From a virus: a stretch of 64,000 bases of DNA. The stretch lies in the IMG/VR virus record IMGVR_UViG_3300024262_000020, positions 1-64,000 of that record. The stretch is one strand, 5' to 3'. Of this stretch, positions 1 through 64,000 are shown piece by piece; positions within the stretch are counted from its first letter, which is position 1, and every line of letters starts with the position of its first letter. The notes below the pieces were generated by a model that was not told the origin of the DNA, did no database searches, and saw nothing but the letters and a program-made list of their open reading frames with translations. Made by a program: the position numbers and the translations under genes.

Positions 1-227
1 TGTTTAAAGAATATTTAGATCCAAGAACGGTATTATCTGATAATATTAGTGGTTTTAAAACTTTTATAAATCGTAAAGAAATTAAGATAACAAATGATAA
101 TGTAGAAGATGTGACTACCGTTGAATATCGTTTATATAAGGATTCTAAGTTTTTCGGTAGATTGAGAGATGTGATAGGTGATTATGAATCGAAGGAACTT
201 ATAAATCGTTGGTTAGAACTTCTATAA
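1..227 (+). CDS. Hypothetical protein, cut by the window edge
   Basis: The open frame is read from base 3 and ends at TAA 225-227, ending RWLELL. The first two bases are TG followed by TTT AAA, so the start ATG may lie just one base outside the window, giving about 75 residues beginning MFKEYLDPRTV. I do not recognise the family. The product is small, charged and without membrane segments. It is followed by a 67-base gap before the glycosyltransferase block. Confidence 0.5.
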   Translation, partial: FKEYLDPRTVLSDNISGFKTFINRKEIKITNDNVEDVTTVEYRLYKDSKFFGRLRDVIGDYESKELINRWLELL

Positions 228-294
228 AATAAAACAACATTTCATAAACATTTTTACTTATTTAGAATAAAACTAAATAAATTAATGTGTATGA

Positions 295-1101
295 ATGAAC
301 ATAATAATATTTAGTAAAGATAGAGCAAATCAGTTAGAATTATTTCTTAGATCCCTAAAGAAACATTTTAAAGAATTTAATGATTTAAATTTTAACATTT
401 TATATACATATTCAAATGATAAATTTAAACAAGGATATGATAAATTGTGTGCAATTCACAATGATCCAAATCTAATTTATATTAAGGAAACGAAGAGATT
501 TAAAGAGCATGTTTTAGAATTGTTAGATGAAGAAGAATTACATACTGTGTTTTTTGTTGATGATATGATATTTAAAAATGATTTTACATTAAAATCTAAA
601 CAATATCAACTTTTTACACTTAATAATGATATTTTGACATTATCGTTAAGATTACACAAAAATTTATCATATTGTTATCCTGCACGGATACATATGAAAC
701 CTCCCATTTTTGATTCAAATATGACTTTTCGTTGGAGAGGTCAATCAGGTGATTATGGATATCCAATGTCTCTTGATGGTCATTTTTTCCGTACTAAAGA
801 TATTTTACCCTTTTTTAAAGGATTACAATATAATAATCCTAATAGTTTAGAAAGTGTTATAGCCGCATATCCATTGAATCGTCCTCAAATGATTTGTTTT
901 GAAGAGTCTGTAGTATTGACAATTCCCGTTAACAAAGTTCAAAATTTTAATCAAAATGTACATGGTAACATATCTGCGGAATTTCTAAATGATAAATTCC
1001 TAAACAACTATATTATCGACTTAGAACCATATGAAGGTTTTAAAAATATTTCTTGTCACCAAGAAATGGAAATGAATTATATTAAATATGAGAAAGATTA
1101 A
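295..1101 (+). CDS. Putative GT-A type glycosyltransferase
   Basis: The 268-residue protein opens with a short beta-strand and SKDRA (residues 6-10), as in GT-A transferases that act on nucleotide sugars. A hydrophobic strand ending FFVDD (86-90) sits where the metal-binding DxD-like motif is expected. No signal peptide or membrane segment is seen. It is the first gene of the long carbohydrate block and overlaps the next gene by 14 bases, suggesting translational coupling. Family assignment (GT2-like) is inferred from these two motifs and the neighbours; donor and acceptor cannot be told. Confidence 0.5.
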   Translation: MNIIIFSKDRANQLELFLRSLKKHFKEFNDLNFNILYTYSNDKFKQGYDKLCAIHNDPNLIYIKETKRFKEHVLELLDEEELHTVFFVDDMIFKNDFTLKSKQYQLFTLNNDILTLSLRLHKNLSYCYPARIHMKPPIFDSNMTFRWRGQSGDYGYPMSLDGHFFRTKDILPFFKGLQYNNPNSLESVIAAYPLNRPQMICFEESVVLTIPVNKVQNFNQNVHGNISAEFLNDKFLNNYIIDLEPYEGFKNISCHQEMEMNYIKYEKD

Positions 1102-1891
1102 AATAGTAGATAACATGTTTTCACATGCAAAGTATAGTACTGATTATCAGGAATCTAAAAATATTATTTGGGATAGAGGTGTGGTATCATCAAAAAGTGA
1201 GTTGGTGTTTTATACGGATTTTTCTTTACAAAATGTTACACCAAGAATAAAGACAAAGGTTGCTTGGCTATTAGAATCTCCAGATATTACACCACAAGCG
1301 TATAATTGGATATCTGATAATAATAAGCAATTTGACTATGTGTTAACTCATCAAAAAGATTTATTAGATAGAGGTGAAAATTTTGTTTTTTCACCAACAG
1401 GTGGATGTTGGATAAAGCCAGAAGATCAAAAAGTATATAAAAAAAGTAAATTAATTTCTATAATTGCATCAGCTAAACAAATGACTCACGGTCAAAGATT
1501 GAGACATTTAATTGTTGGAAAATATAGAAATAAGATGGATGTGTATGGTAGGGGTTATAGTCCAGTAGATTATAAATTAGATGCCTTAAAAGATTATATG
1601 TTCTCTGTAACTATTGAAAATACAAATAAGGATTATTATTTTAGTGAAAAATTGATTGATTGTTTTATGACAGGAACTGTTCCAATATATTTTGGTCCAC
1701 CATCAATTGGTAAATTTTTTAATGAGAAAGGTATGATATTATTTGAAGATGATTTTGATATAAGTAGTATTACAAAAGATATATATAATGAAAAATTGTC
1801 TTACATTAACGAGAATTTTGAGAAAGCAAAAGATTATATAATTGCTGAGGATTTTATTTATAAAAATTTAATAGAAAAGTATAGATTATGA
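1088..1891 (+). CDS. GT10-family (alpha-1,3-fucosyltransferase-like) glycosyltransferase
   Basis: The C-terminal half carries the GT10 signature: a strand with FSVTIENT (172-179), then SEKLIDCFMTGTVPIYFGPP (186-205). This is the donor-binding region that holds GDP-fucose in the family. Length is 267 residues, shorter than eukaryotic members and typical of bacterial or phage ones. GDP-mannose 4,6-dehydratase, the first enzyme to GDP-fucose, is encoded at 17995-18999, which fits the donor. A second GT10 gene lies at 5205-6077. It overlaps the next gene by four bases (ATGA). Confidence 0.75.
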   Translation: MRKIKIVDNMFSHAKYSTDYQESKNIIWDRGVVSSKSELVFYTDFSLQNVTPRIKTKVAWLLESPDITPQAYNWISDNNKQFDYVLTHQKDLLDRGENFVFSPTGGCWIKPEDQKVYKKSKLISIIASAKQMTHGQRLRHLIVGKYRNKMDVYGRGYSPVDYKLDALKDYMFSVTIENTNKDYYFSEKLIDCFMTGTVPIYFGPPSIGKFFNEKGMILFEDDFDISSITKDIYNEKLSYINENFEKAKDYIIAEDFIYKNLIEKYRL

Positions 1892-2658
1892 GTGAATTTA
1901 AGAAATTAATGGTAAATGATATTAATAATGATGTTGAATGGAAAAATGCGGAAATAAATTTCAATAATCATTATTTAAAATCTAATAGAGAAGGAAATAA
2001 TATTCCTAAGATAATTCATCAAATTTGGTTGGGTGGTAAATTTCCTGATAAATATCAGGAGTTAACAAACACTTGGTTACAAAAAAATCCTGATTGGACA
2101 TGGCGATTGTGGACAGATGATGATGTTGAAAATTTTGGAATTAAAAACGTTAAACAATTTAATGATGCACCAAATTTAGGTATGAAATCTGATATTTTTA
2201 GATATGAGATATTATATAAATATGGTGGTTTATATATTGATACAGATTTTGAATGTATAAAATCATTTGATGATTTAACATATTTGGATTTTTTTACTGG
2301 TACTGGTCATTTAGGTGAACCTGAAATGTTTAATGGATTGATTGGTTGTCGACCAGAGCATAATATAATGAAGGCTCTAATAGATGGTATTTCAAAAATT
2401 GATACAAATATTAAAGATTTTAATAAAATTATGTATGCTACAGGACCTAAATATCTTTCAAAGATATTTTTTGATTATATTCAAAAAAATAAAGATGAAA
2501 AAATCGTACTATTTCCAACAAAATTTTTCTATTCTTTACCTGCTGTGATGAGATTTGCTGTTAGAAATGATATTAATGTAAGAAAAGATTTGGTTAATAA
2601 ACATTTAACACAAGAATCATATTGTGTGCATTTGTGGTACACAAGTTGGCAAAAATAA
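1888..2658 (+). CDS. GT32-family glycosyltransferase (DXD sugar transferase)
   Basis: The protein shows the Och1/capsular-sugar-transferase pattern: IPKIIHQIWLG at 39-49, the loop LGMKSDIFRYEILYKYGG around 97-114, and YIDTDFE at 116-122 containing the DxD metal and nucleotide-sugar site. Members transfer hexoses onto glycans or lipids. Length (256) is normal for bacterial GT32 proteins. It begins on the ATGA overlap with the GT10 gene and is followed after nine bases by an exostosin-like transferase, so the run probably acts on one glycan in sequence. Confidence 0.8.
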   Translation: MSEFKKLMVNDINNDVEWKNAEINFNNHYLKSNREGNNIPKIIHQIWLGGKFPDKYQELTNTWLQKNPDWTWRLWTDDDVENFGIKNVKQFNDAPNLGMKSDIFRYEILYKYGGLYIDTDFECIKSFDDLTYLDFFTGTGHLGEPEMFNGLIGCRPEHNIMKALIDGISKIDTNIKDFNKIMYATGPKYLSKIFFDYIQKNKDEKIVLFPTKFFYSLPAVMRFAVRNDINVRKDLVNKHLTQESYCVHLWYTSWQK

Positions 2659-2667
2659 ACTAGAACA

Positions 2668-3504
2668 ATGATAGATTTTATTACAGGAGAAAGGTTTTAT
2701 GATGTGGCAGATTTTATATATTCATCTAATAATATAGAGCATGGTCACGAAGATTATAATAAATTAAAAAATACATTTGATGTTGATAAGTTGCAAGATG
2801 TAAATATTGTTTATTTACACACAATGTATAAAGATCAGTTTTTTAGAAAAATAAGTAAACTAGATAACAAGTTTATTATTATAACACATAATAGTGATTT
2901 AAATATTGATGACATTAGTAATCTTCCTAAAAATGTTATAAGATGGTATGCTCAAAACGTAAATATAGTTGATGATAGAATTGAATCAATTCCTATAGGT
3001 TTAGAAAATGAGAAGTGGTTTAGCTATCTTAAAAAGAAACAAAATATTGAATTAAAACTTAAAGAAGAAAAGAATTTTAAAAATTTATTATATATCAACC
3101 ATAATATTAATACCAATAAAGAAGAACGAACCTTACCTTATAAATTATTATCAGGTAAACCATGGACAACTGCACAAATGGGTGTTAATGGTCAGCAATT
3201 TTTTATGTATCTTGATAACATATATAATCACAAATTTGTGATTTCACCAAGAGGAAACGGTATCGATACACATCGAAAATGGGAGGCACTTTATTTAAAT
3301 ACAATACCAATAGAAAAACGAAGTATTAATAATTCATTCTATAAAGATTTACCTATCTGTTTTGTTAATAATTGGAGTGATATTACAGAACAATTTTTAA
3401 ATATTGAGTATGAACGAATAACTAATACTGAATGGAATTTAGATAAATTAAAAATGAGTTATTGGAAAGAAAAAATATTAAATTTTAAAGATGAAAATAA
3501 ATAA
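2668..3504 (+). CDS. Exostosin/GT47-like glycosyltransferase
   Basis: The 278-residue protein contains FVISPRGNGIDTHRKWEAL (190-208) followed by NTIPI. This is the nucleotide-sugar-binding region of exostosin-like GT-B enzymes, in which the R and E of this stretch contact the donor. The N-terminal half has no recognisable motif. It overlaps the following GT25 gene by 14 bases. The specific sugar is unknown. Confidence 0.6.
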   Translation: MIDFITGERFYDVADFIYSSNNIEHGHEDYNKLKNTFDVDKLQDVNIVYLHTMYKDQFFRKISKLDNKFIIITHNSDLNIDDISNLPKNVIRWYAQNVNIVDDRIESIPIGLENEKWFSYLKKKQNIELKLKEEKNFKNLLYINHNINTNKEERTLPYKLLSGKPWTTAQMGVNGQQFFMYLDNIYNHKFVISPRGNGIDTHRKWEALYLNTIPIEKRSINNSFYKDLPICFVNNWSDITEQFLNIEYERITNTEWNLDKLKMSYWKEKILNFKDENK

Positions 3505-4183
3505 TGTAGATAAAATATTTGTTATCCATCATAAACCTTTGGTCGATAGAAAATTAAGATTGCAATATATTTTCGATCAATTAGATTTAGATGTCGAATG
3601 GGTTGAGAAATATTTACCTGAAGATATTAATTATGAAGAAGAAGTAGGTAATCCAATTATTGAAAAGGGACCTGAATTTGCCATACAACAGAATAAATAT
3701 GTTTATTATGAAAATGTTGGTAAAAAGATTACGATGTCTGAATTGTCACTTTATTTGAAGCATAAAGAGTGTTTATTAGAACAAATAAAACATAATTATG
3801 AGAATATTATTGTTTTTGAAGATGATGTTAATTTGGATTTAAATCTTGTTAATTATCTTAATAATAATATGGATGAGTTTCACAAAAATGTTGAGAATAA
3901 TGATGCAAATTTTCTTATGTTAGGTACTGCATTTGGATTTAGACCAGTTAGTTATAATGGAAAATTCATACATTATAATGAAAATCAACTTACAAGGTGT
4001 GCTCACGCATATGTTGTAAATATTAATTGTGCTCATAAAATAGTGGATAGATTATATCCAATCAATTTACCTTGGGATTTTAAATTAAATGAAATAATGA
4101 TTTTGGATAAATTGAATGTATATTGGTCTGAACCAGGATTAACTCAATTTTCATTAACTCAAGGTACTACTGTTAAAAAATAA
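3491..4183 (+). CDS. GT25-family glycosyltransferase (LPS-type)
   Basis: The protein begins with a strand ending IFVIHHKPLVDRK (9-21), the start of the GT25 fold. It has MSELSLYLKHKECL (82-95), the family acceptor/donor helix, and IIVFEDDVNLD (106-116) with the acidic metal-binding cluster. GT25 enzymes add galactose or related sugars to LPS cores and capsules. Length is 230 residues. It sits between the exostosin-like gene and a small NTF2-like gene. Confidence 0.75.
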   Translation: MKINNVDKIFVIHHKPLVDRKLRLQYIFDQLDLDVEWVEKYLPEDINYEEEVGNPIIEKGPEFAIQQNKYVYYENVGKKITMSELSLYLKHKECLLEQIKHNYENIIVFEDDVNLDLNLVNYLNNNMDEFHKNVENNDANFLMLGTAFGFRPVSYNGKFIHYNENQLTRCAHAYVVNINCAHKIVDRLYPINLPWDFKLNEIMILDKLNVYWSEPGLTQFSLTQGTTVKK

Positions 4184-4192
4184 TTTTTAGAT

Positions 4193-4516
4193 ATGAATTT
4201 AAAAAACAAATGCTTAGAATATTTTAATTTGTTTTCTGATAAAGACTTAAATGCTATTGTTGGTATGTTTGATACCAAAATATCATTAATAGATTGGAAT
4301 GTTAAAGTAGAAGGACTGAAAAATGTTGAAAGTGCAATTGATGATATTTTCAATAGTGTTGAGGGTATAACTATTGTGCCTAAATCCTTTTATCAAGAAG
4401 GTGATACTGTTTGTTGTCAGATAGATATTTTTGTTGATGGTGATGTCATTGACGTTATTGATATTATAACATTTAATGATGGTAAAATTCAAAATATAAA
4501 AGCATATAAATGTTAG
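4193..4516 (+). CDS. NTF2/SnoaL-like small protein
   Basis: The 107-residue protein has the helix-then-curved-sheet pattern of the NTF2-like fold: an N-terminal helix ending FSDKDLNAIVGMFD, a W-containing strand, then alternating strands ending IITFNDGKIQNIKAYK. Such domains occur beside sugar-modifying enzymes as small enzymes or binding modules. It is the only gene in the window that ends in TAG (4514-4516), and the TAG lies inside the next gene's start. If TAG is suppressed, translation would add about nine residues before a TGA. Confidence 0.55.
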   Translation: MNLKNKCLEYFNLFSDKDLNAIVGMFDTKISLIDWNVKVEGLKNVESAIDDIFNSVEGITIVPKSFYQEGDTVCCQIDIFVDGDVIDVIDIITFNDGKIQNIKAYKC

Positions 4517-5196
4517 ATAAAAAAATTGCATTATGTCTGAAGGGTGTTCATTATATACCTAATAGAATAGATTTTAAAAATTCAAATATTAAGGATACTA
4601 TAATTTATGGTAATAATGTTGATGTGTTTATTTATAGTTATGATACTGATAGACGTGAGGAACTTATAAGTTTTTATAATCCAAAAGAATATCACTTTGT
4701 TGATAATACTCCGATTTTCAAAGAGTTTGTTGACACTAAGAATAATAGACAGGTTGGAAATTTAAAAACTACTAATGGTGTGTTAAAGATGATAGATCCA
4801 GATAAGTATGATTTTGTTGTTTTGACGAGATTTGACATAATATTTAAAAAACGTATATTTGATTTTAATGTTGATTTAGACAAAATAAACATTTGTTTCA
4901 AAGATATAAAAACTGAATGGGATAGTTTTATGAAGGTTGGTGATAATCTATTTATAATACCAACAAAAATGTTAAATTTCTTCATACAAAGTATTGATGA
5001 ATTGATTGTAGGATCTCAAAATTTAAATGAAAAAATATGGGGCAAATCTGTTTTACATTGTATTTTAATGAAATTAACAAATTATATAACCATTGATGAT
5101 ATCAATTTTATGGTTGATGGGTATTTTTCTTCAAATACTCGGCATTTTGAAAATCCGATATTCACATTAACTGGTGATAGAATATTAGAAAAATAA
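4510..5196 (+). CDS. Hypothetical glycan-cluster protein, possibly glycosyltransferase-like
   Basis: This 228-residue protein starts inside the stop region of the previous gene. A hydrophobic strand FVVLTRFDIIFK near residues 100-110 has the D-x-x look of GT-A metal sites, with LTRFD as seen in uncharacterised capsular-cluster proteins. No family can be named firmly. Its position within an unbroken series of transferases suggests a role on the same glycan. Confidence 0.4.
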   Translation: MLDKKIALCLKGVHYIPNRIDFKNSNIKDTIIYGNNVDVFIYSYDTDRREELISFYNPKEYHFVDNTPIFKEFVDTKNNRQVGNLKTTNGVLKMIDPDKYDFVVLTRFDIIFKKRIFDFNVDLDKINICFKDIKTEWDSFMKVGDNLFIIPTKMLNFFIQSIDELIVGSQNLNEKIWGKSVLHCILMKLTNYITIDDINFMVDGYFSSNTRHFENPIFTLTGDRILEK

Positions 5197-5204
5197 AAAT
5201 TATT

Positions 5205-6077
5205 ATGAAGTTTAAAGTTGTTAGTAATTATAATTCAGATATAAACATGTTCAAAATTACTAAGGATATTTGGTATGATTTTTCTGATGTTGAACTTACA
5301 TATGTAAATGATTATGATGTGTTGATAATATTTAATAAATATAATTCAACATTAATAAAACCTAATACAAAGGTTTTTGGATTTATACAGGAACCATCTT
5401 GGTCAGGGTTTTATGATAAAAATCTACCTAAATATTGTGATTATGTTTTTTATCATAAACCTGAAAATTTTCAAGAAAAAAATGTTATTTTTTCTCCTTC
5501 TGTTATGTTGCATCATTTATGGGATAAACCTCAAAAAGGTGAAATACAATGGAAAGAAAATAATACACAAAATATAATCAATTCTAATTTTGAAAAAACA
5601 AGAAAATTATCTATCATAATATCAAATAGAGAGGGTGAAGAACAATATATTCCTAGACAGAATTTGGTTAAAAGAATGCTCAATAGTGATATTGATTTTG
5701 ATATGTATGGATTGGGATGGAATACAAGAGGTTGGGATTTAAAAGATCCTAGGTACAAAGGTTATTTATCAAATAAATTAGATGGGTTATCTAAGTATGA
5801 GTATTCAATTTGTATGGAAAATACAAGAGAGAATGGTTATATAACTGAAAAATTTAATGATGCTATATTAAGTGGAACTATACCATTATATTATGGTGCA
5901 CCAGATGTAGATAAACATTATCCAAACAGTTCAGAATTTTTGGATATTAATAGTGAGAATGTTATACAAGTTTTGAAAGATATATTAAATAGTGATAAAA
6001 AATATGATATTCGAAGTTCAAAGGAAAAATATCTAATTGATTATAATCCTTTTAATATAATTAAAAAATATGTATGA
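5205..6077 (+). CDS. Second GT10-family (fucosyltransferase-like) glycosyltransferase
   Basis: The GT10 donor-site signature is clear: YSICMENTRENGYITEKFND (200-219) followed by ILSGTIPLYYGAPD (221-234). The N-terminal half has the first Rossmann-like domain, with FGFIQEPSW at 59-67 similar in place to the LLESP segment of the other GT10 protein here. The protein is 290 residues with no membrane anchor. The two GT10 genes are divergent enough that they probably make different linkages. It overlaps the next gene by four bases. Confidence 0.75.
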   Translation: MKFKVVSNYNSDINMFKITKDIWYDFSDVELTYVNDYDVLIIFNKYNSTLIKPNTKVFGFIQEPSWSGFYDKNLPKYCDYVFYHKPENFQEKNVIFSPSVMLHHLWDKPQKGEIQWKENNTQNIINSNFEKTRKLSIIISNREGEEQYIPRQNLVKRMLNSDIDFDMYGLGWNTRGWDLKDPRYKGYLSNKLDGLSKYEYSICMENTRENGYITEKFNDAILSGTIPLYYGAPDVDKHYPNSSEFLDINSENVIQVLKDILNSDKKYDIRSSKEKYLIDYNPFNIIKKYV

Positions 6078-6988
6078 TAGATAAAATAGGAAATAGTTAC
6101 ATTTTTTATAATAAGAATCATGATATAAGTATTAGAGAATATTACTTATATAATGTGAATTTGATTAAGAACGTATTAAAAGAATTAGATTGCTCAATTA
6201 ATATTGTATTAGGTGGTTATCATACAAATTTTAATAACAATAATAAAACATACCGAATTGATATACAATTTGAACATACTCTTGTTAAAGAGGGTGGTAG
6301 AAGTGTTACAGACATTATTCGTGGTGATATTTTTGTACCTAATTCTGATGATAAATATTTAATAAGAATTGATAAATATGATTATTATAGATCATTAGAT
6401 TTGGTGATAGAATATAGCGAACCAAATATTAAAAATATAAGTACATCACCACAATTTGAACAATACATTGAGAACGTTATTTATATTGCACCTTTCATAT
6501 ATAAGCCTGAATTTCCTGAAAATAGACAAAATGATAGTATAACATTAATCGGTGATATAAATCAAGAACGAAGAAAGATGTTTCTTAATAATATTAAGAA
6601 TACTGATTTGAATTTCAAAAATATACGAGACGTTTTTGATAAAACCGAATTACAAAAAATCTATCAGAATACTAAAGTTCTAATAAATATTCATCAAACT
6701 GATCATCATCACACCTTTGAGGAATTGAGAGTTTTACCTGCTTTACTTTGTGGAACGATTATACTAAGTGAAGATGTACCATTGAAAGAACATATTCCAT
6801 ATTCCGAATTTATTGTGTGGTCAGACTATAGTGGTATAATATATAATTTAAGAAAAATTATCAATAATTATGATGAGTATTTTAATGTGTTTAAAAAGAG
6901 TGAAACTTTTGATAAATTTTTAAAGATAGAGCAAGATAATTACGATAATATGAAAAAAGCAATTACTAAATTATGGAAAAAACATTAA
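6074..6988 (+). CDS. GT-B type glycosyltransferase-like protein
   Basis: The C-terminal half resembles a group 1 GT-B donor domain: a strand SITLIGDINQERR, then KVLINIHQTDHHHTFEELRV and PALLCGTIILSEDVP. There the EE pair and the GT(I/P) turn occupy the positions of the EPxG region. The N-terminal half is poorly conserved. The 304-residue length fits a small GT-B enzyme. It overlaps the following methyltransferase gene by 16 bases. Substrate unknown. Confidence 0.5.
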   Translation: MIDKIGNSYIFYNKNHDISIREYYLYNVNLIKNVLKELDCSINIVLGGYHTNFNNNNKTYRIDIQFEHTLVKEGGRSVTDIIRGDIFVPNSDDKYLIRIDKYDYYRSLDLVIEYSEPNIKNISTSPQFEQYIENVIYIAPFIYKPEFPENRQNDSITLIGDINQERRKMFLNNIKNTDLNFKNIRDVFDKTELQKIYQNTKVLINIHQTDHHHTFEELRVLPALLCGTIILSEDVPLKEHIPYSEFIVWSDYSGIIYNLRKIINNYDEYFNVFKKSETFDKFLKIEQDNYDNMKKAITKLWKKH

Positions 6989-7584
6989 CAGAAATATTTA
7001 ATGAAGAAGGTGGAGACAAAGGGAATTATTTTTGTCACGTTGGAACAGATGTCAATATTTCTCACAATTATACAGCAGTTTATGAGAAATATTTTGAGCC
7101 TTATAGAAAAGAAGAATTAAATTTTTTAGAAATAGGTATTTGGTGTGAATATTTTCCTGGCGCATCTATACGAGCATGGAATAGATATTTTGAAAATTGT
7201 AATTATTTTGGAATTGATATTGTAGATTGTACAAATCAAAATACAGATAAAATAACCAATTTCGTTGTTGACCAGAAGAATGAACAACAATTACAAGAAT
7301 TAATAACAAAAATACCTAAATTAAAATTTATTATTGATGATGGTTGCCATCAAGAAGATGCAATAATAAAATCCCTTGGAAATTTATTTCCACATTTAGA
7401 AAGTGGTGGGATTTATTTCATTGAAGATTTACATGTTGTAAATAAAACTGATTTATATAAATTAGTTAATAAGAGATTTGAGAGTAGATATTTGAGTCAA
7501 GATAAAATAGATTATATAAATAATAATATAGATGTGTGTGTTTTTGAAAGTAATGATAAAATGTGCATTATAAAAAAGAAGTAA
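6973..7584 (+). CDS. Class I SAM-dependent methyltransferase (MycE/CmcI-like)
   Basis: The 203-residue protein has the SAM-binding motif NFLEIGIWC (about 49-57), the acidic strand end YFGIDIVD, and FIIDDGCHQEDA, the DDG/DGxH-type metal or substrate loop seen in sugar O-methyltransferases of the MycE/CmcI group. A later SGGIYFIEDLH strand completes the fold. It probably O-methylates a sugar of the glycan made by the neighbouring enzymes. The acceptor is inferred from context only. Confidence 0.65.
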   Translation: MEKTLTEIFNEEGGDKGNYFCHVGTDVNISHNYTAVYEKYFEPYRKEELNFLEIGIWCEYFPGASIRAWNRYFENCNYFGIDIVDCTNQNTDKITNFVVDQKNEQQLQELITKIPKLKFIIDDGCHQEDAIIKSLGNLFPHLESGGIYFIEDLHVVNKTDLYKLVNKRFESRYLSQDKIDYINNNIDVCVFESNDKMCIIKKK

Positions 7585-7588
7585 AATT

Positions 7589-8332
7589 ATGAAAATAGCA
7601 TTTGTGATCACAAATAAATATTTCAGAGGAAAACCAAATACAATAACATATTATGTGAGTAATATAAGAAAATTGTATGGTGATGATGCGACTATCATAA
7701 TTGTGGATAATAATTCAACATATTTGTCTGATATTGACGAGGAATTAAAGAAACATGGTTCTATCATTATAACTAATGATATTGAATCAAAATTTGAATT
7801 AGGTGGTTATCAAGTTGGTTGTAGATATCTGATTGAAAATAATCTGGTAGATAAACACGATTATTATGTGTTCACACAAGATACTATGGTAATTAAGAAT
7901 AAATATGATTTTGATGAGTTGAAGAAAAAGAATGTTAAGGCTTGTACTATTTTTACTTATAGACAAGATATTACTGAATGGAAAGTTCATTTAAGAATAT
8001 TTAATCAAGTTTTGGATAATTTGGAGTTAAATAATAGAATCAATGAAACAACTTTTTGTTGGGCAAATAGTTTTATTGTTGGATCAGAAAAGATTGGACA
8101 ATTATATGGGTATCTTCAGAAAATAGTTATGAGAACCAAGGATGATAGTCAAACAGCCGAAAGATTTTTAGCAAGAATCCTTTTTGAATTGAATGAACAT
8201 AAAAATTATGATATTGATGGTGATATAAGACAACAGAAATATGATTGTCATTCTGTAAACATTTATGATGATTGTGAACATTATTTTGTGAAAAGAATAA
8301 GAAATACGAATGAGCAAACCAGAGATAAATAA
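7589..8332 (+). CDS. Putative GT-A glycosyltransferase
   Basis: The 247-residue protein starts with a nucleotide-binding strand and has ATIIIVDNNSTY (34-45), the GT2-style VDNxS motif. YYVFTQDTMVI lies where the metal-binding strand is expected, although D is not doubled. Its last 23 bases overlap the next gene. It is likely a GT2-like enzyme adding one residue to the glycan. Confidence 0.5.
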   Translation: MKIAFVITNKYFRGKPNTITYYVSNIRKLYGDDATIIIVDNNSTYLSDIDEELKKHGSIIITNDIESKFELGGYQVGCRYLIENNLVDKHDYYVFTQDTMVIKNKYDFDELKKKNVKACTIFTYRQDITEWKVHLRIFNQVLDNLELNNRINETTFCWANSFIVGSEKIGQLYGYLQKIVMRTKDDSQTAERFLARILFELNEHKNYDIDGDIRQQKYDCHSVNIYDDCEHYFVKRIRNTNEQTRDK

Positions 8333-9056
8333 ATATAATATTGGAATAACTACATATAGTTTTAGGTTTGATAAATTTTTGGTGCCTTTGATAAAAAGTA
8401 TTAAAGAATTTAAACCTGACTCAAATATTATTTTGGCTATAAACGGTAACTATAATGTAGATTTTGATGAAAATTATAGAAGTAGAATTTTGGAATTTAT
8501 ATCTAAGTATTCAAATATTTATCCTATTATGTTTATGGAATTTCGTTCTTTATCAAAATTGTGGAACTCAATTTTAGTCAATTCTGACACTAATCTAAAT
8601 CTTATTTTAAATGATGATATTACATTAACTTCCGATTTTTGGAAATTTATTGATAAAAATACTAATATTGGTTCATTTAAAATGAATTCTTGGAGTGCAG
8701 TATTTTTAGATAGAAACGAAGTTGAAACTGTTGGATGGTTTGATGAAAGATTTTTGGGTATTGGTGAAGAAGATGGTGATTTTGAGTTTAGATATATGAA
8801 ACATTACAAACGTAAATTTGAAAATATTTACGCACCTGGTTTTGAAAATCATATAGATCCTGAAAATATCTTAATTGGTTCTAAAAAAGTTAATTCAAAA
8901 TACAGCAGATTTAATTATGAGTTCTGTTGTAAGAAATATGATATTCCTATTGGTGAAGATGGTGGACCAACATATAGAAAGTTGGACACTAAATTACCAT
9001 TAGAAAAATTATATCCAGTTGAAAGATTCTACTGGGAAAATAAAAATAATTTGTAA
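8310..9056 (+). CDS. GT2-like glycosyltransferase
   Basis: LILNDDITLT (about 94-103) provides the DD metal motif, and VGWFDERFLGIGEEDGDFEF (about 138-157) matches the ED acceptor-site motif found C-terminal to the DxD in GT2/GT27-type enzymes. The protein has 248 residues. It ends directly before the trifunctional fusion gene at 9057. Confidence 0.65.
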   Translation: MSKPEINKYNIGITTYSFRFDKFLVPLIKSIKEFKPDSNIILAINGNYNVDFDENYRSRILEFISKYSNIYPIMFMEFRSLSKLWNSILVNSDTNLNLILNDDITLTSDFWKFIDKNTNIGSFKMNSWSAVFLDRNEVETVGWFDERFLGIGEEDGDFEFRYMKHYKRKFENIYAPGFENHIDPENILIGSKKVNSKYSRFNYEFCCKKYDIPIGEDGGPTYRKLDTKLPLEKLYPVERFYWENKNNL

Positions 9057-10961
9057 ATGAAAGTTGTATATAAACCTTGGGGAAAAGAAGAATGGTTAGA
9101 ATTAAATGATAGATATTGTTATAAAAGAATTTATATAAATTCATCACACAGAACAAGTTATCAATATCATGAACATAAATTAGAGACAAATTACATTGTT
9201 TCTGGAACCGCAGAAATTTGGTTAGAAAATGATGAAGGTGTGATTGATAAAACTATAATGAAGGCTGGTGATTTTTTTACGGTTAAACCACCAAGAAAAC
9301 ATAGAGTTATAGCAATAACAGATATTGTATTACAAGAAGTTTCAACACCTGAAGTAGATGATGTTATTAGAATATCTGATGATGCCAATAGAAAAGATGG
9401 TAAATTAGAACGAGAGCATAAGATACCAGCATTATGTATAGTGGCGGCAGGCTTAGGTACAAGAATGGGTAATTATTCAAAGATTATAAATAAAGGATTA
9501 CTACCAATTAATAATGAAGCTGTTATATCAAATATTATAAATAAAACACCAAAAGAATATGATATAGTTGTTGCGGTAGGTTATAAATCTGAACTTATAA
9601 AAGAGTATTGTTCAGCAGCGCATTCAGATAGAAATATTACTTTTGTTGATGTTCAGGATTATGATGGTGAATTTAGTGGACCAGGAACAAGCTTGTTAGC
9701 TTGTAAAGAACATTTACAACGACCTTTCTATTTTATCACATCAGATTGTTATATAAATGGTGAATTGCCTGAATTGGATAATAATTGGTTAGGTGTATAT
9801 CAAACAAGTTTACCAGAAAAATATTCAACAGTTGATGTTGATAGAAATCATAATATTATAAATTTTAAAAATAAATCTATTGATGGGTATGGGTTAGCAT
9901 TTGTTGGATTATGTTCAATATTAGAGTATGATATTTTTTGGAAAGAACTACAAAAAAATATAGGTAATAGTGGTGAGATGGTGTCGGCATTTTATGATAT
10001 TAAGGAATATAATAATTTCACAATTAAAGAATTAGATTGGTATGATATTGGAACTATTGATAATTATCTAAAAGCTAAGAAAATTTTCGATAAAGAAATT
10101 TATGGTATACCGAAAGTTAACGGTCAATTTGTATATAGAATCAATGGTAAATTTATTAAACTATTTAGTCAAGAGACAGTTGAAAAGAAGATTTATCGAA
10201 CAACTATTATATCTGAATTAATACCAAAAATTATATTTTCTGGTGAACATACATTTTCATATGAATGGTTTGATGGTAAACCATTATATAATACTGGAAT
10301 TGATATATGGAAGAAATTTTTAGAATGGTCAAAAGAAAATTTATGGTTAGTAGAACAATATAATTTGCGTGATGATTGTATTAAATTTTATAAGGATAAA
10401 ACAATTAAGAGATATGAAAGTTTTAAAAATAATAAAACAGATGATTATTTTCATAGTCAGTATATTATTAATAATGTAGTGTGTGAAAATTTGATAGACT
10501 CGTTAGAATATGATGATATCTTTGATGGATTTCCAACAAAATTATATCATGGGGATTTGCAGTTTGATAATGTTTTATATAATGAATATTATGATAATTT
10601 TTGTTTGATTGATTGGAGAGAAAGTTTTGGAGATTCTAATGATTATGGTGATGTTTATTATGATTTGGCAAAAATGTATGGTGGTATTATTATGTCGTAC
10701 AGTTTAATGAAAGATCAGAATAATTATACTTTTAGTAAAGAAGGAAATTATATCACATACGCATATAAGGTTGATAGTAAATTAGAAGAATTTAAAAAAT
10801 ATTATGAAAAATGGATTATAACTAATGGATATGATTTAGTTAAAATTAAAAAAATAACAGCCATAATCTATATGAATATGGCTCCATTACATAGTGATAA
10901 TTTTGATGATTTACTATATTTTCATTCTTTAAAGATGTTAAATGAAATAAAAATAAAATAA
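9057..10961 (+). CDS. Cupin-nucleotidyltransferase-kinase fusion protein
   Basis: Three domains are visible in 634 residues. Residues 1-115 are a cupin like type II phosphomannose isomerase (KPWGKEEW at 6-13, YHEHKLETNYIVSGTAEIW around 38-56). Residues about 124-345 are an NTP-transferase with AAGLGTRMG (130-138) and the downstream Lys. Residues about 350-634 are an aminoglycoside/choline-kinase-like domain with HGDLQFDN (about 498) and CLIDWRE (about 515). The order suggests one polypeptide that makes, phosphorylates and nucleotidyl-activates a sugar or alcohol; LicC/LicA-type activation is one model. Substrates are inferred. Confidence 0.7.
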   Translation: MKVVYKPWGKEEWLELNDRYCYKRIYINSSHRTSYQYHEHKLETNYIVSGTAEIWLENDEGVIDKTIMKAGDFFTVKPPRKHRVIAITDIVLQEVSTPEVDDVIRISDDANRKDGKLEREHKIPALCIVAAGLGTRMGNYSKIINKGLLPINNEAVISNIINKTPKEYDIVVAVGYKSELIKEYCSAAHSDRNITFVDVQDYDGEFSGPGTSLLACKEHLQRPFYFITSDCYINGELPELDNNWLGVYQTSLPEKYSTVDVDRNHNIINFKNKSIDGYGLAFVGLCSILEYDIFWKELQKNIGNSGEMVSAFYDIKEYNNFTIKELDWYDIGTIDNYLKAKKIFDKEIYGIPKVNGQFVYRINGKFIKLFSQETVEKKIYRTTIISELIPKIIFSGEHTFSYEWFDGKPLYNTGIDIWKKFLEWSKENLWLVEQYNLRDDCIKFYKDKTIKRYESFKNNKTDDYFHSQYIINNVVCENLIDSLEYDDIFDGFPTKLYHGDLQFDNVLYNEYYDNFCLIDWRESFGDSNDYGDVYYDLAKMYGGIIMSYSLMKDQNNYTFSKEGNYITYAYKVDSKLEEFKKYYEKWIITNGYDLVKIKKITAIIYMNMAPLHSDNFDDLLYFHSLKMLNEIKIK

Positions 10962-10999
10962 AAATATGTTAAGAAAAATAAAAAATGTAAAAATACATC

Positions 11000-11647
11000 A
11001 TGGTGAGTTTTTATCGTCAATTTGGTTCGTATAAAACTATAGTTGAAATAGGTGTGCAATTTGGTGAGACGACTGCGTTTTTGTGTGATGCTGCAAGAAT
11101 GACTGGTGGAAAAGTTTTTGGGTATGATTATTTTGAACCTATTGGTGTATATACAACACTTAATGCGCCACCAATGGATGTTGCGGAAAAAACAATTTTA
11201 AATTCTGGTGCAAAAAGAGATACTTTTAAATTAACAAAAGTAGATACAACTTCAGATGACTTTAATAAGATTTTACTACAAGATACCAATGGTGTAATAG
11301 ATTTCGCTTTTATTGATGGTGATCATTCGTATAATGGTGTTAAAAATGATTTTCTAAAAGTATATCCATATTTGATAGAGGATGGTATTATCGCATTTCA
11401 TGATACATATACTCACGCAGGTTGTAGAAAATTTGTTTTGGAATTATATAATGAACTTAATGATGGCACTTTTGATATTATAAATTTACCTTTTTCAGAA
11501 GGTGGACATGGATTGACAATTTTATCTAAAAGAAGTTATCAGAAATATCAAGTTGGTATTTTAACAGCACATGAAAAAGATATTTCTTATGATGAGATAT
11601 ACCGAAAAGAGAAAGAATGGTATTTAAAACAAACGAATAAATTATGA
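11000..11647 (+). CDS. Class I SAM-dependent methyltransferase (Methyltransf_24-like)
   Basis: IVEIGVQFGETT (14-25) is the SAM motif I, VFGYDYFEP gives the acidic strand, and DFAFIDGDHSYNGVKND (about 91-107) with IAFHDT matches the metal-assisted methyltransferases acting on sugars. Length is 215 residues. An ATG at 10966 in another frame reads 22 codons into the start of this gene; I keep the ATG at 11000 because stops lie just upstream in frame. It overlaps the next gene (ATGATGA). Confidence 0.7.
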   Translation: MVSFYRQFGSYKTIVEIGVQFGETTAFLCDAARMTGGKVFGYDYFEPIGVYTTLNAPPMDVAEKTILNSGAKRDTFKLTKVDTTSDDFNKILLQDTNGVIDFAFIDGDHSYNGVKNDFLKVYPYLIEDGIIAFHDTYTHAGCRKFVLELYNELNDGTFDIINLPFSEGGHGLTILSKRSYQKYQVGILTAHEKDISYDEIYRKEKEWYLKQTNKL

Positions 11648-12609
11648 TGAGTAGATTTTATATCGGTCCGATGAGTAAAAATATTGTAGATTCAATAATA
11701 AATTTTTGTGAACTAGAAAAATATAATATTGGACTCATAGCATCAAGACGACAAATAGATTATGATAGTGGATATGTAAATAATTGGAATACATCATCTT
11801 TCTATAATTATGTTAAAGGTAAAACAAATAAAGTATTAGTTTGTCGGGATCACGGTGGTATTGGTCAAGGTGAATTTTATGATAACGGTTCAATATCATT
11901 CTATAATGATGTGAATTTAGATATTGTTCATGTAGATCCGTGGAAAAGATATCCTGAGGTAGATGATGCGATAAATGAGACTGTTGAAAGTATTAAATTT
12001 ATTCATCATATAAATAACAACTGTAAATTTGAGGTTGGTACTGAGGAATCGATACAATATTATTCTGCTGAAACTTTAGATTATTTTCTTAAAAGATTAC
12101 AAGATATGCTGGGTGACATATATAATAATGTTGTTTATGGTGTAATTCAATCTGGAACAAAGTTAATTGGTAGAGAAAATCATGGTATTTTTAATGAAGA
12201 AAGATGTAAACAAATGGTAAATGTTTGCCACACAAATGGTCTGTTAAGTAAAGAGCATAATGGTGATTATTTGACAAATCAAGAAATTAGAAAAAGATTT
12301 GATTTAGGTTTAGATTCAATAAACATTGCACCTGAATATGGTGTTTTTGAAACTCAGGTTATATTAGATAATTTGAGTGTGTATGATAAGCAAGAACTAT
12401 ATAATATATGTTTTAAATCTGAAAAGTGGGTTAAATGGTTTCCTACAGATTTTATACCTGAAGATAATAAAGAATTATTAGTAGAGGTTTGTGGACATTA
12501 TTTATTTGATAATGAGGATTTTAAAAAAATAAAATATAAAATTGTCGATATAGATAATAAGATTCAAGTTAAGTTATATGAGAAATTAAAAAATCTGAGA
12601 GAGATATGA
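11644..12609 (+). CDS. GatZ/KbaZ-like TIM-barrel aldolase-family protein
   Basis: The 321-residue protein contains CRDHGGIGQGEF (about 67-78) and LDIVHVDPWKRYP, a pattern of the D-tagatose-bisphosphate aldolase GatZ/KbaZ family. KFEVGTEESIQYYS is the following barrel strand with the G-T-E of that family. In bacteria this fold either assists a class II aldolase or acts on sugar phosphates. Here it lies between a methyltransferase and an AroE-like gene, so it may build an unusual activated polyol. The reaction is not deducible. Confidence 0.55.
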   Translation: MMSRFYIGPMSKNIVDSIINFCELEKYNIGLIASRRQIDYDSGYVNNWNTSSFYNYVKGKTNKVLVCRDHGGIGQGEFYDNGSISFYNDVNLDIVHVDPWKRYPEVDDAINETVESIKFIHHINNNCKFEVGTEESIQYYSAETLDYFLKRLQDMLGDIYNNVVYGVIQSGTKLIGRENHGIFNEERCKQMVNVCHTNGLLSKEHNGDYLTNQEIRKRFDLGLDSINIAPEYGVFETQVILDNLSVYDKQELYNICFKSEKWVKWFPTDFIPEDNKELLVEVCGHYLFDNEDFKKIKYKIVDIDNKIQVKLYEKLKNLREI

Positions 12610-13250
12610 TAAATAAAGATACGATGATTTTTGGGTCTTTTGCTGAAAATGCTGGTAATAACGGATGTGTGTTATTTAATTCACTTTTTGCTAAGTATAA
12701 TATTGATGCAATATATAAATCTTTTTCTGTATCAAACATTGAATATGCTGTAAGCGCTGCTAGAACTTTGAATTTTAAAGGATTTGCAATAACGATGCCA
12801 TTTAAAAAAGATGTTTTAAAATATGTTGATGAGATAAGTGAAGAAGTTCTTGAAATCGGTTCAGCCAATACTATATTGAATTATGATGGAAAACTTAAGG
12901 CTTATAATACAGATTATTTAGCCGCAAAAGCAGTTCTTGAAGTTGTTAAAGGTTTTTATACTAAAGATAGTATGTTTATTTTAGGTGAAGGCGGATATTC
13001 ATTGGCAGTTCAATATTCAGCAAAAAAATTAGGTATTGATTTTTCTATAATAAATAGAAAAAATTGGGAAAGTATAAAAGAAATAAAAGATTCCATTATT
13101 TTTAATTGTACACCAGTTACGAATATTTTGGTTGATAAATCTAATAAATTTATTGATTGTATCGTAGATACTGAAACAGGAAAAATGTTATCTAAAATTC
13201 AAGCATCGTATCAATTTGAATTATATACAGGAATAAAAATAAACAAATAA
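12606..13250 (+). CDS. Shikimate dehydrogenase (AroE)-like protein
   Basis: The N-terminal half matches the AroE substrate domain: FKGFAITMPFKKDVL (about 58-72) mirrors the VTxPFK motif with its catalytic Lys, EIGSANTIL is the AxNT motif, and LKAYNTDY carries the conserved NTD. The cofactor half is reduced: ILGEGGYSLA is a degenerate GxGGxxxA, and total length (214) is well below the usual about 270. It may use a shikimate-like or other ring substrate inside the glycan pathway rather than aromatic synthesis. Confidence 0.65.
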   Translation: MINKDTMIFGSFAENAGNNGCVLFNSLFAKYNIDAIYKSFSVSNIEYAVSAARTLNFKGFAITMPFKKDVLKYVDEISEEVLEIGSANTILNYDGKLKAYNTDYLAAKAVLEVVKGFYTKDSMFILGEGGYSLAVQYSAKKLGIDFSIINRKNWESIKEIKDSIIFNCTPVTNILVDKSNKFIDCIVDTETGKMLSKIQASYQFELYTGIKINK

Positions 13251-13251
13251 T

Positions 13252-13611
13252 ATGGAAATGAAAAAGACGATATTTCTTGATATTGATGGATGTCTAATAG
13301 AACACAAAGGAAACCTATCAACTCAAATATTATCTAAACCAACACTTTTACCAGGAACAATAGAAAAATTAAATGAGTGGGAAGCCGCAGGGCACAGAAT
13401 AATATTGACAACTGGTAGAAAGGAATCTATGAGAAAATTTACAGAACAACAATTATTAGAACTTGGAATATTTTATGACCAATTAGTTATGGGTTTGAAT
13501 AGAGGTGAACGAATAGTAATCAATGATGGTAAACCTGTTGGCGATATGGTAACCGCATCGGCAATTCAGATCAAACGTAATGAGGGAATCAAAAATATAA
13601 TATTAAAATAA
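13252..13611 (+). CDS. HAD-superfamily phosphatase
   Basis: The 119-residue protein has all short HAD motifs: FLDIDGCLIE (DxDGxL, 8-17), ILTTGR (motif II, Thr), and VINDGKP near the acidic motif IV position. The cap is absent, so it probably acts on a small sugar or alcohol phosphate. The C-terminal domain of the 15423-16475 protein is a homologue, suggesting that duplication or fusion occurred within the block. Its last base is the first base of the next start. Confidence 0.65.
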   Translation: MEMKKTIFLDIDGCLIEHKGNLSTQILSKPTLLPGTIEKLNEWEAAGHRIILTTGRKESMRKFTEQQLLELGIFYDQLVMGLNRGERIVINDGKPVGDMVTASAIQIKRNEGIKNIILK

Positions 13612-14612
13612 TGAGAGTCATATTTCAAACAAATCAACTAAGTGAACTCGGTACTGAAGTGGCATTATATGACTATGCCCATTATAATGAAGAATTTTTA
13701 GGTAACGAATCTTATATTTTAACAAAAGTTAAACATCATTTTCCACATAATGAGAAGATAATTAATAAGTTCAAAGATAGATTTAATTCTAGGGTATTTT
13801 TTTATGAAAATTGGAAACATGCAGAAGAAATTATAAAAGATTGTAATATAGATGTTTTATATACAATAAAGGCTGGTGTGAAAGATCAAGTTCTTTCTAA
13901 AAATGTTAAGACTTGTGTTCACGCAGTTTTTCAAATGTTTGAGCCTCACGGTGATGTTTATGCTTATGTTTCTAAATGGTTATCCAATAAGATGACAGGT
14001 GGTGAATATCCGTATGTTCCACATATGATAAATTTGCCTGATGTTAAAGGAGATATGAGAGAACAATTAAATATTCCTAAGGATGCCATAGTTTTTGGTA
14101 GATATGGTAATATTAATTCATTTAATTTACCATTTACTGTAAATGCTGTAAATAGGATAGTTGATGAAAGAGATGATATGTATTTTGTGTTTGTTAATAC
14201 TAGACAGAAATCACCCGAATGCGGGGTTGGTTTGAAGTCACATAAACAAATAATTCTTTTACCTGCAATAACAGATTTAAATGAAAAAGTTAAATATATT
14301 AATACTTGTGACGCATTATTACATGCTCGTTTAAATGGTGAAAGTTTTGGTATAACTATTGGGGAATTTTCAATAAAGAATAAACCTGTTTTAACTTGGA
14401 GTGGAAATAATGCACAAAAATATTATCGTCATAAGCATGACTATGCTCATTTACAAATATTAGGGGATAAAGGTATTGTATATAATGATGATAATGTGTA
14501 TGAAATTATTAATAAATTTAAACCAGATTCTACCAAAAATTGGGATGCATATTCTGAGTCATATTCACCATTGGTAGTAATGGAAAAATTTAATAATGTT
14601 TTTCTAAAATGA
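13611..14612 (+). CDS. GT4-like glycosyltransferase (GT-B fold)
   Basis: The 333-residue protein has an N-terminal Rossmann domain starting VIFQTNQLSELGTEVALYDYA, with the GGxE-like turn replaced by LGTE. Its C-terminal donor domain has IVFGRYGNINSFN and LHARLNGESFGITIGEFS, the latter equal to the EsFGxxxxE region of GT4 enzymes. Four bases of overlap link it to the kinase-like gene. It likely extends the glycan using a nucleotide sugar. Confidence 0.65.
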   Translation: MRVIFQTNQLSELGTEVALYDYAHYNEEFLGNESYILTKVKHHFPHNEKIINKFKDRFNSRVFFYENWKHAEEIIKDCNIDVLYTIKAGVKDQVLSKNVKTCVHAVFQMFEPHGDVYAYVSKWLSNKMTGGEYPYVPHMINLPDVKGDMREQLNIPKDAIVFGRYGNINSFNLPFTVNAVNRIVDERDDMYFVFVNTRQKSPECGVGLKSHKQIILLPAITDLNEKVKYINTCDALLHARLNGESFGITIGEFSIKNKPVLTWSGNNAQKYYRHKHDYAHLQILGDKGIVYNDDNVYEIINKFKPDSTKNWDAYSESYSPLVVMEKFNNVFLK

Positions 14613-15454
14613 TAAAAGGACACTCAGGATTCTCAGTATTATTTGAAAATGATATTGTTATAAAAAAATCTAATTCAATTGATAATAATCAAAGATTGAG
14701 AAATCAAAAGGAAAAACAAGAGAATTTTCCAATCATTTATGATAATGTTGAAATTCCTGAAATTTTTGAAGATGGTTTTGATGAAAAAGGATTATATTAT
14801 TTTAAAATGAAATATTATAATAAACATAATTTTGTAAATCTTTTTGAAATCTCAAATAAGTATGATTTAAAGTATTTCACCGAAATAATAATAAATTTCA
14901 TCACCAAAAATATTAAATCTTCAAAAATTCAATTATTAGATAATGAATTAATATTGAAGAAATTTGCCGATATTAAAACTAAAATATCTAAAAATACTAT
15001 TTGTAAAAGAAATAATTATGTGATAAATGATTCATTGGTGATAAAATGTGTTCAAAACATAAAAGAAATACCATATGGTGTAAATCATGGCGATTTGACA
15101 TTATCTAATGTTTTATTTGATGTTTATAATAAGAAGATAATTTTGATAGATTTTCTTGATTCTTTTATTGAAACCCCATATAATGATATTATTAAAATGA
15201 AGCAAGATTCTGAAATTAAATGGAGCCTTAATCTTATAAATTTCGAATATGATTTCGTTAAAATAAATATAGTATTAGATCATATAGATGAAATTATTAA
15301 TAAAGAATTGAATATAGATAATGATATTTATCTATTATTTCAATATATTAACTTACTGAGAGTTATGCAATATGTTAATGATGATAAAATATTTAATTTT
15401 TTAAAAAAAAATATAGATAGGTATGAAAAACTTATTAATTCCAGTTGCGGGTAA
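14609..15454 (+). CDS. Aminoglycoside/choline kinase-like protein (APH fold)
   Basis: The C-terminal lobe shows the kinase catalytic loop GVNHGDLTLSNVLFD (about 154-168), with HGD and the Mg-binding N, followed by ILIDFLD (DFG equivalent). The N-lobe has GHSGFSVLFE and the VIKKS lysine strand. Length 281 is normal for APH/LicA-type kinases. The same fold occurs as the third domain of the 9057-10961 fusion. It probably phosphorylates an alcohol or amino alcohol attached to the glycan precursor. Confidence 0.6.
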   Translation: MIKGHSGFSVLFENDIVIKKSNSIDNNQRLRNQKEKQENFPIIYDNVEIPEIFEDGFDEKGLYYFKMKYYNKHNFVNLFEISNKYDLKYFTEIIINFITKNIKSSKIQLLDNELILKKFADIKTKISKNTICKRNNYVINDSLVIKCVQNIKEIPYGVNHGDLTLSNVLFDVYNKKIILIDFLDSFIETPYNDIIKMKQDSEIKWSLNLINFEYDFVKINIVLDHIDEIINKELNIDNDIYLLFQYINLLRVMQYVNDDKIFNFLKKNIDRYEKLINSSCG

Positions 15455-16475
15455 ATCTGAAAGATTTCCTGGTATGAGAAAGAAATGGATGTTGACACAT
15501 CCAAATGGTAATTCTATGTTGTTAGAATCGGTGAAAGGGTTAAATTTAGAATTTTTTGATAACATCTATATATCAGTTTTAAGAGAAGATTATGAACAGT
15601 ATAATGTCGATGAATTAATATTTAAAGAATTTCGAAAAATTGATGTTAATAAAGATAAAATACATATTTATATTTTGGAAGAGCCCACTAAAAGTCAACC
15701 AGAGACAATTTATAAGACTATTGTGGATAATAATGTTGAAGGATTTATTTTGATAAAAGATTCTGATAATTATTTTGAATTACCAAAAATAGAAGAAGGT
15801 AACACAATATCTATTTATGATTTAAATTTAATTGATAGTGTAAATCCAAGAAATAAAGGTTATGTTACTGTTGATAATGATGGATTTGTGAATAGTATTG
15901 TGGAGAAAAAAGTTGTTGGTTCGCTGTTTTCTTGTGGTGGATATATGTTCAAAGATGTTGAAATATTCAAAAAATATTATAATAAGGTTAATAAATATGA
16001 TAATATTTATTTATCTCATATTTATCAATCTATGATATTAGATGATATACCTGTGAAGGTGTTATTAGCAGACAATTATATTGATTGGGGGACTTTAACC
16101 GAATGGGATAATTATAAGTCTGAATATAAGACATTGTTTATGGATTTGGACGGTGTTATTGTTGAAAATTCGGCAGAATATTTTGAACCATATTGGGGTG
16201 AAACTGATGCGTTAAAAGAAAATTTAAAATATTTAAATTCATTATATGATGAAGGTAAAACCCAAATTATTATTACTACATCAAGGACTGAAGAATATAA
16301 AGAAAAAACATTAAAACAATTACAAAAAATTGGATTAAAATATCATAAGATTATATTTGGGCTTTTACATGCTAAAAGAATTGTGGTGAATGATTACAGT
16401 GCTACAAATAAATATAAGACTTGTGACGCTATAAACATTAAAAGAAACTCTGATGAGTTAAAAAATATGTTATAA
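15423..16475 (+). CDS. Nucleotidyltransferase-HAD phosphatase fusion
   Basis: The N-terminal domain (1-230) is an NTP-transferase variant starting LLIPVAGKSERFPGMRKKWM, where GKSERF replaces the GxGTR loop, and ending GGYMFKD and DWGT near residue 223. The C-terminal domain (about 237-350) is a HAD unit with LFMDLDGVIVEN and IITTSRT. The gene overlaps the kinase gene by 32 bases, the largest overlap in the block. Together with the kinase it could phosphorylate, activate and proofread one precursor. Confidence 0.65.
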   Translation: MKNLLIPVAGKSERFPGMRKKWMLTHPNGNSMLLESVKGLNLEFFDNIYISVLREDYEQYNVDELIFKEFRKIDVNKDKIHIYILEEPTKSQPETIYKTIVDNNVEGFILIKDSDNYFELPKIEEGNTISIYDLNLIDSVNPRNKGYVTVDNDGFVNSIVEKKVVGSLFSCGGYMFKDVEIFKKYYNKVNKYDNIYLSHIYQSMILDDIPVKVLLADNYIDWGTLTEWDNYKSEYKTLFMDLDGVIVENSAEYFEPYWGETDALKENLKYLNSLYDEGKTQIIITTSRTEEYKEKTLKQLQKIGLKYHKIIFGLLHAKRIVVNDYSATNKYKTCDAINIKRNSDELKNML

Positions 16476-16478
16476 AAT

Positions 16479-17333
16479 ATGAAATATACATTTGCACCAA
16501 TGATAAGTATGGATAATTGTGAAACTGATTATCTAACTAAAATTTTAAACAAGTTAGAAGATGTTTCTGATGATTATCATTTTATTGTTGCAAGGACTAA
16601 TAATCCACAAGAAATTGAGCAATTTAGAGGTACAATTAGAGACGGAAAAAAGAATGTTATGTTGATGTTGTCTGATGAGGCGGGTATAATTCCACCATTT
16701 TTAGATAAATTACATAAGGTTTTTAGAACATATAATCACAAACGATTATATGATGAAAAGAAAATATTTCCAATTCCTTGTGGTTATTGCGCACAACTTG
16801 GTATGAAATCTTTACCAAAACCAGAAAGTAAATATATTTATGCAGAGCAAGAACATAAACCTATTGAAGAAAGAAAATATGAATTATTTTTTTCTGGTCA
16901 ATTAGGACCAAATAGAAGTCAGATGGCTCAACAATTAATGATGATAAAAGATAATTTTAAATCATACGTACAAATAACTGGAGGGTTTGGTCAGGGTTTT
17001 TGTACTGAAGAGTATTTTAAGGTTTTAAATGAAACCAAAATAGCAATTGTTCCTAATGGTGCTGTTGTTCCTGAATCATTTAGATATTTTGAATCTTTTG
17101 AATCAGGTTGTATAGTTATAAGTTCATATCCTTTTGAGAATCCAAATTTTAATCATTGGTATTATCAAAATTCACCTGCGATAAAAATTAAGAATTGGGG
17201 TGATTTAACAATTGAGTTTATTAATACTTTGTTAGAAAAGGAGGACGAATTACACAAAAAGAGTAAAGAATATTATAACAACTACTTATCATCCGAATCT
17301 GTATCTAATTACATAAAAAATAATTTAGAGTAA
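16479..17333 (+). CDS. Exostosin-like GT-B glycosyltransferase
   Basis: The 284-residue protein has FFSGQLGPNRSQMAQ (about 137-151), followed by TEEYFKVLNETKIAIVPNGA and PESFRYFESFESGCIVIS. This is the arrangement of a GT-B C-terminal domain in which Arg and Glu bind the donor. It resembles the capsular and exostosin type more than GT4. It ends one base into the sulfotransferase gene. Acceptor unknown. Confidence 0.55.
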   Translation: MKYTFAPMISMDNCETDYLTKILNKLEDVSDDYHFIVARTNNPQEIEQFRGTIRDGKKNVMLMLSDEAGIIPPFLDKLHKVFRTYNHKRLYDEKKIFPIPCGYCAQLGMKSLPKPESKYIYAEQEHKPIEERKYELFFSGQLGPNRSQMAQQLMMIKDNFKSYVQITGGFGQGFCTEEYFKVLNETKIAIVPNGAVVPESFRYFESFESGCIVISSYPFENPNFNHWYYQNSPAIKIKNWGDLTIEFINTLLEKEDELHKKSKEYYNNYLSSESVSNYIKNNLE

Positions 17334-17989
17334 TGAATTATATGTTATCTTTTCCAAGGAGCGCAAGTTCCTTTATTAGATATTGTGTTGAAAAAATAAC
17401 AAATAAAAAAACATTAGATTGTGGTGGACGTCATTATAGAGTGTATGGTAATTATGCAAATGGTGAACCTATTTTGAGAAAGGAACATTTTTTAAAAAGA
17501 GTTAACCTACCTGATGTTAGTGGTGTGATTTTAATTCTAAGGAATTATAAAGATGTATTTATTTCACATAATCTTAGAGATGTTCCATTATCAAATGTTG
17601 ACTTTATATATTCCCATTTAAATAAATCTGAGAAACACTATTTTAAAGAATATTATGGATTAATTAATTTCTATGAAACTTATAGAGGTAAAAAAATGTT
17701 ATTATACTATGAGGATGTTATTAAAAACCCTTATGAAACAATAAGAAATGTTCTAGATTTTCTTTTACCTGAAAATGATTATGATTTTGATGAGGAAACA
17801 ATATTACAATTTGAAAAAAGTTCCAAAAAGAATTATATGAGTTATGCGGGTTCAAAAAGTAGTGAAAAGAAAAAATTGCATACAATATTGACAGATGAAC
17901 AAAATTATGAATTTGATGAATTATTTAAAAGATATAATCAATATTTGTACGATAAGTATTTGATAAGATATTTATATAAAAATAAATAA
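17333..17989 (+). CDS. PAPS-dependent sulfotransferase 1
   Basis: LSFPRSASSFIRYC (5-18) is the 5'-phosphosulfate-binding loop, with the catalytic-region Arg and Ser residues. VILILRNYKDVFISH (about 75-89) is the 3'-phosphate-binding motif with the conserved Arg and Ser. The 218-residue length matches compact carbohydrate sulfotransferases. It shares layout with the second copy at 20384-21040. APS kinase at 21408-21920 would provide its PAPS donor. The acceptor is most likely a sugar of the glycan made by the flanking transferases. Confidence 0.8.
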   Translation: MNYMLSFPRSASSFIRYCVEKITNKKTLDCGGRHYRVYGNYANGEPILRKEHFLKRVNLPDVSGVILILRNYKDVFISHNLRDVPLSNVDFIYSHLNKSEKHYFKEYYGLINFYETYRGKKMLLYYEDVIKNPYETIRNVLDFLLPENDYDFDEETILQFEKSSKKNYMSYAGSKSSEKKKLHTILTDEQNYEFDELFKRYNQYLYDKYLIRYLYKNK

Positions 17990-17994
17990 AATGA

Positions 17995-18999
17995 ATGAAG
18001 AAAGCATTACTTACAGGAGTTACGGGTCAAGATGGAAGTTATTTAGCAGAACTACTACTTGAAAAAGGATATAAAGTTTATGGAATTGTTAGACGTTCAA
18101 GTTCAATAAATACTAAAAGGATTGATCATATTTATGATAATCCCAATTTCAAATTATATTATGGTGATATGACAGACAGTTTATCAATTGATAATATAAT
18201 ACAAAAAGTTTTACCAGATGAAGTTTATAGTTTAGCCGCACAATCTCACGTTGCAGTTAGTTTTGAATTGCCTGAATATACAGGACAAGTTGATGCTATT
18301 GGAGTATTAAAATTGTTAGAAGCATGTAGAAAACATTGCCCAGATGCTAAAATTTATCAAGCATCAACCTCAGAGTTGTATGGTAAAGTTCAAGAGTCCC
18401 CTCAAACTGAAAAAACTGCGTTCCACCCGAGAAGTCCTTATGGTGTAGCAAAATTGTATTCTTTTTGGATTTGTAAGAATTATAGAGAAGCGTATGGTAT
18501 GTTCATTTCAAATGGTATTTTATTTAATCATGAGAGTGAACGTAGAGGTGAAACATTTGTGACAAGAAAAATCACAATTGGGTTGTCAAATTGGGTGAAA
18601 GGTGGTCCACCTATTGAATTAGGAAATTTGGAATCAAGAAGAGATTGGGGATATGCTCCTGATTATGTAGAAGGTATGTATAGAATATTGCAACATGACA
18701 CCCCTGATGATTTTGTTTTGGCGACAAATGAGACGCATACAATTAGAGAATTTGTTGAAGAGTGTTGCAAATATATGGATGTTGAACCTGAATGGCAAGG
18801 TGAAGGTGTTGATGAGATTTTGTTTGATAAAAAAACAGATAGAACGATGGTTAAAATTAATCATAGATATTTAAGACCTTCTGAAGTTGAATTATTGTTA
18901 GGTGATCCAACAAAGGCTAAAGATGTGTTGGGCTGGGAACCTACTGTTAAATTTAAGGAATTGGTTAAAATTATGATGAAAAATGATTTAAAAGTATGA
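17995..18999 (+). CDS. gmd: GDP-mannose 4,6-dehydratase
   Basis: This short-chain dehydrogenase is near full length (334 residues). It has [15 protein letters not shown] (8-22) for NAD(P) binding, [17 protein letters not shown] (the Gmd-specific region), [11 protein letters not shown] with catalytic Ser/Thr and Glu, and [11 protein letters not shown] with the Tyr-x3-Lys pair. [17 protein letters not shown] is a hallmark of Gmd. It converts GDP-mannose to GDP-4-keto-6-deoxymannose, the precursor of GDP-fucose and GDP-rhamnose. The next enzyme (GDP-fucose synthase) is not in the window and may be host-supplied or outside. It overlaps the next gene by four bases. Confidence 0.95.
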
Positions 19000-19754
19000 G
19001 AAAGATAAAAATGCATAATTTATATCATTTAGGTGATAATATTTATAGCTTAATTTTCATTAATAATATTATTGAAAATAATGATATTAATATTGAATAT
19101 TCTTGTAGACCTAATTATTTGAAAGAATTGGAATACCATAATTATAAAGATATTAAATTGTTTGGTATTCAACAATTAACAGATAGTGTTGATACGTGGA
19201 TACAAGCAAATAATGTTTGGGTGGAGTATTATTTGAAACAAAAAGATAAGGGAGAATATTATTATTATGATGAGTTTTATTTACATTTTTATAATGATTT
19301 AGCAAAACGAAACAATTTGAAACACACATTCAGTAATATAGAAGATACTTTTTATTATCATCCAGATTTAGAAGAACGTAGATATGATGATTATGACTTT
19401 TTTATAATAAATTCGCACGGTGGTTCTGGTCAATTTTCTTATATTCCAAATGATTTTGTTGTGTTAGCTAATAAGCTTAGAGATGTTGGTTATAGTGTAA
19501 TAACAACAGAGAAAATAAAAGGTGTTGATTCAACAATAGAAAAGGGTATGACATTAAAAGATATTGGAAATTTATCAATAGGTTGTAAAAATATTATTGC
19601 TGTTCATACTGCACCAATAGTGACAGCATTAAATAAAATATCATTCAATAGTGTTGATAATTGGATATTGCTGAATGATAAAAATATATCTTATAAAATG
19701 GTGAATATGAAAGTTTATGATGATGTAAAAAAAATAGAGATAGATGGATTTTAA
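18996..19754 (+). CDS. GT9/GT-B-like glycosyltransferase
   Basis: The 252-residue protein contains [17 protein letters not shown] at the N-terminus, like the LGD motif that starts heptosyltransferases. Its C-terminal stretch [20 protein letters not shown] followed by TAPIVTALN corresponds to the D-x-G-x-x-H(x)A/P region of GT9 enzymes. The rest is divergent. It overlaps the downstream methyltransferase by 11 bases. Confidence 0.5.
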
Positions 19755-20382
19755 AGATTTATATGAAATAAATAGTGATGGTGTTATATATCAAAAAGAT
19801 ATAAAGAAATTACAAACATATGATATTGGTTATATTGAAGAAAGATATGATAAATATGGTATTTACAACGATGAAATGTCATTTCTACGAGTTGGATTTA
19901 TGTATGGTGTTATAAAAGATAAGATTGATAAGATATTGGATGTCGGTTATGGTAATGGCTCTTTTCTGAAAGTTTGTAATTTGTCAATAGATAATTGTTA
20001 TGGAAATGATGTTTCAGGATATCCTTTACCTAAAAACATAAAATTTGTTGAAAATATATTAGAAGATGAATATGATGTTATATCATTTTTTGATGTTCTT
20101 GAACATTTTGAAGATATCGAATTTGTGAAAGATTTGAAAACAAAATATGTATATTTGAGTGTACCTTGGTGTCATTTCTTTTCAGAAGAATGGTTTATGG
20201 GTTGGAAACATAGAAGATTTGATGAACATTTATGGCATTTTAATCCAGTTAATTTGGATAATTTTATGAATAGAATGGGGTATGAGTTAGTGTCAACACA
20301 TTCTAATATAGAGGATAGTCTTAGAAAACCTGAATTTGATTATGAAAATATACTAAGTTGTATTTATAAAAAAATAGAATAA
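19744..20382 (+). CDS. Class I SAM methyltransferase (Methyltransf_23-like)
   Basis: ILDVGYGNGSFLKVC (about 63-77) is motif I with the glycine loop, CYGNDVSGYPLP gives the acidic strand end, and VISFFDVLEHFEDIEF is the motif IV region typical of Methyltransf_23 proteins. Length 212. It is the third methyltransferase of the block and lies between a GT9-like enzyme and a sulfotransferase, so the glycan is probably both methylated and sulfated. Confidence 0.7.
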   Translation: MDFKDLYEINSDGVIYQKDIKKLQTYDIGYIEERYDKYGIYNDEMSFLRVGFMYGVIKDKIDKILDVGYGNGSFLKVCNLSIDNCYGNDVSGYPLPKNIKFVENILEDEYDVISFFDVLEHFEDIEFVKDLKTKYVYLSVPWCHFFSEEWFMGWKHRRFDEHLWHFNPVNLDNFMNRMGYELVSTHSNIEDSLRKPEFDYENILSCIYKKIE

Positions 20383-20383
20383 T

Positions 20384-21040
20384 ATGAATTATTTACTTTC
20401 ATATCCACGAACAGGTAACTCATTTGTAAGATATGCTATTGAGTTTGTTTCAAAAAAACCAACATATGATTATGGAAAGAATATTAATGACCAGTATGAT
20501 ACAGACATACGATATAATTTATCAACTAATTCAGGTTCATTTATTATTAGGAAAGAGCATTTCGTTGTGGATATACCAGATAAACCAGAAAAGATCATCC
20601 TCTTGGTGAGAGATTTTAAAGATGTTTTTATTAGTCATAATTTTAGATATGAAAAATTTGATAATGATAAAATATTAGAAAATTTTAAAGTTTCTATTGA
20701 TAGTTTTTGGAAAGATTATTATGAATTATTATATTTTTATGATATTTTCCCTGATGATAAATTATTAGTTTATTATGATGATATTTTTGAAACAGAAAAA
20801 TCCTTAATTGAAATCTTTAAATTTTTAGATATAACTGATTATAATGAATTTGTTGATAATTTTGAATATCATAAAGAATACTTTTTTGAGAAATATAAGG
20901 AAAAAGAAGGTAGCAAATCTGAAGGATTTTCCAATTTGTGTAATATTTTCACAAGTTCACAAGTGTCGTATATGAATGATTATTTTAGACGAGGAAATAT
21001 TCAACTTTTTGATAAATATTTAAAAAGATTTACATTGTAA
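20384..21040 (+). CDS. PAPS-dependent sulfotransferase 2
   Basis: The protein begins NYLLSYPRTGNSFVRYAIE (2-20), the 5'-phosphosulfate loop, and has IILLVRDFKDVFISHNFR (about 72-89) for 3'-phosphate binding. It has 218 residues, the same length as the first copy, and aligns along its whole length, indicating duplication with divergence. It closes the long glycan block; the next genes supply the sulfation donor. Two copies suggest two acceptor positions. Confidence 0.8.
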   Translation: MNYLLSYPRTGNSFVRYAIEFVSKKPTYDYGKNINDQYDTDIRYNLSTNSGSFIIRKEHFVVDIPDKPEKIILLVRDFKDVFISHNFRYEKFDNDKILENFKVSIDSFWKDYYELLYFYDIFPDDKLLVYYDDIFETEKSLIEIFKFLDITDYNEFVDNFEYHKEYFFEKYKEKEGSKSEGFSNLCNIFTSSQVSYMNDYFRRGNIQLFDKYLKRFTL

Positions 21041-21129
21041 GAGGTTTTAATGATGTCTATGTGGTTTATTGATGTCTGCCTACAATAATATATAAAAGCG
21101 TAACACAACTCACCTATATCAACCCTAGG

Positions 21130-21366
21130 TTAGTTTTTGCGTGTACGTTCTTCCTTATTTATTATACCGATATCATATTTGTACCAGGCTCTTTCGTGTA
21201 AATAATATAGTACCATTTTTATAATGATTTCAACTGCACCAGCACCTAAACTTAGTTCGAGATTTCCAGTAAAAGCTAAAACAATAAGTATGGTTGCTAT
21301 TGTCGCTATTATTCTCCAAGTAATAGTTTTTAATACATGTCTTTTATGTCTTATTTTGATTTGGCT
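21130..21366 (-). CDS. DUF2061 membrane protein
   Basis: I start the gene at the internal ATG (MSQIKIRHKRHV), giving about 78 residues; a longer frame begins at 21402. The core KTITWRIIATIATILIVLAF, then GAVEIIIKMVLYYLHERAWY, is the DUF2061 signature: two membrane helices with conserved Trp-Arg and His-Glu-Arg-x-W. DUF2061 genes are often found next to CysC in bacteria, and here the gene lies divergently beside APS kinase. Its molecular role is not established; a part in sulfate handling is an inference from that association. Confidence 0.75.
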   Translation of the reverse strand, partial: SQIKIRHKRHVLKTITWRIIATIATILIVLAFTGNLELSLGAGAVEIIIKMVLYYLHERAWYKYDIGIINKEERTRKN

Positions 21367-21407
21367 CATAATGATGATATATATAACATAAAAAGAGTTC
21401 ATATAAA

Positions 21408-21920
21408 ATGGGGAAAGTTTTATGGTTTACAGGTTTATCTGGTTCAGGAAAGTCAACATTAGCAGAAAATTTTAAAGAATATTTAGATTATAGTAATATG
21501 AGATCTATTATTTTAGATGGTGATATTATTCGTAAAGGTTTATGTGGGGATTTGGGATTTTCAAAAGAAGATAGAACAGAAAATATTCGAAGAATTGCTG
21601 AAGTAGCAAAAATATTAAGTAGTACTGATGACAATTATATTGTCATGGTGGCATTTATATCACCATATATTGAAGATAGAAATAATGCAAGAAAAATTAT
21701 TGGTGATAATTTCTTTGAAATATATGTTAGTGCATCATTACAAGTTTGTGAAGAACGGGATGTGAAAGGATTATATAAAAAAGCAAGAAGTGGTGAAATT
21801 TTAAATTTTACTGGTGTGAGTGATCCTTATGAAGTTCCTGAAAATCCTGAAATGATCATTGATACAGGTGTGATAACTATTGATGATTGTGTGAAGTTAA
21901 TTTCTAAAAGAATATTTTAA
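21408..21920 (+). CDS. cysC: Adenylylsulfate (APS) kinase
   Basis: The enzyme phosphorylates APS with ATP to make PAPS. It has the P-loop GLSGSGKS (9-16), LDGDIIRKGLCGDLGFSKED with the DGD and dLGFS motifs, RTENIRRIAEVA, FISPY and RDVKGLYKKARSGE with the K-G-L-Y substrate lid, then FTG and YEVPENPE. Length (170) equals single-domain CysC proteins. ATP sulfurylase is absent, so APS must come from the host. The divergent DUF2061 gene and two upstream sulfotransferases define a sulfation module. Confidence 0.95.
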   Translation: MGKVLWFTGLSGSGKSTLAENFKEYLDYSNMRSIILDGDIIRKGLCGDLGFSKEDRTENIRRIAEVAKILSSTDDNYIVMVAFISPYIEDRNNARKIIGDNFFEIYVSASLQVCEERDVKGLYKKARSGEILNFTGVSDPYEVPENPEMIIDTGVITIDDCVKLISKRIF

Positions 21921-22750
21921 TTTTCTTCTTCTAATTTTACTTTTTTATTTCTTTTATATCGTTTCTTTTTATCTGGCACAACTTTAGTATTTAAATCTGC
22001 ACCTGATTCAATTCTTCTTTCTCTTTCTTGTCTATTAAGCTCTTTTCTAATTTCCTTACTAACATCTTTCTTAGTTTCATTTACAAAAAAATTCATAAAC
22101 GACTCCATATGTCTGAATTTATAACCTAATCCTGTTCTTTTATACGCTGTTGTAATATCTTGTTTTGCTACTGGTTCAGGTTCTTCCCCATTTGTGCCAT
22201 AACCTACTTTTTTTATTTTAGGATATTCTAATGGTTTCTCTTTTACTGTTGGATCGAAATCAGGTGAATTAACTTTATCTATTCGTTGTTGTAAAATTCC
22301 AATTAACATATCAATTGTACCTAAATCACGTTCTTTTACAACTTCATACGGAAATTTTAACATATTTTTATCATCTTTGTAATGTTTTTCAATTTTTTCC
22401 TGATATTCTTTTCTTGTGTAAAGAATTTGAAATAAATCATCTAAAATTTCAGTATCTGTTTCTGAATTAATAGTGTTAAATAATTGAGCCATATCTATTT
22501 CACCATCATTAGAATTATATTCTAATAATGAAAAGTCTTGAAATTTGTTAATTCGCATTTCTACTTTTTGTGGTAAATTTTCATGTGTAGTTTCAGCGAA
22601 ATCTTTAACTGAATTAGGTTTCATTTGTTTAGCCATTTTTTTAATTTTATCTACTAAAGATTTATCCATATCTTTTGTTTTTAGTTCACCTTTTTGATAA
22701 GCGTGAACCATTCCCATAAGTCTCTGTTGTGATTTTGATGTGCTTGGCAT
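21917..22750 (-). CDS. DUF3008-like N-terminus fused to a tag-bearing phage protein
   Basis: Residues 1-60 match the DUF3008 pattern found in many phages (PSTSKSQQRLMGMVHAYQKG, then ETTHENLP). At Met 63 a second segment begins MRINKFQDFSLLEYN, which looks like the MKxxKxFxxF start of other small proteins in this phage. The rest (277 residues total) is charged, with a lysine-rich tail. It ends over the end of cysC by four bases. The fusion suggests that a DUF3008 module was added in front of a tagged protein. Function unknown. Confidence 0.6.
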   Translation of the reverse strand: MPSTSKSQQRLMGMVHAYQKGELKTKDMDKSLVDKIKKMAKQMKPNSVKDFAETTHENLPQKVEMRINKFQDFSLLEYNSNDGEIDMAQLFNTINSETDTEILDDLFQILYTRKEYQEKIEKHYKDDKNMLKFPYEVVKERDLGTIDMLIGILQQRIDKVNSPDFDPTVKEKPLEYPKIKKVGYGTNGEEPEPVAKQDITTAYKRTGLGYKFRHMESFMNFFVNETKKDVSKEIRKELNRQERERRIESGADLNTKVVPDKKKRYKRNKKVKLEEEN

Positions 22751-22752
22751 TT

Positions 22753-23166
22753 TTATATGTTATATTTTTTTCCTGTTTTTCTAACTTGGTTATTATATTT
22801 AGATTCTTCTGATGGTTCATAAGAAAATTCCCAATCTTCACCTTCTTCATCATTACCTTTTATTTTTACTGAAACTTCTTCATCAATAATGTCATTCTCT
22901 AATAAAAATTCAAATATTTTTTGTAAAGAACTTTCAAAATCATCTATTATTATATCACATAAATCATCTTGAGTCATATATTCATCATCAAAACAACTTT
23001 GACCAATTTCTTCTATTATATCATCATTAATATCAAATCGTTCATCTAATAATCCATCCTTAATCGCATCTTGAATATAGAACCAAGTTGTTGGTGAATT
23101 TTCTCCATAATATAGAAGTATTGTTCCTTCTTCATCAGTATAACCTTCAAAAGTTTTAAATCTCAT
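22753..23166 (-). CDS. Tagged small acidic protein (MRFKTFEGY...KKYNI)
   Basis: The 137-residue protein is very acidic (many D/E clusters) and predicted soluble. It begins MRFKTFEGYTDEEG and ends GKKYNI, so it carries both terminal signatures shared by the accessory proteins. No known domain is recognised. The stop is two bases from the start of the DUF3008 fusion, so the four genes 24446 to 21917 probably form one minus-strand operon. Confidence 0.65.
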   Translation of the reverse strand: MRFKTFEGYTDEEGTILLYYGENSPTTWFYIQDAIKDGLLDERFDINDDIIEEIGQSCFDDEYMTQDDLCDIIIDDFESSLQKIFEFLLENDIIDEEVSVKIKGNDEEGEDWEFSYEPSEESKYNNQVRKTGKKYNI

Positions 23167-23172
23167 TTTTCT

Positions 23173-23544
23173 TTATTTATTTTTCATTACTTGTTTTAAC
23201 TTATTAAGTCCATAGAAATAATCTATAATTCTACATTTTAATACTCCCATTGTTGTTTGATTAAAAGGTGTTGTTTGATGTGATCTTTTTAACATTGCAG
23301 TTAAATAAATGATTTGTCCTCTTTTAACTTCACCAACAGATATAGCGGTATCAACCGTTATATTTTCTTCAATTTTATTTATAACACTCTCATCTTTAAT
23401 TATATCTATAATAGCTTCAATTTCAACAGGACCTTTAATAGGAATAAATTCTCCATCTTCTGTTTCTTCTAATGCTAAAATACCATCAGCAAGAGGTTTC
23501 AATTCGTCTTTTTTCTCAAAAGTATTAAATTTTTGTATTTTCAT
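23173..23544 (-). CDS. Small protein with MKxxKFxTFE start
   Basis: The 123-residue protein begins MKIQKFNTFEKKDE, matching the N-terminal signature, but ends VMKNK without the KYN[L/I] tail. The middle (IKGPVEIEAIIDI and a strand-rich segment before FYGLNKLK) suggests a small mixed fold. It lies between two proteins that carry both signatures. Function unknown. Confidence 0.6.
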   Translation of the reverse strand: MKIQKFNTFEKKDELKPLADGILALEETEDGEFIPIKGPVEIEAIIDIIKDESVINKIEENITVDTAISVGEVKRGQIIYLTAMLKRSHQTTPFNQTTMGVLKCRIIDYFYGLNKLKQVMKNK

Positions 23545-23967
23545 TTATATGTTATATTTTCTTAATTCTTTATTTATTGGTTTGTATTCGTCAATAATTA
23601 CTTCTATTACTTCATCTTCATAGCCTTTAAATCCAGGATTTTCATTCGGACTCATATTATCTATTGGGAAATTTTCAATCCATAATCCACCCTCACCAGA
23701 AAACCAAACAGTATATCTATCCGAATTATCAATTAATATTGATGCATAAGGACCTTGATACATATCAAACCCTTTAATATCGATAATCTCAAATGGTATT
23801 TCTTCATCTTTAAGTGAATTTTGAATAAGTGTTAATCTTTTTTCCATATCTTTTATCCAATTTGATTCTTCACTATCATCATCAGGATTATCTTTAACAT
23901 ATTCCCAATCTACATCTCTTGACCATTCGCCAGTTTCAAATAATTTATATGTTTTTAAAAATTTCAA
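23545..23967 (-). CDS. Tagged small protein (MKFLKTYKLFE...RKYNI), TTG start
   Basis: The 140-residue protein appears to start at TTG (23965-23967), immediately overlapping the TGA of the upstream gene. The resulting MKFLKTYKLFETGE fits the N-terminal signature exactly, which supports this start. It ends ELRKYNI with codons AAA TAT AAC ATA. The body has aromatic strands (DMYQGPYASILID, YTVWFSGEGGLWIENFP) typical of a small beta-rich domain. No family recognised. Confidence 0.6.
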   Translation of the reverse strand: MKFLKTYKLFETGEWSRDVDWEYVKDNPDDDSEESNWIKDMEKRLTLIQNSLKDEEIPFEIIDIKGFDMYQGPYASILIDNSDRYTVWFSGEGGLWIENFPIDNMSPNENPGFKGYEDEVIEVIIDEYKPINKELRKYNI

Positions 23968-24446
23968 TTTATTTTATAACTTTTTTCAATATAATTTTGA
24001 TATTTCATTTTCATTTTATCTATCAATTTATCATCAGTAAAATTAGGATTATCGAGATTATATACTATGTCATCATTTATTTTTATTCTAATATTATTTT
24101 CATTTTTATTATCATGAACAGATAATTTGCCTTCAATAATATCAAAATTAGATAACTCAATTGTTATCTTAGTCTTATATATTAAATTATAATTTTTAAA
24201 ATCTCTTTTATTATAGTAACCTTCAAGTTTTTTGACCCTTAAATTCTTTGGTCTGTTGCGTTGTTTGTATATTATGAATGAGAATTCGTTAATTATTTTA
24301 TTTGTGAACTCTTGAACATCATTTTCAATATTATTTTCAATTTCTAACTTCATATTTTCATTTAAGTTTTTATGTATATTTCTATTTTTACTCAGTTTCT
24401 CGTTATCAATATCTTCATTTACAAATAAATTAAATTTTATCAACAT
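23964..24446 (-). CDS. Tagged small basic protein
   Basis: The 160-residue protein begins MLIKFNLFVNEDIDNE, similar to the start of the VWA protein at 57787 (MLIKFKRYQQ). It ends YIEKSYKIN, a weak variant of the KYN[L/I] tail. It is rich in Asn and Lys, with a strand-rich C-terminal half. It is the first gene of the minus-strand group, downstream of the palindromic divergent promoter region at 24465-24502. Function unknown. Confidence 0.55.
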   Translation of the reverse strand: MLIKFNLFVNEDIDNEKLSKNRNIHKNLNENMKLEIENNIENDVQEFTNKIINEFSFIIYKQRNRPKNLRVKKLEGYYNKRDFKNYNLIYKTKITIELSNFDIIEGKLSVHDNKNENNIRIKINDDIVYNLDNPNFTDDKLIDKMKMKYQNYIEKSYKIN

Positions 24447-24464
24447 TTAAGAGAATTCTTTTTC

Positions 24465-24502
24465 CTATATATTTAATTTCAGATTTAAAATTAAATATAT
24501 AG
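24465..24502. promoter_or_regulatory. Palindromic divergent late-type promoter region
   Basis: Two perfect 15-base arms (24465-24479 and 24488-24502) flank eight bases. Each strand carries TAAATATATAG: on the plus strand it continues AATAAATA 16 bases before the tail-fibre ATG, and on the minus strand GGAAAA before the gene ending at 24446. This matches the TATATAGAATA motif seen before other genes and suggests back-to-back phage promoters. Confidence 0.5.
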
Positions 24503-24522
24503 AATAAATATAAAAGATCTGA

Positions 24523-27500
24523 ATGACCAATATTATTCGAATAAGAGACTTAACACAAGAAACCTCGTTAGATGGAAATTTATTACTTCCAGTAGATAAA
24601 TCAACATATAGTGTAAATGCAAAACATATTAAATTATCCGATCTTGCATCGTATATACAAATATTAAATATAGAACTTTCTTTAAGTGGATTAACTGATG
24701 TAACATTTTATAATTTACAAGATGGTGATTATTTGATGTATAGCGGTTCTACTGGATTTTGGGTAAATGTATCTGGCGTTACAGATGGAACCTCAGGAAC
24801 AGATGGAGCCGATGGTACATCAGGTAGTTCAGGAACTGATGGTGCTTCAGGTACAGATGGAACATCAGGTAGTTCAGGTAGTTCAGGAACTGATGGTGCT
24901 TCAGGTAGTGGTACGGATGGAACATCAGGTAGTTCAGGTAGTTCAGGAACTGATGGTGCTTCAGGTAGTGGTACGGATGGAACATCAGGTAGTTCAGGTA
25001 GTTCAGGAACAGATGGCGCAGATGGTTCAGGGACAGACGGAACCTCAGGAAGTTCAGGAAGTTCAGGAACCGATGGTACATCAGGAACTTCAGGTGTTGA
25101 TGGTGGTGGTGGTTCAGGTACAGACGGAACATCAGGAAGTTCAGGAACTGATGGAACATCAGGAAGTTCAGGTACAGATGGAACCTCAGGTACAAGTGGC
25201 TCAGGTACAGATGGAACCTCAGGTAGTTCAGGAACTGATGGAACAAGTGGAAGTTCAGGAACTGATGGAACATCAGGAAGTTCAGGAACCTCAGGAACAG
25301 ATGGTCAGTCAGATAGATATGCTACAACATCAGTAACATCATTTACAATTCCTACATCACATCCAACAACGATAGAATTGACTGGTGGTACAGGATTATC
25401 CTGGACAGTAGGTCAAGAAGCTATAATAGCATATGATATTAATAATTATTTTAATGCGACAGTATCTATATATGATTCAATTTCAGGTGGTTTTGTTTTT
25501 CAATCAAGTAGTAATGTTGGAACAGGAACATATGCAAGTTGGGATATTAATTTAGGTGGTGCACCAGGAGTGTCAGGAAGTTCAGGAACAGATGGAACCT
25601 CAGGTAGTTCAGGAACAGATGGAACCTCAGGTACAAGTGGATCAGGAACAGATGGAACTTCAGGAAGTTCAGGAACTGATGGTACAGATGGAACCTCAGG
25701 TACAGATGGTACAGATGGAACCTCAGGTAGTTCAGGTACAGATGGAACATCAGGTAGTTCAGGTAGTTCAGGCACAGACGGAACCTCAGGTAGTTCAGGC
25801 ACAGATGGAACAAGTGGAAGTTCAGGTAGTTCAGGCACAGACGGAACCTCAGGTACAGATGGAACAGATGGCACTTCAGGTAGTTCAGGCACAGATGGAA
25901 CCTCAGGTACAGATGGAACATCAGGTAGTTCAGGTAGTTCAGGTACATCAGGTACAGATGGAACAAGTGGTAGTTCAGGAATTGCATCAGCGGTAGGTTC
26001 TAATTATTGGATTCAATATTATGATGATTCACAACCAAATAATCAAGGATCAACAGATAAGTTAAATTGGAACAAATCATCTTTTATATTAGAAGTTAGT
26101 GGCGAAACCAAAATAACAAGTTTAGCTTCAGATGTGAATAGATACGTATTTTCTGATACTGATGGTTTATTATACACAGGTAATACTATTGATAATGTGC
26201 CTAATTTCTATTGTAATACCTGGCAAGAAGTTAAAGATGCAGTTACTGAAATAAATGCTCAATATCCAGGTGGTAATATTTTCTTATCTGGTGATTGGTA
26301 TATGACTGAAGATGTAACTTGGGATTTAACAAATATTTCGTTTTATGGTTTTGGTGCGGTTTGGAGATGCACCAATTTAGTTCATAATGATAATGATCCA
26401 GTTGTGGCTAAAAAAGTAACTGTAACTGCTGGAAATCCAACATTTTATAATATTGCATTTGGTGGTAGTGGTTTAGGTAATATAACTGAAAATTTTGCAA
26501 TTTATAATTCAAGACATATATTTACCTTTACTGATGGTAATCATGATATTGTATTTGATAAATGTAATTTTTCTGATATTGTAGGTGGTATCGGAACTAA
26601 TTCTGTTATTGAAGTGGTTGGTATTGATGCGTTTGATTCTGTAAATATGACATTTAATAATTGTATTGTTTCATCACATAATATAACATCACCAACACCA
26701 ACAATGTTCACATATACTGGATTTACAATCAATGTTACGGGTACTCAATCTGGATATTTTAAATGTAGTGTTTATCAGCAGAAAAGAACAGGAATAAAAA
26801 ATGATATTAATAAAACATCATTAGCATATCATATCACTAGTACAACACCTGCTAACACTAGATTTACATCTGATTCTACAGCGTGGTTGTCTTATATTGA
26901 CTCGACATCCACAACAGATAATATTATAACATTAACAAATAGTGCAACAACTATTGCAAATGATGATTTAATTATATTTAGTGATATAAGTGATTATGGT
27001 AATATTAAATCTATTAAATATCAATATATTTCAGGTGGAACAGGTTCATCACAATATGTTCCTACTTATGGTGAATGGGTATCAATTGCTAATTTTAATA
27101 CTACAGCAGGTTCGGGTACTATAACCACAACTTCTGATTATACTGATGTTATAAACCCAGGTATGGCAATAAGATTATCAGGTATAACCAGTACTTCAGG
27201 TGATACATACGTTTATGCCGTTGTTACAGCTATTAATGGTACAACGATAACCGCCTCAGGACCAGCATTAAATGATAAGGGTACATTAGTGAGTGTTGAA
27301 TATTCAACAAATCCTGGAATGATTCATGTTGAGGCATTTACAATTCCTGGAAATTATGCTGATTCTAATGATACAATATTATTGGAATCTGATTTATTGA
27401 TGAAAGGTGGATATAATTGGAGAAATATTAAATCTTCGTTAGTTCGTACAGATGCTATACATATATCAGATGATACTGGTATTGCATCCACTCAACCAAC

Positions 27501-27717
27501 TATTACACCAACAATTGAAGGTTCTGACGTTTTATCATTGTACTTAACTGGTAGTACGTCAATAGTCAACTCGATTAATAATGTAAATTCTTCCAATTAT
27601 AAAATAGAGTTAAATCAAAATATAGACATAAAGGTTAATGTTGCAACTGGTGGCGCACCAAATAATAATGCTGCGGATTTAACAATTTATTTAACATTTG
27701 TGAAGGAGGGTAAATAA
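24523..27717 (+). CDS. Collagen-like tail fibre protein
   Basis: This 1064-residue protein has a phage-type N-terminus (IRIRDLTQETSLDGNLLLPV), ending in a short GLTDV segment common before collagen stalks. Two blocks of Gly-x-y triplets (about 88-264 and 344-487) are built almost only from GTDG, GTSG and GSSG. Between them is a small non-collagen domain (about 265-343, IELTGGTGLSWTVGQ). The C-terminal 570 residues are strand-rich and Asn/Thr-rich, suggesting a beta-helix or receptor-binding head. Triplets lack proline, so stability may come from Thr/Ser/Asp and possibly glycosylation. Gene 27717 overlaps its stop and may encode the tip. Confidence 0.85.
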   Translation: MTNIIRIRDLTQETSLDGNLLLPVDKSTYSVNAKHIKLSDLASYIQILNIELSLSGLTDVTFYNLQDGDYLMYSGSTGFWVNVSGVTDGTSGTDGADGTSGSSGTDGASGTDGTSGSSGSSGTDGASGSGTDGTSGSSGSSGTDGASGSGTDGTSGSSGSSGTDGADGSGTDGTSGSSGSSGTDGTSGTSGVDGGGGSGTDGTSGSSGTDGTSGSSGTDGTSGTSGSGTDGTSGSSGTDGTSGSSGTDGTSGSSGTSGTDGQSDRYATTSVTSFTIPTSHPTTIELTGGTGLSWTVGQEAIIAYDINNYFNATVSIYDSISGGFVFQSSSNVGTGTYASWDINLGGAPGVSGSSGTDGTSGSSGTDGTSGTSGSGTDGTSGSSGTDGTDGTSGTDGTDGTSGSSGTDGTSGSSGSSGTDGTSGSSGTDGTSGSSGSSGTDGTSGTDGTDGTSGSSGTDGTSGTDGTSGSSGSSGTSGTDGTSGSSGIASAVGSNYWIQYYDDSQPNNQGSTDKLNWNKSSFILEVSGETKITSLASDVNRYVFSDTDGLLYTGNTIDNVPNFYCNTWQEVKDAVTEINAQYPGGNIFLSGDWYMTEDVTWDLTNISFYGFGAVWRCTNLVHNDNDPVVAKKVTVTAGNPTFYNIAFGGSGLGNITENFAIYNSRHIFTFTDGNHDIVFDKCNFSDIVGGIGTNSVIEVVGIDAFDSVNMTFNNCIVSSHNITSPTPTMFTYTGFTINVTGTQSGYFKCSVYQQKRTGIKNDINKTSLAYHITSTTPANTRFTSDSTAWLSYIDSTSTTDNIITLTNSATTIANDDLIIFSDISDYGNIKSIKYQYISGGTGSSQYVPTYGEWVSIANFNTTAGSGTITTTSDYTDVINPGMAIRLSGITSTSGDTYVYAVVTAINGTTITASGPALNDKGTLVSVEYSTNPGMIHVEAFTIPGNYADSNDTILLESDLLMKGGYNWRNIKSSLVRTDAIHISDDTGIASTQPTITPTIEGSDVLSLYLTGSTSIVNSINNVNSSNYKIELNQNIDIKVNVATGGAPNNNAADLTIYLTFVKEGK
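24787..25315 (+). repeat. Collagen-triplet coding repeat, block 1
   Basis: Short in-frame repeats of nine-base units encode GTDG, GTSG and GSSG. Three nearly identical longer units around 24850-25010 show recent slippage or recombination. Frames opposite and beside this block give long open frames that are artefacts of the repeat. Confidence 0.85.
25560..25980 (+). repeat. Collagen-triplet coding repeat, block 2
   Basis: This is a second run of the same Gly-x-y codon units, separated from block 1 by an 80-residue globular insert. Synonymous variation (GGA/GGT/GGC, TCA/AGT) within units shows that it is older or more shuffled than block 1. Confidence 0.8.
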
Positions 27718-28505
27718 TGATACATAGAAAGAATTCACCATATGGTAATGATAGCCATACAATAATGTATTTTAATGGAAATGAAACTATGATAGGTGAC
27801 CCATTTGGTTTGGGTGGTGGTACATTTGGAGAGTCATCATATTTAAATCAAGATATACATTCTACTGCTGTTGCACAATCAACATCACAAAGTAGATTTG
27901 GCTCAAAAAGTTATTTGTGGGGCACATCAACCAGTTCTGGTATAGGACTTAGTGCGAGAACAGATTCACAATATAATTTTAGAGAATTGGATTATTCTAT
28001 TGATTTTTGGGTTTATTTTAATAGTGGTACGACTGGATATTTTGATTTTTTAGGAATTGTGGATAGATCAGATACTACTAAATATTTAGTTATTCAAGCA
28101 TACCCAAGTGGTATTGGCACCTGTTATTGGTATTTGAGAATTCAAAATGGTACTGGCGTTCAGATAGTAGATTTTTCTAGACAAAGTAATGACTTTAATT
28201 TCCATACTTGGTATCATATTTGTATATCTCGAAAAAGTACACCAAGTGGGGAATCATATTCAATATATGCGGCTAATCCATCAGTATCACATATTTCACA
28301 TTGGTTAACAGGTGCTACTAATTCATTTTTATTTGATTTTAATTGGACCAATCCTACTCTTTTTGTTGGTACAAATCTTGGTGGAGGACCAACAACAAAT
28401 CTATATGTAGATTCTTTTAGAATATCGAGAGGTAATGCTAGAATGTTTGCTACAACTACTATTGGAATAAAACCGACTTATTCCATACCAAATAGAGATT
28501 ATTAA
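27717..28505 (+). CDS. LamG/concanavalin-like tail protein
   Basis: The 262-residue protein starts on the last base of the fibre stop. It has the jelly-roll pattern of Laminin_G_3 domains: DYSIDFWVYFNSG (a classic FT/SxxxWV strand), YFDFLGIVDRSD, FHTWYHICISRKS, and FVGTNLGGGPTTNLYVDSFR ending in RISRGNARM. These domains bind glycans in many phage tip proteins. Because it directly follows the collagen fibre, it is probably the distal or accessory receptor-binding component. Confidence 0.75.
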   Translation: MIHRKNSPYGNDSHTIMYFNGNETMIGDPFGLGGGTFGESSYLNQDIHSTAVAQSTSQSRFGSKSYLWGTSTSSGIGLSARTDSQYNFRELDYSIDFWVYFNSGTTGYFDFLGIVDRSDTTKYLVIQAYPSGIGTCYWYLRIQNGTGVQIVDFSRQSNDFNFHTWYHICISRKSTPSGESYSIYAANPSVSHISHWLTGATNSFLFDFNWTNPTLFVGTNLGGGPTTNLYVDSFRISRGNARMFATTTIGIKPTYSIPNRDY

Positions 28506-28559
28506 TTTTCAACTAAACCTTATTTTCAATATATATAACTTAAAAATAACTTAATTTAT

Positions 28560-29180
28560 ATGTTGAAAGTTACTGTCATTATGGCATCATTTTTAGGTGA
28601 ATATCCAGGTGCCGCAAAAAATAGAGATAAAAAATTTATACGAGCTGTAAAATCGTTCAAAAATCAGACATACGAGAATAAAGAACTTATAATTGTTTCG
28701 GATGGTTGTGAAAAAACTACACAATTGTTTAATGAGCATTTTATTGATGATGAAAATATTAGTTTGATTCAATTACCAAAGCAAATATTATATTCTGGTG
28801 AAATGAGAAATGCAGCTTTAAGAGAAGCGACAGGAGATATAATTACATACCTTGATTCTGATGATGTTATTGGAAAGACTCATATTGAAACAATTATAAA
28901 TCAATTTGATACGGAAAAATACGATTGGGTTTTTTATAATGATTATCTTGTAACTTCACCTGATTTTAAGAAATTGCACACTAGAGTAGTTGAAACGAGG
29001 TTTGGTTCAATTGGAACTAGTGCTGTGACACATAAAAATAATAAAGATTTGTTATGGTCGTCAGGTTATGGTCATGATTGGATTTTTGTTATGACATTAG
29101 CAGGAATGGGATTAAGATTCACTAAACTTGCACAAACCCCACAGTATTTAGTGTGTCATTATGCTGGAGGAGATTTTTAA
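28560..29180 (+). CDS. GT2-family glycosyltransferase
   Basis: The protein has the full GT2 N-terminal pattern: VTVIMASFLGEYPG, AVKSFKNQTYENKELIIVSDG (about 29-49) and GDIITYLDSDDVIGKTHIETI (about 92-112) with the DSDD metal motif, preceded by GEMRNAALREATG. Length 206 means the domain is nearly alone. It sits just downstream of the fibre genes, so it may glycosylate the fibre's Ser/Thr-rich collagen stalk; that link is inference from position. Confidence 0.8.
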   Translation: MLKVTVIMASFLGEYPGAAKNRDKKFIRAVKSFKNQTYENKELIIVSDGCEKTTQLFNEHFIDDENISLIQLPKQILYSGEMRNAALREATGDIITYLDSDDVIGKTHIETIINQFDTEKYDWVFYNDYLVTSPDFKKLHTRVVETRFGSIGTSAVTHKNNKDLLWSSGYGHDWIFVMTLAGMGLRFTKLAQTPQYLVCHYAGGDF

Positions 29181-29195
29181 AAATAATTTATTTCT

Positions 29196-30059
29196 ATGAA
29201 GATTGTTGAGAGTCCAAGAGATGGACTACAAGGTATTAAAATATTCATACCTACTGAAAAAAAGATAGAATATTTAAATTTATTATTGGATGTTGGTTTT
29301 GATACATTAGATTTTGGATCTTTTGTTTCTCCTAAATCTATTCCCCAAATGAGAGATACTGCTGAAGTTGTTGATAAATTAGATTTATCAAAAACAAATA
29401 CTAAATTATTATCAATAGTTGCAAATGCTAGAGGTGCTGAAGATGCTTCAAAATTTGAACAAATAAAATATTTAGGTTTTCCTTTTTCGATATCAAATAC
29501 TTTTTTAGAACGAAATATTAATTCAAATATTTCTAAATCATATGATACTGCTTTGAAAATTCTAAATATTGCTGAAAAAAATAATAAAGAGGTTGTTATT
29601 TATTTTTCAATGGGGTTTGGAAATCCGTATGGTGATTATTGGGATATTAATTTTATAGATAAGTATATTGAATTATTTAAGTATGAAGGTATTAAAATTG
29701 TAGCACTATCTGATACTATTGGTATATCAACACCACAACAAATATTTGATGTATTTAATCATGTTATACCCAAATATAATGATGTTGAGTTTGGTTTTCA
29801 TTTACATACAAGAAAGGGTGAAGAATATTATAGATTAAATACTGCATATTATGCTGGTTGTAGAAGGTTTGATACGGTGATTGGTGGATTGGGTGGTTGC
29901 CCTGCCGCACTTTCAGATGGGCAAACAATTTCAAATTTACAAACAAAAACTTTTGTGGATTTTTGTAATAAAGAGAATATAGAATTAGATATTGATTTAT
30001 CTAAATTGGATATAGCAAGGAACTATATGAAAAAAGAATTAAAAATTAATGACATATAA
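29196..30059 (+). CDS. HMG-CoA lyase family (HMGL-like) enzyme
   Basis: The TIM-barrel motifs of hydroxymethylglutaryl-CoA lyase are present: ESPRDGLQGIK (5-15) with the catalytic Arg-Asp, FGSFVSPKSIPQM (40-52), HLHTRKG (about 201-207) with the metal-binding His-x-His, and GGLGGCPAALS (about 230-240) with the active-site Cys loop. Length 287 is close to the family norm. The HMGL-like family also includes isopropylmalate and citramalate synthases, but the R-D-G-L-Q and G-C-P-A motifs favour the lyase. A catabolic lyase in a phage is unusual; its substrate may differ. Its end overlaps the next gene by 11 bases. Confidence 0.75.
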   Translation: MKIVESPRDGLQGIKIFIPTEKKIEYLNLLLDVGFDTLDFGSFVSPKSIPQMRDTAEVVDKLDLSKTNTKLLSIVANARGAEDASKFEQIKYLGFPFSISNTFLERNINSNISKSYDTALKILNIAEKNNKEVVIYFSMGFGNPYGDYWDINFIDKYIELFKYEGIKIVALSDTIGISTPQQIFDVFNHVIPKYNDVEFGFHLHTRKGEEYYRLNTAYYAGCRRFDTVIGGLGGCPAALSDGQTISNLQTKTFVDFCNKENIELDIDLSKLDIARNYMKKELKINDI

Positions 30060-30402
30060 TGAAGATGAACACATTGATTATATAATAGATAGGTTTGATT
30101 TTGAAAGAGTTAAGAAGTTTATGGAAATTGACAATTGGAAATGGGGTAATAATATACCTACATTGACTGAACTAAAGAGTACTGCATTAGATTTGTTAAT
30201 GAGTATAAAAGATGGTGAATACGGTGATTGTTCATCAACAGGTGGATTAGCCGCCACAAATTGTGGTGATTTTTTAAGACTTGATTTTTCAATAGAGGAT
30301 ATGGACTCTATTTATTTAAACTTAACTGATAATTATATGCGAGATAAGAAACGTAAAGAAAGAAAAGATAAATTAGAAGTGATTGATGAAATATCTACCT
30401 AA
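30049..30402 (+). CDS. Hypothetical protein, paralogue of 53029-53529
   Basis: The 117-residue protein contains DRFDFERVKKFMEIDNWKW followed by IPTLTELKSTALDLL and SSTGGL. The protein at 53029-53529 repeats this order (ERFDFETVENHMKSVNWTW, then PTIKNLKSCVLSL and SSTGG). They share an unnamed small phage domain. The tail RKERKDKLEVIDEI resembles the RKxKLxxI C-terminal signature. Function unknown. Confidence 0.55.
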   Translation: MTYNEDEHIDYIIDRFDFERVKKFMEIDNWKWGNNIPTLTELKSTALDLLMSIKDGEYGDCSSTGGLAATNCGDFLRLDFSIEDMDSIYLNLTDNYMRDKKRKERKDKLEVIDEIST

Positions 30403-30748
30403 GAAAAAGAGTGATGTACAACTTAATGGTATAATTAAGTTTGATGGATCATCTTGGAAAAAACTAGGTATTACTGAAGTACAAAGAGAATTTGATGATA
30501 GATTAGATGATATTAGAAAAAAATATGATGAACTTCAGGAAGAGTTTTATTGGAATAAATTAGTATATGAAAGTGAAATTAGATTTGAGCCAATTATTGG
30601 ACAGATATATCATTTATATGAAAAAGATGATAATAGATTTTTGTCTCTAATTGCACCTAATGAGTGGCATATGCCTTATATTGGATCATTTAAGTTAAAA
30701 TATAATAGGAAATGGGAAAGAATACAATTAAATTTTATGAAGAATTAA
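30383..30748 (+). CDS. DUF2452-like small phage protein
   Basis: The 121-residue protein has IGQIYHLYEKDDNRFLSLIA followed by PNEW (about 83-106), which resembles the DUF2452 pattern of T4-like phages (Y-x-L-Y then FLS-x-I-x-P-x-E-W). A charged helix lies before it. It overlaps its neighbours on both sides, so 30049-31424 forms a tight four-gene unit. Role unknown. Confidence 0.5.
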   Translation: MMKYLPKKKSDVQLNGIIKFDGSSWKKLGITEVQREFDDRLDDIRKKYDELQEEFYWNKLVYESEIRFEPIIGQIYHLYEKDDNRFLSLIAPNEWHMPYIGSFKLKYNRKWERIQLNFMKN

Positions 30749-30939
30749 AGACCGAAAATCTTCAAAATTTATTAAAAGGGTTAGAAACGGCACATTATAA
30801 TACTGATTATATAATAAGTGAAGTTGAAAAAAATGGTGGTATCGTTTCTTCATTTGAGAAGAAAATTATTGATTATCAGATAGATATATCATTGATAAGA
30901 ATGGAACTAAATAGAAGATTATGGAAAGAATCGACATAA
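30712..30939 (+). CDS. Small helical hypothetical protein
   Basis: The 75-residue, mostly helical protein (KFYEELKTENLQNLLKGLET, then a charged helix ending RMELNRRLWKES) overlaps both neighbours by 20-40 bases. Heptad-like spacing in the second half suggests a coiled coil. No homologue recognised. Confidence 0.45.
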   Translation: MGKNTIKFYEELKTENLQNLLKGLETAHYNTDYIISEVEKNGGIVSSFEKKIIDYQIDISLIRMELNRRLWKEST

Positions 30940-31424
30940 ATAAGAATTATAATTCATATGAATTATCGAAGATAAAGCATACTAATAGGAATGAGATTGG
31001 TGACTTACCTATACATGAAGTAAGAGTAATTAAGTATGTTGTGTTGCTTTCATATTATCCATTCAATGAACAAAAATGGAAAATATTTAAATCATTAAGT
31101 AAAAATCAAAAAATGGGTATGTTAAATAGACATGTGCTTAGTGTTGCTCGCCAATTAGGTGTTTCTGATATTTTACTCAAAAAGGCAAAAGAAATAACTA
31201 AAGATTTAGCATCATCAACAAAAAGAGCAAAAAGAACAACCATTGGAAATATTCTCAAACCAAATTTTTATAAAGAACAGGAAGAAAGATATAGGAGAAA
31301 ATTAGAAGAATATTATACATTAATTCTTGATATTATAATGGAAGAAACAAGTAAAAGAATGAATGTTAAATATTTAAGAAAAAAGAAATTAGATGAAATA
31401 ATCCAATCAGGTACACAAGAATAA
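30921..31424 (+). CDS. Hypothetical protein with RKKKLDEI tail
   Basis: The 167-residue protein is basic and helical. RHVLSVARQLGVSDILLKKA could be a helix-turn-helix-like segment, but this is not certain. It ends NVKYLRKKKLDEIIQSGTQE, which contains the RKxKLxxI signature shared by several accessory proteins. It is the last gene before the structured RNA at 31425-31590. Confidence 0.45.
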   Translation: MERIDINKNYNSYELSKIKHTNRNEIGDLPIHEVRVIKYVVLLSYYPFNEQKWKIFKSLSKNQKMGMLNRHVLSVARQLGVSDILLKKAKEITKDLASSTKRAKRTTIGNILKPNFYKEQEERYRRKLEEYYTLILDIIMEETSKRMNVKYLRKKKLDEIIQSGTQE

Positions 31425-31587
31425 TGCCTTGGTTGAGGTTAGTGGTAACATTTTTAGTATCACATTAAACTGCTAAAAATCACTCGGATGCGTTGAACTG
31501 CTGTATCAGGTTAAACTACACTAAGATAGGGGGGTTGGTTACCCAGTTACCATAAAAAGAGAGGTTAAGTGATGCCTCTCTTTTTTT
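31425..31587 (+). ncRNA. Candidate structured RNA ending in a terminator
   Basis: The stretch has no reading frame of note but folds. TGGTAAC (31443-31449) can pair with GTTACCA (31546-31552) as a closing helix, and ATTTTTAG (31450-31457) pairs with CTAAAAAT (31473-31480). A terminator hairpin follows. The region could be a small RNA or a 3' element of the four-gene unit upstream. I do not recognise the class, and only the hairpins are directly visible. Confidence 0.4.
31557..31587 (+). terminator. Intrinsic terminator
   Basis: AAGAGAGG (31557-31564) pairs with CCTCTCTT (31575-31582) around a ten-base loop and runs into a T-tract. It separates the accessory genes from the virion structural genes. 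Confidence 0.8.
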
Positions 31588-31651
31588 GTTTTAATATTTA
31601 TTTGTGAATGGTAATTTTTTATATATAATAAAAAATAGTCAGAAAGATAAT

Positions 31652-34324
31652 ATGGGAACACCACTTTATAAACAAATGAAAACTAGGGGAACATCGTTCT
31701 ATGCTTTTCCCTCAGCCGCACACGATTTAAATTTAGCAAATTATAGTGATGATTATAGTATCAATTTCACAAAATTTGCATTATTAAATATACCTCAACA
31801 AACATCAAGGACAACACCTAGAGATAAAACTAGTAAATTAGATTTATTGCCTAAAAATAATACAGGAACGGCACCATTTTACACAACAGATCCGAACCAA
31901 AGTTTACCTACTGATTTTTCTGACCAATTGATTGAATCGTTGCGAAATTATGTTGCTAACTATGATACTACATTACATGAAAGTAGAATAAATGGTAATA
32001 CTGATTTTTATAATATTGGTGAGAGATTTACACCAACTGAAAATATATTTTGGAAATGGTGTAGAAAAATGAATATAATTGATTTTGAGCCAGGTGTCCA
32101 TAAGGTTGATTGGGATAAAAATTTATCAGATTTTGAGAATACAAATGCAAGTGCAACAAATGTTAATTTCTTTAGAAAGTATTTATGGAAAGAACGTGAA
32201 GTTATTAATTATTCAATAACTTCTATATTAGAAGATAGTGTATATACATATGGTGGAAATAATACACCTAAAATAACTATCACCGATAAAGGTAAATTTA
32301 AAATAGGAGATTTAATTCAATTGTCAGGTACAGGTATTCTTGCAATATCATCAACATTATCAACTGGTGTGACATATGTGGTCGGACAAGTTCAAATTAC
32401 AGGTTCAAGTACATTTATATGGTTAGATTATAATTTTCAAGGTGAAGGTGGAAGTGGTACTGTTACAAATTCTTCTATTTATTTAGATTATGATAGATTG
32501 GTACAATATGTTGGTGAGATAAATCAAGTTTCAAATATACAAACTGCATCACGAACAGGACAAGAGATAACTGCTTATATACCACATCATGTGGGTGCTA
32601 CACCTACGGTATTATTTGGTACTAGAGCAACAACAAATTATTATCCTAATCTTGAAATGCCATTACTTTCTGATGAGATACAAGATGAGATTATAGGTGC
32701 TGAGAGTTTAAATTCTCCAATAAGAACAAACCCAGCAAATTATCCAGGTTCATACTTCGGTCAATTTGACACAAATGACCAAACATATCTTTGTGAAGAT
32801 GGTGATAAGTTAAGATTTCAGGGTGATTATTACGGTGTGCTTCTAACTAATAATGTTGGTACTAATTCAGATGATTATTTTGAAAATTTAGAAGATTTTA
32901 ATTCAAATAATATAGATGGTGCTTATATGGATTTCAATAGAGATCATTACTATAAAATGCAAATTCCAGGATTAGAAGTTAATAATTTTGACGAATTTAA
33001 TTCAATTTCAATTGAAGAACAACCTCCATCAGATTTTTATTTTAATGCCGTTCTTTGGTATTATGAATTAATTGAAGAAGATAATGATGGTAACACTTAC
33101 TCATATGTAAATCTTTATGGTATTGAATTTTTAAATAACCCTGAAAATGATGATGATTCGATTAATAATTTGATTACACCTTATCAGAAATTAGTTACTA
33201 ACGGTAGTCAAGATGGATTATCATATATGTTTAATTTAAATGTACATTACAATATTGATAATGATGTTTTACCATTAACATATGACCCATCAACGATCTA
33301 TAATATGTTTGGATTTGATTTATATAATGAGATGATGAAGAAATATTATAGAGTTAATGAAAATTTTATTAATATTATTCAAGAGTTTGTTAGAATAAAC
33401 ATGGATTTACAAAATATGAAAAGTCTTATTTATTCTCAATCTAATATGGACGAATTGAAGTCTAAAATGAATAATATGGAAGATTTGTTAGCATTATATA
33501 AAACAAATCAATTTATAGATTCTGATACAGCTAAAATTTCAGTTGATAATGCAGGAACTTATCCAAGATTAAAATTTAATGTTGTGGGTGTTGAGTATGA
33601 TGAGATTCAAACAGTTTTAGTTTCAGATGCTTACAATTACAATTTTTCAAATACTGGTGCATCATATAGTGTACCGATGTCATTTACTAATAAGATGTTG
33701 TTAACAATTCTTAATGATAACATATCTACGGATTCAGGTAATGTCTCAATTGTATTAGATAGGGATTTGAGATTTAAACAAAAAATAGATATTGTAGTGA
33801 AACCCAGATTTGCACAATATTATCAACGATTATATTTAAATATGAATTTTAATTATAATAATGCTATAACAGAAACAAATATATTTAATGTTGATTTACC
33901 AATTGATGTTATATCATATAATGTAGCAGATCCTACTGGATCAACATTTACAAATAGTTATTACACAAATGAAAATGTATATACTAACACTACAGACATT
34001 GTAACAGGAGCAACTTGGTGTGAAACAGGGTTTACTAATGTTGTTATAACTGAAGATTTATTTTTAAGTGGTGATACTGTATATGTTCAAAATTTATATT
34101 TAAGTGATGTTGCTGGGGCTATTGGTGATTATAGTGGAGCATATTCAATTTTAGATAAAACTGGTATAGATCTAACAATAGATTTACAGGCTTATGGATA
34201 TAGATTGGTTGGTCAACCAATTGTTAGTTATTATAAAGGAATTCTAATATCTATATTAAGGGTTGATGAATCAGATTCATCATCATTTGATGATAGATAT
34301 GAGATAACATATAAAATAATTTAA
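31652..34324 (+). CDS. Large virion structural protein, probably baseplate
   Basis: I start at the ATG at 31652 (MGTPLYKQMKTRG); a longer frame uses GTG 31604 but would include the promoter-like TATATATAATA. The product has 890 residues, is strand-rich, Asn/Asp/Thr-rich and lacks membrane segments. It is followed directly by a 217-residue protein and the gp6-like wedge gene, so it is likely a wedge or tail-hub component. No specific T4 homologue can be named from sequence alone. Confidence 0.55.
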   Translation: MGTPLYKQMKTRGTSFYAFPSAAHDLNLANYSDDYSINFTKFALLNIPQQTSRTTPRDKTSKLDLLPKNNTGTAPFYTTDPNQSLPTDFSDQLIESLRNYVANYDTTLHESRINGNTDFYNIGERFTPTENIFWKWCRKMNIIDFEPGVHKVDWDKNLSDFENTNASATNVNFFRKYLWKEREVINYSITSILEDSVYTYGGNNTPKITITDKGKFKIGDLIQLSGTGILAISSTLSTGVTYVVGQVQITGSSTFIWLDYNFQGEGGSGTVTNSSIYLDYDRLVQYVGEINQVSNIQTASRTGQEITAYIPHHVGATPTVLFGTRATTNYYPNLEMPLLSDEIQDEIIGAESLNSPIRTNPANYPGSYFGQFDTNDQTYLCEDGDKLRFQGDYYGVLLTNNVGTNSDDYFENLEDFNSNNIDGAYMDFNRDHYYKMQIPGLEVNNFDEFNSISIEEQPPSDFYFNAVLWYYELIEEDNDGNTYSYVNLYGIEFLNNPENDDDSINNLITPYQKLVTNGSQDGLSYMFNLNVHYNIDNDVLPLTYDPSTIYNMFGFDLYNEMMKKYYRVNENFINIIQEFVRINMDLQNMKSLIYSQSNMDELKSKMNNMEDLLALYKTNQFIDSDTAKISVDNAGTYPRLKFNVVGVEYDEIQTVLVSDAYNYNFSNTGASYSVPMSFTNKMLLTILNDNISTDSGNVSIVLDRDLRFKQKIDIVVKPRFAQYYQRLYLNMNFNYNNAITETNIFNVDLPIDVISYNVADPTGSTFTNSYYTNENVYTNTTDIVTGATWCETGFTNVVITEDLFLSGDTVYVQNLYLSDVAGAIGDYSGAYSILDKTGIDLTIDLQAYGYRLVGQPIVSYYKGILISILRVDESDSSSFDDRYEITYKII

Positions 34325-34326
34325 TT

Positions 34327-34980
34327 ATGGAAATAATAATTTCAGATTTAGTAAATGCAATAAATAATAGTTTTGATTCAACAAAAGTGATGTCTGTTGA
34401 TTCAGTTTATGAAAAAATAGACAATTCAAATGAATTAAAATTAATTATATTTATGAATGGTGTGTTGTATAATGATATTAATATAATTTATACCAAATTA
34501 ATTTTTATAGTAGATGGTAGTAAATATAAATTAACAAAAAACTATTTTACATATTTATATGATATTAATTGTGAATATGTTAGAATTGATTTTGAAGATT
34601 TGGAAGATTTTAAGACTAAAATAAAAGATATTTTCAAAAAGAATAAATTTGGTGATGATATAAAGGTTCTTTCTAAATTCATTAAATCCCCTGCGGTTTT
34701 AGTAAATGAATGGTTGAATGAAAATGATGTGACTGATATATCTGTGACAGGGTTTAAATATGAACCAAAAATTAAAATAATGCCTTGTAAATCTTTATTT
34801 TTTAGTTTTGGTATTAATTTGAGTAGTGATCAGTCAATTGAACTTGAAATTTCCAGAGAAAAACAGGATTTTTACATATTTAAATTTAAAATATTGGACA
34901 ATTACGTTACGGTGGAACAGGAAAATTTGAATAATCTAGTAAGAGTTATAGGTGAAACGTTAAAAAATAAGATTAAGTAA
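34327..34980 (+). CDS. Hypothetical structural-module protein
   Basis: This 217-residue protein lies between the large structural protein and gp6-like wedge, with one to two bases of spacing. It has alternating strands (ELKLIIFMNGVLY, LIFIVDGSKYKL) and a helix-rich middle. T4 gp53, a wedge protein of similar size, is a possible counterpart by position, but no motif confirms it. Confidence 0.45.
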   Translation: MEIIISDLVNAINNSFDSTKVMSVDSVYEKIDNSNELKLIIFMNGVLYNDINIIYTKLIFIVDGSKYKLTKNYFTYLYDINCEYVRIDFEDLEDFKTKIKDIFKKNKFGDDIKVLSKFIKSPAVLVNEWLNENDVTDISVTGFKYEPKIKIMPCKSLFFSFGINLSSDQSIELEISREKQDFYIFKFKILDNYVTVEQENLNNLVRVIGETLKNKIK

Positions 34981-37055
34981 TGGCTGATAGAAAAAGAACA
35001 GAGAAAATTTTTGAATATGTTGAATTAAATTTTAACAATTTAAGTCGTCAGGTTAATAATTGGTTATCATCTACTTATAATAAATCAGGTATATTATTTA
35101 ATTCTGCATCACCTTATGGTCAACTTTTAACCCAAATGAAAGAATTTTTCAGATTGAATATTCTTTATAATAAAAATATTATAAGACAATTTGACATAGA
35201 ACAGTCAAAGACTAAACGTATGATATTAAATATGGCTAGAATATCGGGTCATAATCCTTCAAGAGCAATATCAGCAAAAGGTTCTCTTAAGTTCAAATTG
35301 AAACAAGGAATAAATATACAACAAAAAATTCAAGGTAGTGCTGTTATTATATATAATGATACTACATTAAAGAATAAAACTAATACATTGTTTTATACGC
35401 TTAAGGTTGGATCTGATCGAAATATTTATCCATTATCTCCAGGTTGTCAATTTTTCATTAATATAGTTCAAGGCAAATATGAAACACAACCATATACAGG
35501 AACAGGAGAAAAAAATCAATCGATAGCGGTTATTGTTGATAATAATCAAACGATAGATAATTTTGATTATCAGGTGTTTGTCGATGGTGTCAATATGTCA
35601 ATTAGAGATCATTTATATGATATGTTAGAGGATGAAAATGCTTGTTTTACCCGCACTGGATTTGATGGTGGATTAGATGTTTATTTTGGTAATGGTGTCA
35701 ATGGTATGATTCCACCGTTAGGTTCAGTTATTGAAATTAAATATTTATTAACTGATGGTATTGCTGGTAATATTCCAAACCCAAAAGTAAATGATTTTGA
35801 GTTTGTTGGTGATATGTATGATTCAGAAGGAAATATTTTAACCGCACAACAATTGTTTGATATTTTTGTTGAAAATGATATTACATTTGCATCTGATGGT
35901 GAAAGTTTAGAATATACAAAGAGTGTAATTCCTTATGTATCAAGAAATTTTGTATTGGCAACACCACAACAATTTATTTATCATCTGAAAAAATTAAATT
36001 TCTTTTCAAAGGTAAATGCTTTTAATACATTAGATATGGTAGAAATCGATATTGATGCTGATGGTGATTTAGATCAAGTTAACATTAATGAAATGTATTT
36101 ATTTTTAATACCAAGAATAACTAATTATTTTGTTGGTGATGTCAATTATTTTAATGTACCTTTTGATGCATTTTATTTGGATAATTATGAAAAAAATAGA
36201 GTAATAGAATATTTAAAGAAACAAGGCACAATTAGTATAACTGCTAAAATATCAATTTTAGATCCTTTAATTAGAATGTATGTTGCTAATGTGTATGTTA
36301 GACGATTTGATGATGAGCCAGAAGAAAATATTAGAGATCAGATAATCGATTATTTATCTAATTATTTTGCAGAAAATGATAGATATGACAGAATTGTTAA
36401 AGCTGATATTATAAGGGGATTGAAAGGTATTGATGGTATTGATTCTGTTAATATTGAATTTATAAGTAAAGCTAATGAAGATTATCATAGAGATGGTGCA
36501 ATATTAAAGTCACAAAGAAGAGGTGTAATTGAAACTACTTATGCGACTAATACTAAAAGTGTTAAAGTTGAGTCAAGTAAAATTGCAAGGGGTACAGTTT
36601 CGATGAATTCTCCACAAAAAACAGATACATCATTTAAAATTCGTGATGATAAATATAAAACTACAAAATTTGATAATAGACTTAGTTCAAGTGATAGTGA
36701 TATTTCTTCACTAGGACCTACAACTTTAGTTGATTATAAACAAACAAATTATAATGAAAATGAATTTTTAGGTATAGATCCTGTTTTGGGTGATATTATT
36801 ATAAATAAACAAACTGATAGAAGAAAAAGTCAACTTGCAATACTTAGAGGTGGTTGGGCTGATAGAAATGGTATTTATTATTATGAAGATCCTAGGGTTT
36901 CTGATGGGTTTAGTACTGTAAATATTATTTTTAAAGATAATGAGCCAGAGGTTACTAAAAGGACACAGATAAGTAATGAAACATCGACACAATCTAAATC
37001 AAATATTTCATCAACAACAGTTTCTGTGAGAGCAAAAAATACTAATGCTAGTTAA
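34980..37055 (+). CDS. Baseplate wedge protein, gp6/J-like
   Basis: The 691-residue protein has the baseplate J/gp6 pattern. An N-terminal helical part ends NMARISGHNPSRAISAKGS, as in wedge proteins whose first barrel follows an R-x-P-x-x-A turn. DVYFGNGVNGMIPPLGSVIE followed by LLTDGIAGNIPNP is the diagnostic FGDG...G-x-x-P...Y-x-x-x-x-G-x-x-G-N segment. The C-terminal 130 residues are Ser/Thr/Lys-rich and look flexible. It joins with gp25-like protein (37384) to form the wedge that drives sheath assembly. Confidence 0.8.
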   Translation: MADRKRTEKIFEYVELNFNNLSRQVNNWLSSTYNKSGILFNSASPYGQLLTQMKEFFRLNILYNKNIIRQFDIEQSKTKRMILNMARISGHNPSRAISAKGSLKFKLKQGINIQQKIQGSAVIIYNDTTLKNKTNTLFYTLKVGSDRNIYPLSPGCQFFINIVQGKYETQPYTGTGEKNQSIAVIVDNNQTIDNFDYQVFVDGVNMSIRDHLYDMLEDENACFTRTGFDGGLDVYFGNGVNGMIPPLGSVIEIKYLLTDGIAGNIPNPKVNDFEFVGDMYDSEGNILTAQQLFDIFVENDITFASDGESLEYTKSVIPYVSRNFVLATPQQFIYHLKKLNFFSKVNAFNTLDMVEIDIDADGDLDQVNINEMYLFLIPRITNYFVGDVNYFNVPFDAFYLDNYEKNRVIEYLKKQGTISITAKISILDPLIRMYVANVYVRRFDDEPEENIRDQIIDYLSNYFAENDRYDRIVKADIIRGLKGIDGIDSVNIEFISKANEDYHRDGAILKSQRRGVIETTYATNTKSVKVESSKIARGTVSMNSPQKTDTSFKIRDDKYKTTKFDNRLSSSDSDISSLGPTTLVDYKQTNYNENEFLGIDPVLGDIIINKQTDRRKSQLAILRGGWADRNGIYYYEDPRVSDGFSTVNIIFKDNEPEVTKRTQISNETSTQSKSNISSTTVSVRAKNTNAS

Positions 37056-37339
37056 AGACTAAAATCTATAAATAATTGTTCTTTATCTTTTATTACAAAG
37101 TTATGAATATAAAATGCTAATTTTTTATAGTTCTTATATTCATAGATGTTATTTATTTTATATCTGCTTAAGAATTTTTCATCAATAGACATTTTGTAAT
37201 TATCATTCTTATCAAACCAGTAAATCATGTTAAATAATTCATCCTTTACTTTTAATGATAAGTCAATAGCAATACCATTATCTACTTTTCCAATGTAATT
37301 TACTACTGATATAAAGTTATCTAAATCTTGTTCTTCCAT
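37052..37339 (-). CDS. Small hypothetical protein, antisense to the structural operon
   Basis: The 95-residue protein (start MEEQDLDNFISVVNYIG) is encoded opposite to its neighbours, overlapping the gp6-like stop by four bases and ending before gp25. Its composition is normal for a real protein, with amphipathic strands and a hydrophobic C-terminus (FIDFSL). No function is recognised; a moron-like insertion is possible. Confidence 0.5.
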   Translation of the reverse strand: MEEQDLDNFISVVNYIGKVDNGIAIDLSLKVKDELFNMIYWFDKNDNYKMSIDEKFLSRYKINNIYEYKNYKKLAFYIHNFVIKDKEQLFIDFSL

Positions 37340-37383
37340 AGGGAAAGAGTTTTTTTAATATATATTATAAAAATAAGGTTTCT

Positions 37384-37752
37384 ATGGCATTAAATGATGT
37401 GAAGGATTTAGTCATCAGGTATGATGGACATCCAAGATATGTAGTCAATAAAATTGTTGAAGATGATGAAGTTGAAGTTATTGTTCAAAAATTAGAAATG
37501 ATTTTATTTACTAGTGAGAATGATGTCATAGGAGATGACGTTGGTATTGGTTTAGAATATTATTTGTGGCAAACCAGAGTTTCAGTTGTAACTATTGATT
37601 CGAAGATAAGAACACAAATATCAAAATATATTCCAGAATTAGATCAATTAGGATATTCATTATCGATAGATATTTTTGAGGGTACATATAGAGATATAAT
37701 GTATTTAAATTTTATTATTAGAGGATATAATATCGACTTTATTTTTGAATAA
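37384..37752 (+). CDS. Baseplate wedge protein, gp25/GpW-like
   Basis: The 122-residue protein matches the gp25 fold: a first strand around YDGHPRYVVNKI, EMILFTSENDVIGDDVGIGL (about 38-57) equal to the LLTxxGERxxxPxFGxGL motif, YYLWQTR, and a second helix before IPELDQLGYSLSI. gp25 caps the sheath end of the wedge. TATATATTATAAAAATAA (37356-37373) lies 10 bases upstream of the start and resembles a late promoter. Confidence 0.75.
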   Translation: MALNDVKDLVIRYDGHPRYVVNKIVEDDEVEVIVQKLEMILFTSENDVIGDDVGIGLEYYLWQTRVSVVTIDSKIRTQISKYIPELDQLGYSLSIDIFEGTYRDIMYLNFIIRGYNIDFIFE

Positions 37753-37764
37753 ATAAGAAATTTT

Positions 37765-39885
37765 ATGGAAAGACTTGAAGAATTTATATTAACAAGTGAA
37801 ATAGTTAAGGATATTGAATATAGGGAGAATTTAGGTAAATTATTAAAGAGATATGAAAAACTTTGGTTTTCAAATCTTAAAGGAATTAAAAAAGCTGGAT
37901 TGACTTTTGCCTTTACTGATGATGAATTTGAAGAATATATTAAATGTAAACTGTCAGTTCATTACTTTGCCGAAAAATATTGTAAGATTAAACTTGAAGA
38001 TGGTACTATTGGACATATGACATTACGAGATTACCAAAGAAAGATAATTGATTTATATACAAAGAATAGATATTCAATTTTGATGGCTTCTAGACAGACA
38101 GGTAAAACTGTTTCAGCAGCAATCGTCATATTACATTTTGTGTTATTTAATGACGATAAAGGTGCTATGATTGTTGCAAATAAAGGTAACACAGTAAAAG
38201 AAATTGTAAGAAAAATAAAAGATATTTATAGATTATTACCATTTTTCCTTAAAAAAGGTGTAGTAAATTGGAATGAAAAATCAATCGCTTTTGAAAATAA
38301 TTCAAGAATCCAATCTGAAAATAGAACAAAAGAACCTGCTATTGGTTTTACTATTGATATGTTATATCTTGATGAGTTCGCCCATATTCCAGACAATTAT
38401 GTGAGAGACTATTATGGGGCAATTGTACCTGTTGTTTCTGCGATATCAAATTCAAAAATCATAATAACATCAACCCCTAACGGATATAATTTATTTCATG
38501 ATTTATTAGTGGGTGCTGAAAAGGAGATTGATGATCCTTTGAAAAACCCATATACTGCTATGCGTGTATATTGGCATCAGGTTGATGGTAGACAAGATAC
38601 TCAGATACAAATTATGGCGAATAAACTTAAAAAATATAATTTTAGTAAATCTGGGGTATTAAGAGAATTAAGAGAACAAGGTTTAGGTTTTTATAAGAAA
38701 AAGAAAGGTGACGATATTATTGATTGTGTAAAATATGACCCTGATGACAAAGTGACATATATCGGAGAAATACGAAAAATGAGAGTGTCAGGTATACCAT
38801 TACCTGAAATTGCAATAATAACAAATTGGCAAGAAGAAGAAACAAAACTTATCGGTGGTGAAGAAAAATTTAAACAAGAATATGATCTTCATTTTATTAC
38901 TGGTGATAAATTACTATTTGATAGAATAACTATGGACTCTATTAAGAAGAAAGTCATACCTTTTTATTATACTCCAATACCTCATTTTGATAAAAAATTA
39001 ATTATTCCTTATGAATCATTAAAATGGGTTTCAAATAAACCAGAATTGTTTGATTTACAAAGAGTTAAAGATTATTATATAATGGCGGCTGTTGACTTAG
39101 CAGAAGGTTTAGCACAGGATTATACTGTGTTGAATATTTTCAGATTATTGATGAAATCTAAAGAAGAGATAAAAAGAGATAGTGAGATGTTTGAAAATAT
39201 TTATGATTTATTTAAACTTGAACAAATAGGTATGTATAGAAATAACATATACTCTATTAAAGAGGTTGCTCATATTTTTTATTTACTTGGATTCGAGTTT
39301 TTTGATCCTGAAAGGTTTAAATCTGTATTAGAATATAATACTTATGGTGGTGAATTTTTATCACATTTACCAAATGTGTTTGAAGGTAATAACGAGTTTT
39401 TTAATGCAGTATTTTTAAGATATAAACATAGAAAAGAAGATAAGATGTCTAAAATAGGTATAAAACTTAGTCGTGATAAACATCTAATAGTTGATAAGGA
39501 TTTTCAACAAGCGGTAAAAAAGAGAAAAATGGTAATACATAATGATATAAATATCACAGAAATATCAACATTTAGTAAACAAGTTACACCTGGTGGTAAT
39601 GTTACATATAAAGCCGAAACTGGTAATGATGATTGTGTTATGACAAATGTTTTACTTTCGACAGTTTATGATAATCCAGGATTTAAAAATCTTGTTGATA
39701 TGTATATATCTAGTGAATTGGATGGTGATGTTTTGCAATTTGTTGAGAAATTTGCAGAAGAAACGTCAGGTTCTGCACTTACAGGAAATTTTTCAGCAAT
39801 GAGACAAAAGGTGTATGGTAATAGTCCAAAAAATATATCACCATTTGTGAATAATGTTCCTATTAGAAGAAATCCTTTTGGTTAA
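37765..39885 (+). CDS. Large terminase subunit (gp17-like packaging ATPase-nuclease)
   Basis: The ATPase half shows the Walker A motif ASRQTGKT (about 109-116), Walker B MLYLDEF (about 199-205) with catalytic Glu, and the coupling motif ITSTPNG (about 233-239). The nuclease half has MAAVDLAEGLAQDYTV (about 439-454) with the first metal-binding Asp, and ETGNDDCVMTN near 622-632 with the later acidic pair. At 706 residues it is slightly longer than T4 gp17 (610). The small subunit is not apparent in the window. Confidence 0.95.
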   Translation: MERLEEFILTSEIVKDIEYRENLGKLLKRYEKLWFSNLKGIKKAGLTFAFTDDEFEEYIKCKLSVHYFAEKYCKIKLEDGTIGHMTLRDYQRKIIDLYTKNRYSILMASRQTGKTVSAAIVILHFVLFNDDKGAMIVANKGNTVKEIVRKIKDIYRLLPFFLKKGVVNWNEKSIAFENNSRIQSENRTKEPAIGFTIDMLYLDEFAHIPDNYVRDYYGAIVPVVSAISNSKIIITSTPNGYNLFHDLLVGAEKEIDDPLKNPYTAMRVYWHQVDGRQDTQIQIMANKLKKYNFSKSGVLRELREQGLGFYKKKKGDDIIDCVKYDPDDKVTYIGEIRKMRVSGIPLPEIAIITNWQEEETKLIGGEEKFKQEYDLHFITGDKLLFDRITMDSIKKKVIPFYYTPIPHFDKKLIIPYESLKWVSNKPELFDLQRVKDYYIMAAVDLAEGLAQDYTVLNIFRLLMKSKEEIKRDSEMFENIYDLFKLEQIGMYRNNIYSIKEVAHIFYLLGFEFFDPERFKSVLEYNTYGGEFLSHLPNVFEGNNEFFNAVFLRYKHRKEDKMSKIGIKLSRDKHLIVDKDFQQAVKKRKMVIHNDINITEISTFSKQVTPGGNVTYKAETGNDDCVMTNVLLSTVYDNPGFKNLVDMYISSELDGDVLQFVEKFAEETSGSALTGNFSAMRQKVYGNSPKNISPFVNNVPIRRNPFG

Positions 39886-39948
39886 AAACTTACATTATTT
39901 TAAAACTAATTGTATTCAGTATGATATAAAATAAAAACAATTTACTGA

Positions 39949-40725
39949 ATGGCAAAAACTCAAGCAGTTAATCATTTGTTTTCTATGACAAATGAACAAT
40001 TAAAAAACTTCCTAGATAAAATAAAAGACTTGGTTAGTATTTCTGATGAAGTTTTATTAAAAGTTGATAACCACAATATATTAATGTATTCCTTAGTTGG
40101 TGAGAAGAAAAATGTAAACGCATTTAAATCCTTTATCGTAAAAACTGAAGATTTATTCACTTTTAAAGAAGAGTTGGTGAAACAAATGAAATATATCATA
40201 CCGAATGGTAAAAAATTTGATTCTAATATCAGAAATTTTCTCGATTATAATGAAATACTCAATTGTACTTTTTATATGAATGATGAGGAATATGCTGATA
40301 ATCTACTGATTAAAAATAAATTCTTACGACTAAATCAGATAGGTGGAGATCCAAGAGGTGCAACATTAGATATTGATATTGAACAAGTTAAAGACGCAAT
40401 TGATAAAGATAAATCTGATTTTAAATTTTCTTTACCAAAAGATGTTTTTGAAAAAATTAAAAAAATGTCAAAAATTGAATTGGAGAATGATATTTTATAT
40501 CTTAATATTAAAGATCATATCTTAACTATTGCGGAAAACGCTTGGGAATTAACTGTGTGTGATACTGATCAAAAAGATTTGTCAATTACATTTCCTAAAA
40601 AATATTTTAATTCATTACAAATCCCTAATGGTACAACTGAGGTTGAAGTTTTTGTATTTGATTCATTCTTATTAGTGGATAATGAGAATACAAGCCTTCT
40701 TGTGGCGTTGGAATTATCAATTTAA
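39949..40725 (+). CDS. Probable sliding clamp (gp45-like)
   Basis: The 258-residue protein has two structural repeats of helix plus strands (NEQLKNFLDKIKDLVSISD and later KDVFEKIKKMSKIELENDI) followed by DNHNILMYSLVG and KDHILTIAENAWEL. This matches phage clamps, where each repeat has a helix then a hairpin. It ends NTSLLVALELSI, a typical clamp C-terminus. It would act in replication and, as in T4, as a late transcription co-activator. The assignment rests on pattern, not a diagnostic motif. Confidence 0.5.
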   Translation: MAKTQAVNHLFSMTNEQLKNFLDKIKDLVSISDEVLLKVDNHNILMYSLVGEKKNVNAFKSFIVKTEDLFTFKEELVKQMKYIIPNGKKFDSNIRNFLDYNEILNCTFYMNDEEYADNLLIKNKFLRLNQIGGDPRGATLDIDIEQVKDAIDKDKSDFKFSLPKDVFEKIKKMSKIELENDILYLNIKDHILTIAENAWELTVCDTDQKDLSITFPKKYFNSLQIPNGTTEVEVFVFDSFLLVDNENTSLLVALELSI

Positions 40726-40728
40726 ATG

Positions 40729-40800
40729 TGACGAGTACGGGATTCGAACCCGTATCTTCGGTTTTAGAGACCGACATTCTGACCATTGAACTAACAAGCC
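40729..40800 (-). tRNA. tRNA with anticodon CTA (amber suppressor type)
   Basis: Read on the minus strand: T8-A9, D-arm GTTC/GAAT with GG in the loop, anticodon stem TCGGT/ACCGA around loop CTCTAAA (anticodon CTA), T-arm ACGGG/CCCGT with TTCGAAT loop, A73. The acceptor has two mismatches (positions 4-69 and 5-68), as does tRNA-His at 50567. No CCA is encoded. It would read UAG. Confidence 0.75.
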
Positions 40801-40812
40801 ATTAGTCCTGTT

Positions 40813-41175
40813 TTAACAGGACTTTTCTAATTCCTTTAATTTTGCTAATCGTGAAGCATCAACTACGATAACTTCATCAGTTTCTTTAATATATTTCAAT
40901 CGATAAATCCACTCACCTGGTTTGGTTTTTAAAATTGTATATTTTTCCATTTCTAAAATTTGGTCATAACCAACTTTAACCCCATCATATTCAGATTTAT
41001 TTTCCGAATATTTGTTGATAACCGTTAGATAGTTTCCTATCAAATGACCTTCTTCAGGTAGAAGTGTTTTTAATGTGTGTGATTTTGCATTTTCTAAATC
41101 TTTACTTAAAGACCAGAATGTATCACATTTAAAATATACTTTATTATCTTTTAATACTTTACAAACTATGTCCAT
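40813..41175 (-). CDS. Hypothetical protein
   Basis: The 120-residue protein (start MDIVCKVLKDNKVYFKCDTF) has beta-rich N-terminal and central parts and a lysine-rich C-terminus. It lies beneath a host-type promoter box TATATTTGC at 41198-41206, about 23 bases upstream of the start, so it is likely expressed early. It ends 12 bases from the suppressor tRNA's 5' end. No family recognised. Confidence 0.55.
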   Translation of the reverse strand: MDIVCKVLKDNKVYFKCDTFWSLSKDLENAKSHTLKTLLPEEGHLIGNYLTVINKYSENKSEYDGVKVGYDQILEMEKYTILKTKPGEWIYRLKYIKETDEVIVVDASRLAKLKELEKSC

Positions 41176-41197
41176 ATTTTCAGTTTTTATTTATGTT

Positions 41198-41206
41198 GCA
41201 AATATA
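41198..41206 (-). promoter_or_regulatory. Bacteroidota-type -7 box (TATATTTGC)
   Basis: On the minus strand the sequence GTATATTTGCAACA fits TAnnTTTG(C/T). The same GTATATTTGCA core occurs at 52152 and 56277 and nearly so at 46687, each before a minus-strand gene. The -33 TTTG element is weak. Confidence 0.55.
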
Positions 41207-41223
41207 CAATAATTTTTTAAAAT

Positions 41224-41331
41224 AAAAAGGGTGTGATAGAAATTTTTCAATTAATTGAGATTAACCTTTGCAACGAGGTATTTCTATCTGATACTTTATA
41301 GTATTATCTCATAAACATTTTACACCCTTTT
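41224..41331 (-). ncRNA. Candidate multi-helix structured RNA
   Basis: Nested pairings: AAAAGGGTGT (41225-41234) with ACACCCTTTT (41322-41331), and GATAGAAAT (41235-41243) with ATTTCTATC (41280-41288), with inner hairpins CAATTAATTG, ACCT/AGGT and ATAC/GTAT. On the minus strand the closing helix is followed by a short T-run, so the strand is tentatively minus. I do not recognise the class; a small RNA or 3' UTR element is possible. Confidence 0.4.
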
Positions 41332-41379
41332 ATAGTGTCCAGAGACTATAAACACTATTTATAGTCTCTGGACACTATA
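41331..41379. terminator. Perfect 22-bp hairpin downstream of the 41384-41845 gene
   Basis: Arms 41331-41352 and 41358-41379 are fully complementary around five bases. The gene on the minus strand ends five bases before it. There is no strong T-run, so it may be a Rho-independent-like stop, an RNA stabiliser or a protein-binding palindrome. Confidence 0.5.
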
Positions 41380-41383
41380 ACTA

Positions 41384-41845
41384 TTAAAAAGTGAAAAGTT
41401 CTTGTCTTTTCTGTCTTTCTTTGTAGTAATCACCTTTTTCAGTTTTATATTCCAAAAGTGCGTTTTCTGCTTCATCACGAAGTTTTAACCATTCTTTTCT
41501 TTTCTTTTGAATTTCTTCTTCTTTCAAAGATTTTCTGATTTGAACTTTTTCAATTGGTTCAAAAGTTTTATATAAAAGGTGTAAAAGTGAATTGACATTT
41601 CTTAATGTCATTTTCTTATTGACACCATTTAAATATTTATTAACTTTCTTTAATTGATTTTTTGAAAGATTGTGAGTTGAAATTGGCATATTTTTATATA
41701 TGTTGATATCACCAACAATTCTATAATCCATTATTCTCACCCAAGTTTCAATTTTTTCAAGTGTTTTGTTAATTTTTGCTTTTAATTCTGTTTCTGTATA
41801 TACATATACATTTTCTGTGTTTTCTGTTCTTTCTAAAGTTTTCAT
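41384..41845 (-). CDS. Hypothetical coiled-coil protein
   Basis: This 153-residue protein is highly charged and helical (TETELKAKINKTLEKIETWV, then a long helix from about residue 100). It begins MKTLERTENTENVYVYTE, only loosely like the MKxLKxFE start. Its function is not apparent; predicted coiled coils suggest self-association. It is the first gene downstream of 41864-42130 and is followed by the perfect hairpin. Confidence 0.5.
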   Translation of the reverse strand: MKTLERTENTENVYVYTETELKAKINKTLEKIETWVRIMDYRIVGDINIYKNMPISTHNLSKNQLKKVNKYLNGVNKKMTLRNVNSLLHLLYKTFEPIEKVQIRKSLKEEEIQKKRKEWLKLRDEAENALLEYKTEKGDYYKERQKRQELFTF

Positions 41846-41863
41846 GTTTTTTCTCCTTATTTT

Positions 41864-42130
41864 TTAAATGTTTTTTATTAAATCTAATTTTTCTTTTCTT
41901 AATTTTCTGACAACATCTTCTACTGGTATTGATGCGTAATATTGATCAGAGTCACCACATCGATTATATGAGTAATATCTTAAATCAAATTCATCACCAT
42001 CAAAGTCAACATCAGGATAATATCCACTTAGATCATCTCCGTATTTGTCACCATTTGTCATTTCTGCTAAGAAATCGATGAACCATTCATCTTCATTATC
42101 TACCCATTCATTCATTTTATCTACTAACAT
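41864..42130 (-). CDS. Small acidic protein with RKEKLDLI tail
   Basis: The 88-residue protein is strongly acidic in its first 70 residues (MNEWVDNEDEWFIDFLAEM, many D/Y) and ends VVRKLRKEKLDLIKNI. That basic amphipathic tail is shared with proteins at 43057, 43290, 43607, 53029 and 30921. No domain known. Confidence 0.55.
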   Translation of the reverse strand: MLVDKMNEWVDNEDEWFIDFLAEMTNGDKYGDDLSGYYPDVDFDGDEFDLRYYSYNRCGDSDQYYASIPVEDVVRKLRKEKLDLIKNI

Positions 42131-42149
42131 AATTTTTAATTTTTTTGTT

Positions 42150-42231
42150 TTATTTAAATAATTTTAATTCTCTGGCTAGATAATTTTTAAGGAGGTCTAA
42201 CTGCCACCTATGTTTCTTCTAAATTTTTCAT
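42150..42231 (-). pseudogene. Possible frameshifted short reading frame
   Basis: From ATG 42229-42231 the frame reads MKNLEET then TAG. One base later another frame continues HRWQLDLLKNYLARELKLFK and stops at TAA 42150-42152. Skipping one base after MKNLEE would give a natural-looking 26-residue peptide. It may be a decayed gene, a frameshift site or coincidence. Confidence 0.25.
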
Positions 42232-42268
42232 AAGTCTTTTTTATTTTTTGTTAATACTAATTAAATTG

Positions 42269-42436
42269 TGATCGTAGTAGGACTCGAACCTACACTCCAT
42301 TCAACTATCTATTGATATATTTTTTAAATCACTTGCAACTAATTTAAAATTTAATCAACTTGTCATCAAAAGGGAGAAATGCTCGTCAGCTTTCCCAAAG
42401 CAGTTATAAAACTGTGACACCTATCACTTTACGACC
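42269..42436 (-). tRNA. tRNA-like element interrupted by about 95 bases
   Basis: On the minus strand GGTCGTA (5' end) and TACGATC (3' end) form a seven-pair acceptor, GTGA/TCAC forms a D-arm with GG in the loop, and GTAGG-TTCGAGT-CCTAC is a perfect T-arm. No normal anticodon arm lies between; instead there are about 100 bases with local hairpins. It may be a split or intron-bearing tRNA, or a degenerate one. A tmRNA is unlikely because the D-arm is intact and the piece is short. Confidence 0.35.
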
Positions 42437-42442
42437 TTTTGT

Positions 42443-42640
42443 CAACCTGGTAGGGAATTGAACCCCCGACTCGATTCCTTTTTAGGCAATGCTTTAAATA
42501 CTAAGCGACTTTATTTAACTCATACTTTTAAGAACCAATATCTAACACCGAAACATTTTAATTAATACTTAGGATTACTCCTACAAGCCGCTCAACTTGT
42601 ATATTAATTTTTTTAACTGTTCTGTTACAGGCTGTTATAT
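42443..42640 (-). other. Non-coding stretch with tRNA-like T-arm and hairpins
   Basis: No gene is seen here. On the minus strand a T-loop-like GGGGGTTCAATTCCC lies near 42450-42466 without a matching 5' acceptor. An element near 42560-42610 has TTAATA/TATTAA closing two hairpins (ACAAG/CTTGT and AGGA/TCCT). These may be remnants of tRNA genes or a separate structured RNA. Confidence 0.3.
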
Positions 42641-42643
42641 TTT

Positions 42644-43060
42644 TTATCTTTCAAAGATTCCAATTACTTTATTTTTTGAGTAATCAATATCTTTTCGTTC
42701 TTTTTCTTGTTTGTTATAATAACTTGGTAAAGAACTAAACCAATTTTTCTTTATTTTAAATCTTTCGTTTACTAATCCTTTATCAAATTCTGTATTTGTT
42801 CCCACATTTGTTGCGAATATACTATGCCAGTATAATTCATATGTTAATTGCCAAGGTTCAATTTCTTTAATTTCATATATTCTTGGTGTCCATATATCTT
42901 CTCCATCTTCATCATATTCTTCACCTTCTTCTACAAAAATGCCACCTTCTTCTATCATATTATAGTAGTACATTTTATTTTCATATTCACATATTCCACA
43001 TATTGGACCATCCCAATAATTGTTGTAGAATAATATTTTTACATTTTCTAATTTTTTCAT
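42644..43060 (-). CDS. Hypothetical protein
   Basis: The 138-residue protein is aromatic- and acid-rich (NNYWDGPICGICEYENKMYY, then EEGEEYDEDGEDIW). The W-D-G-P and CxxC start gives it the look of a small phage binding domain, but no family is recognised. It overlaps the next upstream gene start by four bases, so 42644-44450 forms a minus-strand operon. Confidence 0.5.
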   Translation of the reverse strand: MKKLENVKILFYNNYWDGPICGICEYENKMYYYNMIEEGGIFVEEGEEYDEDGEDIWTPRIYEIKEIEPWQLTYELYWHSIFATNVGTNTEFDKGLVNERFKIKKNWFSSLPSYYNKQEKERKDIDYSKNKVIGIFER

Positions 43061-43293
43061 AATTCTATTTCCATTATTTTTTCTTTTCTAATATTTTTTG
43101 TTGGGAAGTCATTGATATAAACAAATCTTACAAATTGATCATCAACATGTTCACAACCTTTAATTAGTTTTGTTTCAACCATCATACAAGGGTATTCTTT
43201 TGGATTTATTTCACTTTCACTTTGAACATATATACCTTTTTTATGATGTTTATAGTTTTCCCAGTCTTTTGAACTTTTTAATAATTTTTTCAT
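43057..43293 (-). CDS. Small protein with RKEKIMEI tail
   Basis: The 78-residue protein has a basic N-terminus and one pair of Cys residues and ends KNIRKEKIMEIEL, a member of the RKxKLxxI tail group. It overlaps its neighbours by four bases on both sides. Unknown function. Confidence 0.5.
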   Translation of the reverse strand: MKKLLKSSKDWENYKHHKKGIYVQSESEINPKEYPCMMVETKLIKGCEHVDDQFVRFVYINDFPTKNIRKEKIMEIEL

Positions 43294-43604
43294 TTGTCAA
43301 TTTCATTTAATTTTGTTTTACGAACTAATTTTAATGCTTCTTTTAATTCTTTTTCCTCAGCACTTTTAATCCATTTTTCAACTAATTCATTTCTATATTT
43401 GATTGCTTTATCAACATATTCAGATAAATGTTCTTCACAAACAATATCTTGTAAATTTGATAATTGTGAGCCACCAACGAAAATCATATACTTATCATGA
43501 TTAGTACAATCTTTCTTTGCACAAGTAGAGGTTCTTGACCAAGAGCCGTGTTGAATATGAACTCTGTTATTTTCGTAATATTTTCTTTTTGTTTCTTCAG
43601 TCAT
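43290..43604 (-). CDS. Small Cys/His protein with RKTKLNEI tail
   Basis: The 104-residue protein has CAKKDCTNHDKY (28-39) and a later IVCEEHL, together offering Cys-x4-Cys-x2-His and Cys-x2-His ligands that could bind zinc. A lysine-rich helix follows and the protein ends LVRKTKLNEIDK. It is part of the minus-strand operon; no named family. Confidence 0.5.
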   Translation of the reverse strand: MTEETKRKYYENNRVHIQHGSWSRTSTCAKKDCTNHDKYMIFVGGSQLSNLQDIVCEEHLSEYVDKAIKYRNELVEKWIKSAEEKELKEALKLVRKTKLNEIDK

Positions 43605-43606
43605 TT

Positions 43607-44071
43607 TTATATCCTTTCTAATTTTTCTAATTTTTCTTTTCTTAGATCTTTTAATTCTAAAATATCTGTGAGTAAGAAGTCGTAATATACATCATCATGT
43701 CCACTACATCCCCAGGCTTCGTGTACCCATACTCTAAGATATTCATATTTCTTTTGTTGATATCTGAAATATCTTTCTTTGAATTCAGGATCATATTCAT
43801 ATTCAACTTTCCAATTATCAGCATTTATTCTAAAGTTTTTAATGTCATATTCATATTCATCTTCTGATATTTCGATCCATTCATATTCAATTGGTATATT
43901 TTTCATATCTTCATCATAACATACTTCCACATCAGAAATTCTCCATATATGTCTATCGTATTTGTTTGAGATAGTATCTTCAAATAATGAAATTATTTCT
44001 TTCTTATTCTTAGAGTATAATTGTTTACTCTTAGTAAATTCTGTGAGAAGTTTTCTTGGAATTTTAGGCAT
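43607..44071 (-). CDS. Hypothetical protein with LRKEKLEKL tail
   Basis: The 154-residue protein begins MPKIPRKLLTEFTKSKQLYS. It has acidic, Tyr-rich strands and VHEAWGCSGHDDVYYDFLLT (about 118-137), then ends DLRKEKLEKLERI, a good example of the RKxKLxxI tail. The start overlaps the PTH2 stop by eight bases. No family known. Confidence 0.5.
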   Translation of the reverse strand: MPKIPRKLLTEFTKSKQLYSKNKKEIISLFEDTISNKYDRHIWRISDVEVCYDEDMKNIPIEYEWIEISEDEYEYDIKNFRINADNWKVEYEYDPEFKERYFRYQQKKYEYLRVWVHEAWGCSGHDDVYYDFLLTDILELKDLRKEKLEKLERI

Positions 44072-44450
44072 AACTCACCTCCTTTCTCTTGGTATTTTTA
44101 TCTATACCATAGAAACTAAATTCTTTTAAAGCTAAAGGTAATGATGAAGTTAATCTTCTTGTTGCATCTGAAGGTTCTAATGCGATTGCAGTAATTGCAT
44201 TATCAATATCAGGCTCACGAAAAATGGACACTTTGATGCCTTTTTCTTTTGCTTTTTTAATAAGTTGTTTTAATGAATTTTCGTCCTGGGTTGATAGGAC
44301 TGCGAGATATGGATTTTTCATCCATTCTTTAAAAATTTCAGGGTGCTCAACTGAAAATTGATTTGATGCGTGAATAGCCTGAGCAATTTGATATCCTGGG
44401 GTGATATCTTTTCTTGTTACAATTGTTAATTTTTGTACCTAGTGTGTCAT
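44064..44450 (-). CDS. Peptidyl-tRNA hydrolase 2-like protein with in-frame TAG
   Basis: From ATG 44448-44450 the frame reads MTH, then TAG (44439-44441), then VQKLTIVTRKDITPGYQ and IAQAIHASNQF, and later FREPDIDNAITAIALEPSDA and RLTSSLPLAL. This is the full PTH2-like fold (128 codons), including the N-terminal strand and His helix. The classical Lys of PTH2 is Gln here. Without UAG decoding the first ATG is at 44319-44321 and the N-terminal third is lost. The suppressor-type tRNA at 40729 could read the TAG. PTH2 releases stalled peptidyl-tRNAs. Confidence 0.7.
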
Positions 44451-44527
44451 GATTTCTTTTGTTTTTATTTTATATATTAATTTTTATTATTTGTTTATAT
44501 TTCTTTTCTATGTCAATTATTGTGCCA

Positions 44528-44758
44528 TTAATAACTTTCACAAAGTTTTTTTATTAAAAATTTTTTATAATTCATATTATCTTTTTCCATATAATGCCAT
44601 AATCTCTGTCCATTTGTAAGCCCACACCAATGAACCCCAACGTATTTCTTAACTTTTTTCTTAAGTTTTCTTGGTATCCTAATATGCCCATAAAATGGAC
44701 TAATTGGATGTTTTCTTAATGTAAAATGTTTATCTAAATCTTCGTATTTTATAACCAT
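44528..44758 (-). CDS. Small basic hypothetical protein
   Basis: The 76-residue protein is lysine-rich (IRIPRKLKKKVKKYVGVHWCG) with the central motif VHWCGLTNGQRLWHY. The basic charge suggests nucleic-acid binding, but no family is recognised. It overlaps the preceding gene by ten bases. Confidence 0.45.
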   Translation of the reverse strand: MVIKYEDLDKHFTLRKHPISPFYGHIRIPRKLKKKVKKYVGVHWCGLTNGQRLWHYMEKDNMNYKKFLIKKLCESY

Positions 44759-45144
44759 CTTTTTTCTTCAAAGTTGTAAATACCTACTTTTCTTTCTTTT
44801 ACAAATTTATCCAATAATCTTCCAGGTTCAACAAATCCTTCTGAATTATTTTGTCCTACAATTTTAGTGTGTGGATATTTATCGTTTATTTCAACTTCAC
44901 CAACACTAACCATAATTGTTGTTTTTTCGTCTTGTGACAAAATTTCAGTTGCTACTTGTAACCCTATGTCAATATTGTCAGTATTTAATACACCTTGAAT
45001 TGTACCACCATACGATTTAACTTCTAAAAACCAATCATATTCCAATTTTAATTTTTTCACTAAATTTGAAATAAATTGTGTCATAGGTAAATCTATGCCA
45101 ATATATTTAAATCTTTGTGTTACAGATGTGATTATTACTTTCAT
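44749..45144 (-). CDS. Hypothetical protein
   Basis: The 131-residue protein looks like a compact alpha/beta domain: KVIITSVTQRFKYIGIDL, SYGGTIQGVLNTDNIDIGLQ, then TTIMVSVGEVEIN. It has no transmembrane helix. It sits between a small basic protein and a single-pass membrane protein on the minus strand. Function unknown. Confidence 0.5.
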   Translation of the reverse strand: MKVIITSVTQRFKYIGIDLPMTQFISNLVKKLKLEYDWFLEVKSYGGTIQGVLNTDNIDIGLQVATEILSQDEKTTIMVSVGEVEINDKYPHTKIVGQNNSEGFVEPGRLLDKFVKERKVGIYNFEEKRWL

Positions 45145-45338
45145 TTATTTTCTTTTTCTCTTAATAACTCAATAATAATGGAATCGTTTTTCAATAATAT
45201 TTGGTGAACAGAATCATTTGTGATTGTTTGTTGGTGTGTTTCTTTAATTTCTTGATTATTTATTATGAAGAAATTTGTTATAATACCACCAAGAACTAAC
45301 ATGATAGCTAAATATAGAATAATATGTTTATAATTCAT
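45141..45338 (-). CDS. Single-pass small membrane protein
   Basis: The 65-residue protein has one N-terminal membrane helix (HIILYLAIMLVLGGIITNFF, 5-24), then a polar helix ending LLREKENK. This layout resembles small phage spanin or holin-partner proteins, though nothing proves it. TATATATAGAATA on the minus strand (45349-45361) lies ten bases before the start. Confidence 0.5.
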   Translation of the reverse strand: MNYKHIILYLAIMLVLGGIITNFFIINNQEIKETHQQTITNDSVHQILLKNDSIIIELLREKENK

Positions 45339-45348
45339 ATAATTTTTT

Positions 45349-45361
45349 TATTCTATATATA
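45349..45361 (-). promoter_or_regulatory. Late-type promoter motif TATATATAGAATA
   Basis: This exact 13-mer also lies at 46808-46820 (plus), with near matches at 24493-24506 and 56308-56320. It precedes the 45141-45338 gene by ten bases. It resembles the TATAAATA late promoter of T4-like phages. Confidence 0.5.
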
Positions 45362-45366
45362 ATTTT

Positions 45367-45579
45367 CTAATTGAAAAATTTGATATAACCATTTCTCATA
45401 TAATTACCAACAAATTGGAGTGCTGTGCCACCCCCACAAACGAAAAATGCCATTCCAAAGTTTTTAGGAGCATCTGTAAATCCAACTATAATGCCAACTA
45501 TGATTAGACATATTCCAATAACTGTGATAATATTGGCGATTCCTTCTTTGTTCTTTTTCTTTTTTTCTTCTTCAGTCAT
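45367..45579 (-). CDS. Two-helix small membrane protein
   Basis: I choose the ATG at 45577-45579 (MTEEEKKKKNKEG, 70 residues). The longer frame from 45615 runs close to the RNase P RNA and its extra residues look non-coding. Two hydrophobic segments (IANIITVIGICLIIVGIIVG and FGMAFFVCGGGTALQFVG) make it a holin-like or general small membrane protein; the short basic N-terminus would face the cytoplasm. Confidence 0.5.
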   Translation of the reverse strand: MTEEEKKKKNKEGIANIITVIGICLIIVGIIVGFTDAPKNFGMAFFVCGGGTALQFVGNYMRNGYIKFFN

Positions 45580-45618
45580 TTTTATAATTTTAAAATTGTT
45601 TATGATTAAAAACATTCT

Positions 45619-45828
45619 TAGTCATATCAGTTCCGTAACCAGGATTCTGTTCTATCTACACATTTATCTATGCCACTAACCCGTCTATTATTGAATTGCT
45701 CACCTTCTAAGACTGTTCGTGTTGCACCCTCAGTAGTACAATCGGGGTGAACCTCCTACTTTAAGCAATGGTGTCCTGAGTTTCCTCCATCATTTCTGAC
45801 AGCGTGTAGTCGAACTAATATGAAAAAG
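45619..45828 (-). ncRNA. rnpB: RNase P RNA (minimal bacterial type)
   Basis: P1: CATATTAGTTC (45812-45822, minus strand) pairs with GAACTGATATG (45623-45633). P3: CTGTCA-GAAA-TGATGG, with a GNRA loop. GAGGAAA precedes the P4 5' strand AACTCAGGA (45774-45782), whose partner is TCCTGGTT (45637-45644). AAC/GTT and CAGGA/TCCTG pair and leave a bulged T, the universal P4 bulge. AGATAAATG and ACAGAA (45645-45650) are the other conserved blocks. P4 differs from the common AAG/CUU and CCGGG/CCCGG by compensatory changes. At about 205 bases it is much shorter than the usual 350-400. It would cleave tRNA leaders. Confidence 0.9.
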
Positions 45829-45837
45829 AACTATAAT

Positions 45838-45846
45838 ACAAAAATA
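45838..45846 (-). promoter_or_regulatory. Bacteroidota-type -7 box before RNase P RNA
   Basis: TATTTTTGT on the minus strand fits TAnnTTTG and ends about ten bases before the presumed 5' end of the RNase P RNA. A good -33 element is not evident. Confidence 0.4.
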
Positions 45847-45877
45847 CAAAAAAAATTCAAATAAAAAAATGTAAATA

Positions 45878-46057
45878 TTAATCTTTATCATCTACTATAT
45901 CTAAATCAATCCAAACATCTTCTCCATCTGAGTTCACATTTTGGTATACTTTTTTCACTTTAACGTGAGAACATTCAACGCAAGTTGTTGTTTTAGGTAA
46001 TGCTTTAATTCGTCCTTCTGGTATTTCCTTACCACAGTTTATACAATATTTTTTCAT
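45878..46057 (-). CDS. DksA/TraR-type zinc finger small protein
   Basis: The 59-residue protein reads MKKYCINCGKEIPEGRIKAL, then a C-x-x-C pair (TCVECS), a classic four-Cys DksA finger with the I-P-x-x-R-x-x-A-L-P pattern. The coiled-coil part of DksA is absent, as in many phage versions. The start overlaps the phosphoesterase stop (ATATGA). It could bind RNA polymerase's secondary channel region or act as a general zinc finger. Confidence 0.65.
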   Translation of the reverse strand: MKKYCINCGKEIPEGRIKALPKTTTCVECSHVKVKKVYQNVNSDGEDVWIDLDIVDDKD

Positions 46058-46671
46058 ATTAATTTACTAATTTTATTTGTGAAATTATTTTTTCTATTAT
46101 CAAATATTTTCATTAATTCAAAATAAGACACAGGTTTGTAATTATTTACATCAACCCCGACTTCATATGCTGTATTCCAAGGGTGTTCTTTCATATTGCC
46201 GTGTGTGTGTCCATATGTGTGATAAGAGCCGTGAAAACTCTTATTCCAAGACAACATTGGAAAATGATCTGCAACAATTATATTAAATTTTGTGTTTTTA
46301 TCTTTAAAATTTCCATTTTCATCTTCAATTTCAAATTCTATTCTTTGAGAAATTTTTTCAAAATATTCTCTTGCCCAAAATTTCTTCATTATATCTTTTT
46401 CGTGATTACCTTGAACAAGATATATGGTTTCATAGTTTAACGTTTCTAAAAGCCACTTTAATTTTGTTGCTTTTAACCCCATAGCAAAATCTCCTTGAAA
46501 AACTACTATTCCGTTTTTTGGTATAGTTTTATTCCAATTTTCTACTAATATCTCATCATGCTCTTTTAAATCAACAAATGGACGATTTGCATGTGAAAGT
46601 ATATTTCTATGTCCGAAGTGATTATCAGACGTAAAATATAATAATTCTGGTTTATTTATTCTTATTTTCAT
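46054..46671 (-). CDS. Calcineurin-like metallophosphoesterase
   Basis: The 205-residue enzyme carries the set of metal motifs: FTSDNHFGHRNI (13-24, DxH), FQGDFAMG (58-65, GD), LVQGNHEKD (85-93, GNHE), ADHFPML and TYGHTHGNM (about 151-159, GHxH). Related phage proteins have unknown natural substrates; they may act on nucleotides, RNA ends or phosphoproteins. A TATATTTGC box (46687-46695) lies 16 bases upstream of the start, suggesting early expression with the zinc-finger gene. Confidence 0.85.
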   Translation of the reverse strand: MKIRINKPELLYFTSDNHFGHRNILSHANRPFVDLKEHDEILVENWNKTIPKNGIVVFQGDFAMGLKATKLKWLLETLNYETIYLVQGNHEKDIMKKFWAREYFEKISQRIEFEIEDENGNFKDKNTKFNIIVADHFPMLSWNKSFHGSYHTYGHTHGNMKEHPWNTAYEVGVDVNNYKPVSYFELMKIFDNRKNNFTNKISKLI

Positions 46672-46686
46672 AGTCCTTATTAATCT

Positions 46687-46695
46687 GCAAATATA
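46687..46695 (-). promoter_or_regulatory. Bacteroidota-type -7 box (TATATTTGC)
   Basis: The minus-strand sequence CATATATTTGCAGA precedes the phosphoesterase start by about 16 bases and matches the boxes at 41198, 52152 and 56277. Confidence 0.55.
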
Positions 46696-46807
46696 TGAAA
46701 GTTTTAAATAATAAAAAAATTATAGCATATCTTCAATGGCGATTAGTAATTTTTGAATAAAAAACTAAAAATAATTACTAAAAACAAGTTTTTGATATTT
46801 TTATTTT

Positions 46808-46820
46808 TATATATAGAATA
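46808..46820 (+). promoter_or_regulatory. Late-type promoter motif TATATATAGAATA
   Basis: Same 13-mer as at 45349 (opposite strand), 15 bases before the RHH-like small gene at 46836. An inverted repeat (TTAGTAATTT/AATTACTAA near 46743-46783) lies just upstream. Confidence 0.5.
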
Positions 46821-46835
46821 AAGAAAGTATATGTT

Positions 46836-47003
46836 ATGAAAATGAAGGAAGGATTAGATTGGACATTAATGAATTTCCGTTGTCCAAGCGAGTTACACAA
46901 ATATTTAAAAATAAAATCTAAAGATAATTATTTATCAATGACAGATTATTTAATACAACTTATATTGAAAGATAAAAACAATGATATAAATCGTGATAGT
47001 TGA
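46836..47003 (+). CDS. RHH-like small DNA-binding protein
   Basis: The 55-residue protein (start MKMKEGLDWTLMNFRCPSE) contains FRCPSELHKYLKIKSKDNYL followed by SMTDYLIQLILKD. This is the strand-helix-helix order of Arc/CopG ribbon-helix-helix repressors, with the short polar strand at the start. It may regulate itself and the homing endonuclease gene that begins just 13 bases later, or bind the ACATTAAAA repeats at 48113-48191 (inference). Confidence 0.5.
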   Translation: MKMKEGLDWTLMNFRCPSELHKYLKIKSKDNYLSMTDYLIQLILKDKNNDINRDS

Positions 47004-47016
47004 TAATGTTGTTGAA

Positions 47017-48024
47017 ATGTCTTGGAATCCAAATAATAAAAAATATTATGTTGATAAGGGTTATAAATTTACAAAAATGTATAACAAATTTAATATTAGA
47101 ATATCTGATTTGAATGTTGGTAGTGCTAAATTAATTAAAGTTAAATGTGATATCTGTGAATCTGAAAAAGTGTTACCATATAGAGAATATAATAATAGTG
47201 TGAAAAATTACGGATATTATGCTTGTTCTCAAAAGTGTTCTAATATGAAATCACGAAAAACTTGTTATGAAAACTATGGTGTTGAATTCCCAATTCAAAA
47301 TATTAAAATTAAAGATAAAATTAAAAATACCAACACTAAAACATATGGTTGTGAATTTCCATCACAAAATAATGATATTAAAGAGAAAGTTAAACAAACT
47401 TGTTTAATTAATTTTGGTGATGAATTTTCATTTCAAAATGGTGATGTTAAAGATAAAATAAAAGAAACAAATTTAAAAAAGTATGGAGTTGGATGTGTAT
47501 CACAATCTGAATATATTAAAGATAAAATAAAAGAAACAAATTTAGAAAAATATGGTGTTGAGTGTGTTTTTCAGTCAGAACTTATTAAAGATAAAATAAA
47601 AGAAACAAATTTAGAAAAATATGGCGTAAAATATCCTATGCAAAATAGTGAAGTTTTTGAAAAACAACAGGCATCAGCATTTGGGTGTGGCGTGTACAAT
47701 AATATTTTTTATAGAGGTACATATGAATTAGATTTTTTAACTAAATTTAATGATAAGATGAATATTGAAAAAATGAAAAGTATAAAATATTTTTTTAATG
47801 GTAAATATAGAAAATATTATCCCGATTTTTATATAAAAGAATACAATTTAGTTATAGAAGTGAAGAGTTCATACACTTATAATTATAATATTGATATGAA
47901 TAATGCAAAAAGAAATGCTACAATATTAGCAGGTTATAATTTTATTTTTATTATTGATAAAGATTATGAAAACTTTTTAAATTTAATATCTTCAACGAAT
48001 GGTAACACCTTCACTAATTCGTAA
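47017..48024 (+). CDS. Homing endonuclease, EDxHD/Vsr-like, with NUMOD-like repeats
   Basis: A C-C pair near CDICESEK and CSQKC, then five repeats of the form IKDKIKETNLEKYGVxxxxQ (about 95-220), are typical DNA-contact modules of phage homing endonucleases. The C-terminus FYRGTYELDFL followed by YYPDFYIKEYNLVIEVKSS has the E...D...E-x-K layout of the EDxHD/Vsr fold. I use ATG 47017 (336 residues); GTG 46993 is in frame but overlaps the RHH stop. Its 3' end overlaps an antisense gene fragment, as expected from insertion. Confidence 0.75.
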   Translation: MSWNPNNKKYYVDKGYKFTKMYNKFNIRISDLNVGSAKLIKVKCDICESEKVLPYREYNNSVKNYGYYACSQKCSNMKSRKTCYENYGVEFPIQNIKIKDKIKNTNTKTYGCEFPSQNNDIKEKVKQTCLINFGDEFSFQNGDVKDKIKETNLKKYGVGCVSQSEYIKDKIKETNLEKYGVECVFQSELIKDKIKETNLEKYGVKYPMQNSEVFEKQQASAFGCGVYNNIFYRGTYELDFLTKFNDKMNIEKMKSIKYFFNGKYRKYYPDFYIKEYNLVIEVKSSYTYNYNIDMNNAKRNATILAGYNFIFIIDKDYENFLNLISSTNGNTFTNS

Positions 48025-48116
48025 TCTAACTCTAAAGTTTCTAAATTACGAATAAGTTGATATCGTTCTTCATCTTGAAATAATCCATCTTGTAATAAGT
48101 AAAACATAACAAACAT
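47964..48116 (-). pseudogene. Truncated gene fragment overlapping the endonuclease
   Basis: The 50-residue frame reads MFYLLQDGLFQDEERYQLIR (after a two-codon lead), then LETLELDYELVKVLPFVEDI, then stops. It looks like the first strand and helix of an ATP-grasp or similar enzyme whose remainder is missing; the break falls inside the endonuclease's 3' end. This suggests gene disruption by the homing endonuclease. The family guess is tentative. Confidence 0.4.
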
Positions 48117-48191
48117 TAAAATTTTGATTTTTTAATGTCTAGTCGAATTCTGACATTAAAAGATATGTGATTTTTTGAGTAAACATTAAAA
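48113..48191. repeat. Repeated ACATTAAAA boxes
   Basis: Copies lie at 48113-48121, 48153-48161 and 48183-48191, and an inverted copy TTTTAATGT at 48130-48138. Spacing of 40 and 30 bases between direct copies is close to whole helical turns. They could be operator sites in the gap between the fragment and gene 48226. Confidence 0.4.
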
Positions 48192-48225
48192 TATATTTAT
48201 CTTGAAATAATAAAATGGTTGGAGT

Positions 48226-48612
48226 TTATCGGTAATCTCTTTTAGGTTTCTTTACCGATAATCCCATTAGTGACAATTCAGCATCATAAAAAATTCTAAA
48301 TACACTATAATGTGTCTTAGATTCATATTCTATCTTATATTTCCACCATTTCTTTTCACGAAAACTCATATGTAAACGACTTGAAGGATAAGTTAATACA
48401 TTATTAATAACTCGCTTCATTGTTTCTTTATCTACTTCCTTTTCCCAATTTGTACCAAAAACCTTTTTCCAAGATTCTCTAAATCTATTTAAATTGTAAG
48501 CAAAAGATTTATTGAATGGCTCACCTTTATAGTATTTTCTAGCATTACTATCATTACTATCATCATGTCCTGTGTTCCACTCGTTTATAAAATTGTCAAA
48601 ATTTGTAAACAT
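48226..48612 (-). CDS. Hypothetical protein with phage head-targeting-like start
   Basis: The 128-residue protein begins MFTNFDNFINEWN, which resembles the T4 capsid-targeting consensus (MKTYQEFIAE) and the local MKxLKxFE starts. The rest is basic and aromatic (FRESWKKVFGTNW, KKWWKYKIEYESK). A TTATATATAGTTA motif directly precedes the start. Could be an internal head protein; inference only. Confidence 0.45.
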   Translation of the reverse strand: MFTNFDNFINEWNTGHDDSNDSNARKYYKGEPFNKSFAYNLNRFRESWKKVFGTNWEKEVDKETMKRVINNVLTYPSSRLHMSFREKKWWKYKIEYESKTHYSVFRIFYDAELSLMGLSVKKPKRDYR

Positions 48613-48644
48613 TAACTATATATAAAAAATTTAACCATTTTATT

Positions 48645-48736
48645 TGGTGGAGAGACAGGGATTCGAACCCTGGGAACCCGTTAAGGTTCAATAGTTTTCA
48701 AGACTATCTCATTAAACCTGACTCTGACACCTCTCC
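48645..48736 (-). tRNA. tRNA-Ser(TGA)
   Basis: Acceptor GGAGAGG/TCTCTCC, long variable arm, anticodon stem ATAGT/ACTAT around CTTGAAA, T-arm CAGGG-TTCGAAT-CCCTG. A 3' CCA is encoded. Confidence 0.9.
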
Positions 48737-48741
48737 ATTTG

Positions 48742-48827
48742 CAGTAGGTATTGGATTCGAACCAATGGTACAGTTTCCCGTACTCTTGCTTTCCAAGCAA
48801 GTGCGATGACCGCTCTGCCAACCTACT
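48742..48827 (-). tRNA. tRNA-Ser(GGA)
   Basis: Acceptor AGTAGGT/ACCTACT, D-arm with GG, anticodon arm CTTGC-TTGGAAA-GCAAG, long variable arm, T-arm ATTGG-TTCGAAT-CCAAT, G73. No CCA. Confidence 0.9.
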
Positions 48828-48896
48828 ATACACAGAATACTATTTGGTTTCAAATTAAAAGTTTGAGTTTTTGTAGTTTGCTGTTAGTATTCTTTG

Positions 48897-48982
48897 CGGA
48901 GAGCATCGGAGTCGAACCGAATACAGTTTCCCGTACACTTTGCTTAGCAGGCAAGCCCTATCACCGTTTAGGTTTACTCTCC
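48897..48982 (-). tRNA. tRNA-Ser(GCT)
   Basis: Acceptor GGAGAGT/GCTCTCC, anticodon loop CTGCTAA, long variable arm, T-loop TTCGACT, G73. Its 5' part overlaps the last codons of the HNH endonuclease gene; that gene's TGA falls in the D-arm. Confidence 0.85.
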
Positions 48983-49692
48983 ATATTATTTTCGTATTTT
49001 TTTAACCATTTTCTTATTGTATTATCACTTACACCATATTTTTTACCAGTTTTTGTAAAATTCGTTTTTTCTATATCGTTTAGCAATTGTTCATAAGATG
49101 GTCTATTTTTCACCTTTCTTTGTTTTATATTGTGACAATCAAAACACATTTCATTTTTTTTTAAAATTTTTTTACCACATTGACATCGATTAATTTCTTG
49201 TAATTTTTTTACTTTTTTTACCTTTACATTCCTTTTTTTACTTGCGTATGTGTCAGTTTGTGTGTGGCAATTTGGACATAAAAAACACAAATTTTCAATT
49301 CTATTATCATTATTTATCCCATTTTTGTGTTCTAATTGTAATGACAATTTTTCATTCATCCATTCACCTATATTTTTACATTTTTCGCATTTATATTCAA
49401 TTAAATTTTGTTTAATTATTCTTGCTTTTAACCGTTGTCTTGAATATGTTGAATTTTCAACAAAAACTTTTGAATTTTCAAATGCTGCTTGATATCCGCC
49501 ACTTCCGTAGTGATTATATTTTGGGATTTCTATATTGTTATTTTGACAATAATTTTTAAAAGTTTGATATCCACCACTACCATTTGTATTATATCCTATT
49601 TTATTTAAGACTTCTCTTAATGATTTCGATTCATTTAAAAGATTTTCAATATTCTCAACTCCAAAAATTTCTATTTTATTCATTTTATTCAT
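48961..49692 (-). CDS. HNH homing endonuclease
   Basis: I use the ATG at 49690-49692 (MNKMNKIEIFG) because TATATATACAATAAA lies just before it within the longer frame. Motifs: CEKCKNIGEW (about 111-120), LQLEHKNGINNDNRIENLCF (about 128-147, the HNH core) and LCPNCHTQTDT (about 148-158), so two Cys pairs flank the H-N-H. A CxC/CxxC knuckle and a C-terminal helix-turn-helix (GVSDNTIRKWLKKY) follow. The gene ends ESKPKR inside tRNA-Ser(GCT). It is likely a mobile element of the tRNA array. Confidence 0.9.
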   Translation of the reverse strand: MNKMNKIEIFGVENIENLLNESKSLREVLNKIGYNTNGSGGYQTFKNYCQNNNIEIPKYNHYGSGGYQAAFENSKVFVENSTYSRQRLKARIIKQNLIEYKCEKCKNIGEWMNEKLSLQLEHKNGINNDNRIENLCFLCPNCHTQTDTYASKKRNVKVKKVKKLQEINRCQCGKKILKKNEMCFDCHNIKQRKVKNRPSYEQLLNDIEKTNFTKTGKKYGVSDNTIRKWLKKYENNMESKPKR

Positions 49693-49738
49693 CTTTTTAT
49701 TGTATATATAAAAATTTGAACCCATTTTTTAGTTTTGA

Positions 49739-49812
49739 TGGCACGCCTACCAAGATTCGAACTCGGACCAGGACTTTTGGAGAGTCACATGCTACCGTTA
49801 CACCATAGACGT
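49739..49812 (-). tRNA. tRNA-Trp(CCA)
   Basis: Acceptor ACGTCTA/TAGGCGT, anticodon loop CTCCAAA, T-arm CCGAG-TTCGAAT-CTTGG, G73 and encoded CCA. Confidence 0.85.
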
Positions 49813-49824
49813 ATTTTGTTCTTG

Positions 49825-49897
49825 TCGGTTAGGTGAGACTCGAACTCACTATCATCGCATTAAAAGTGCGAGGCTTGACCTGTTAAGCTGCTAACCG
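49825..49897 (-). tRNA. tRNA-Lys(TTT)
   Basis: Acceptor CGGTTAG/CTAACCG, anticodon arm TCGCA-CTTTTAA-TGCGA, T-arm GTGAG-TTCGAGT-CTCAC, A73, no CCA. Confidence 0.9.
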
Positions 49898-49900
49898 TGT

Positions 49901-49966
49901 TGTCTGCTTCAATTTATCATAGCCAAGGATAATAAATTGTCTTAATTGGTTCCCGCCAAACAGACA
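49901..49966 (-). other. Non-canonical 66-base closed RNA element
   Basis: TGTCTG/CAGACA closes an element with hairpins TTGG/CCAA and a long CAATTTAT/ATAAATTG hairpin. It has no T-loop. A second 66-base element lies at 50494-50559. Size and closing stem recall a tRNA without a T-arm. Confidence 0.35.
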
Positions 49967-49976
49967 TAGTTTTGAG

Positions 49977-50052
49977 TGGAACCTACCAGAGTTGAACTGG
50001 TGCCTCTGGTTTTTCAGACCAGTGTACGAACGACCACCTATACGAAGGTTCC
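49977..50052 (-). tRNA. tRNA-Phe(GAA)
   Basis: Acceptor GGAACCT/AGGTTCC, anticodon arm CTGGT-CTGAAAA-ACCAG, T-arm CCAG-TTCAACT-CTGG, A73. Confidence 0.85.
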
Positions 50053-50065
50053 ATAAAAACTTTAC

Positions 50066-50160
50066 AGAATACGGACTCATTTCTGAGTTTTGAGGAATTG
50101 AACCCCTATAACAAAATTTCAGTTTGTGTTTTACCATTTGGTGTTTGCTGAAAGTATTCT
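50066..50160 (-). tRNA. Cloverleaf-like tRNA-like RNA (undetermined)
   Basis: AGAATAC/GTATTCT forms a seven-pair acceptor-like stem. Inside are TTTCAG/CTGAAA, TTTTG/CAAAA (with a TTCAATT loop segment) and ACTCA/TGAGT arms. An ACAAA-CTGAAAT-TTTGT anticodon-like arm is an alternative fold. It is not a standard tRNA. Confidence 0.35.
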
Positions 50161-50171
50161 TTAAAAGTTTG

Positions 50172-50255
50172 TCCGCCTGGGAGGATTCGAACCCCCGTTG
50201 TTGTTTCCAACCCTGATTAAAAGTCAGGAGCATAAGCCAACTCTGCCACAGACGG
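50172..50255 (-). tRNA. tRNA with TTT anticodon and long variable arm
   Basis: Acceptor CCGTCTG/CAGGCGG, D-stem GCA/TGC, anticodon arm CCTGA-CTTTTAA-TCAGG, an added variable hairpin (GTTG-GAAA-CAAC), T-arm GGGGG-TTCGAAT-CCTCC, A73. Class II form with a lysine anticodon is unusual. Confidence 0.75.
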
Positions 50256-50259
50256 ATAT

Positions 50260-50306
50260 TGGTAGATTTGCATTTTCTTCCGAAGAATGTGGGAATGATA
50301 CTACCA
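50260..50306 (-). other. Short closed hairpin element between tRNAs
   Basis: TGGTAG/CTACCA closes a 47-base spacer with an in-loop TTCTTC/GAAGAA hairpin. Probably an RNA-processing spacer or another tRNA-like remnant. Confidence 0.3.
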
Positions 50307-50318
50307 TAAAACCACAAG

Positions 50319-50393
50319 TGCGCCTGGTAGGATTCGAACCTACAACCCACAGGGTAAAAACCTGTTGCTCTGCGCTTTTGGAGCTACAGACGC
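50319..50393 (-). tRNA. tRNA-Lys(TTT), second copy
   Basis: Acceptor GCGTCTG/CAGGCGC, D-stem GCTC/GAGC, anticodon arm ACAGG-TTTTTAC-CCTGT, T-arm GTAGG-TTCGAAT-CCTAC, A73. Confidence 0.85.
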
Positions 50394-50408
50394 TTGTTAT
50401 TCAATTTG

Positions 50409-50490
50409 TGCGCCCAGTAGGAATCGAACCTACGTTGATGTTTCCATCCCTGATTAAGAGTCAGGAGCATAGCCGCTCTGCCACGGACGC
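50409..50490 (-). tRNA. tRNA with CTT anticodon and long variable arm
   Basis: Acceptor GCGTCCG/TGGGCGC, anticodon arm CCTGA-CTCTTAA-TCAGG, variable hairpin GATG-GAAA-CATC, T-arm GTAGG-TTCGATT-CCTAC, A73. A sister of the tRNA at 50172 with a changed anticodon. Confidence 0.75.
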
Positions 50491-50493
50491 ATA

Positions 50494-50559
50494 TTGTTAG
50501 ACACAGGTACTCCCGAACAGGGGAATTGATTTTTATAGCCACTTCGGGACGACTAACAA
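50494..50559 (-). other. Non-canonical 66-base closed RNA element
   Basis: TTGTTAG/CTAACAA closes an element whose main inner helix is TCCCGAA/TTCGGGA. Same length as the element at 49901-49966. No T-loop. Confidence 0.4.
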
Positions 50560-50566
50560 TTTTTTG

Positions 50567-50638
50567 GGTGTAACCTCGGTATTGATCCGAGTTCTCTAGA
50601 TTCACAGTCTAGCACATCACCTTAATGCTTGAAACACC
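50567..50638 (-). tRNA. tRNA-His(GTG)
   Basis: Extra G-1 opposite C73, acceptor GTGTTTC/GTTACAC with two T-T mismatches, anticodon arm CTAGA-CTGTGAA-TCTAG, T-arm CTCGG-ATCAATA-CCGAG (non-T54 loop). Confidence 0.8.
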
Positions 50639-50643
50639 ATATG

Positions 50644-50669
50644 AATTCGCAATTCGTGAATTGCGAATT
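50644..50669. repeat. Perfect 26-base palindrome
   Basis: AATTCGCAATTC (50644-50655) and GAATTGCGAATT (50658-50669) are exact complements around two bases. It lies between two RNA genes and could be a cleavage or protein-binding site. Confidence 0.6.
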
Positions 50670-50672
50670 ATG

Positions 50673-50759
50673 CACACCCGTAGGGATTCGAACCCTCACC
50701 TATATTGCTACTCAAAAGAACGGGGTTGGAGCCCGCAGGTCACGCCAATGAGCGGATGT
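50673..50759 (-). tRNA. tRNA-like gene, anticodon uncertain (CCA by position)
   Basis: Acceptor ACATCCG/CGGGTGT and T-arm GAGGG-TTCGAAT-CCCTA are present, with an arm GCGGG-CTCCAAC-CCCGT. The D-region is odd and about 20 bases separate the arm from the T-stem. A Trp reading is possible but uncertain. Confidence 0.45.
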
Positions 50760-50763
50760 ATTT

Positions 50764-50839
50764 TGGTGGAGAACTCAGGTTACGCTCCTGATCCTCTGGT
50801 TTTTCAGACCAGTGCTTCTACTAAGTTAGCTTCTTCTCC
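50764..50839 (-). tRNA. tRNA-Phe(GAA)-like with altered T-loop
   Basis: Acceptor GGAGAAG/GTTCTCC, anticodon arm CTGGT-CTGAAAA-ACCAG identical to the first tRNA-Phe, T-arm TCAGG-AGCGTAA-CCTGA (loop lacks TTC), A73 and encoded CCA. It abuts the GIY-YIG gene stop. Confidence 0.6.
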
Positions 50840-50840
50840 A

Positions 50841-51491
50841 TTATTTTATTTTTCTACCTTTTATCCAACCTGATGATAGATATTTTTCTAAATCTTCTTT
50901 TCTAATTTTAATACTTTTGTCTTTATTCATAACCCAACAAGTTCCAAATTGTGAATTTTTCTCTCCTTTTTGTTTAATTGAATTTTTCTCTCCTATTTTT
51001 CTTTTTGTTTCTTCAGAATGTTTTTTATCATTCCAATTATAAAAATATAATTTTTCCCTTACACCATCATCATATTGTTTCAATAATGCAATTTTTATAC
51101 TATTACATTTCTTTTTATACCATTCTTTGTCATTTTCTTTAAGCCATTTTTGTTTTTCATTTGATTTATCTGCATTTTTTCTTTGTTCTTCTGATGAAAA
51201 TCCACCAAATCCCCCCGTTCTTAAATTCATACAATTTTTATCTGATATTACATTTTCGTTTACAAATTCTTTTTCTTTTTCTAATAATGCATCTCTATCG
51301 TCAAAGAATTCTATTATTTCTATTTTAAAATTTTCTTCACCATATTTATTTATACTTCTTCTTAAATATTTTCCTGAGCCTAAATAACCATCTTTTAAGT
51401 TTTTTGTACTATGTACTCCATAATAATATTTATTATTTATCAAATTTGTCGTCTTATAGAAAAAATGATATTTTTTTGATTTTTTTGTCAT
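50841..51491 (-). CDS. GIY-YIG homing endonuclease
   Basis: The 216-residue protein opens HFFYKTTNLINNKYYYGVHS (9-28), the GIY-YIG core with Y and YYG, then GSGKYLRRSINKYGEENFKI (37-56) with the Arg/Tyr and later Glu positions. The C-terminal half has SEETKRKIGEKNS and TCWVMNKDKSIKIRKEDL, DNA-binding modules of SegA-like proteins. It sits directly between a tRNA and another RNA gene. Its start lies in a perfect 22-bp inverted repeat (51488-51540). Confidence 0.85.
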   Translation of the reverse strand: MTKKSKKYHFFYKTTNLINNKYYYGVHSTKNLKDGYLGSGKYLRRSINKYGEENFKIEIIEFFDDRDALLEKEKEFVNENVISDKNCMNLRTGGFGGFSSEEQRKNADKSNEKQKWLKENDKEWYKKKCNSIKIALLKQYDDGVREKLYFYNWNDKKHSEETKRKIGEKNSIKQKGEKNSQFGTCWVMNKDKSIKIRKEDLEKYLSSGWIKGRKIK

Positions 51492-51540
51492 TTTTAATCT
51501 TTTTTATTTGTATATATTAAATAAAAAAGATTAAAAATGA
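51488..51540. repeat. Perfect 22-bp inverted repeat at the endonuclease start
   Basis: Arms 51488-51509 and 51519-51540 are exact complements around nine bases (GTATATATT). The left arm contains the GIY-YIG start codon. It may be an operator, a bidirectional promoter or the trace of element insertion. Confidence 0.6.
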
Positions 51541-51545
51541 CCCGT

Positions 51546-51633
51546 GGTGTTAGACGGGACTCGAACCCGCAAGGAATTTTACTTCACCAGAGTCACAATC
51601 TGGACCGTTAGCCTATTACGGAACTACTAACAC
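51546..51633 (-). tRNA. tRNA with GTG anticodon and long variable arm
   Basis: Acceptor GTGTTAG/CTAACAC, D-stem GTT/AAC, anticodon arm CCAGA-TTGTGAC-TCTGG, a 16-base variable arm with GAA/TTC, T-arm GCGGG-TTCGAGT-CCCGT, C73 as in tRNA-His. An unusual class II-like histidine-type tRNA. Confidence 0.7.
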
Positions 51634-51635
51634 AG

Positions 51636-51723
51636 CGGAAAGTGGAGGACTCGATCCCCACCCGATTTAACGAGACCTTGTTTTCAAGACAAGTCGCACC
51701 TCCATGGCACTGCTTCACTTTCC
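51636..51723 (-). tRNA. tRNA-Ser(TGA), second copy
   Basis: Acceptor GGAAAGT/ACTTTCC, anticodon arm CTTGT-CTTGAAA-ACAAG, long variable arm, T-loop ATCGAGT, G73. Confidence 0.85.
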
Positions 51724-51768
51724 AATTATTTCAAGATGTCAAAGAACAAAAGTTCACTAAAGTAAAAA

Positions 51769-51792
51769 AACCTGAACTTTTAAGTTCAGGTT
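51769..51792. terminator. Bidirectional intrinsic terminator
   Basis: AACCTGAACTT and AAGTTCAGGTT form an 11-bp hairpin with two loop bases, flanked by A-run on the left and T-run on the right, so it can stop both strands. Confidence 0.75.
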
Positions 51793-51819
51793 TTTCCTTT
51801 TATCTTATATGAAAAATTT

Positions 51820-51918
51820 TTATTTCATATGATTTGAATAAGGCATAATAAACCTGAACTTGGTTTTGTGTGAACTAAACCAGAACGAAAATTTACTATG
51901 TTTACTTATTGCCATCAT
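51820..51918 (-). CDS. Possible small ORF (32 residues)
   Basis: The frame reads MMAISKHSKFSFWFSSHKTK and ends NHMK. AGGAG lies 8-12 bases before it, rare here, and a terminator follows. Composition is plausible but no homologue is known. Confidence 0.35.
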   Translation of the reverse strand: MMAISKHSKFSFWFSSHKTKFRFIMPYSNHMK

Positions 51919-51979
51919 TTTAGATTTCTCCTATTTTTTTGTTTATATATTTTAATTTTAAAGTCTCTTTTTTCTATTT

Positions 51980-52123
51980 TTACAATTCTCTTACTTCTTC
52001 AATTGTTTCTTCGATTTCTGTTATTTCATAACCTCTTTCTTCTTCCCAGTTTAAAAAGTTGTAATAATTACCTGTATGGTCTAAATAATCCAACAATTCG
52101 TTTAACAATTCTTCTCTATCCAT
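51980..52123 (-). CDS. Small acidic protein (47 residues)
   Basis: MDREELLNELLDYLDHTGNY continues to an acidic helix ending EETIEEVREL. It lies 28 bases below a Bacteroidota-type TATATTTGC box (52152-52160) on the minus strand, which argues for expression. Acidic helical shape recalls small phage inhibitors, but nothing specific is seen. Confidence 0.5.
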   Translation of the reverse strand: MDREELLNELLDYLDHTGNYYNFLNWEEERGYEITEIEETIEEVREL

Positions 52124-52151
52124 TTTTATTAATTTATTTTTTAATTAGACT

Positions 52152-52160
52152 GCAAATATA
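52152..52160 (-). promoter_or_regulatory. Bacteroidota-type -7 box (TATATTTGC)
   Basis: Minus-strand GTATATTTGCAGTC, a copy of the box seen at 41198 and 56277, upstream of the 47-residue gene. Confidence 0.55.
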
Positions 52161-52195
52161 CGACTATTTATGATAAAAAAAAGTTTTTGTTTAAT

Positions 52196-52687
52196 TTATT
52201 TGAAAATTTTATACATTTTATTTTCAAATCCTATTGTTGCGTTGTATAATTCTTTGTTATTCATATAATCATTTTCATCATATCTACCAATAATTTCTAT
52301 TGATGAACCTTTACCTGCGTTTGGACCGTCACAAAATAGTAGAAATTCATATCCCATATATTCAAATTTCCAAATTTTATAAAAAAATTCACCTCTGAAA
52401 GTGCCATTTTGTTGTCCAAATTGTTTTTTTGCTTTATTATAATCAATTCCGTGTATAACATGATTATATTCCATTTGATCTTGGAATTGTTTTTTTGTTC
52501 TTGGTCGTCTTTGTGCATATTTAGAATTCCATACAATATTCCAAATATTCATAGTGTTAATATTTTCCACGTTAATTTTACCAGGTATATGTGTGAGAAC
52601 ACCATCACCATCTGCTCCACCTTCAGTTGTGGTTTTATTTATTAAATTCTTTCCAATTTGTTTAATGTGATCTCTAAATGATTTCAT
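52196..52687 (-). CDS. Hypothetical protein
   Basis: The 163-residue protein begins MKSFRDHIKQIGKNLINK, loosely like the head-targeting-type starts elsewhere in the window. The middle is rich in aromatic and basic residues (NIVWNSKYAQRRPRTKKQF; GEFFYKIWKFEYMGYEFLLF). No family recognised. It is in a run of minus-strand accessory genes. Confidence 0.5.
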   Translation of the reverse strand: MKSFRDHIKQIGKNLINKTTTEGGADGDGVLTHIPGKINVENINTMNIWNIVWNSKYAQRRPRTKKQFQDQMEYNHVIHGIDYNKAKKQFGQQNGTFRGEFFYKIWKFEYMGYEFLLFCDGPNAGKGSSIEIIGRYDENDYMNNKELYNATIGFENKMYKIFK

Positions 52688-52688
52688 A

Positions 52689-53012
52689 TTATTCTTTAAT
52701 TTTAAAATTAAATGTTGTGTAGTTAGAATCTTTTGGTGTTGATATTACTTCATATCCATTATATTCAGCGGCTTTCAAAAATTTTATAATAAATTCTTGT
52801 TTTAGTTGTTCGTTTGGTAATGTAAATGGTGGTGACAATTTGCCTGGTTTTAAACCATAACTATTTATTAATTTAAAAGCCTTTTCAATAACTCCATCGT
52901 ATTCTTCGGGAGTATATTTTCTTTCCCAACCTCTTAACATATTGACTAACTTTATAAAGTTATAAGAATTTTTAATAAAATTTTCATTGAACATTTTCCA
53001 GTTGTGTAACAT
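52689..53012 (-). CDS. Hypothetical protein (WKMFNE start)
   Basis: The 107-residue protein begins MLHNWKMFNENFIK, again with a W/K-x-F-x-E N-terminal pattern. A helix-rich body (YTPEEYDGVIEKAFKLINSY) and C-terminal strands follow. It is one base before the next gene. Function unknown. Confidence 0.5.
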   Translation of the reverse strand: MLHNWKMFNENFIKNSYNFIKLVNMLRGWERKYTPEEYDGVIEKAFKLINSYGLKPGKLSPPFTLPNEQLKQEFIIKFLKAAEYNGYEVISTPKDSNYTTFNFKIKE

Positions 53013-53028
53013 AATTATTATTTTTATT

Positions 53029-53529
53029 TTATATATTATTAATTGTTTCTAATTTCTTTTTTCTTATTAATTTAATATTTGTTTCTTCAGTGATTTTTTC
53101 ACCATTTTGTTTTTTAAATTCTACCTTAATTTTATAAGGTTTATTATTTATTAGAAATAATGACACATAGAATCCACCTGTGGAACTTGTGGAAGGATTA
53201 TATGTGAAAGTGGATTTTTCACATATACCACCTATTAAACTAAGTACACAAGATTTTAAATTTTTGATAGTTGGTGTTGTTTTTCTATCTTGCCAAGTCC
53301 AATTAACTGATTTCATATGATTCTCAACTGTTTCAAAATCAAATCTTTCTATAATATCCTCAAGTAAATCCCTTATATTGACTTTATCTATAAGTTTCCA
53401 ATATTCTATTTCATATAATGGTTCTAAATATGTTTCCCAGTAATTGTGCCAATTTTCATTTCTATCTTTATCAGTATATTTTTCTTGATAATCTTTAAAA
53501 GAAATTACATTTTTATCGTCAATTTTCAT
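53029..53529 (-). CDS. Hypothetical protein, paralogue of 30049-30402
   Basis: The 166-residue protein repeats the domain of 30049-30402: ERFDFETVENHMKSVNWTW, PTIKNLKSCVLSL and STSSTGGF. It adds an N-terminal extension and ends LIRKKKLETINNI, the RKxKLxxI tail. The matching domain order in two distant genes suggests duplication. Function unknown. Confidence 0.55.
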   Translation of the reverse strand: MKIDDKNVISFKDYQEKYTDKDRNENWHNYWETYLEPLYEIEYWKLIDKVNIRDLLEDIIERFDFETVENHMKSVNWTWQDRKTTPTIKNLKSCVLSLIGGICEKSTFTYNPSTSSTGGFYVSLFLINNKPYKIKVEFKKQNGEKITEETNIKLIRKKKLETINNI

Positions 53530-53531
53530 TT

Positions 53532-53735
53532 TTAATTTATTAATAGTTCATTTGAGATTACCCACCCACAATCGTCAACTAAGGTTGTGTCATATATTAT
53601 ACTGTAATCTTTATCAAGAGTTTCGATTGAATAATTTTTTCTTAATTTCTTAATGAAATTACATTCTTTTTTGGTATTTATACCGAACATGAGTTGTGCT
53701 ATTTGCCAATCTTTTATTTCTTCATTAATTTCCAT
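53532..53735 (-). CDS. Small hypothetical protein
   Basis: The 67-residue protein (start MEINEEIKDWQIAQLMFGIN) lies just downstream of a TAATTTTGC box on the minus strand (53739-53747), only three bases before the ATG, so the message could be nearly leaderless. Composition is normal. Unknown. Confidence 0.45.
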   Translation of the reverse strand: MEINEEIKDWQIAQLMFGINTKKECNFIKKLRKNYSIETLDKDYSIIYDTTLVDDCGWVISNELLIN

Positions 53736-53759
53736 AATGCAAAATTATGAAAAATATTT

Positions 53760-53965
53760 AATAAAAAAAATGGTTCCTAACCAGGTATTATTTCAACATA
53801 GTCGGTACCCTACTACGAGAAACAATACCTATTAGGATCACTTGACATGATTCGGAATCAAACGGAAAGACTGGCAACTCTGTACCTCACCGATAGTTAA
53901 GTGTACGTTGACACATCATTTTCGGTTTCTTATTGATTCACTTTCCAGTTATCACCTTATACCAT
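53760..53965 (-). ncRNA. Candidate structured RNA with terminal U-run
   Basis: The minus strand can fold as: GGAAAG/CTTTCC enclosing ACCGA/TCGGT and GTGT/ACAC; GATTC-C-GAATC hairpin; and a long helix in which AGGTATTGTTTC pairs with GAAATAATACCT and TCCTAA with TTAGGA around a TAGT/ACTA hairpin. It ends TGGTT-AGG-AACCA before an eight-T run (terminator). It is not tmRNA, 6S or RNase P as far as I can see. Strand is inferred from the terminator. Confidence 0.45.
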
Positions 53966-54040
53966 TAATATATATTAATGCATGTAAGTCTTAAAAGTTT
54001 GCTAAATATTTTAATATATATGTAAAAGTAATTTATAGTG

Positions 54041-54916
54041 ATGAAAATTATAAGAGAATTTAAAGATTTTGGTAGAAAAATATATGAAACTAATGAAGAA
54101 TGTCCTTTTCTTTTTACAGAATCGTCAACTGATGAAGATTTCCATCAAGCAATATTAGATGTTGGTTATAATTGGTGGCAAGGTAGTGATGTAAAATCAT
54201 ATAGTGAAATGGTTTATAAAATGGAGAAAGAATTTGGATATAAATTTGCGTTATTGATATTGTTAGGTAAATATAATCAACAGGTTGGTAATGGTGGACA
54301 TATTCAATATTTTGATAATGGTTATGCATCTGCGGGTAGTAGTGGATATGGTGGTAATCATAAAGATATTGAATTACATGAACAAATGATTGAATGGTTT
54401 AAGAAAGCAGGATTAGATGAAACTGAATTAGGTAAAAATATATTTGTTGTTATGGAGGATTCTGGTGATGTATTTGGACATTTAAGTGAGGGTGATGAAA
54501 GATGTGATGAATGTAATGGAGATGGTGAAGTTGAAGAAGATTGTTATGAATGTGATCGTGGTGTGATTATGGATAGTTGTGGTAATTGTAGTGGTGAAGG
54601 TGAATATGAAGGTGATGATGGTGAAATTGAAGATTGTCCTGAATGTAATGGTGAAGGTGAAATAGAACAAGATTGTCCTGAATGTGGTGGAGATGGTACT
54701 GTTTATAATTCTTGTGAAGAATGTGATGGTAGTGGTTATATAAATCCAGCAGATAGTTATTCAGGTGAGTTAGATAGATTAGATAGTAAATATTATAAGA
54801 TTGATGGTTGGGAAGATCATTTAAATAAGTTTGCAAAGGATATCATTATTGAAAAATATCCTGAAGAATGGGAAAAATTTAAAATAAGAAGAAGTGCAAA
54901 TAAATATAATTTATGA
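54041..54916 (+). CDS. Tagged DnaJ-type zinc-knuckle protein with DUF4375-like domain
   Basis: I start at ATG 54041 (MKIIREFKDFGRKIYE). Residues about 55-105 (FALLILLGKYNQQVGNGGHI followed by QYFDNGY) resemble DUF4375/DMP19. Residues about 150-240 hold repeats such as CDECNGDGEVEEDCYEC, CPECNGEGEIEQDCPECGG and CEECDGSGY, like the CxxCxGxG zinc modules of DnaJ, without a J-domain. It ends ANKYNL, so both terminal signatures are present. It may bind unfolded proteins or zinc; function not known. Its stop overlaps the next start (ATGA). Confidence 0.6.
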   Translation: MKIIREFKDFGRKIYETNEECPFLFTESSTDEDFHQAILDVGYNWWQGSDVKSYSEMVYKMEKEFGYKFALLILLGKYNQQVGNGGHIQYFDNGYASAGSSGYGGNHKDIELHEQMIEWFKKAGLDETELGKNIFVVMEDSGDVFGHLSEGDERCDECNGDGEVEEDCYECDRGVIMDSCGNCSGEGEYEGDDGEIEDCPECNGEGEIEQDCPECGGDGTVYNSCEECDGSGYINPADSYSGELDRLDSKYYKIDGWEDHLNKFAKDIIIEKYPEEWEKFKIRRSANKYNL

Positions 54917-55281
54917 AATATTTAAAATTATTTGAAGATAAAAAATATAGTAAAAATCTATATTATGAGAGTGAATTAGATTCCATATTAAAGGATGACT
55001 GGAAAGAATTGTCAATAACAAGGGACACTATAAATTTTGAAGTTGGTGAAGGTTATGATAAAGGATACAAGTATTCTGTATTTTTTGAAGGTCAATGTTC
55101 TGATAATGATATATTTTTGGAAGAAACTGCAATTCCTAAATTTATCAAAAAATTCAAAGAGGAATTCCAGAAAAATCCAGAAAAATATTCTCATAATTTT
55201 AAAGTTGGTAGATTTAAACGTGATCCTAAATTTATGGGGGATTTATCTCATTTTAGAGAAACTGAAAAATACAATTTATAA
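54913..55281 (+). CDS. Tagged small protein (MKYLKLFED...EKYNL)
   Basis: The 122-residue protein begins MKYLKLFEDKKYSK and ends FRETEKYNL, the clearest two-ended example. Its tail uses TAC for Tyr whereas most others use TAT, so the tail is kept as protein rather than as DNA. The middle is a short strand-rich domain (INFEVGEGYDKGYKYSVFFE). No known family. Confidence 0.6.
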   Translation: MKYLKLFEDKKYSKNLYYESELDSILKDDWKELSITRDTINFEVGEGYDKGYKYSVFFEGQCSDNDIFLEETAIPKFIKKFKEEFQKNPEKYSHNFKVGRFKRDPKFMGDLSHFRETEKYNL

Positions 55282-56009
55282 TGGCTGAAAATAAACAAAA
55301 ATTACCCATAATAAAAAATAGAGAACAATTAAAGATGGTTATTGATGGCTTGAGTGATCAAGGTTTTGGATATTATGTTGGTGATTGGAAAGCACATGAA
55401 TATAAGGTGTCTAACTTAATTAATAAAAATAATACTCTTGGTATAGAAGAAGATAAATTTAAATCTAAGTTGAATGAATTGGTTTCTAATATGACAGATT
55501 ATGATGAAATTGATAAAACTATTAAGAATTTTTTCCAAAAATTTAAGCCAGATGATAAAATAAAAGAATTAATAAATCATTATTATTTAAAACCAGATGC
55601 ATCATGTAGAAAACCTTCATCATCACCAAGTAAAAAGGAAATTATAGATTGGGTTAAATTTAAAAGAAAGTATAATATAAAAGGTGAGCCTGATTTTGAT
55701 TGGTCTGCGGATGTGTATAATTTGGATAAGAATTTTGTTAAAGTAAATGATTATGATTCTAATTTTGATTTTGAAAAATTGTATAGATTATTATACAATG
55801 AAGAACCTAATGATTTTTCGTTGAAAAATCTTGGAGATTGGCAAGATTTGGGAAAAATCGAAATAAAGGTTTTTCAAAATGGAACAATCAATATTAAAGG
55901 TGATATTGATAAATTAAAATCTTATCTTTATAAGGAGATAAGAAATTTTGATTGTATTGTTTATTATAATAAGAAAAAGGAGATTAGAGAAAGACGAGAA
56001 AGAGATTAA
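55281..56009 (+). CDS. Hypothetical protein with DUF4942-like C-terminus
   Basis: The 242-residue protein starts MAENKQKLPIIKNREQLKMV and has a helical first half. The C-terminal 60 residues (LGKIEIKVFQNGTINIKG, then LKSYLYK) resemble a small phage/plasmid domain sometimes annotated DUF4942. It lacks both tag signatures although it sits between tagged genes. Function unknown. Confidence 0.45.
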   Translation: MAENKQKLPIIKNREQLKMVIDGLSDQGFGYYVGDWKAHEYKVSNLINKNNTLGIEEDKFKSKLNELVSNMTDYDEIDKTIKNFFQKFKPDDKIKELINHYYLKPDASCRKPSSSPSKKEIIDWVKFKRKYNIKGEPDFDWSADVYNLDKNFVKVNDYDSNFDFEKLYRLLYNEEPNDFSLKNLGDWQDLGKIEIKVFQNGTINIKGDIDKLKSYLYKEIRNFDCIVYYNKKKEIRERRERD

Positions 56010-56248
56010 AGGTTATATTTCTTTGATTCATACTCTAAATCAGTAATAAAATATTTAGAATCAAATGGCATTAAGTTATTACTTTCGGTTAGTATGATGT
56101 AACAAAGTCCAGATAACATTTCATCAGTTTCAAATTCTGAAAAAACTTCATATTTTTTACCTTTGATAATACCATGTTTCACAGAACTTTTACTTCTGCG
56201 TTCAACGATAGTTTCAATTGCCCATACATATTTTATATCTTTTTTCAT
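56006..56248 (-). CDS. Small protein with KKYNL tail
   Basis: The 80-residue protein (start MKKDIKYVWAIETIVERRSK) ends DLEYESKKYNL but has no MKxLKxFE start. Its tail codons are AAA TAT AAC CTT, different bases from the AAT TTA used elsewhere, supporting protein-level conservation. The host-type TATATTTGC box (56277-56285) precedes it, so it is probably early, unlike its neighbours. Confidence 0.55.
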   Translation of the reverse strand: MKKDIKYVWAIETIVERRSKSSVKHGIIKGKKYEVFSEFETDEMLSGLCYIILTESNNLMPFDSKYFITDLEYESKKYNL

Positions 56249-56276
56249 CTTTTTTTAGATATTTTTGATCCAATAT

Positions 56277-56285
56277 GCAAATATA
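56277..56285 (-). promoter_or_regulatory. Bacteroidota-type -7 box (TATATTTGC)
   Basis: Minus-strand ACGTATATTTGCATAT upstream of the 56006-56248 gene; same core as 41198, 46687 and 52152. Confidence 0.55.
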
Positions 56286-56307
56286 CGTTTTTTTGATTAT
56301 AAAAAAA

Positions 56308-56320
56308 AATATATAGAATA
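56308..56320 (+). promoter_or_regulatory. Late-type promoter motif AATATATAGAATA
   Basis: Near copy of the 13-mer at 45349 and 46808, 27 bases before the MoxR ATPase start. Confidence 0.45.
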
Positions 56321-56347
56321 TATATTAAAAAAAATTAAAATCTAGAT

Positions 56348-57772
56348 ATGAAAAAATTACAAAAATTTGAAGATTTCAAACTTAATGAAAATGTCTTCCA
56401 AGATATATGGAGAAAGACTGTGGAACTATATCAAAAGAAATTTAAAAACGGTGCTTGGTGGCGTTTATTGAAGTTTTTAATTCAAAAAAATGAATTACCA
56501 AAAGGTGTAGAAGTACATTTTGCTAATGGTATGAGCAATGAAGGTAAATTGAATGAAGAACTTGTTGAATTAACACATGTTGATCAAAATATTTCAAATG
56601 AAGATTCTGATGAGATTCGTGAAGCTGTTATTGATGCCTATAATTATAGAATAAGTCAAAATGATCATTCAGCTATCTTTCTTTGGGGAGCACCAGGTAT
56701 TGGTAAAACAGAGATTGTAATTGATACTGCTAAAGAATTGGGTCTTGATATTATTGTTTTTCACTTATCTCAGATTGAACCTACTGAATTTAGAGGCGTT
56801 CCAAAAATTGAAAACTTAGATAAAGAAGCCACACCAGGCGACACAAGTGGTGAAAGAACTGTAAATAAATTACCTGTTATTTTCCCTACTGATAATGGAG
56901 CAAATGGTAAAGGTGGTATTTTCTTTTTAGATGAGTTAAATAGAGCACCTAAAATGGTATTGTCTGCGGCACTTCCTTTATGTCTTGATGGTAAAATTGG
57001 TGATTATGCATTACCAAGTAAATGGATTATAATTGCTGCTGGTAATAGAAAAGAAGATATTGGTTTTGATGCTGTTGAAATTGAACCAGCATTAGCCAAC
57101 AGATTCCAACATATTAATTTTGTACCAACAGTTAAACGTTGGACAGAGTGGGCAGTATCTAAGAAATTTGTTGACCCTGACTTAATTGGATTCTTAAACT
57201 TCTACAAAGATTATTTCCATAGATTAGAATCTGATGATGGTTCATCAGCTTGGGCATCACCAAGAGCGTGGACTAAGGCATCACAATTTATTTATAGTTT
57301 AAATAAAGAATTTAAAGTTGATGAAAAAAAGAAAAGAAAAGTATATACTAGATTTGTAGGTACACAAGCCGCTGTCGCATTTATGGATTATCTTAAGTTG
57401 AAAGAGAAATTTAATGAAAGAGATGTTAAAGATGTATATGAAAAGGGTGTAAAAGCAAAACATCCACCAAAGAATTTAAATGAAGGTAGAGCCGCTATGT
57501 ATTCTATTGCTTTTTATAAGAAAGGCGAAAGATTAAAACCAGAAGAATTAAAGAATATTATAGCTTACGCATTAAGTCTTCCAAATTTTGAAACTAAAAC
57601 ATCATTACTTTCTTTTGTTAAATTAGCACATACCAATAAAGGTGTGACTTATTTGAAAGAAGAAGAACCTTACAAAACAATATGGTGGGAAGGTGTTAAA
57701 AAATGGTTTGAAGAAGTAAAAAGTTTAGGTAAAGAAGATGAATATAAAGATGGTATACCTGATAATATGTAA
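56348..57772 (+). CDS. MoxR-type AAA+ ATPase
   Basis: The 474-residue protein has Walker A GAPGIGKTEIV (about 115-125), Walker B GGIFFLDELNRAPK (about 189-202), sensor 1 IIAAGNRKED and an arginine finger region in ALANRFQH. This order is that of MoxR/RavA-type ATPases, which remodel partner VWA proteins. The N-terminus MKKLQKFEDFKLNENVF carries the MKxLKxFE signature, whereas the C-terminus (DGIPDNM) lacks KYNL. The partner gene follows after 14 bases. Confidence 0.85.
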   Translation: MKKLQKFEDFKLNENVFQDIWRKTVELYQKKFKNGAWWRLLKFLIQKNELPKGVEVHFANGMSNEGKLNEELVELTHVDQNISNEDSDEIREAVIDAYNYRISQNDHSAIFLWGAPGIGKTEIVIDTAKELGLDIIVFHLSQIEPTEFRGVPKIENLDKEATPGDTSGERTVNKLPVIFPTDNGANGKGGIFFLDELNRAPKMVLSAALPLCLDGKIGDYALPSKWIIIAAGNRKEDIGFDAVEIEPALANRFQHINFVPTVKRWTEWAVSKKFVDPDLIGFLNFYKDYFHRLESDDGSSAWASPRAWTKASQFIYSLNKEFKVDEKKKRKVYTRFVGTQAAVAFMDYLKLKEKFNERDVKDVYEKGVKAKHPPKNLNEGRAAMYSIAFYKKGERLKPEELKNIIAYALSLPNFETKTSLLSFVKLAHTNKGVTYLKEEEPYKTIWWEGVKKWFEEVKSLGKEDEYKDGIPDNM

Positions 57773-57786
57773 AAAATAATATACTT

Positions 57787-59202
57787 ATGTTAATAAAATT
57801 TAAAAGATATCAACAAATTATAAAGATTAATGAAATGATGCTTAGTGATAAGGCTGATAGAAAAGCCTTAACAATGATGAGAAAATGTTCATCTCAAATT
57901 GTTAATCATTTTGGTTTTTTTGCAGATTTACTTTTTAGTTTGAAAATAATGGAAGTTCCTAATGAATTTTGTGATACTATGTGTACCGATGGTAAGGCTA
58001 TTGGATATAGTGCAGATTTTGTAAATTCGTTGACAGAAGAAGAAGTAGTATTTGTTATTATTCATGAACTTATGCATAATGCTAATTTTCATTTTAATAG
58101 ACAAGGCGGTAGAGATGCTAAAGTTTGGAATTATGCTGCTGATTATGCTATTAATCTTTTAATTGATGATATGGCGAGGGAAATGAAGATATTATCAACA
58201 CCAAAAAAGATATTATTGGATCAAACCTATCGTGATATGGGCGCAGAACAGATATATGAATTAATAAAAAATGATCAAAAAGGTGGCGGTGGTGGCGGTC
58301 AAGGACAACCAGGACAAGGTAGTGGTAAACCACAACAAGGTCAAGGTGGTGGTCAAGGTGGAGATAATACTATCGGACAAGACATCAAGCCTGTTGGTTC
58401 TATTGAAAAAGTTGGTGAAGAAATTTTTAAAGGACAAGAAGGTGCTGGAAATCCAGATGTTGAAAATGCTAAAAGTGCTAGTGATTTAGAAAATGTATGG
58501 AAAAAAATTAGACAACAAGCATCAACAAGATCACAAGGTGTTGGTTCTGCTGGAATGGATAGATGGATTAAAAAGGCGAATAAGGCAAAGGTTAATTGGA
58601 AAACTGAATTGAAAAAATTTGTAAATAATGCAATGCAAGAATTAGATTATGGATTCTTTAATAAACGGTTTATTTATAAAGATATGTATTTACCTGGTCC
58701 TAAACAAGTCGATAAATCTATGTTTAAAGATGTTGTGATTGCTATTGATACTTCAGGTTCTATAACTCAGGATACGTTAGATAAATTTGGTGCGGAATTG
58801 TTAAAATTATTTGGACAATTTCAAATTGAACGTTGTTATGTAATCTGGTGTGATAGTACAATACCTGGTTGGAGTTCGTCTAGTAATACAAAAAATCCAC
58901 AAGGTGTACAAGTATTTCAACGAGTTGACAAAAGTTTCAAATTGAATAAATTGAAACCTCAAGGTGGTGGCGGTACAAGTTTTGTGCCACCGTTTGATTG
59001 GGTTCAACAAAATTTATTAAAGAAAGGTCGTCAACCAGCATTTTTTATATATTTTACAGATGCTTATGGCTCTGCACCAAGTTCTGGTCAATTTGGACTC
59101 AGACAATATATTAAGAGAGTAATGTGGATTGTTACGGATAATTTAGATGCTTCAAATTTAAAATTTGGTAAGAAAATTTACATTGATAAATTAGTTGATT
59201 AA
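57787..59202 (+). CDS. VWA-domain protein with zincin motif (MoxR partner)
   Basis: VFVIIHELMHNANFHFNRQ (about 87-105) gives the HExxH zinc-protease motif, as in the DUF2201 VWA-like peptidase group. A Gly/Gln-rich linker lies at about 158-195 and the C-terminal VWA domain has DVVIAIDTSGSIT (about 315-327, MIDAS) and GGGGTSFVPPF. The 471-residue length fits the pair with MoxR. It begins MLIKFKRYQQIIKINEM, similar to the 23964 gene start. The pair may form a nucleotide-driven protease or assembly complex. A terminator follows. Confidence 0.8.
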   Translation: MLIKFKRYQQIIKINEMMLSDKADRKALTMMRKCSSQIVNHFGFFADLLFSLKIMEVPNEFCDTMCTDGKAIGYSADFVNSLTEEEVVFVIIHELMHNANFHFNRQGGRDAKVWNYAADYAINLLIDDMAREMKILSTPKKILLDQTYRDMGAEQIYELIKNDQKGGGGGGQGQPGQGSGKPQQGQGGGQGGDNTIGQDIKPVGSIEKVGEEIFKGQEGAGNPDVENAKSASDLENVWKKIRQQASTRSQGVGSAGMDRWIKKANKAKVNWKTELKKFVNNAMQELDYGFFNKRFIYKDMYLPGPKQVDKSMFKDVVIAIDTSGSITQDTLDKFGAELLKLFGQFQIERCYVIWCDSTIPGWSSSSNTKNPQGVQVFQRVDKSFKLNKLKPQGGGGTSFVPPFDWVQQNLLKKGRQPAFFIYFTDAYGSAPSSGQFGLRQYIKRVMWIVTDNLDASNLKFGKKIYIDKLVD

Positions 59203-59225
59203 TTATTATTTTAGAATAAAATTAA

Positions 59226-59254
59226 AACCTCATCAAAAATTGATGAGGTTTTTT
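59226..59254 (+). terminator. Intrinsic terminator after the VWA gene
   Basis: AACCTCATCAA (59226-59236) pairs with TTGATGAGGTT (59240-59250) around AAA and runs into T's. Confidence 0.85.
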
Positions 59255-59267
59255 AATATATATCAAT

Positions 59268-59681
59268 ATGAAAACATTAAAGACGTTTGAATCCTATGTT
59301 AATGATAAAAAGATTACAACAACTTATCAAACTACTACTCCTGAGAGTTTAGAAGATGGTGATTATGCTGAGAGTGGTTGGCGTGATGAAGAAGGTGAGT
59401 CTATGTTACCTGATGAGTATGATGATGAAGATATAACTGTGATAGATAAGGCTGTTGAATTTTTAAAAAATCATTATGCATATGAACCTTCATCGAGTGA
59501 TTTCCATACAGATATTTGGTATTCTGCTTCACCTGATGAAAATTATGTGACAGGTGAAAATACGTATTATTCTTATCATTTAGAAGGATTTACAGAAGAA
59601 GAAGAATATGAGATTTGGAAAATAATGACAAATTACGAAGAAAAACAACTTAAAAAAACAGTTGATAAATATAATTTATAA
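59268..59681 (+). CDS. Tagged small protein (MKTLKTFESY...DKYNL)
   Basis: The 137-residue protein starts MKTLKTFESYVNDKK and ends KKTVDKYNL. It is acidic and Tyr-rich in the middle (DDEDITVIDKAVEFLKNHYA). A TATATATC motif just after the terminator is its likely promoter. First of four consecutive tagged genes with starts and stops spaced or overlapped by a few bases. No known family. Confidence 0.65.
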   Translation: MKTLKTFESYVNDKKITTTYQTTTPESLEDGDYAESGWRDEEGESMLPDEYDDEDITVIDKAVEFLKNHYAYEPSSSDFHTDIWYSASPDENYVTGENTYYSYHLEGFTEEEEYEIWKIMTNYEEKQLKKTVDKYNL

Positions 59682-59684
59682 TAT

Positions 59685-60350
59685 ATGAAAACATTAAAAA
59701 CATTTGAAGGATATATTGATGATAAGATAGTTGCTTTGAAAAAACTTAAAAAGTTTATAGACTTTATGGAAAAGTATAAATTGAAGTATTTTACTATTGG
59801 TAATACAGATCCAGATGAAAATTATCAATTTGAATATATTGAAAAAACTGATGATGGTTATGATATAGAATATATAGATTATACACAAGGTGAAGAAAAA
59901 GTGGGATTCCGTGGCAAAAAATATAAATCAAAAGAGATAAAATGTGGGTTATTAGAGTTACCAAATAAAGTTGTTGATGCACTTATGAAGGCTTGTGGTG
60001 ATGTAAGATTTACAATAGAATATCATCTAGAAATGGTCGCAGGTGATATTGATGATTTTATTAACATATTAAAAATACATAAAGAGCCTATTAAATTTAC
60101 AACTTGGATATTTGGACTAATTCTTGAAAATGATGAACAGGAAAAAGGAAATTCATTTAAATTCCAAGATATACTTTTTTCAACTCATCCAGAGGCATAT
60201 AAAGCTTTTATTGATGAGTGTTTTGATATTCGTGGAGATTATGAACCTTTAAAAGTGAACCCTCGAATTTTGAAAAAATATAAGAACTTGTTAGGTGAGT
60301 ATTATCACAAGAAAGAGGTTGAATATGAAGCAGGAAAATATAATTTATAA
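59685..60350 (+). CDS. Tagged small protein (MKTLKTFEGY...GKYNL)
   Basis: The 221-residue protein shares its first eight residues exactly with the previous gene (MKTLKTFE) and ends EYEAGKYNL. Its body is unrelated, with an acidic/aromatic middle (YQFEYIEKTDDGYDIEYIDY). Identical starts on unrelated bodies argue that the start is a tag. Function unknown. Confidence 0.65.
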   Translation: MKTLKTFEGYIDDKIVALKKLKKFIDFMEKYKLKYFTIGNTDPDENYQFEYIEKTDDGYDIEYIDYTQGEEKVGFRGKKYKSKEIKCGLLELPNKVVDALMKACGDVRFTIEYHLEMVAGDIDDFINILKIHKEPIKFTTWIFGLILENDEQEKGNSFKFQDILFSTHPEAYKAFIDECFDIRGDYEPLKVNPRILKKYKNLLGEYYHKKEVEYEAGKYNL

Positions 60351-60901
60351 TGAAACATTTAAAACTATTTGAAGAACATAAAGGGCATTGTGATGTTGTT
60401 AAAAAATATATGAAATATTTTTCATCAAAGAGAATGAACAAATTGGCTTGGTGGATTGATCCTTTTCATTTACCAAGAATAAATGAAATGCTTTGTGAAA
60501 GTATATCATATTATGATAATGATTATCATGGAGACGGTTATCAATTTAGTCCTTGGTCATCAAGTGATTCTTATATTCGTAATGTGCCGAAAGAAAATGT
60601 ACCAAAATCTATTCGAGAAATTATGGATTTGGCTGATTGTAATTATATTACATGGTGTACGACTGATCATAATTATGGGTATTTAATGGGATATAGTAAA
60701 AAGGGTATGAGTTATAGTAAATCATTAGATCCAGATGATATAGATGACGATGAATTTGCACAAAAAATATTAGAAACATTGATTGATAATAGTTTTATTA
60801 TAGATGAAGATGAATCTAAGAGGCTAGAACACGAAAGAGCACATAAAGAAGAAATGTTACGAAAAGAAGCAGAAAAAGAAGGAGAAAAGTATAATTTATA
60901 A
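60350..60901 (+). CDS. Tagged small protein (MKHLKLFEEH...EKYNL)
   Basis: The 183-residue protein begins MKHLKLFEEHKGHCD and ends KEGEKYNL. It contains YHGDGYQFSPWSSSDSYIRN and a charged C-terminal helix (RLEHERAHKEEMLRKEAEK). Its start overlaps the previous stop by one base. No family recognised. Confidence 0.65.
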   Translation: MKHLKLFEEHKGHCDVVKKYMKYFSSKRMNKLAWWIDPFHLPRINEMLCESISYYDNDYHGDGYQFSPWSSSDSYIRNVPKENVPKSIREIMDLADCNYITWCTTDHNYGYLMGYSKKGMSYSKSLDPDDIDDDEFAQKILETLIDNSFIIDEDESKRLEHERAHKEEMLRKEAEKEGEKYNL

Positions 60902-61662
60902 TGAAGAAATTATTTGAATTTAGAGTATTTGATATAATGAAGGATGATGAAAATCGTGAATTCCTTAATAAAGTTAAAGATGAAAATCCTGAACTTTATG
61001 ATAGGTTTATGTCTTTAGTTGGTAATAAAGGATTAGAAATTGCTAAACAGAAATATTTACAATATGACCCCGAATGGATAAAAGAACAAAAGAGAAAGAA
61101 AACAAAAGAAGAAAAACAAAGAGAAAAAGAAGAATCAAAAGATAGATTTAGACAAAGATTTTTAGATAAGTATCGTGAAGCGGTGACCAATATTAATATA
61201 CATTTGGCTAGGACTCCATTAAGAGATGTAATTTATATTATAAGAGAGGAAAAAAATTTAAAAAGATGGAAAAAACAATATAAAACATTATTCAAAGATG
61301 TTGATAGTTCTCTACATGATATGGAAAATGAACCTATTGATTCTGTTAAAATAATACCACCATATTATAGATATCGTTCTGAATTTGGTGATGAACATAT
61401 AGAAATTAAACAATATGTAAATTTAGATGAAAATAAGAAAAAAATCAAAGATGTAAAATTTACTATTATATTTCATTTTGAACCAGAAGGGTTTGATGAA
61501 TTTGAAGCGGATAGAGATATTAAAATAGGTCAGTTAACAACATATATCAGGTTAAATTTAAATGAATTAAAGGAACTCTTAGAAAAATTTAAATATTATA
61601 TGAGTGATGAGTATAGAAAAAATTGGGAGATAGAACAAGAAACAGAAAAATATAATTTATAA
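60901..61662 (+). CDS. Tagged coiled-coil protein (MKKLFEFRVF...EKYNL)
   Basis: The 253-residue protein begins MKKLFEFRVFDIMKDDENRE and ends IEQETEKYNL. A strongly charged helix (QKRKKTKEEKQREKEESKDR, about 60-80) suggests a coiled coil. The C-terminal half contains strands (VKFTIIFHFEPEGFDEFEAD). Function unknown. Confidence 0.6.
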   Translation: MKKLFEFRVFDIMKDDENREFLNKVKDENPELYDRFMSLVGNKGLEIAKQKYLQYDPEWIKEQKRKKTKEEKQREKEESKDRFRQRFLDKYREAVTNINIHLARTPLRDVIYIIREEKNLKRWKKQYKTLFKDVDSSLHDMENEPIDSVKIIPPYYRYRSEFGDEHIEIKQYVNLDENKKKIKDVKFTIIFHFEPEGFDEFEADRDIKIGQLTTYIRLNLNELKELLEKFKYYMSDEYRKNWEIEQETEKYNL

Positions 61663-62574
61663 ATGGAATCGATTGTACAATTATTAATATCAATGATAGT
61701 AGCATATGAAGAATATGGTGATGCTATTGGATATACAAAAGAGGAATTAGATAATTTTATTCAACAATATGAATTGGTTAAATTGAATTGGAACGAATTA
61801 GGTGCATTAGTATTGTATCATTATAAGTATATTACGAAAGAACAATTTGCTAAAGTCATGGAATTAGAAGTTGATGAAGATGGTGAATTTTGGATGGAGT
61901 TTAATGATTTTGAAGATGCATTACCAAGTGATTTTGATTTTGAAGCAAAAGTTTTAAATGGTGATATGTGGGAAGATTGGCAACGTTCAGATTATTATGA
62001 TTATGATTTTAGTTTTAATGATTTTTCAGAGGAAACATTAAAATCTGTGATAGAATATTGTGACAAAAATGATTGTTCAATAGATGTTGATGATGAAGAT
62101 ATTTTTCTTACAAAAGATAATTTGAGAATAGAAAATGGTAATATTTATTTTGGTGATGAAGATTTAGATGAGCATATGAAAGATGGTGGTATGGAAGATT
62201 TAAAATTACAAATACAATTTGGTATATCTGATGCACATGATAATGCAGAATCTGATGCTGTATATAATGCGGTTAATAAAAATTTTAAAGAGGGTATTGG
62301 TTCTTATAAGTGGGTATCTACAAAAAAGGGAGAAAAAAATGTTGAAATGTTATGGGTTAAAGTTGAGGTAGATTTAGATGATGTTATAGAAAAATTAAAA
62401 GATGATTATACTTATAGAGATGAAACTGATTATTCATCTGGCTCTTATGGTAATATGTATTATGTTTTAAGGGAATTTGATTTTATAAATATGAAAAAAC
62501 CAAATTTTGATTATTTATATTCTTCACCAACAACAAAAGATACTGATGAGTGTGTTAGAAACCGATTATATTAA
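61663..62574 (+). CDS. Hypothetical acidic protein
   Basis: The 303-residue protein begins MESIVQLLISMIVAYEEYGD and does not carry either tag. It is very acidic with many D/E runs, has one hydrophobic N-terminal helix that is probably not a membrane anchor, and a middle of DFDFEAKVLNGDMWEDWQ. It sits in the tagged-gene series, so it may be a partner or a gene that lost its tags. Confidence 0.5.
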   Translation: MESIVQLLISMIVAYEEYGDAIGYTKEELDNFIQQYELVKLNWNELGALVLYHYKYITKEQFAKVMELEVDEDGEFWMEFNDFEDALPSDFDFEAKVLNGDMWEDWQRSDYYDYDFSFNDFSEETLKSVIEYCDKNDCSIDVDDEDIFLTKDNLRIENGNIYFGDEDLDEHMKDGGMEDLKLQIQFGISDAHDNAESDAVYNAVNKNFKEGIGSYKWVSTKKGEKNVEMLWVKVEVDLDDVIEKLKDDYTYRDETDYSSGSYGNMYYVLREFDFINMKKPNFDYLYSSPTTKDTDECVRNRLY

Positions 62575-62591
62575 AAAATTAATAAAGCATT

Positions 62592-63233
62592 ATGGTAATA
62601 ACAAAATATAAATTATTTGAACAAAAATTAGAAACAACTGAGGAATTATCAAAATTGTTAGATATGGCAATTGCAACTGATGATTTGGAACTCGTTAAAT
62701 TTTTTGTAAGTAAAGGCGCAAGATCAACTGATGACACATTAGAAAATGCATCTTATGATGAAGATATTTTCAAATATCTATTAGACAATAATTATAAACT
62801 TAAACTAAGTGTAAGTAGATTGAATGATACTGGTGTACAAAAGACTTTGATAGATTATAATAAATATAACTACATATTGGAGAATCTTGGATATTTTAAT
62901 AAGCAATTAAAGAGTGATAAAAAATATAAAGAATCTGTTGATAATTTCTTTAAAAATCCTGGTAAATCTAAGGAAAGTCTTTTATTCTACCAACATGCAT
63001 TTGAATGGGCAAAAGATGATAAAGAGTTGTTTTTATATTTTTTAGAAGAAGGTGGTGATTATAAAAGTCTTAAACGTGAAATTTTGAAAGAACCAGAAGC
63101 ACAAAAAGCCTTGATAGATTTTGGTAAGGATTTATTTGTTAAAGATGTAGGATTTAGTCCAGAGTTGAGAGATGATCCTAAATATAAAAAGTGGCTTGAA
63201 ATGGGTGAAGAATTTGATAAATATAATATGTAA
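62592..63233 (+). CDS. Tagged ankyrin-like repeat protein
   Basis: The 213-residue protein begins MVITKYKLFEQKLETTEE and ends EEFDKYNM, a Met variant of the tail. Residues 15-75 look like ankyrin repeats (LLDMAIATDDLELVKFFVSK, then GARSTDDTLENASYDEDIFK and YLLDNNYKL). Ankyrin repeats bind proteins. The stop is followed after one base by an opposing glycosyltransferase gene. Confidence 0.55.
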   Translation: MVITKYKLFEQKLETTEELSKLLDMAIATDDLELVKFFVSKGARSTDDTLENASYDEDIFKYLLDNNYKLKLSVSRLNDTGVQKTLIDYNKYNYILENLGYFNKQLKSDKKYKESVDNFFKNPGKSKESLLFYQHAFEWAKDDKELFLYFLEEGGDYKSLKREILKEPEAQKALIDFGKDLFVKDVGFSPELRDDPKYKKWLEMGEEFDKYNM

Positions 63234-63234
63234 T

Positions 63235-64000
63235 TTATAATATTATTTTACCTACATTATCTGTTTGTACATTCACAATTTTTTTCTTATTTTTATACAT
63301 ATTATACATTCTAACAGTTTCATCAACCACACTACCAACAGAAGGATGACATTTATAAATATCCGCATTTAGACTTTGATCACCAATACTTTCAGGCTTT
63401 TCTAAACAAAATGGTATAGGTGCAATTTTATTAAATTCGCCATTATATTTCATATAATATGTCATATCAGATGCACACAATAATTTACAATCACCAGAGA
63501 TATATTTATATTTATAGTTTTGACGATTATTTCTATATGGTGCTCTAAATCTTGGATCAATTGAACTACCTAATTGTATAATTGCCGCATCTGTCATACC
63601 AGCAAGGTGTAATATGCCAGAATCCATAGTAATAACTACGGTAGATTTATTTAATATGTGCCATGTTTGATGTATAGAAATTTTGTTCATTAAGTTTAAC
63701 CCATTTTTAATTTCTATGTCAAATGTGGGTTTTTGTGTGTTATATGTTCCGATTTCAGATGAACTTTTACCAATAGCAACAATAGGTATATTGTAAGTGT
63801 CGATAATATTTACCAAATTTTGCCATCTATGTTCTTCCCAAGTTCTTGAAGGCCAAGTTTTTACTGGATGTATTACGATATAATCTTTTGGCAAATTTTC
63901 AATAGGTATATAATCATTAGGATAGAATTCAATATTCATTTCTTCGGGTAAAAGTTGAGCACCAATCTTATTTGCGTGAAACTGTCTAATATCGATTCTT
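63235..64000 (-). CDS. GT9/heptosyltransferase-like protein, cut by the window edge
   Basis: The frame stays open to the window edge: upstream of ATG 63937-63939 it continues RQFHANKIGAQLLPEEM. In the visible part DYIVIHPVKTWPSRTWEEHR (with the H-P and W-x-x-E-x-W region), then NIPIVAIGKSS and MDSGILHLAGMTDAAIIQLG, match the GT9 donor domain (S-G-x-x-H-x-A). It adds a heptose or similar sugar to a surface glycan. It lies opposite the tagged genes, so another carbohydrate block probably begins beyond the window. Confidence 0.7.
   Translation of the reverse strand, partial: RIDIRQFHANKIGAQLLPEEMNIEFYPNDYIPIENLPKDYIVIHPVKTWPSRTWEEHRWQNLVNIIDTYNIPIVAIGKSSSEIGTYNTQKPTFDIEIKNGLNLMNKISIHQTWHILNKSTVVITMDSGILHLAGMTDAAIIQLGSSIDPRFRAPYRNNRQNYKYKYISGDCKLLCASDMTYYMKYNGEFNKIAPIPFCLEKPESIGDQSLNADIYKCHPSVGSVVDETVRMYNMYKNKKKIVNVQTDNVGKIIL

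What the first reader, a model, noticed from the sequence alone, without database searches (positions are those of the whole stretch)
22753..63233. Two-ended tagged protein family: MKxLKxFE start and KYN[L/I/M] end
Many otherwise unrelated small proteins share short ends. Starts: 22753 (MRFKTFEG), 23545 (MKFLKTYKLFE), 54041, 54913 (MKYLKLFED), 59268 and 59685 (both MKTLKTFE), 60350 (MKHLKLFEE), 60901, 62592, with variants at 23173, 23964 and 56348. Ends: KYNL at 54041, 54913, 59268, 59685, 60350, 60901 and 56006; KYNI at 22753 and 23545; KYNM at 62592. Codons at the tail vary (AAA/AAG, TAT/TAC, AAT/AAC, TTA/CTT/ATA/ATG) while the peptide is kept, so selection acts on protein. Bodies are unrelated. 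The N-terminal signature resembles the T4 head-targeting sequence (MKTYQEFIAE), so these may be packaged internal proteins; the C-terminal tag has no match I know. This is a candidate sorting or delivery system.
Basis: partly seen in the sequence, partly recalled or inferred. Interest (0 to 1): 0.87.

Follow-up and report, generated by a model that had tools for sequence, protein, structure and literature searches.

The report
Phage proteins with two address tags
Giant phages related to the largest phage known put a short head-packaging address, like that of phage T4, on the front of dozens of unrelated proteins, and many of these carry a second short address on the tail end whose letters differ from one phage lineage to the next; this suggests a large, undescribed system for loading and directing proteins delivered into bacteria.

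Summary
The window is part of an 87.6-kb fragment of a huge T4-type phage of the Mahaphage group. Start motif: T4's capsid-targeting core (Y4xxF7-I8xE10) sits at the N-terminus of 89 clade proteins against 3-5 in control windows. The clade's prohead protease is fused to a scaffold with 10-13 copies of YSEYIAE, close to T4's YQEFIAE. Residues after the start-motif Glu are enriched for S/N, and start-tagged genes sit behind the promoter-like motif found before head genes. I read it as a capsid-targeting sequence (CTS) for virion-packaged, injected proteins. End motif: K[FY]N[LI] ends 10-19% of ORFs in three related records, strongly co-occurs with the start motif, and becomes K[ML]GLL on homologous proteins of another lineage (21% of its ORFs). 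It is therefore a lineage-specific peptide address, probably read by a phage-encoded partner in the infected cell; that partner and step are inferred. Two more tags turned up: [IL]RKxKLxxI, which avoids the CTS and the late motif, and DPYGEExW in ~91 ORFs of the 735-kb genome. No packaging or binding was shown; no prior description was found.

The parts
22753..23166 (-). Doubly tagged protein, 137 aa (MRFKTFEG...KKYNI)
23173..23544 (-). Start tag only, 123 aa (MKIQKFNTFE)
23545..23967 (-). Doubly tagged, 140 aa (MKFLKTYKLFE...RKYNI); homologue in G005 ends SKKFNI (47% identity)
23964..24446 (-). Start tag only, T4 style (MLIKFNLFVNE|D), 160 aa
48226..48612 (-). Start tag only, T4 style (MFTNFDNFINE|W), 128 aa
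54010..54020 (+). TTTAATATATA, putative late promoter element before 54041
   Evidence: 6 in window against 1.3 expected
54041..54916 (+). Doubly tagged DnaJ-type zinc-finger-like protein (MKIIREFKDF...NKYNL)
54913..55281 (+). Doubly tagged, 122 aa (MKYLKLFED...EKYNL); orthologues start MLDKYLDFINE (G005) and MLKTYTSFITKINE (G004) and end SKFNL and ERYNM
56006..56248 (-). End tag only, 80 aa (...SKKYNL)
56348..57772 (+). Start tag only: AAA ATPase (MKKLQKFEDFKLNE|N)
   Evidence: PF07728 5e-7
57787..59202 (+). DUF2201 metallopeptidase/VWA-like partner of the AAA ATPase; weak start-tag likeness (MLIKFKRYQQIIKINE)
   Evidence: PF13203 1e-36
59252..59262 (+). TTTAATATATA, putative late promoter element before 59268
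59268..59681 (+). Doubly tagged, 137 aa (MKTLKTFES...DKYNL)
59685..60350 (+). Doubly tagged, 221 aa (MKTLKTFEG...GKYNL)
60350..60901 (+). Doubly tagged, 183 aa (MKHLKLFEE...EKYNL)
60901..61662 (+). Doubly tagged, 253 aa (MKKLFEFRVF...EKYNL)
62592..63233 (+). Doubly tagged, 213 aa (MVITKYKLFE...DKYNM); homologue in G002 ends KNLGIL

Best explanation
The start motif is a capsid-targeting sequence (CTS) of the T4 kind. Late in infection each tagged protein docks by its short N-terminal peptide onto the prohead scaffold, whose tandem YSEYIAE repeats the peptide imitates; it is locked in the head, probably trimmed after the Glu by the gp21-like protease fused to that scaffold, and delivered with the DNA. 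The end motif is a second, retained address: the end of a helix plus a lineage-specific tip (K[FY]N[LI] or K[ML]GLL) bound by one common, probably phage-encoded partner, more likely after delivery in the infected cell than during packaging. Shown: motif enrichment, co-occurrence, scaffold repeats, protease family, promoter association, tag switching on homologous proteins. Inferred: packaging, cleavage, delivery, the partner and its place of action.
For: T4 CTS core at the N-terminus 89 vs 3-5 in control windows, starting at residues 4-7, and not enriched in PTm1/PAU/MaF61. T4 residues 4 and 7 target, 8 and 10 allow cleavage, and gp21 cuts after L/I-x-E (PMC9026906). Relatives encode gp21-like protease, gp23-like capsid protein and gp20-like portal; the protease-scaffold has 10-13 YSEYIAE-type repeats and the capsid propeptide holds SLNE|N. 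S/N after the tag's Glu enriched 3-6x. Operon-leading tagged genes have the late motif 86/180 vs 211/1178, p=6e-17. Co-occurrence p=1.7e-60 in G005 and 4.6e-67 in loci fetched with the start motif. Homologous LRR proteins end KMGLY in G002 and KKFNL/KKFNI in G005, same slot. In one cargo family the tags are the best-conserved columns and lie outside the confident fold. One start-tagged protein is an ADP-ribosyltransferase, the class of T4's injected Alt.
Against: No proteomics, binding or cleavage data. The common MKxLKxFE form lacks L/I at P3 of the T4 cleavage rule. Start-tagged proteins include PPK2, NUDIX and poly(A)-polymerase-like enzymes not known from phage heads. Head genes are not on the 87.6-kb fragment and were read from relatives. 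The end-tag partner was not found: the one family shared by the end-tagged genomes I compared (own 74755) also has a distant homologue in end-tag-free W01 and is missing from G003, which ends a few proteins in KKYNI.
Confidence: 0.62

Rival explanations
1. The end tag is a second packaging or tethering signal inside the head (shell, internal body or portal), like an encapsulin cargo-loading peptide, acting together with the start tag.
For: Strong co-occurrence with the start tag; late-type operons for doubly tagged genes, 73/94 in G005.
Against: In G002, 71 end-tag-only genes are mostly outside late-type operons (10/71, background level); start-tag-only proteins abound in W01 and W02.
Confidence: 0.25
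2. The end tag is a degradation signal that limits the life of small host-takeover proteins, read by a host or phage protease.
For: Hydrophobic C-terminal tips are typical of bacterial C-degrons (own knowledge); the tagged proteins are small accessory proteins.
Against: Strict K, aromatic or Met/Leu, Asn/Gly pattern with a conserved small residue upstream is tighter than usual; letters change with phage lineage on homologous proteins, which favours a phage-encoded reader.
Confidence: 0.13
3. The start tag sorts proteins to a compartment in the infected cell, not to the virion.
For: Enzyme-like cargo; no virion data.
Against: T4 CTS register, scaffold repeats, protease-type Glu context, late-type promoter.
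Confidence: 0.12
4. The tagged proteins are one old paralogous family whose bodies diverged beyond recognition while the ends stayed.
For: One cluster of 100 start-tagged proteins exists and is expanded in tandem.
Against: Cargo folds are unrelated: ankyrin, LRR, chromo/SH3-like barrel, ADP-ribosyltransferase, AAA; 371 body clusters among 661 start-tagged proteins.
Confidence: 0.06
5. The ends are DNA-level elements (the -10-like TATAAT in AAATATAATTTATAA, recombination boxes), with the peptide incidental.
For: TTA used in 24/24 Leu of G004 end tags and GGA over-used in G002.
Against: 63 different 12-mers among 103 G002 tags; in frame at ORF ends; switch to K[ML]GLL on homologous bodies.
Confidence: 0.03

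Closest known systems
T4 capsid-targeting sequence (CTS) of internal proteins IPI-III and Alt
   Same: About 10-residue N-terminal peptide, hydrophobic/aromatic 4 and 7, Glu site downstream, unrelated mature bodies, gp21-type protease and scaffold in the phage, an ADP-ribosyltransferase among the cargo
   Different: Up to about a fifth of the ORFs instead of four or so proteins; dominant form MKxLKxFE/MKYLKTYNE lacks the L/I at P3; scaffold fused to protease and made of CTS-like repeats; second C-terminal tag
Ejection proteins of phiKZ/SPN3US-type giant phages
   Same: Many head-packaged proteins cleaved after Glu by a gp21-type protease (PMC5694885, PMC9026906)
   Different: Propeptides there are mostly long and not a common short peptide; no end tag described there
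Encapsulin cargo-loading peptides (own knowledge)
   Same: Short C-terminal peptide on unrelated cargo, HK97-fold shell
   Different: Different sequence; no evidence that this end tag binds a shell
Bacterial C-terminal degrons such as ssrA (own knowledge)
   Same: Short C-terminal peptide on many proteins
   Different: Genome-encoded, no ALAA-type end, lineage-specific letters

Membership tests
T4-type capsid-targeting sequence | N-terminal peptide with hydrophobic/aromatic residues at 4 and 7 | tested here: met
   T4 rule from PMC9026906
T4-type capsid-targeting sequence | L/I-x-E cleavage site at the end of the peptide | tested here: inconclusive
   T4-like subset (69 proteins) has it; MKxLKxFE subset has E with enriched S/N after it but no L/I at P3
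T4-type capsid-targeting sequence | Phage encodes gp21-type protease, scaffold, gp23-type capsid protein, gp20-type portal | tested here: met
   In relatives G003, G004, W01-W04; not on the 87.6-kb fragment itself
T4-type capsid-targeting sequence | Same peptide on unrelated mature proteins | tested here: met
T4-type capsid-targeting sequence | Late expression | tested here: inconclusive
   Association with a promoter-like motif found before portal/protease genes and not before the DnaB genes; no expression data
T4-type capsid-targeting sequence | Protein in the virion and peptide removed | not testable with these tools
   needs virion mass spectrometry
Encapsulin cargo-loading peptide | C-terminal peptide binds the inner face of an HK97-fold shell | not testable with these tools
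   no complex prediction or binding data
ssrA-type degron | C-terminal ALAA-like end added by tmRNA | tested here: not met
   end is genome-encoded KYNL/KFNI/MGLL
Type IX secretion C-terminal domain | Long folded C-terminal domain plus N-terminal signal peptide | tested here: not met
   conserved end is 4-8 residues, no signal peptide seen at the tagged N-termini by eye

The most novel reading that the evidence does not exclude
Huge phages of this clade run a proteome-wide addressing code: a shared T4-like head-packaging tag plus lineage-specific second peptide addresses (K[FY]N[LI], K[ML]GLL, DPYGEExW) and a separate tag class ([IL]RKxKLxxI) on proteins that carry neither the packaging tag nor the late promoter motif, each address read by a dedicated phage receptor that sends delivered or newly made proteins to a common site.
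Probability: 0.4. Interest if true: 0.95.

Novelty: new variant of a known kind. Interest (0 to 1): 0.87.

Why it matters
It offers a sequence-readable list of which proteins a huge, uncultured phage probably carries in its head and injects, which is otherwise unknown for the largest phages. The lineage-specific end tags point to an unknown receptor system, and the tags could mark cargo for programmable delivery into Bacteroidota in the laboratory.

Tried and rejected
Promoter/DNA-element origin of KYNL: TATAAT is common (374 in the record) and the tag is peptide-level. Host-type TTG-TAnnTTTG promoters for tagged genes: rare (3/180). End-tag receptor by phylogenetic profile: 144 proteins had a homologue in another end-tagged genome and none in W01/W02/G007; only one family (own 74755) was in all four end-tagged genomes, but a profile search found a diverged W01 homologue. 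Relatives through the AAA ATPase: no hit. tblastn of a tagged body against named phages: no hit. Own head genes: not on the fragment. Outgroups PTm1, PAU, MaF61: no start-tag enrichment. Foldseek of one cargo model: only weak chromo/SH3-like matches, E >= 0.09. Pfam on DPYGEE-tagged proteins: no common domain. Literature searches and two papers read gave no earlier description of these tags; the held library is partial, and the query for otherwise unrelated phage proteins with a conserved C-terminus returned nothing.

Full report
1. What was checked. Every coordinate in the finding was re-read. The start motif is on 12 of 121 ORFs under a strict pattern (expected 0.06) and KYN[LIM] ends 12 ORFs. 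The window is part of an 87,615-base virus record; the rest of the record adds two doubly tagged genes (77031, 77360) and further start-tagged ones (67067, 67349, 72946, 74755, 77854).

2. What phage it is. The terminase (37765-39885) is closest, among named records, to LR756501 (735 kb), LR745206, LR756502 and LR756504 (about 640 kb), then Tenacibaculum phage PTm1 and Sphingomonas phage PAU. Those sizes are the four largest genomes of Al-Shayeb et al. 2020 (PMC7162821), all in the Mahaphage clade with predicted Bacteroidetes hosts. I fetched W01 (735 kb), W02 (635 kb), IMG/VR contigs G002 (348 kb), G003 (159), G004 (155), G005 (330), part of G007, and outgroups. ORFs were called as longest non-overlapping ATG/GTG/TTG frames, so some starts are too far upstream; that under-counts start tags.

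3. The start tag. A T4-CTS core ([YF]xx[FYW][ILVM]xE) lies at the N-terminus of 89 clade proteins against 3-5 in four internal control windows, starting at residues 4-7; in the outgroups 1 against 0-2. The dominant forms are MKYLKTFE, MKYLKTYNE, MITNFKLFE and MKKFNEFINES. Some are nearly the T4 sequence, e.g. MLKYQEFINEAK and MKTYKEFINESK. The review of T4 (PMC9026906) assigns targeting to residues 4 and 7 and cleavage to 8 and 10. Orthologues exchange the two styles: own 54913 starts MKYLKLFED, its G005 orthologue MLDKYLDFINEN, so they are probably equivalent.

4. The packaging machinery. Relatives encode gp20-, gp21- and gp23-like proteins. The gp21-like protease is fused to a scaffold with 10-13 repeats of the type YSEYIAE|N, matching T4's YQEFIAE|A. 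The capsid protein propeptide holds SLNE|N or QMNE|N. After the Glu of start tags, Ser is enriched 3.8-6.3x and Asn 3.1-3.7x. This supports docking on the scaffold and cutting by the same protease; neither was shown.

5. Promoter. A TTTAATATATA-type motif with a gene start typically about 19-20 nt downstream precedes portal and protease genes and not the DnaB genes. Operon-leading start-tagged genes have it in 86/180 cases, others in 211/1178 (p=6e-17). At operon level 73/94 doubly tagged genes of G005 are in motif-led operons against 44/379 others. The motif was partly chosen from these genes, so treat it as association, not proof of late timing.

6. The end tag. K[FY]N[LI] ends 9.9% (own), 12.0% (G004) and 18.7% (G005) of ORFs; G002 uses K[ML]GLL on 21.3%. 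Consensus: small residue, any, Lys, aromatic or Met/Leu, Asn or Gly, Leu/Ile. Asn/Gly before a hydrophobic residue suggests a helix C-cap (inference); in the AlphaFold model of one cargo family the last helix runs to residue 109 of 111 with falling confidence, and the N-tag is unfolded. Within that family the tags are the most conserved columns.

7. Tag switching. Homologous proteins end KKFNL (G005) and KKMGLY (G002), 49% identity; likewise KKFNI/NKMGLM, NKFNL/SKLGLL, DKYNM/KNLGIL; the LRR alignment shows it in register. Concerted change across about 100 proteins argues for one co-evolving reader, probably phage-encoded.

8. Where the end tag acts. Start and end co-occur strongly, yet W01 and W02 have start tags and no such end, and G002 has 71 end-only genes with a background rate of the late motif (10/71). 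I therefore favour a role in the infected cell over a role in packaging (0.55 versus 0.25). Cargo includes ankyrin, LRR, DnaJ zinc-finger, ADP-ribosyltransferase and other domains, fitting host-takeover proteins.

9. Related tags. A second C-terminal motif, [IL]R[KD]xK[LI]xx[IL], is on 87/909 W02 and 54/551 G005 ORFs (control about 3 each), 15 in G004 and 9 in own; it is nearly exclusive with the start tag, has unrelated bodies (85 families of 87 in W02) and is essentially never in motif-led operons (0/71, 0/40, 0/13, 1/9). The 735-kb genome has DPYGEExW in about 91 ORFs (105 copies, 48 different DNA spellings), near the N-terminus, at the C-terminus or internal, associated with the start tag (p=6e-12).

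10. Verdict. Real, non-random and unusually extensive. Start tag: works like, and probably is, a T4-type CTS, with the cleavage rule only partly met and packaging untested. End tag: new to me and not found in the searched literature, function inferred.

Noticed in passing
W01 (LR756501.1), e.g. 474651-476336, 176207, 505983: DPYGEE[NDE]W occurs in about 91 ORFs (105 copies) of the 735-kb genome on unrelated bodies, after the start tag, at the C-terminus or internally: a further lineage-specific tag.
   Followed up: partly
window 30921-31424, 41864-42130, 43057-43293, 43290-43604, 43607-44071, 53029-53529; W02 and G005 genome-wide: A second C-terminal motif [IL]RKxKLxxI on unrelated small proteins, nearly exclusive with the start tag and the late-type promoter.
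   Followed up: partly
record 71241-71720 (outside window); W01 11314, 48028, 145891, 552409, 619760; G004 120493: Short diverged copies of the phage's own prohead protease, portal, capsid or scaffold, several carrying DPYGEE or the RKxKLxxI end: tagged fragments of head genes, meaning unknown.
   Followed up: partly
window 40728-40800: ARAGORN calls a tRNA with CUA anticodon (named Pyl); TAG ends only 2 of 126 selected ORFs of the record, so amber suppression is possible.
   Followed up: no
window 48645-50839: Nine further tRNA genes, including four for Lys and two for Phe, residues common in the tags and in this AT-rich genome.
   Followed up: no
window 295-21040: Run of about 26 ORFs; several look like glycosyltransferase and sugar-metabolism genes by eye, not annotated here.
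   Followed up: no
loci L004-L050: In many relatives the terminase match starts at residue 115 with the first part elsewhere, suggesting an intron or inserted endonuclease gene; the window's copy is intact.
   Followed up: no
G002 214000-285000: Long arrays of about 100-aa proteins that carry the K[ML]GLL end without the start tag.
   Followed up: partly
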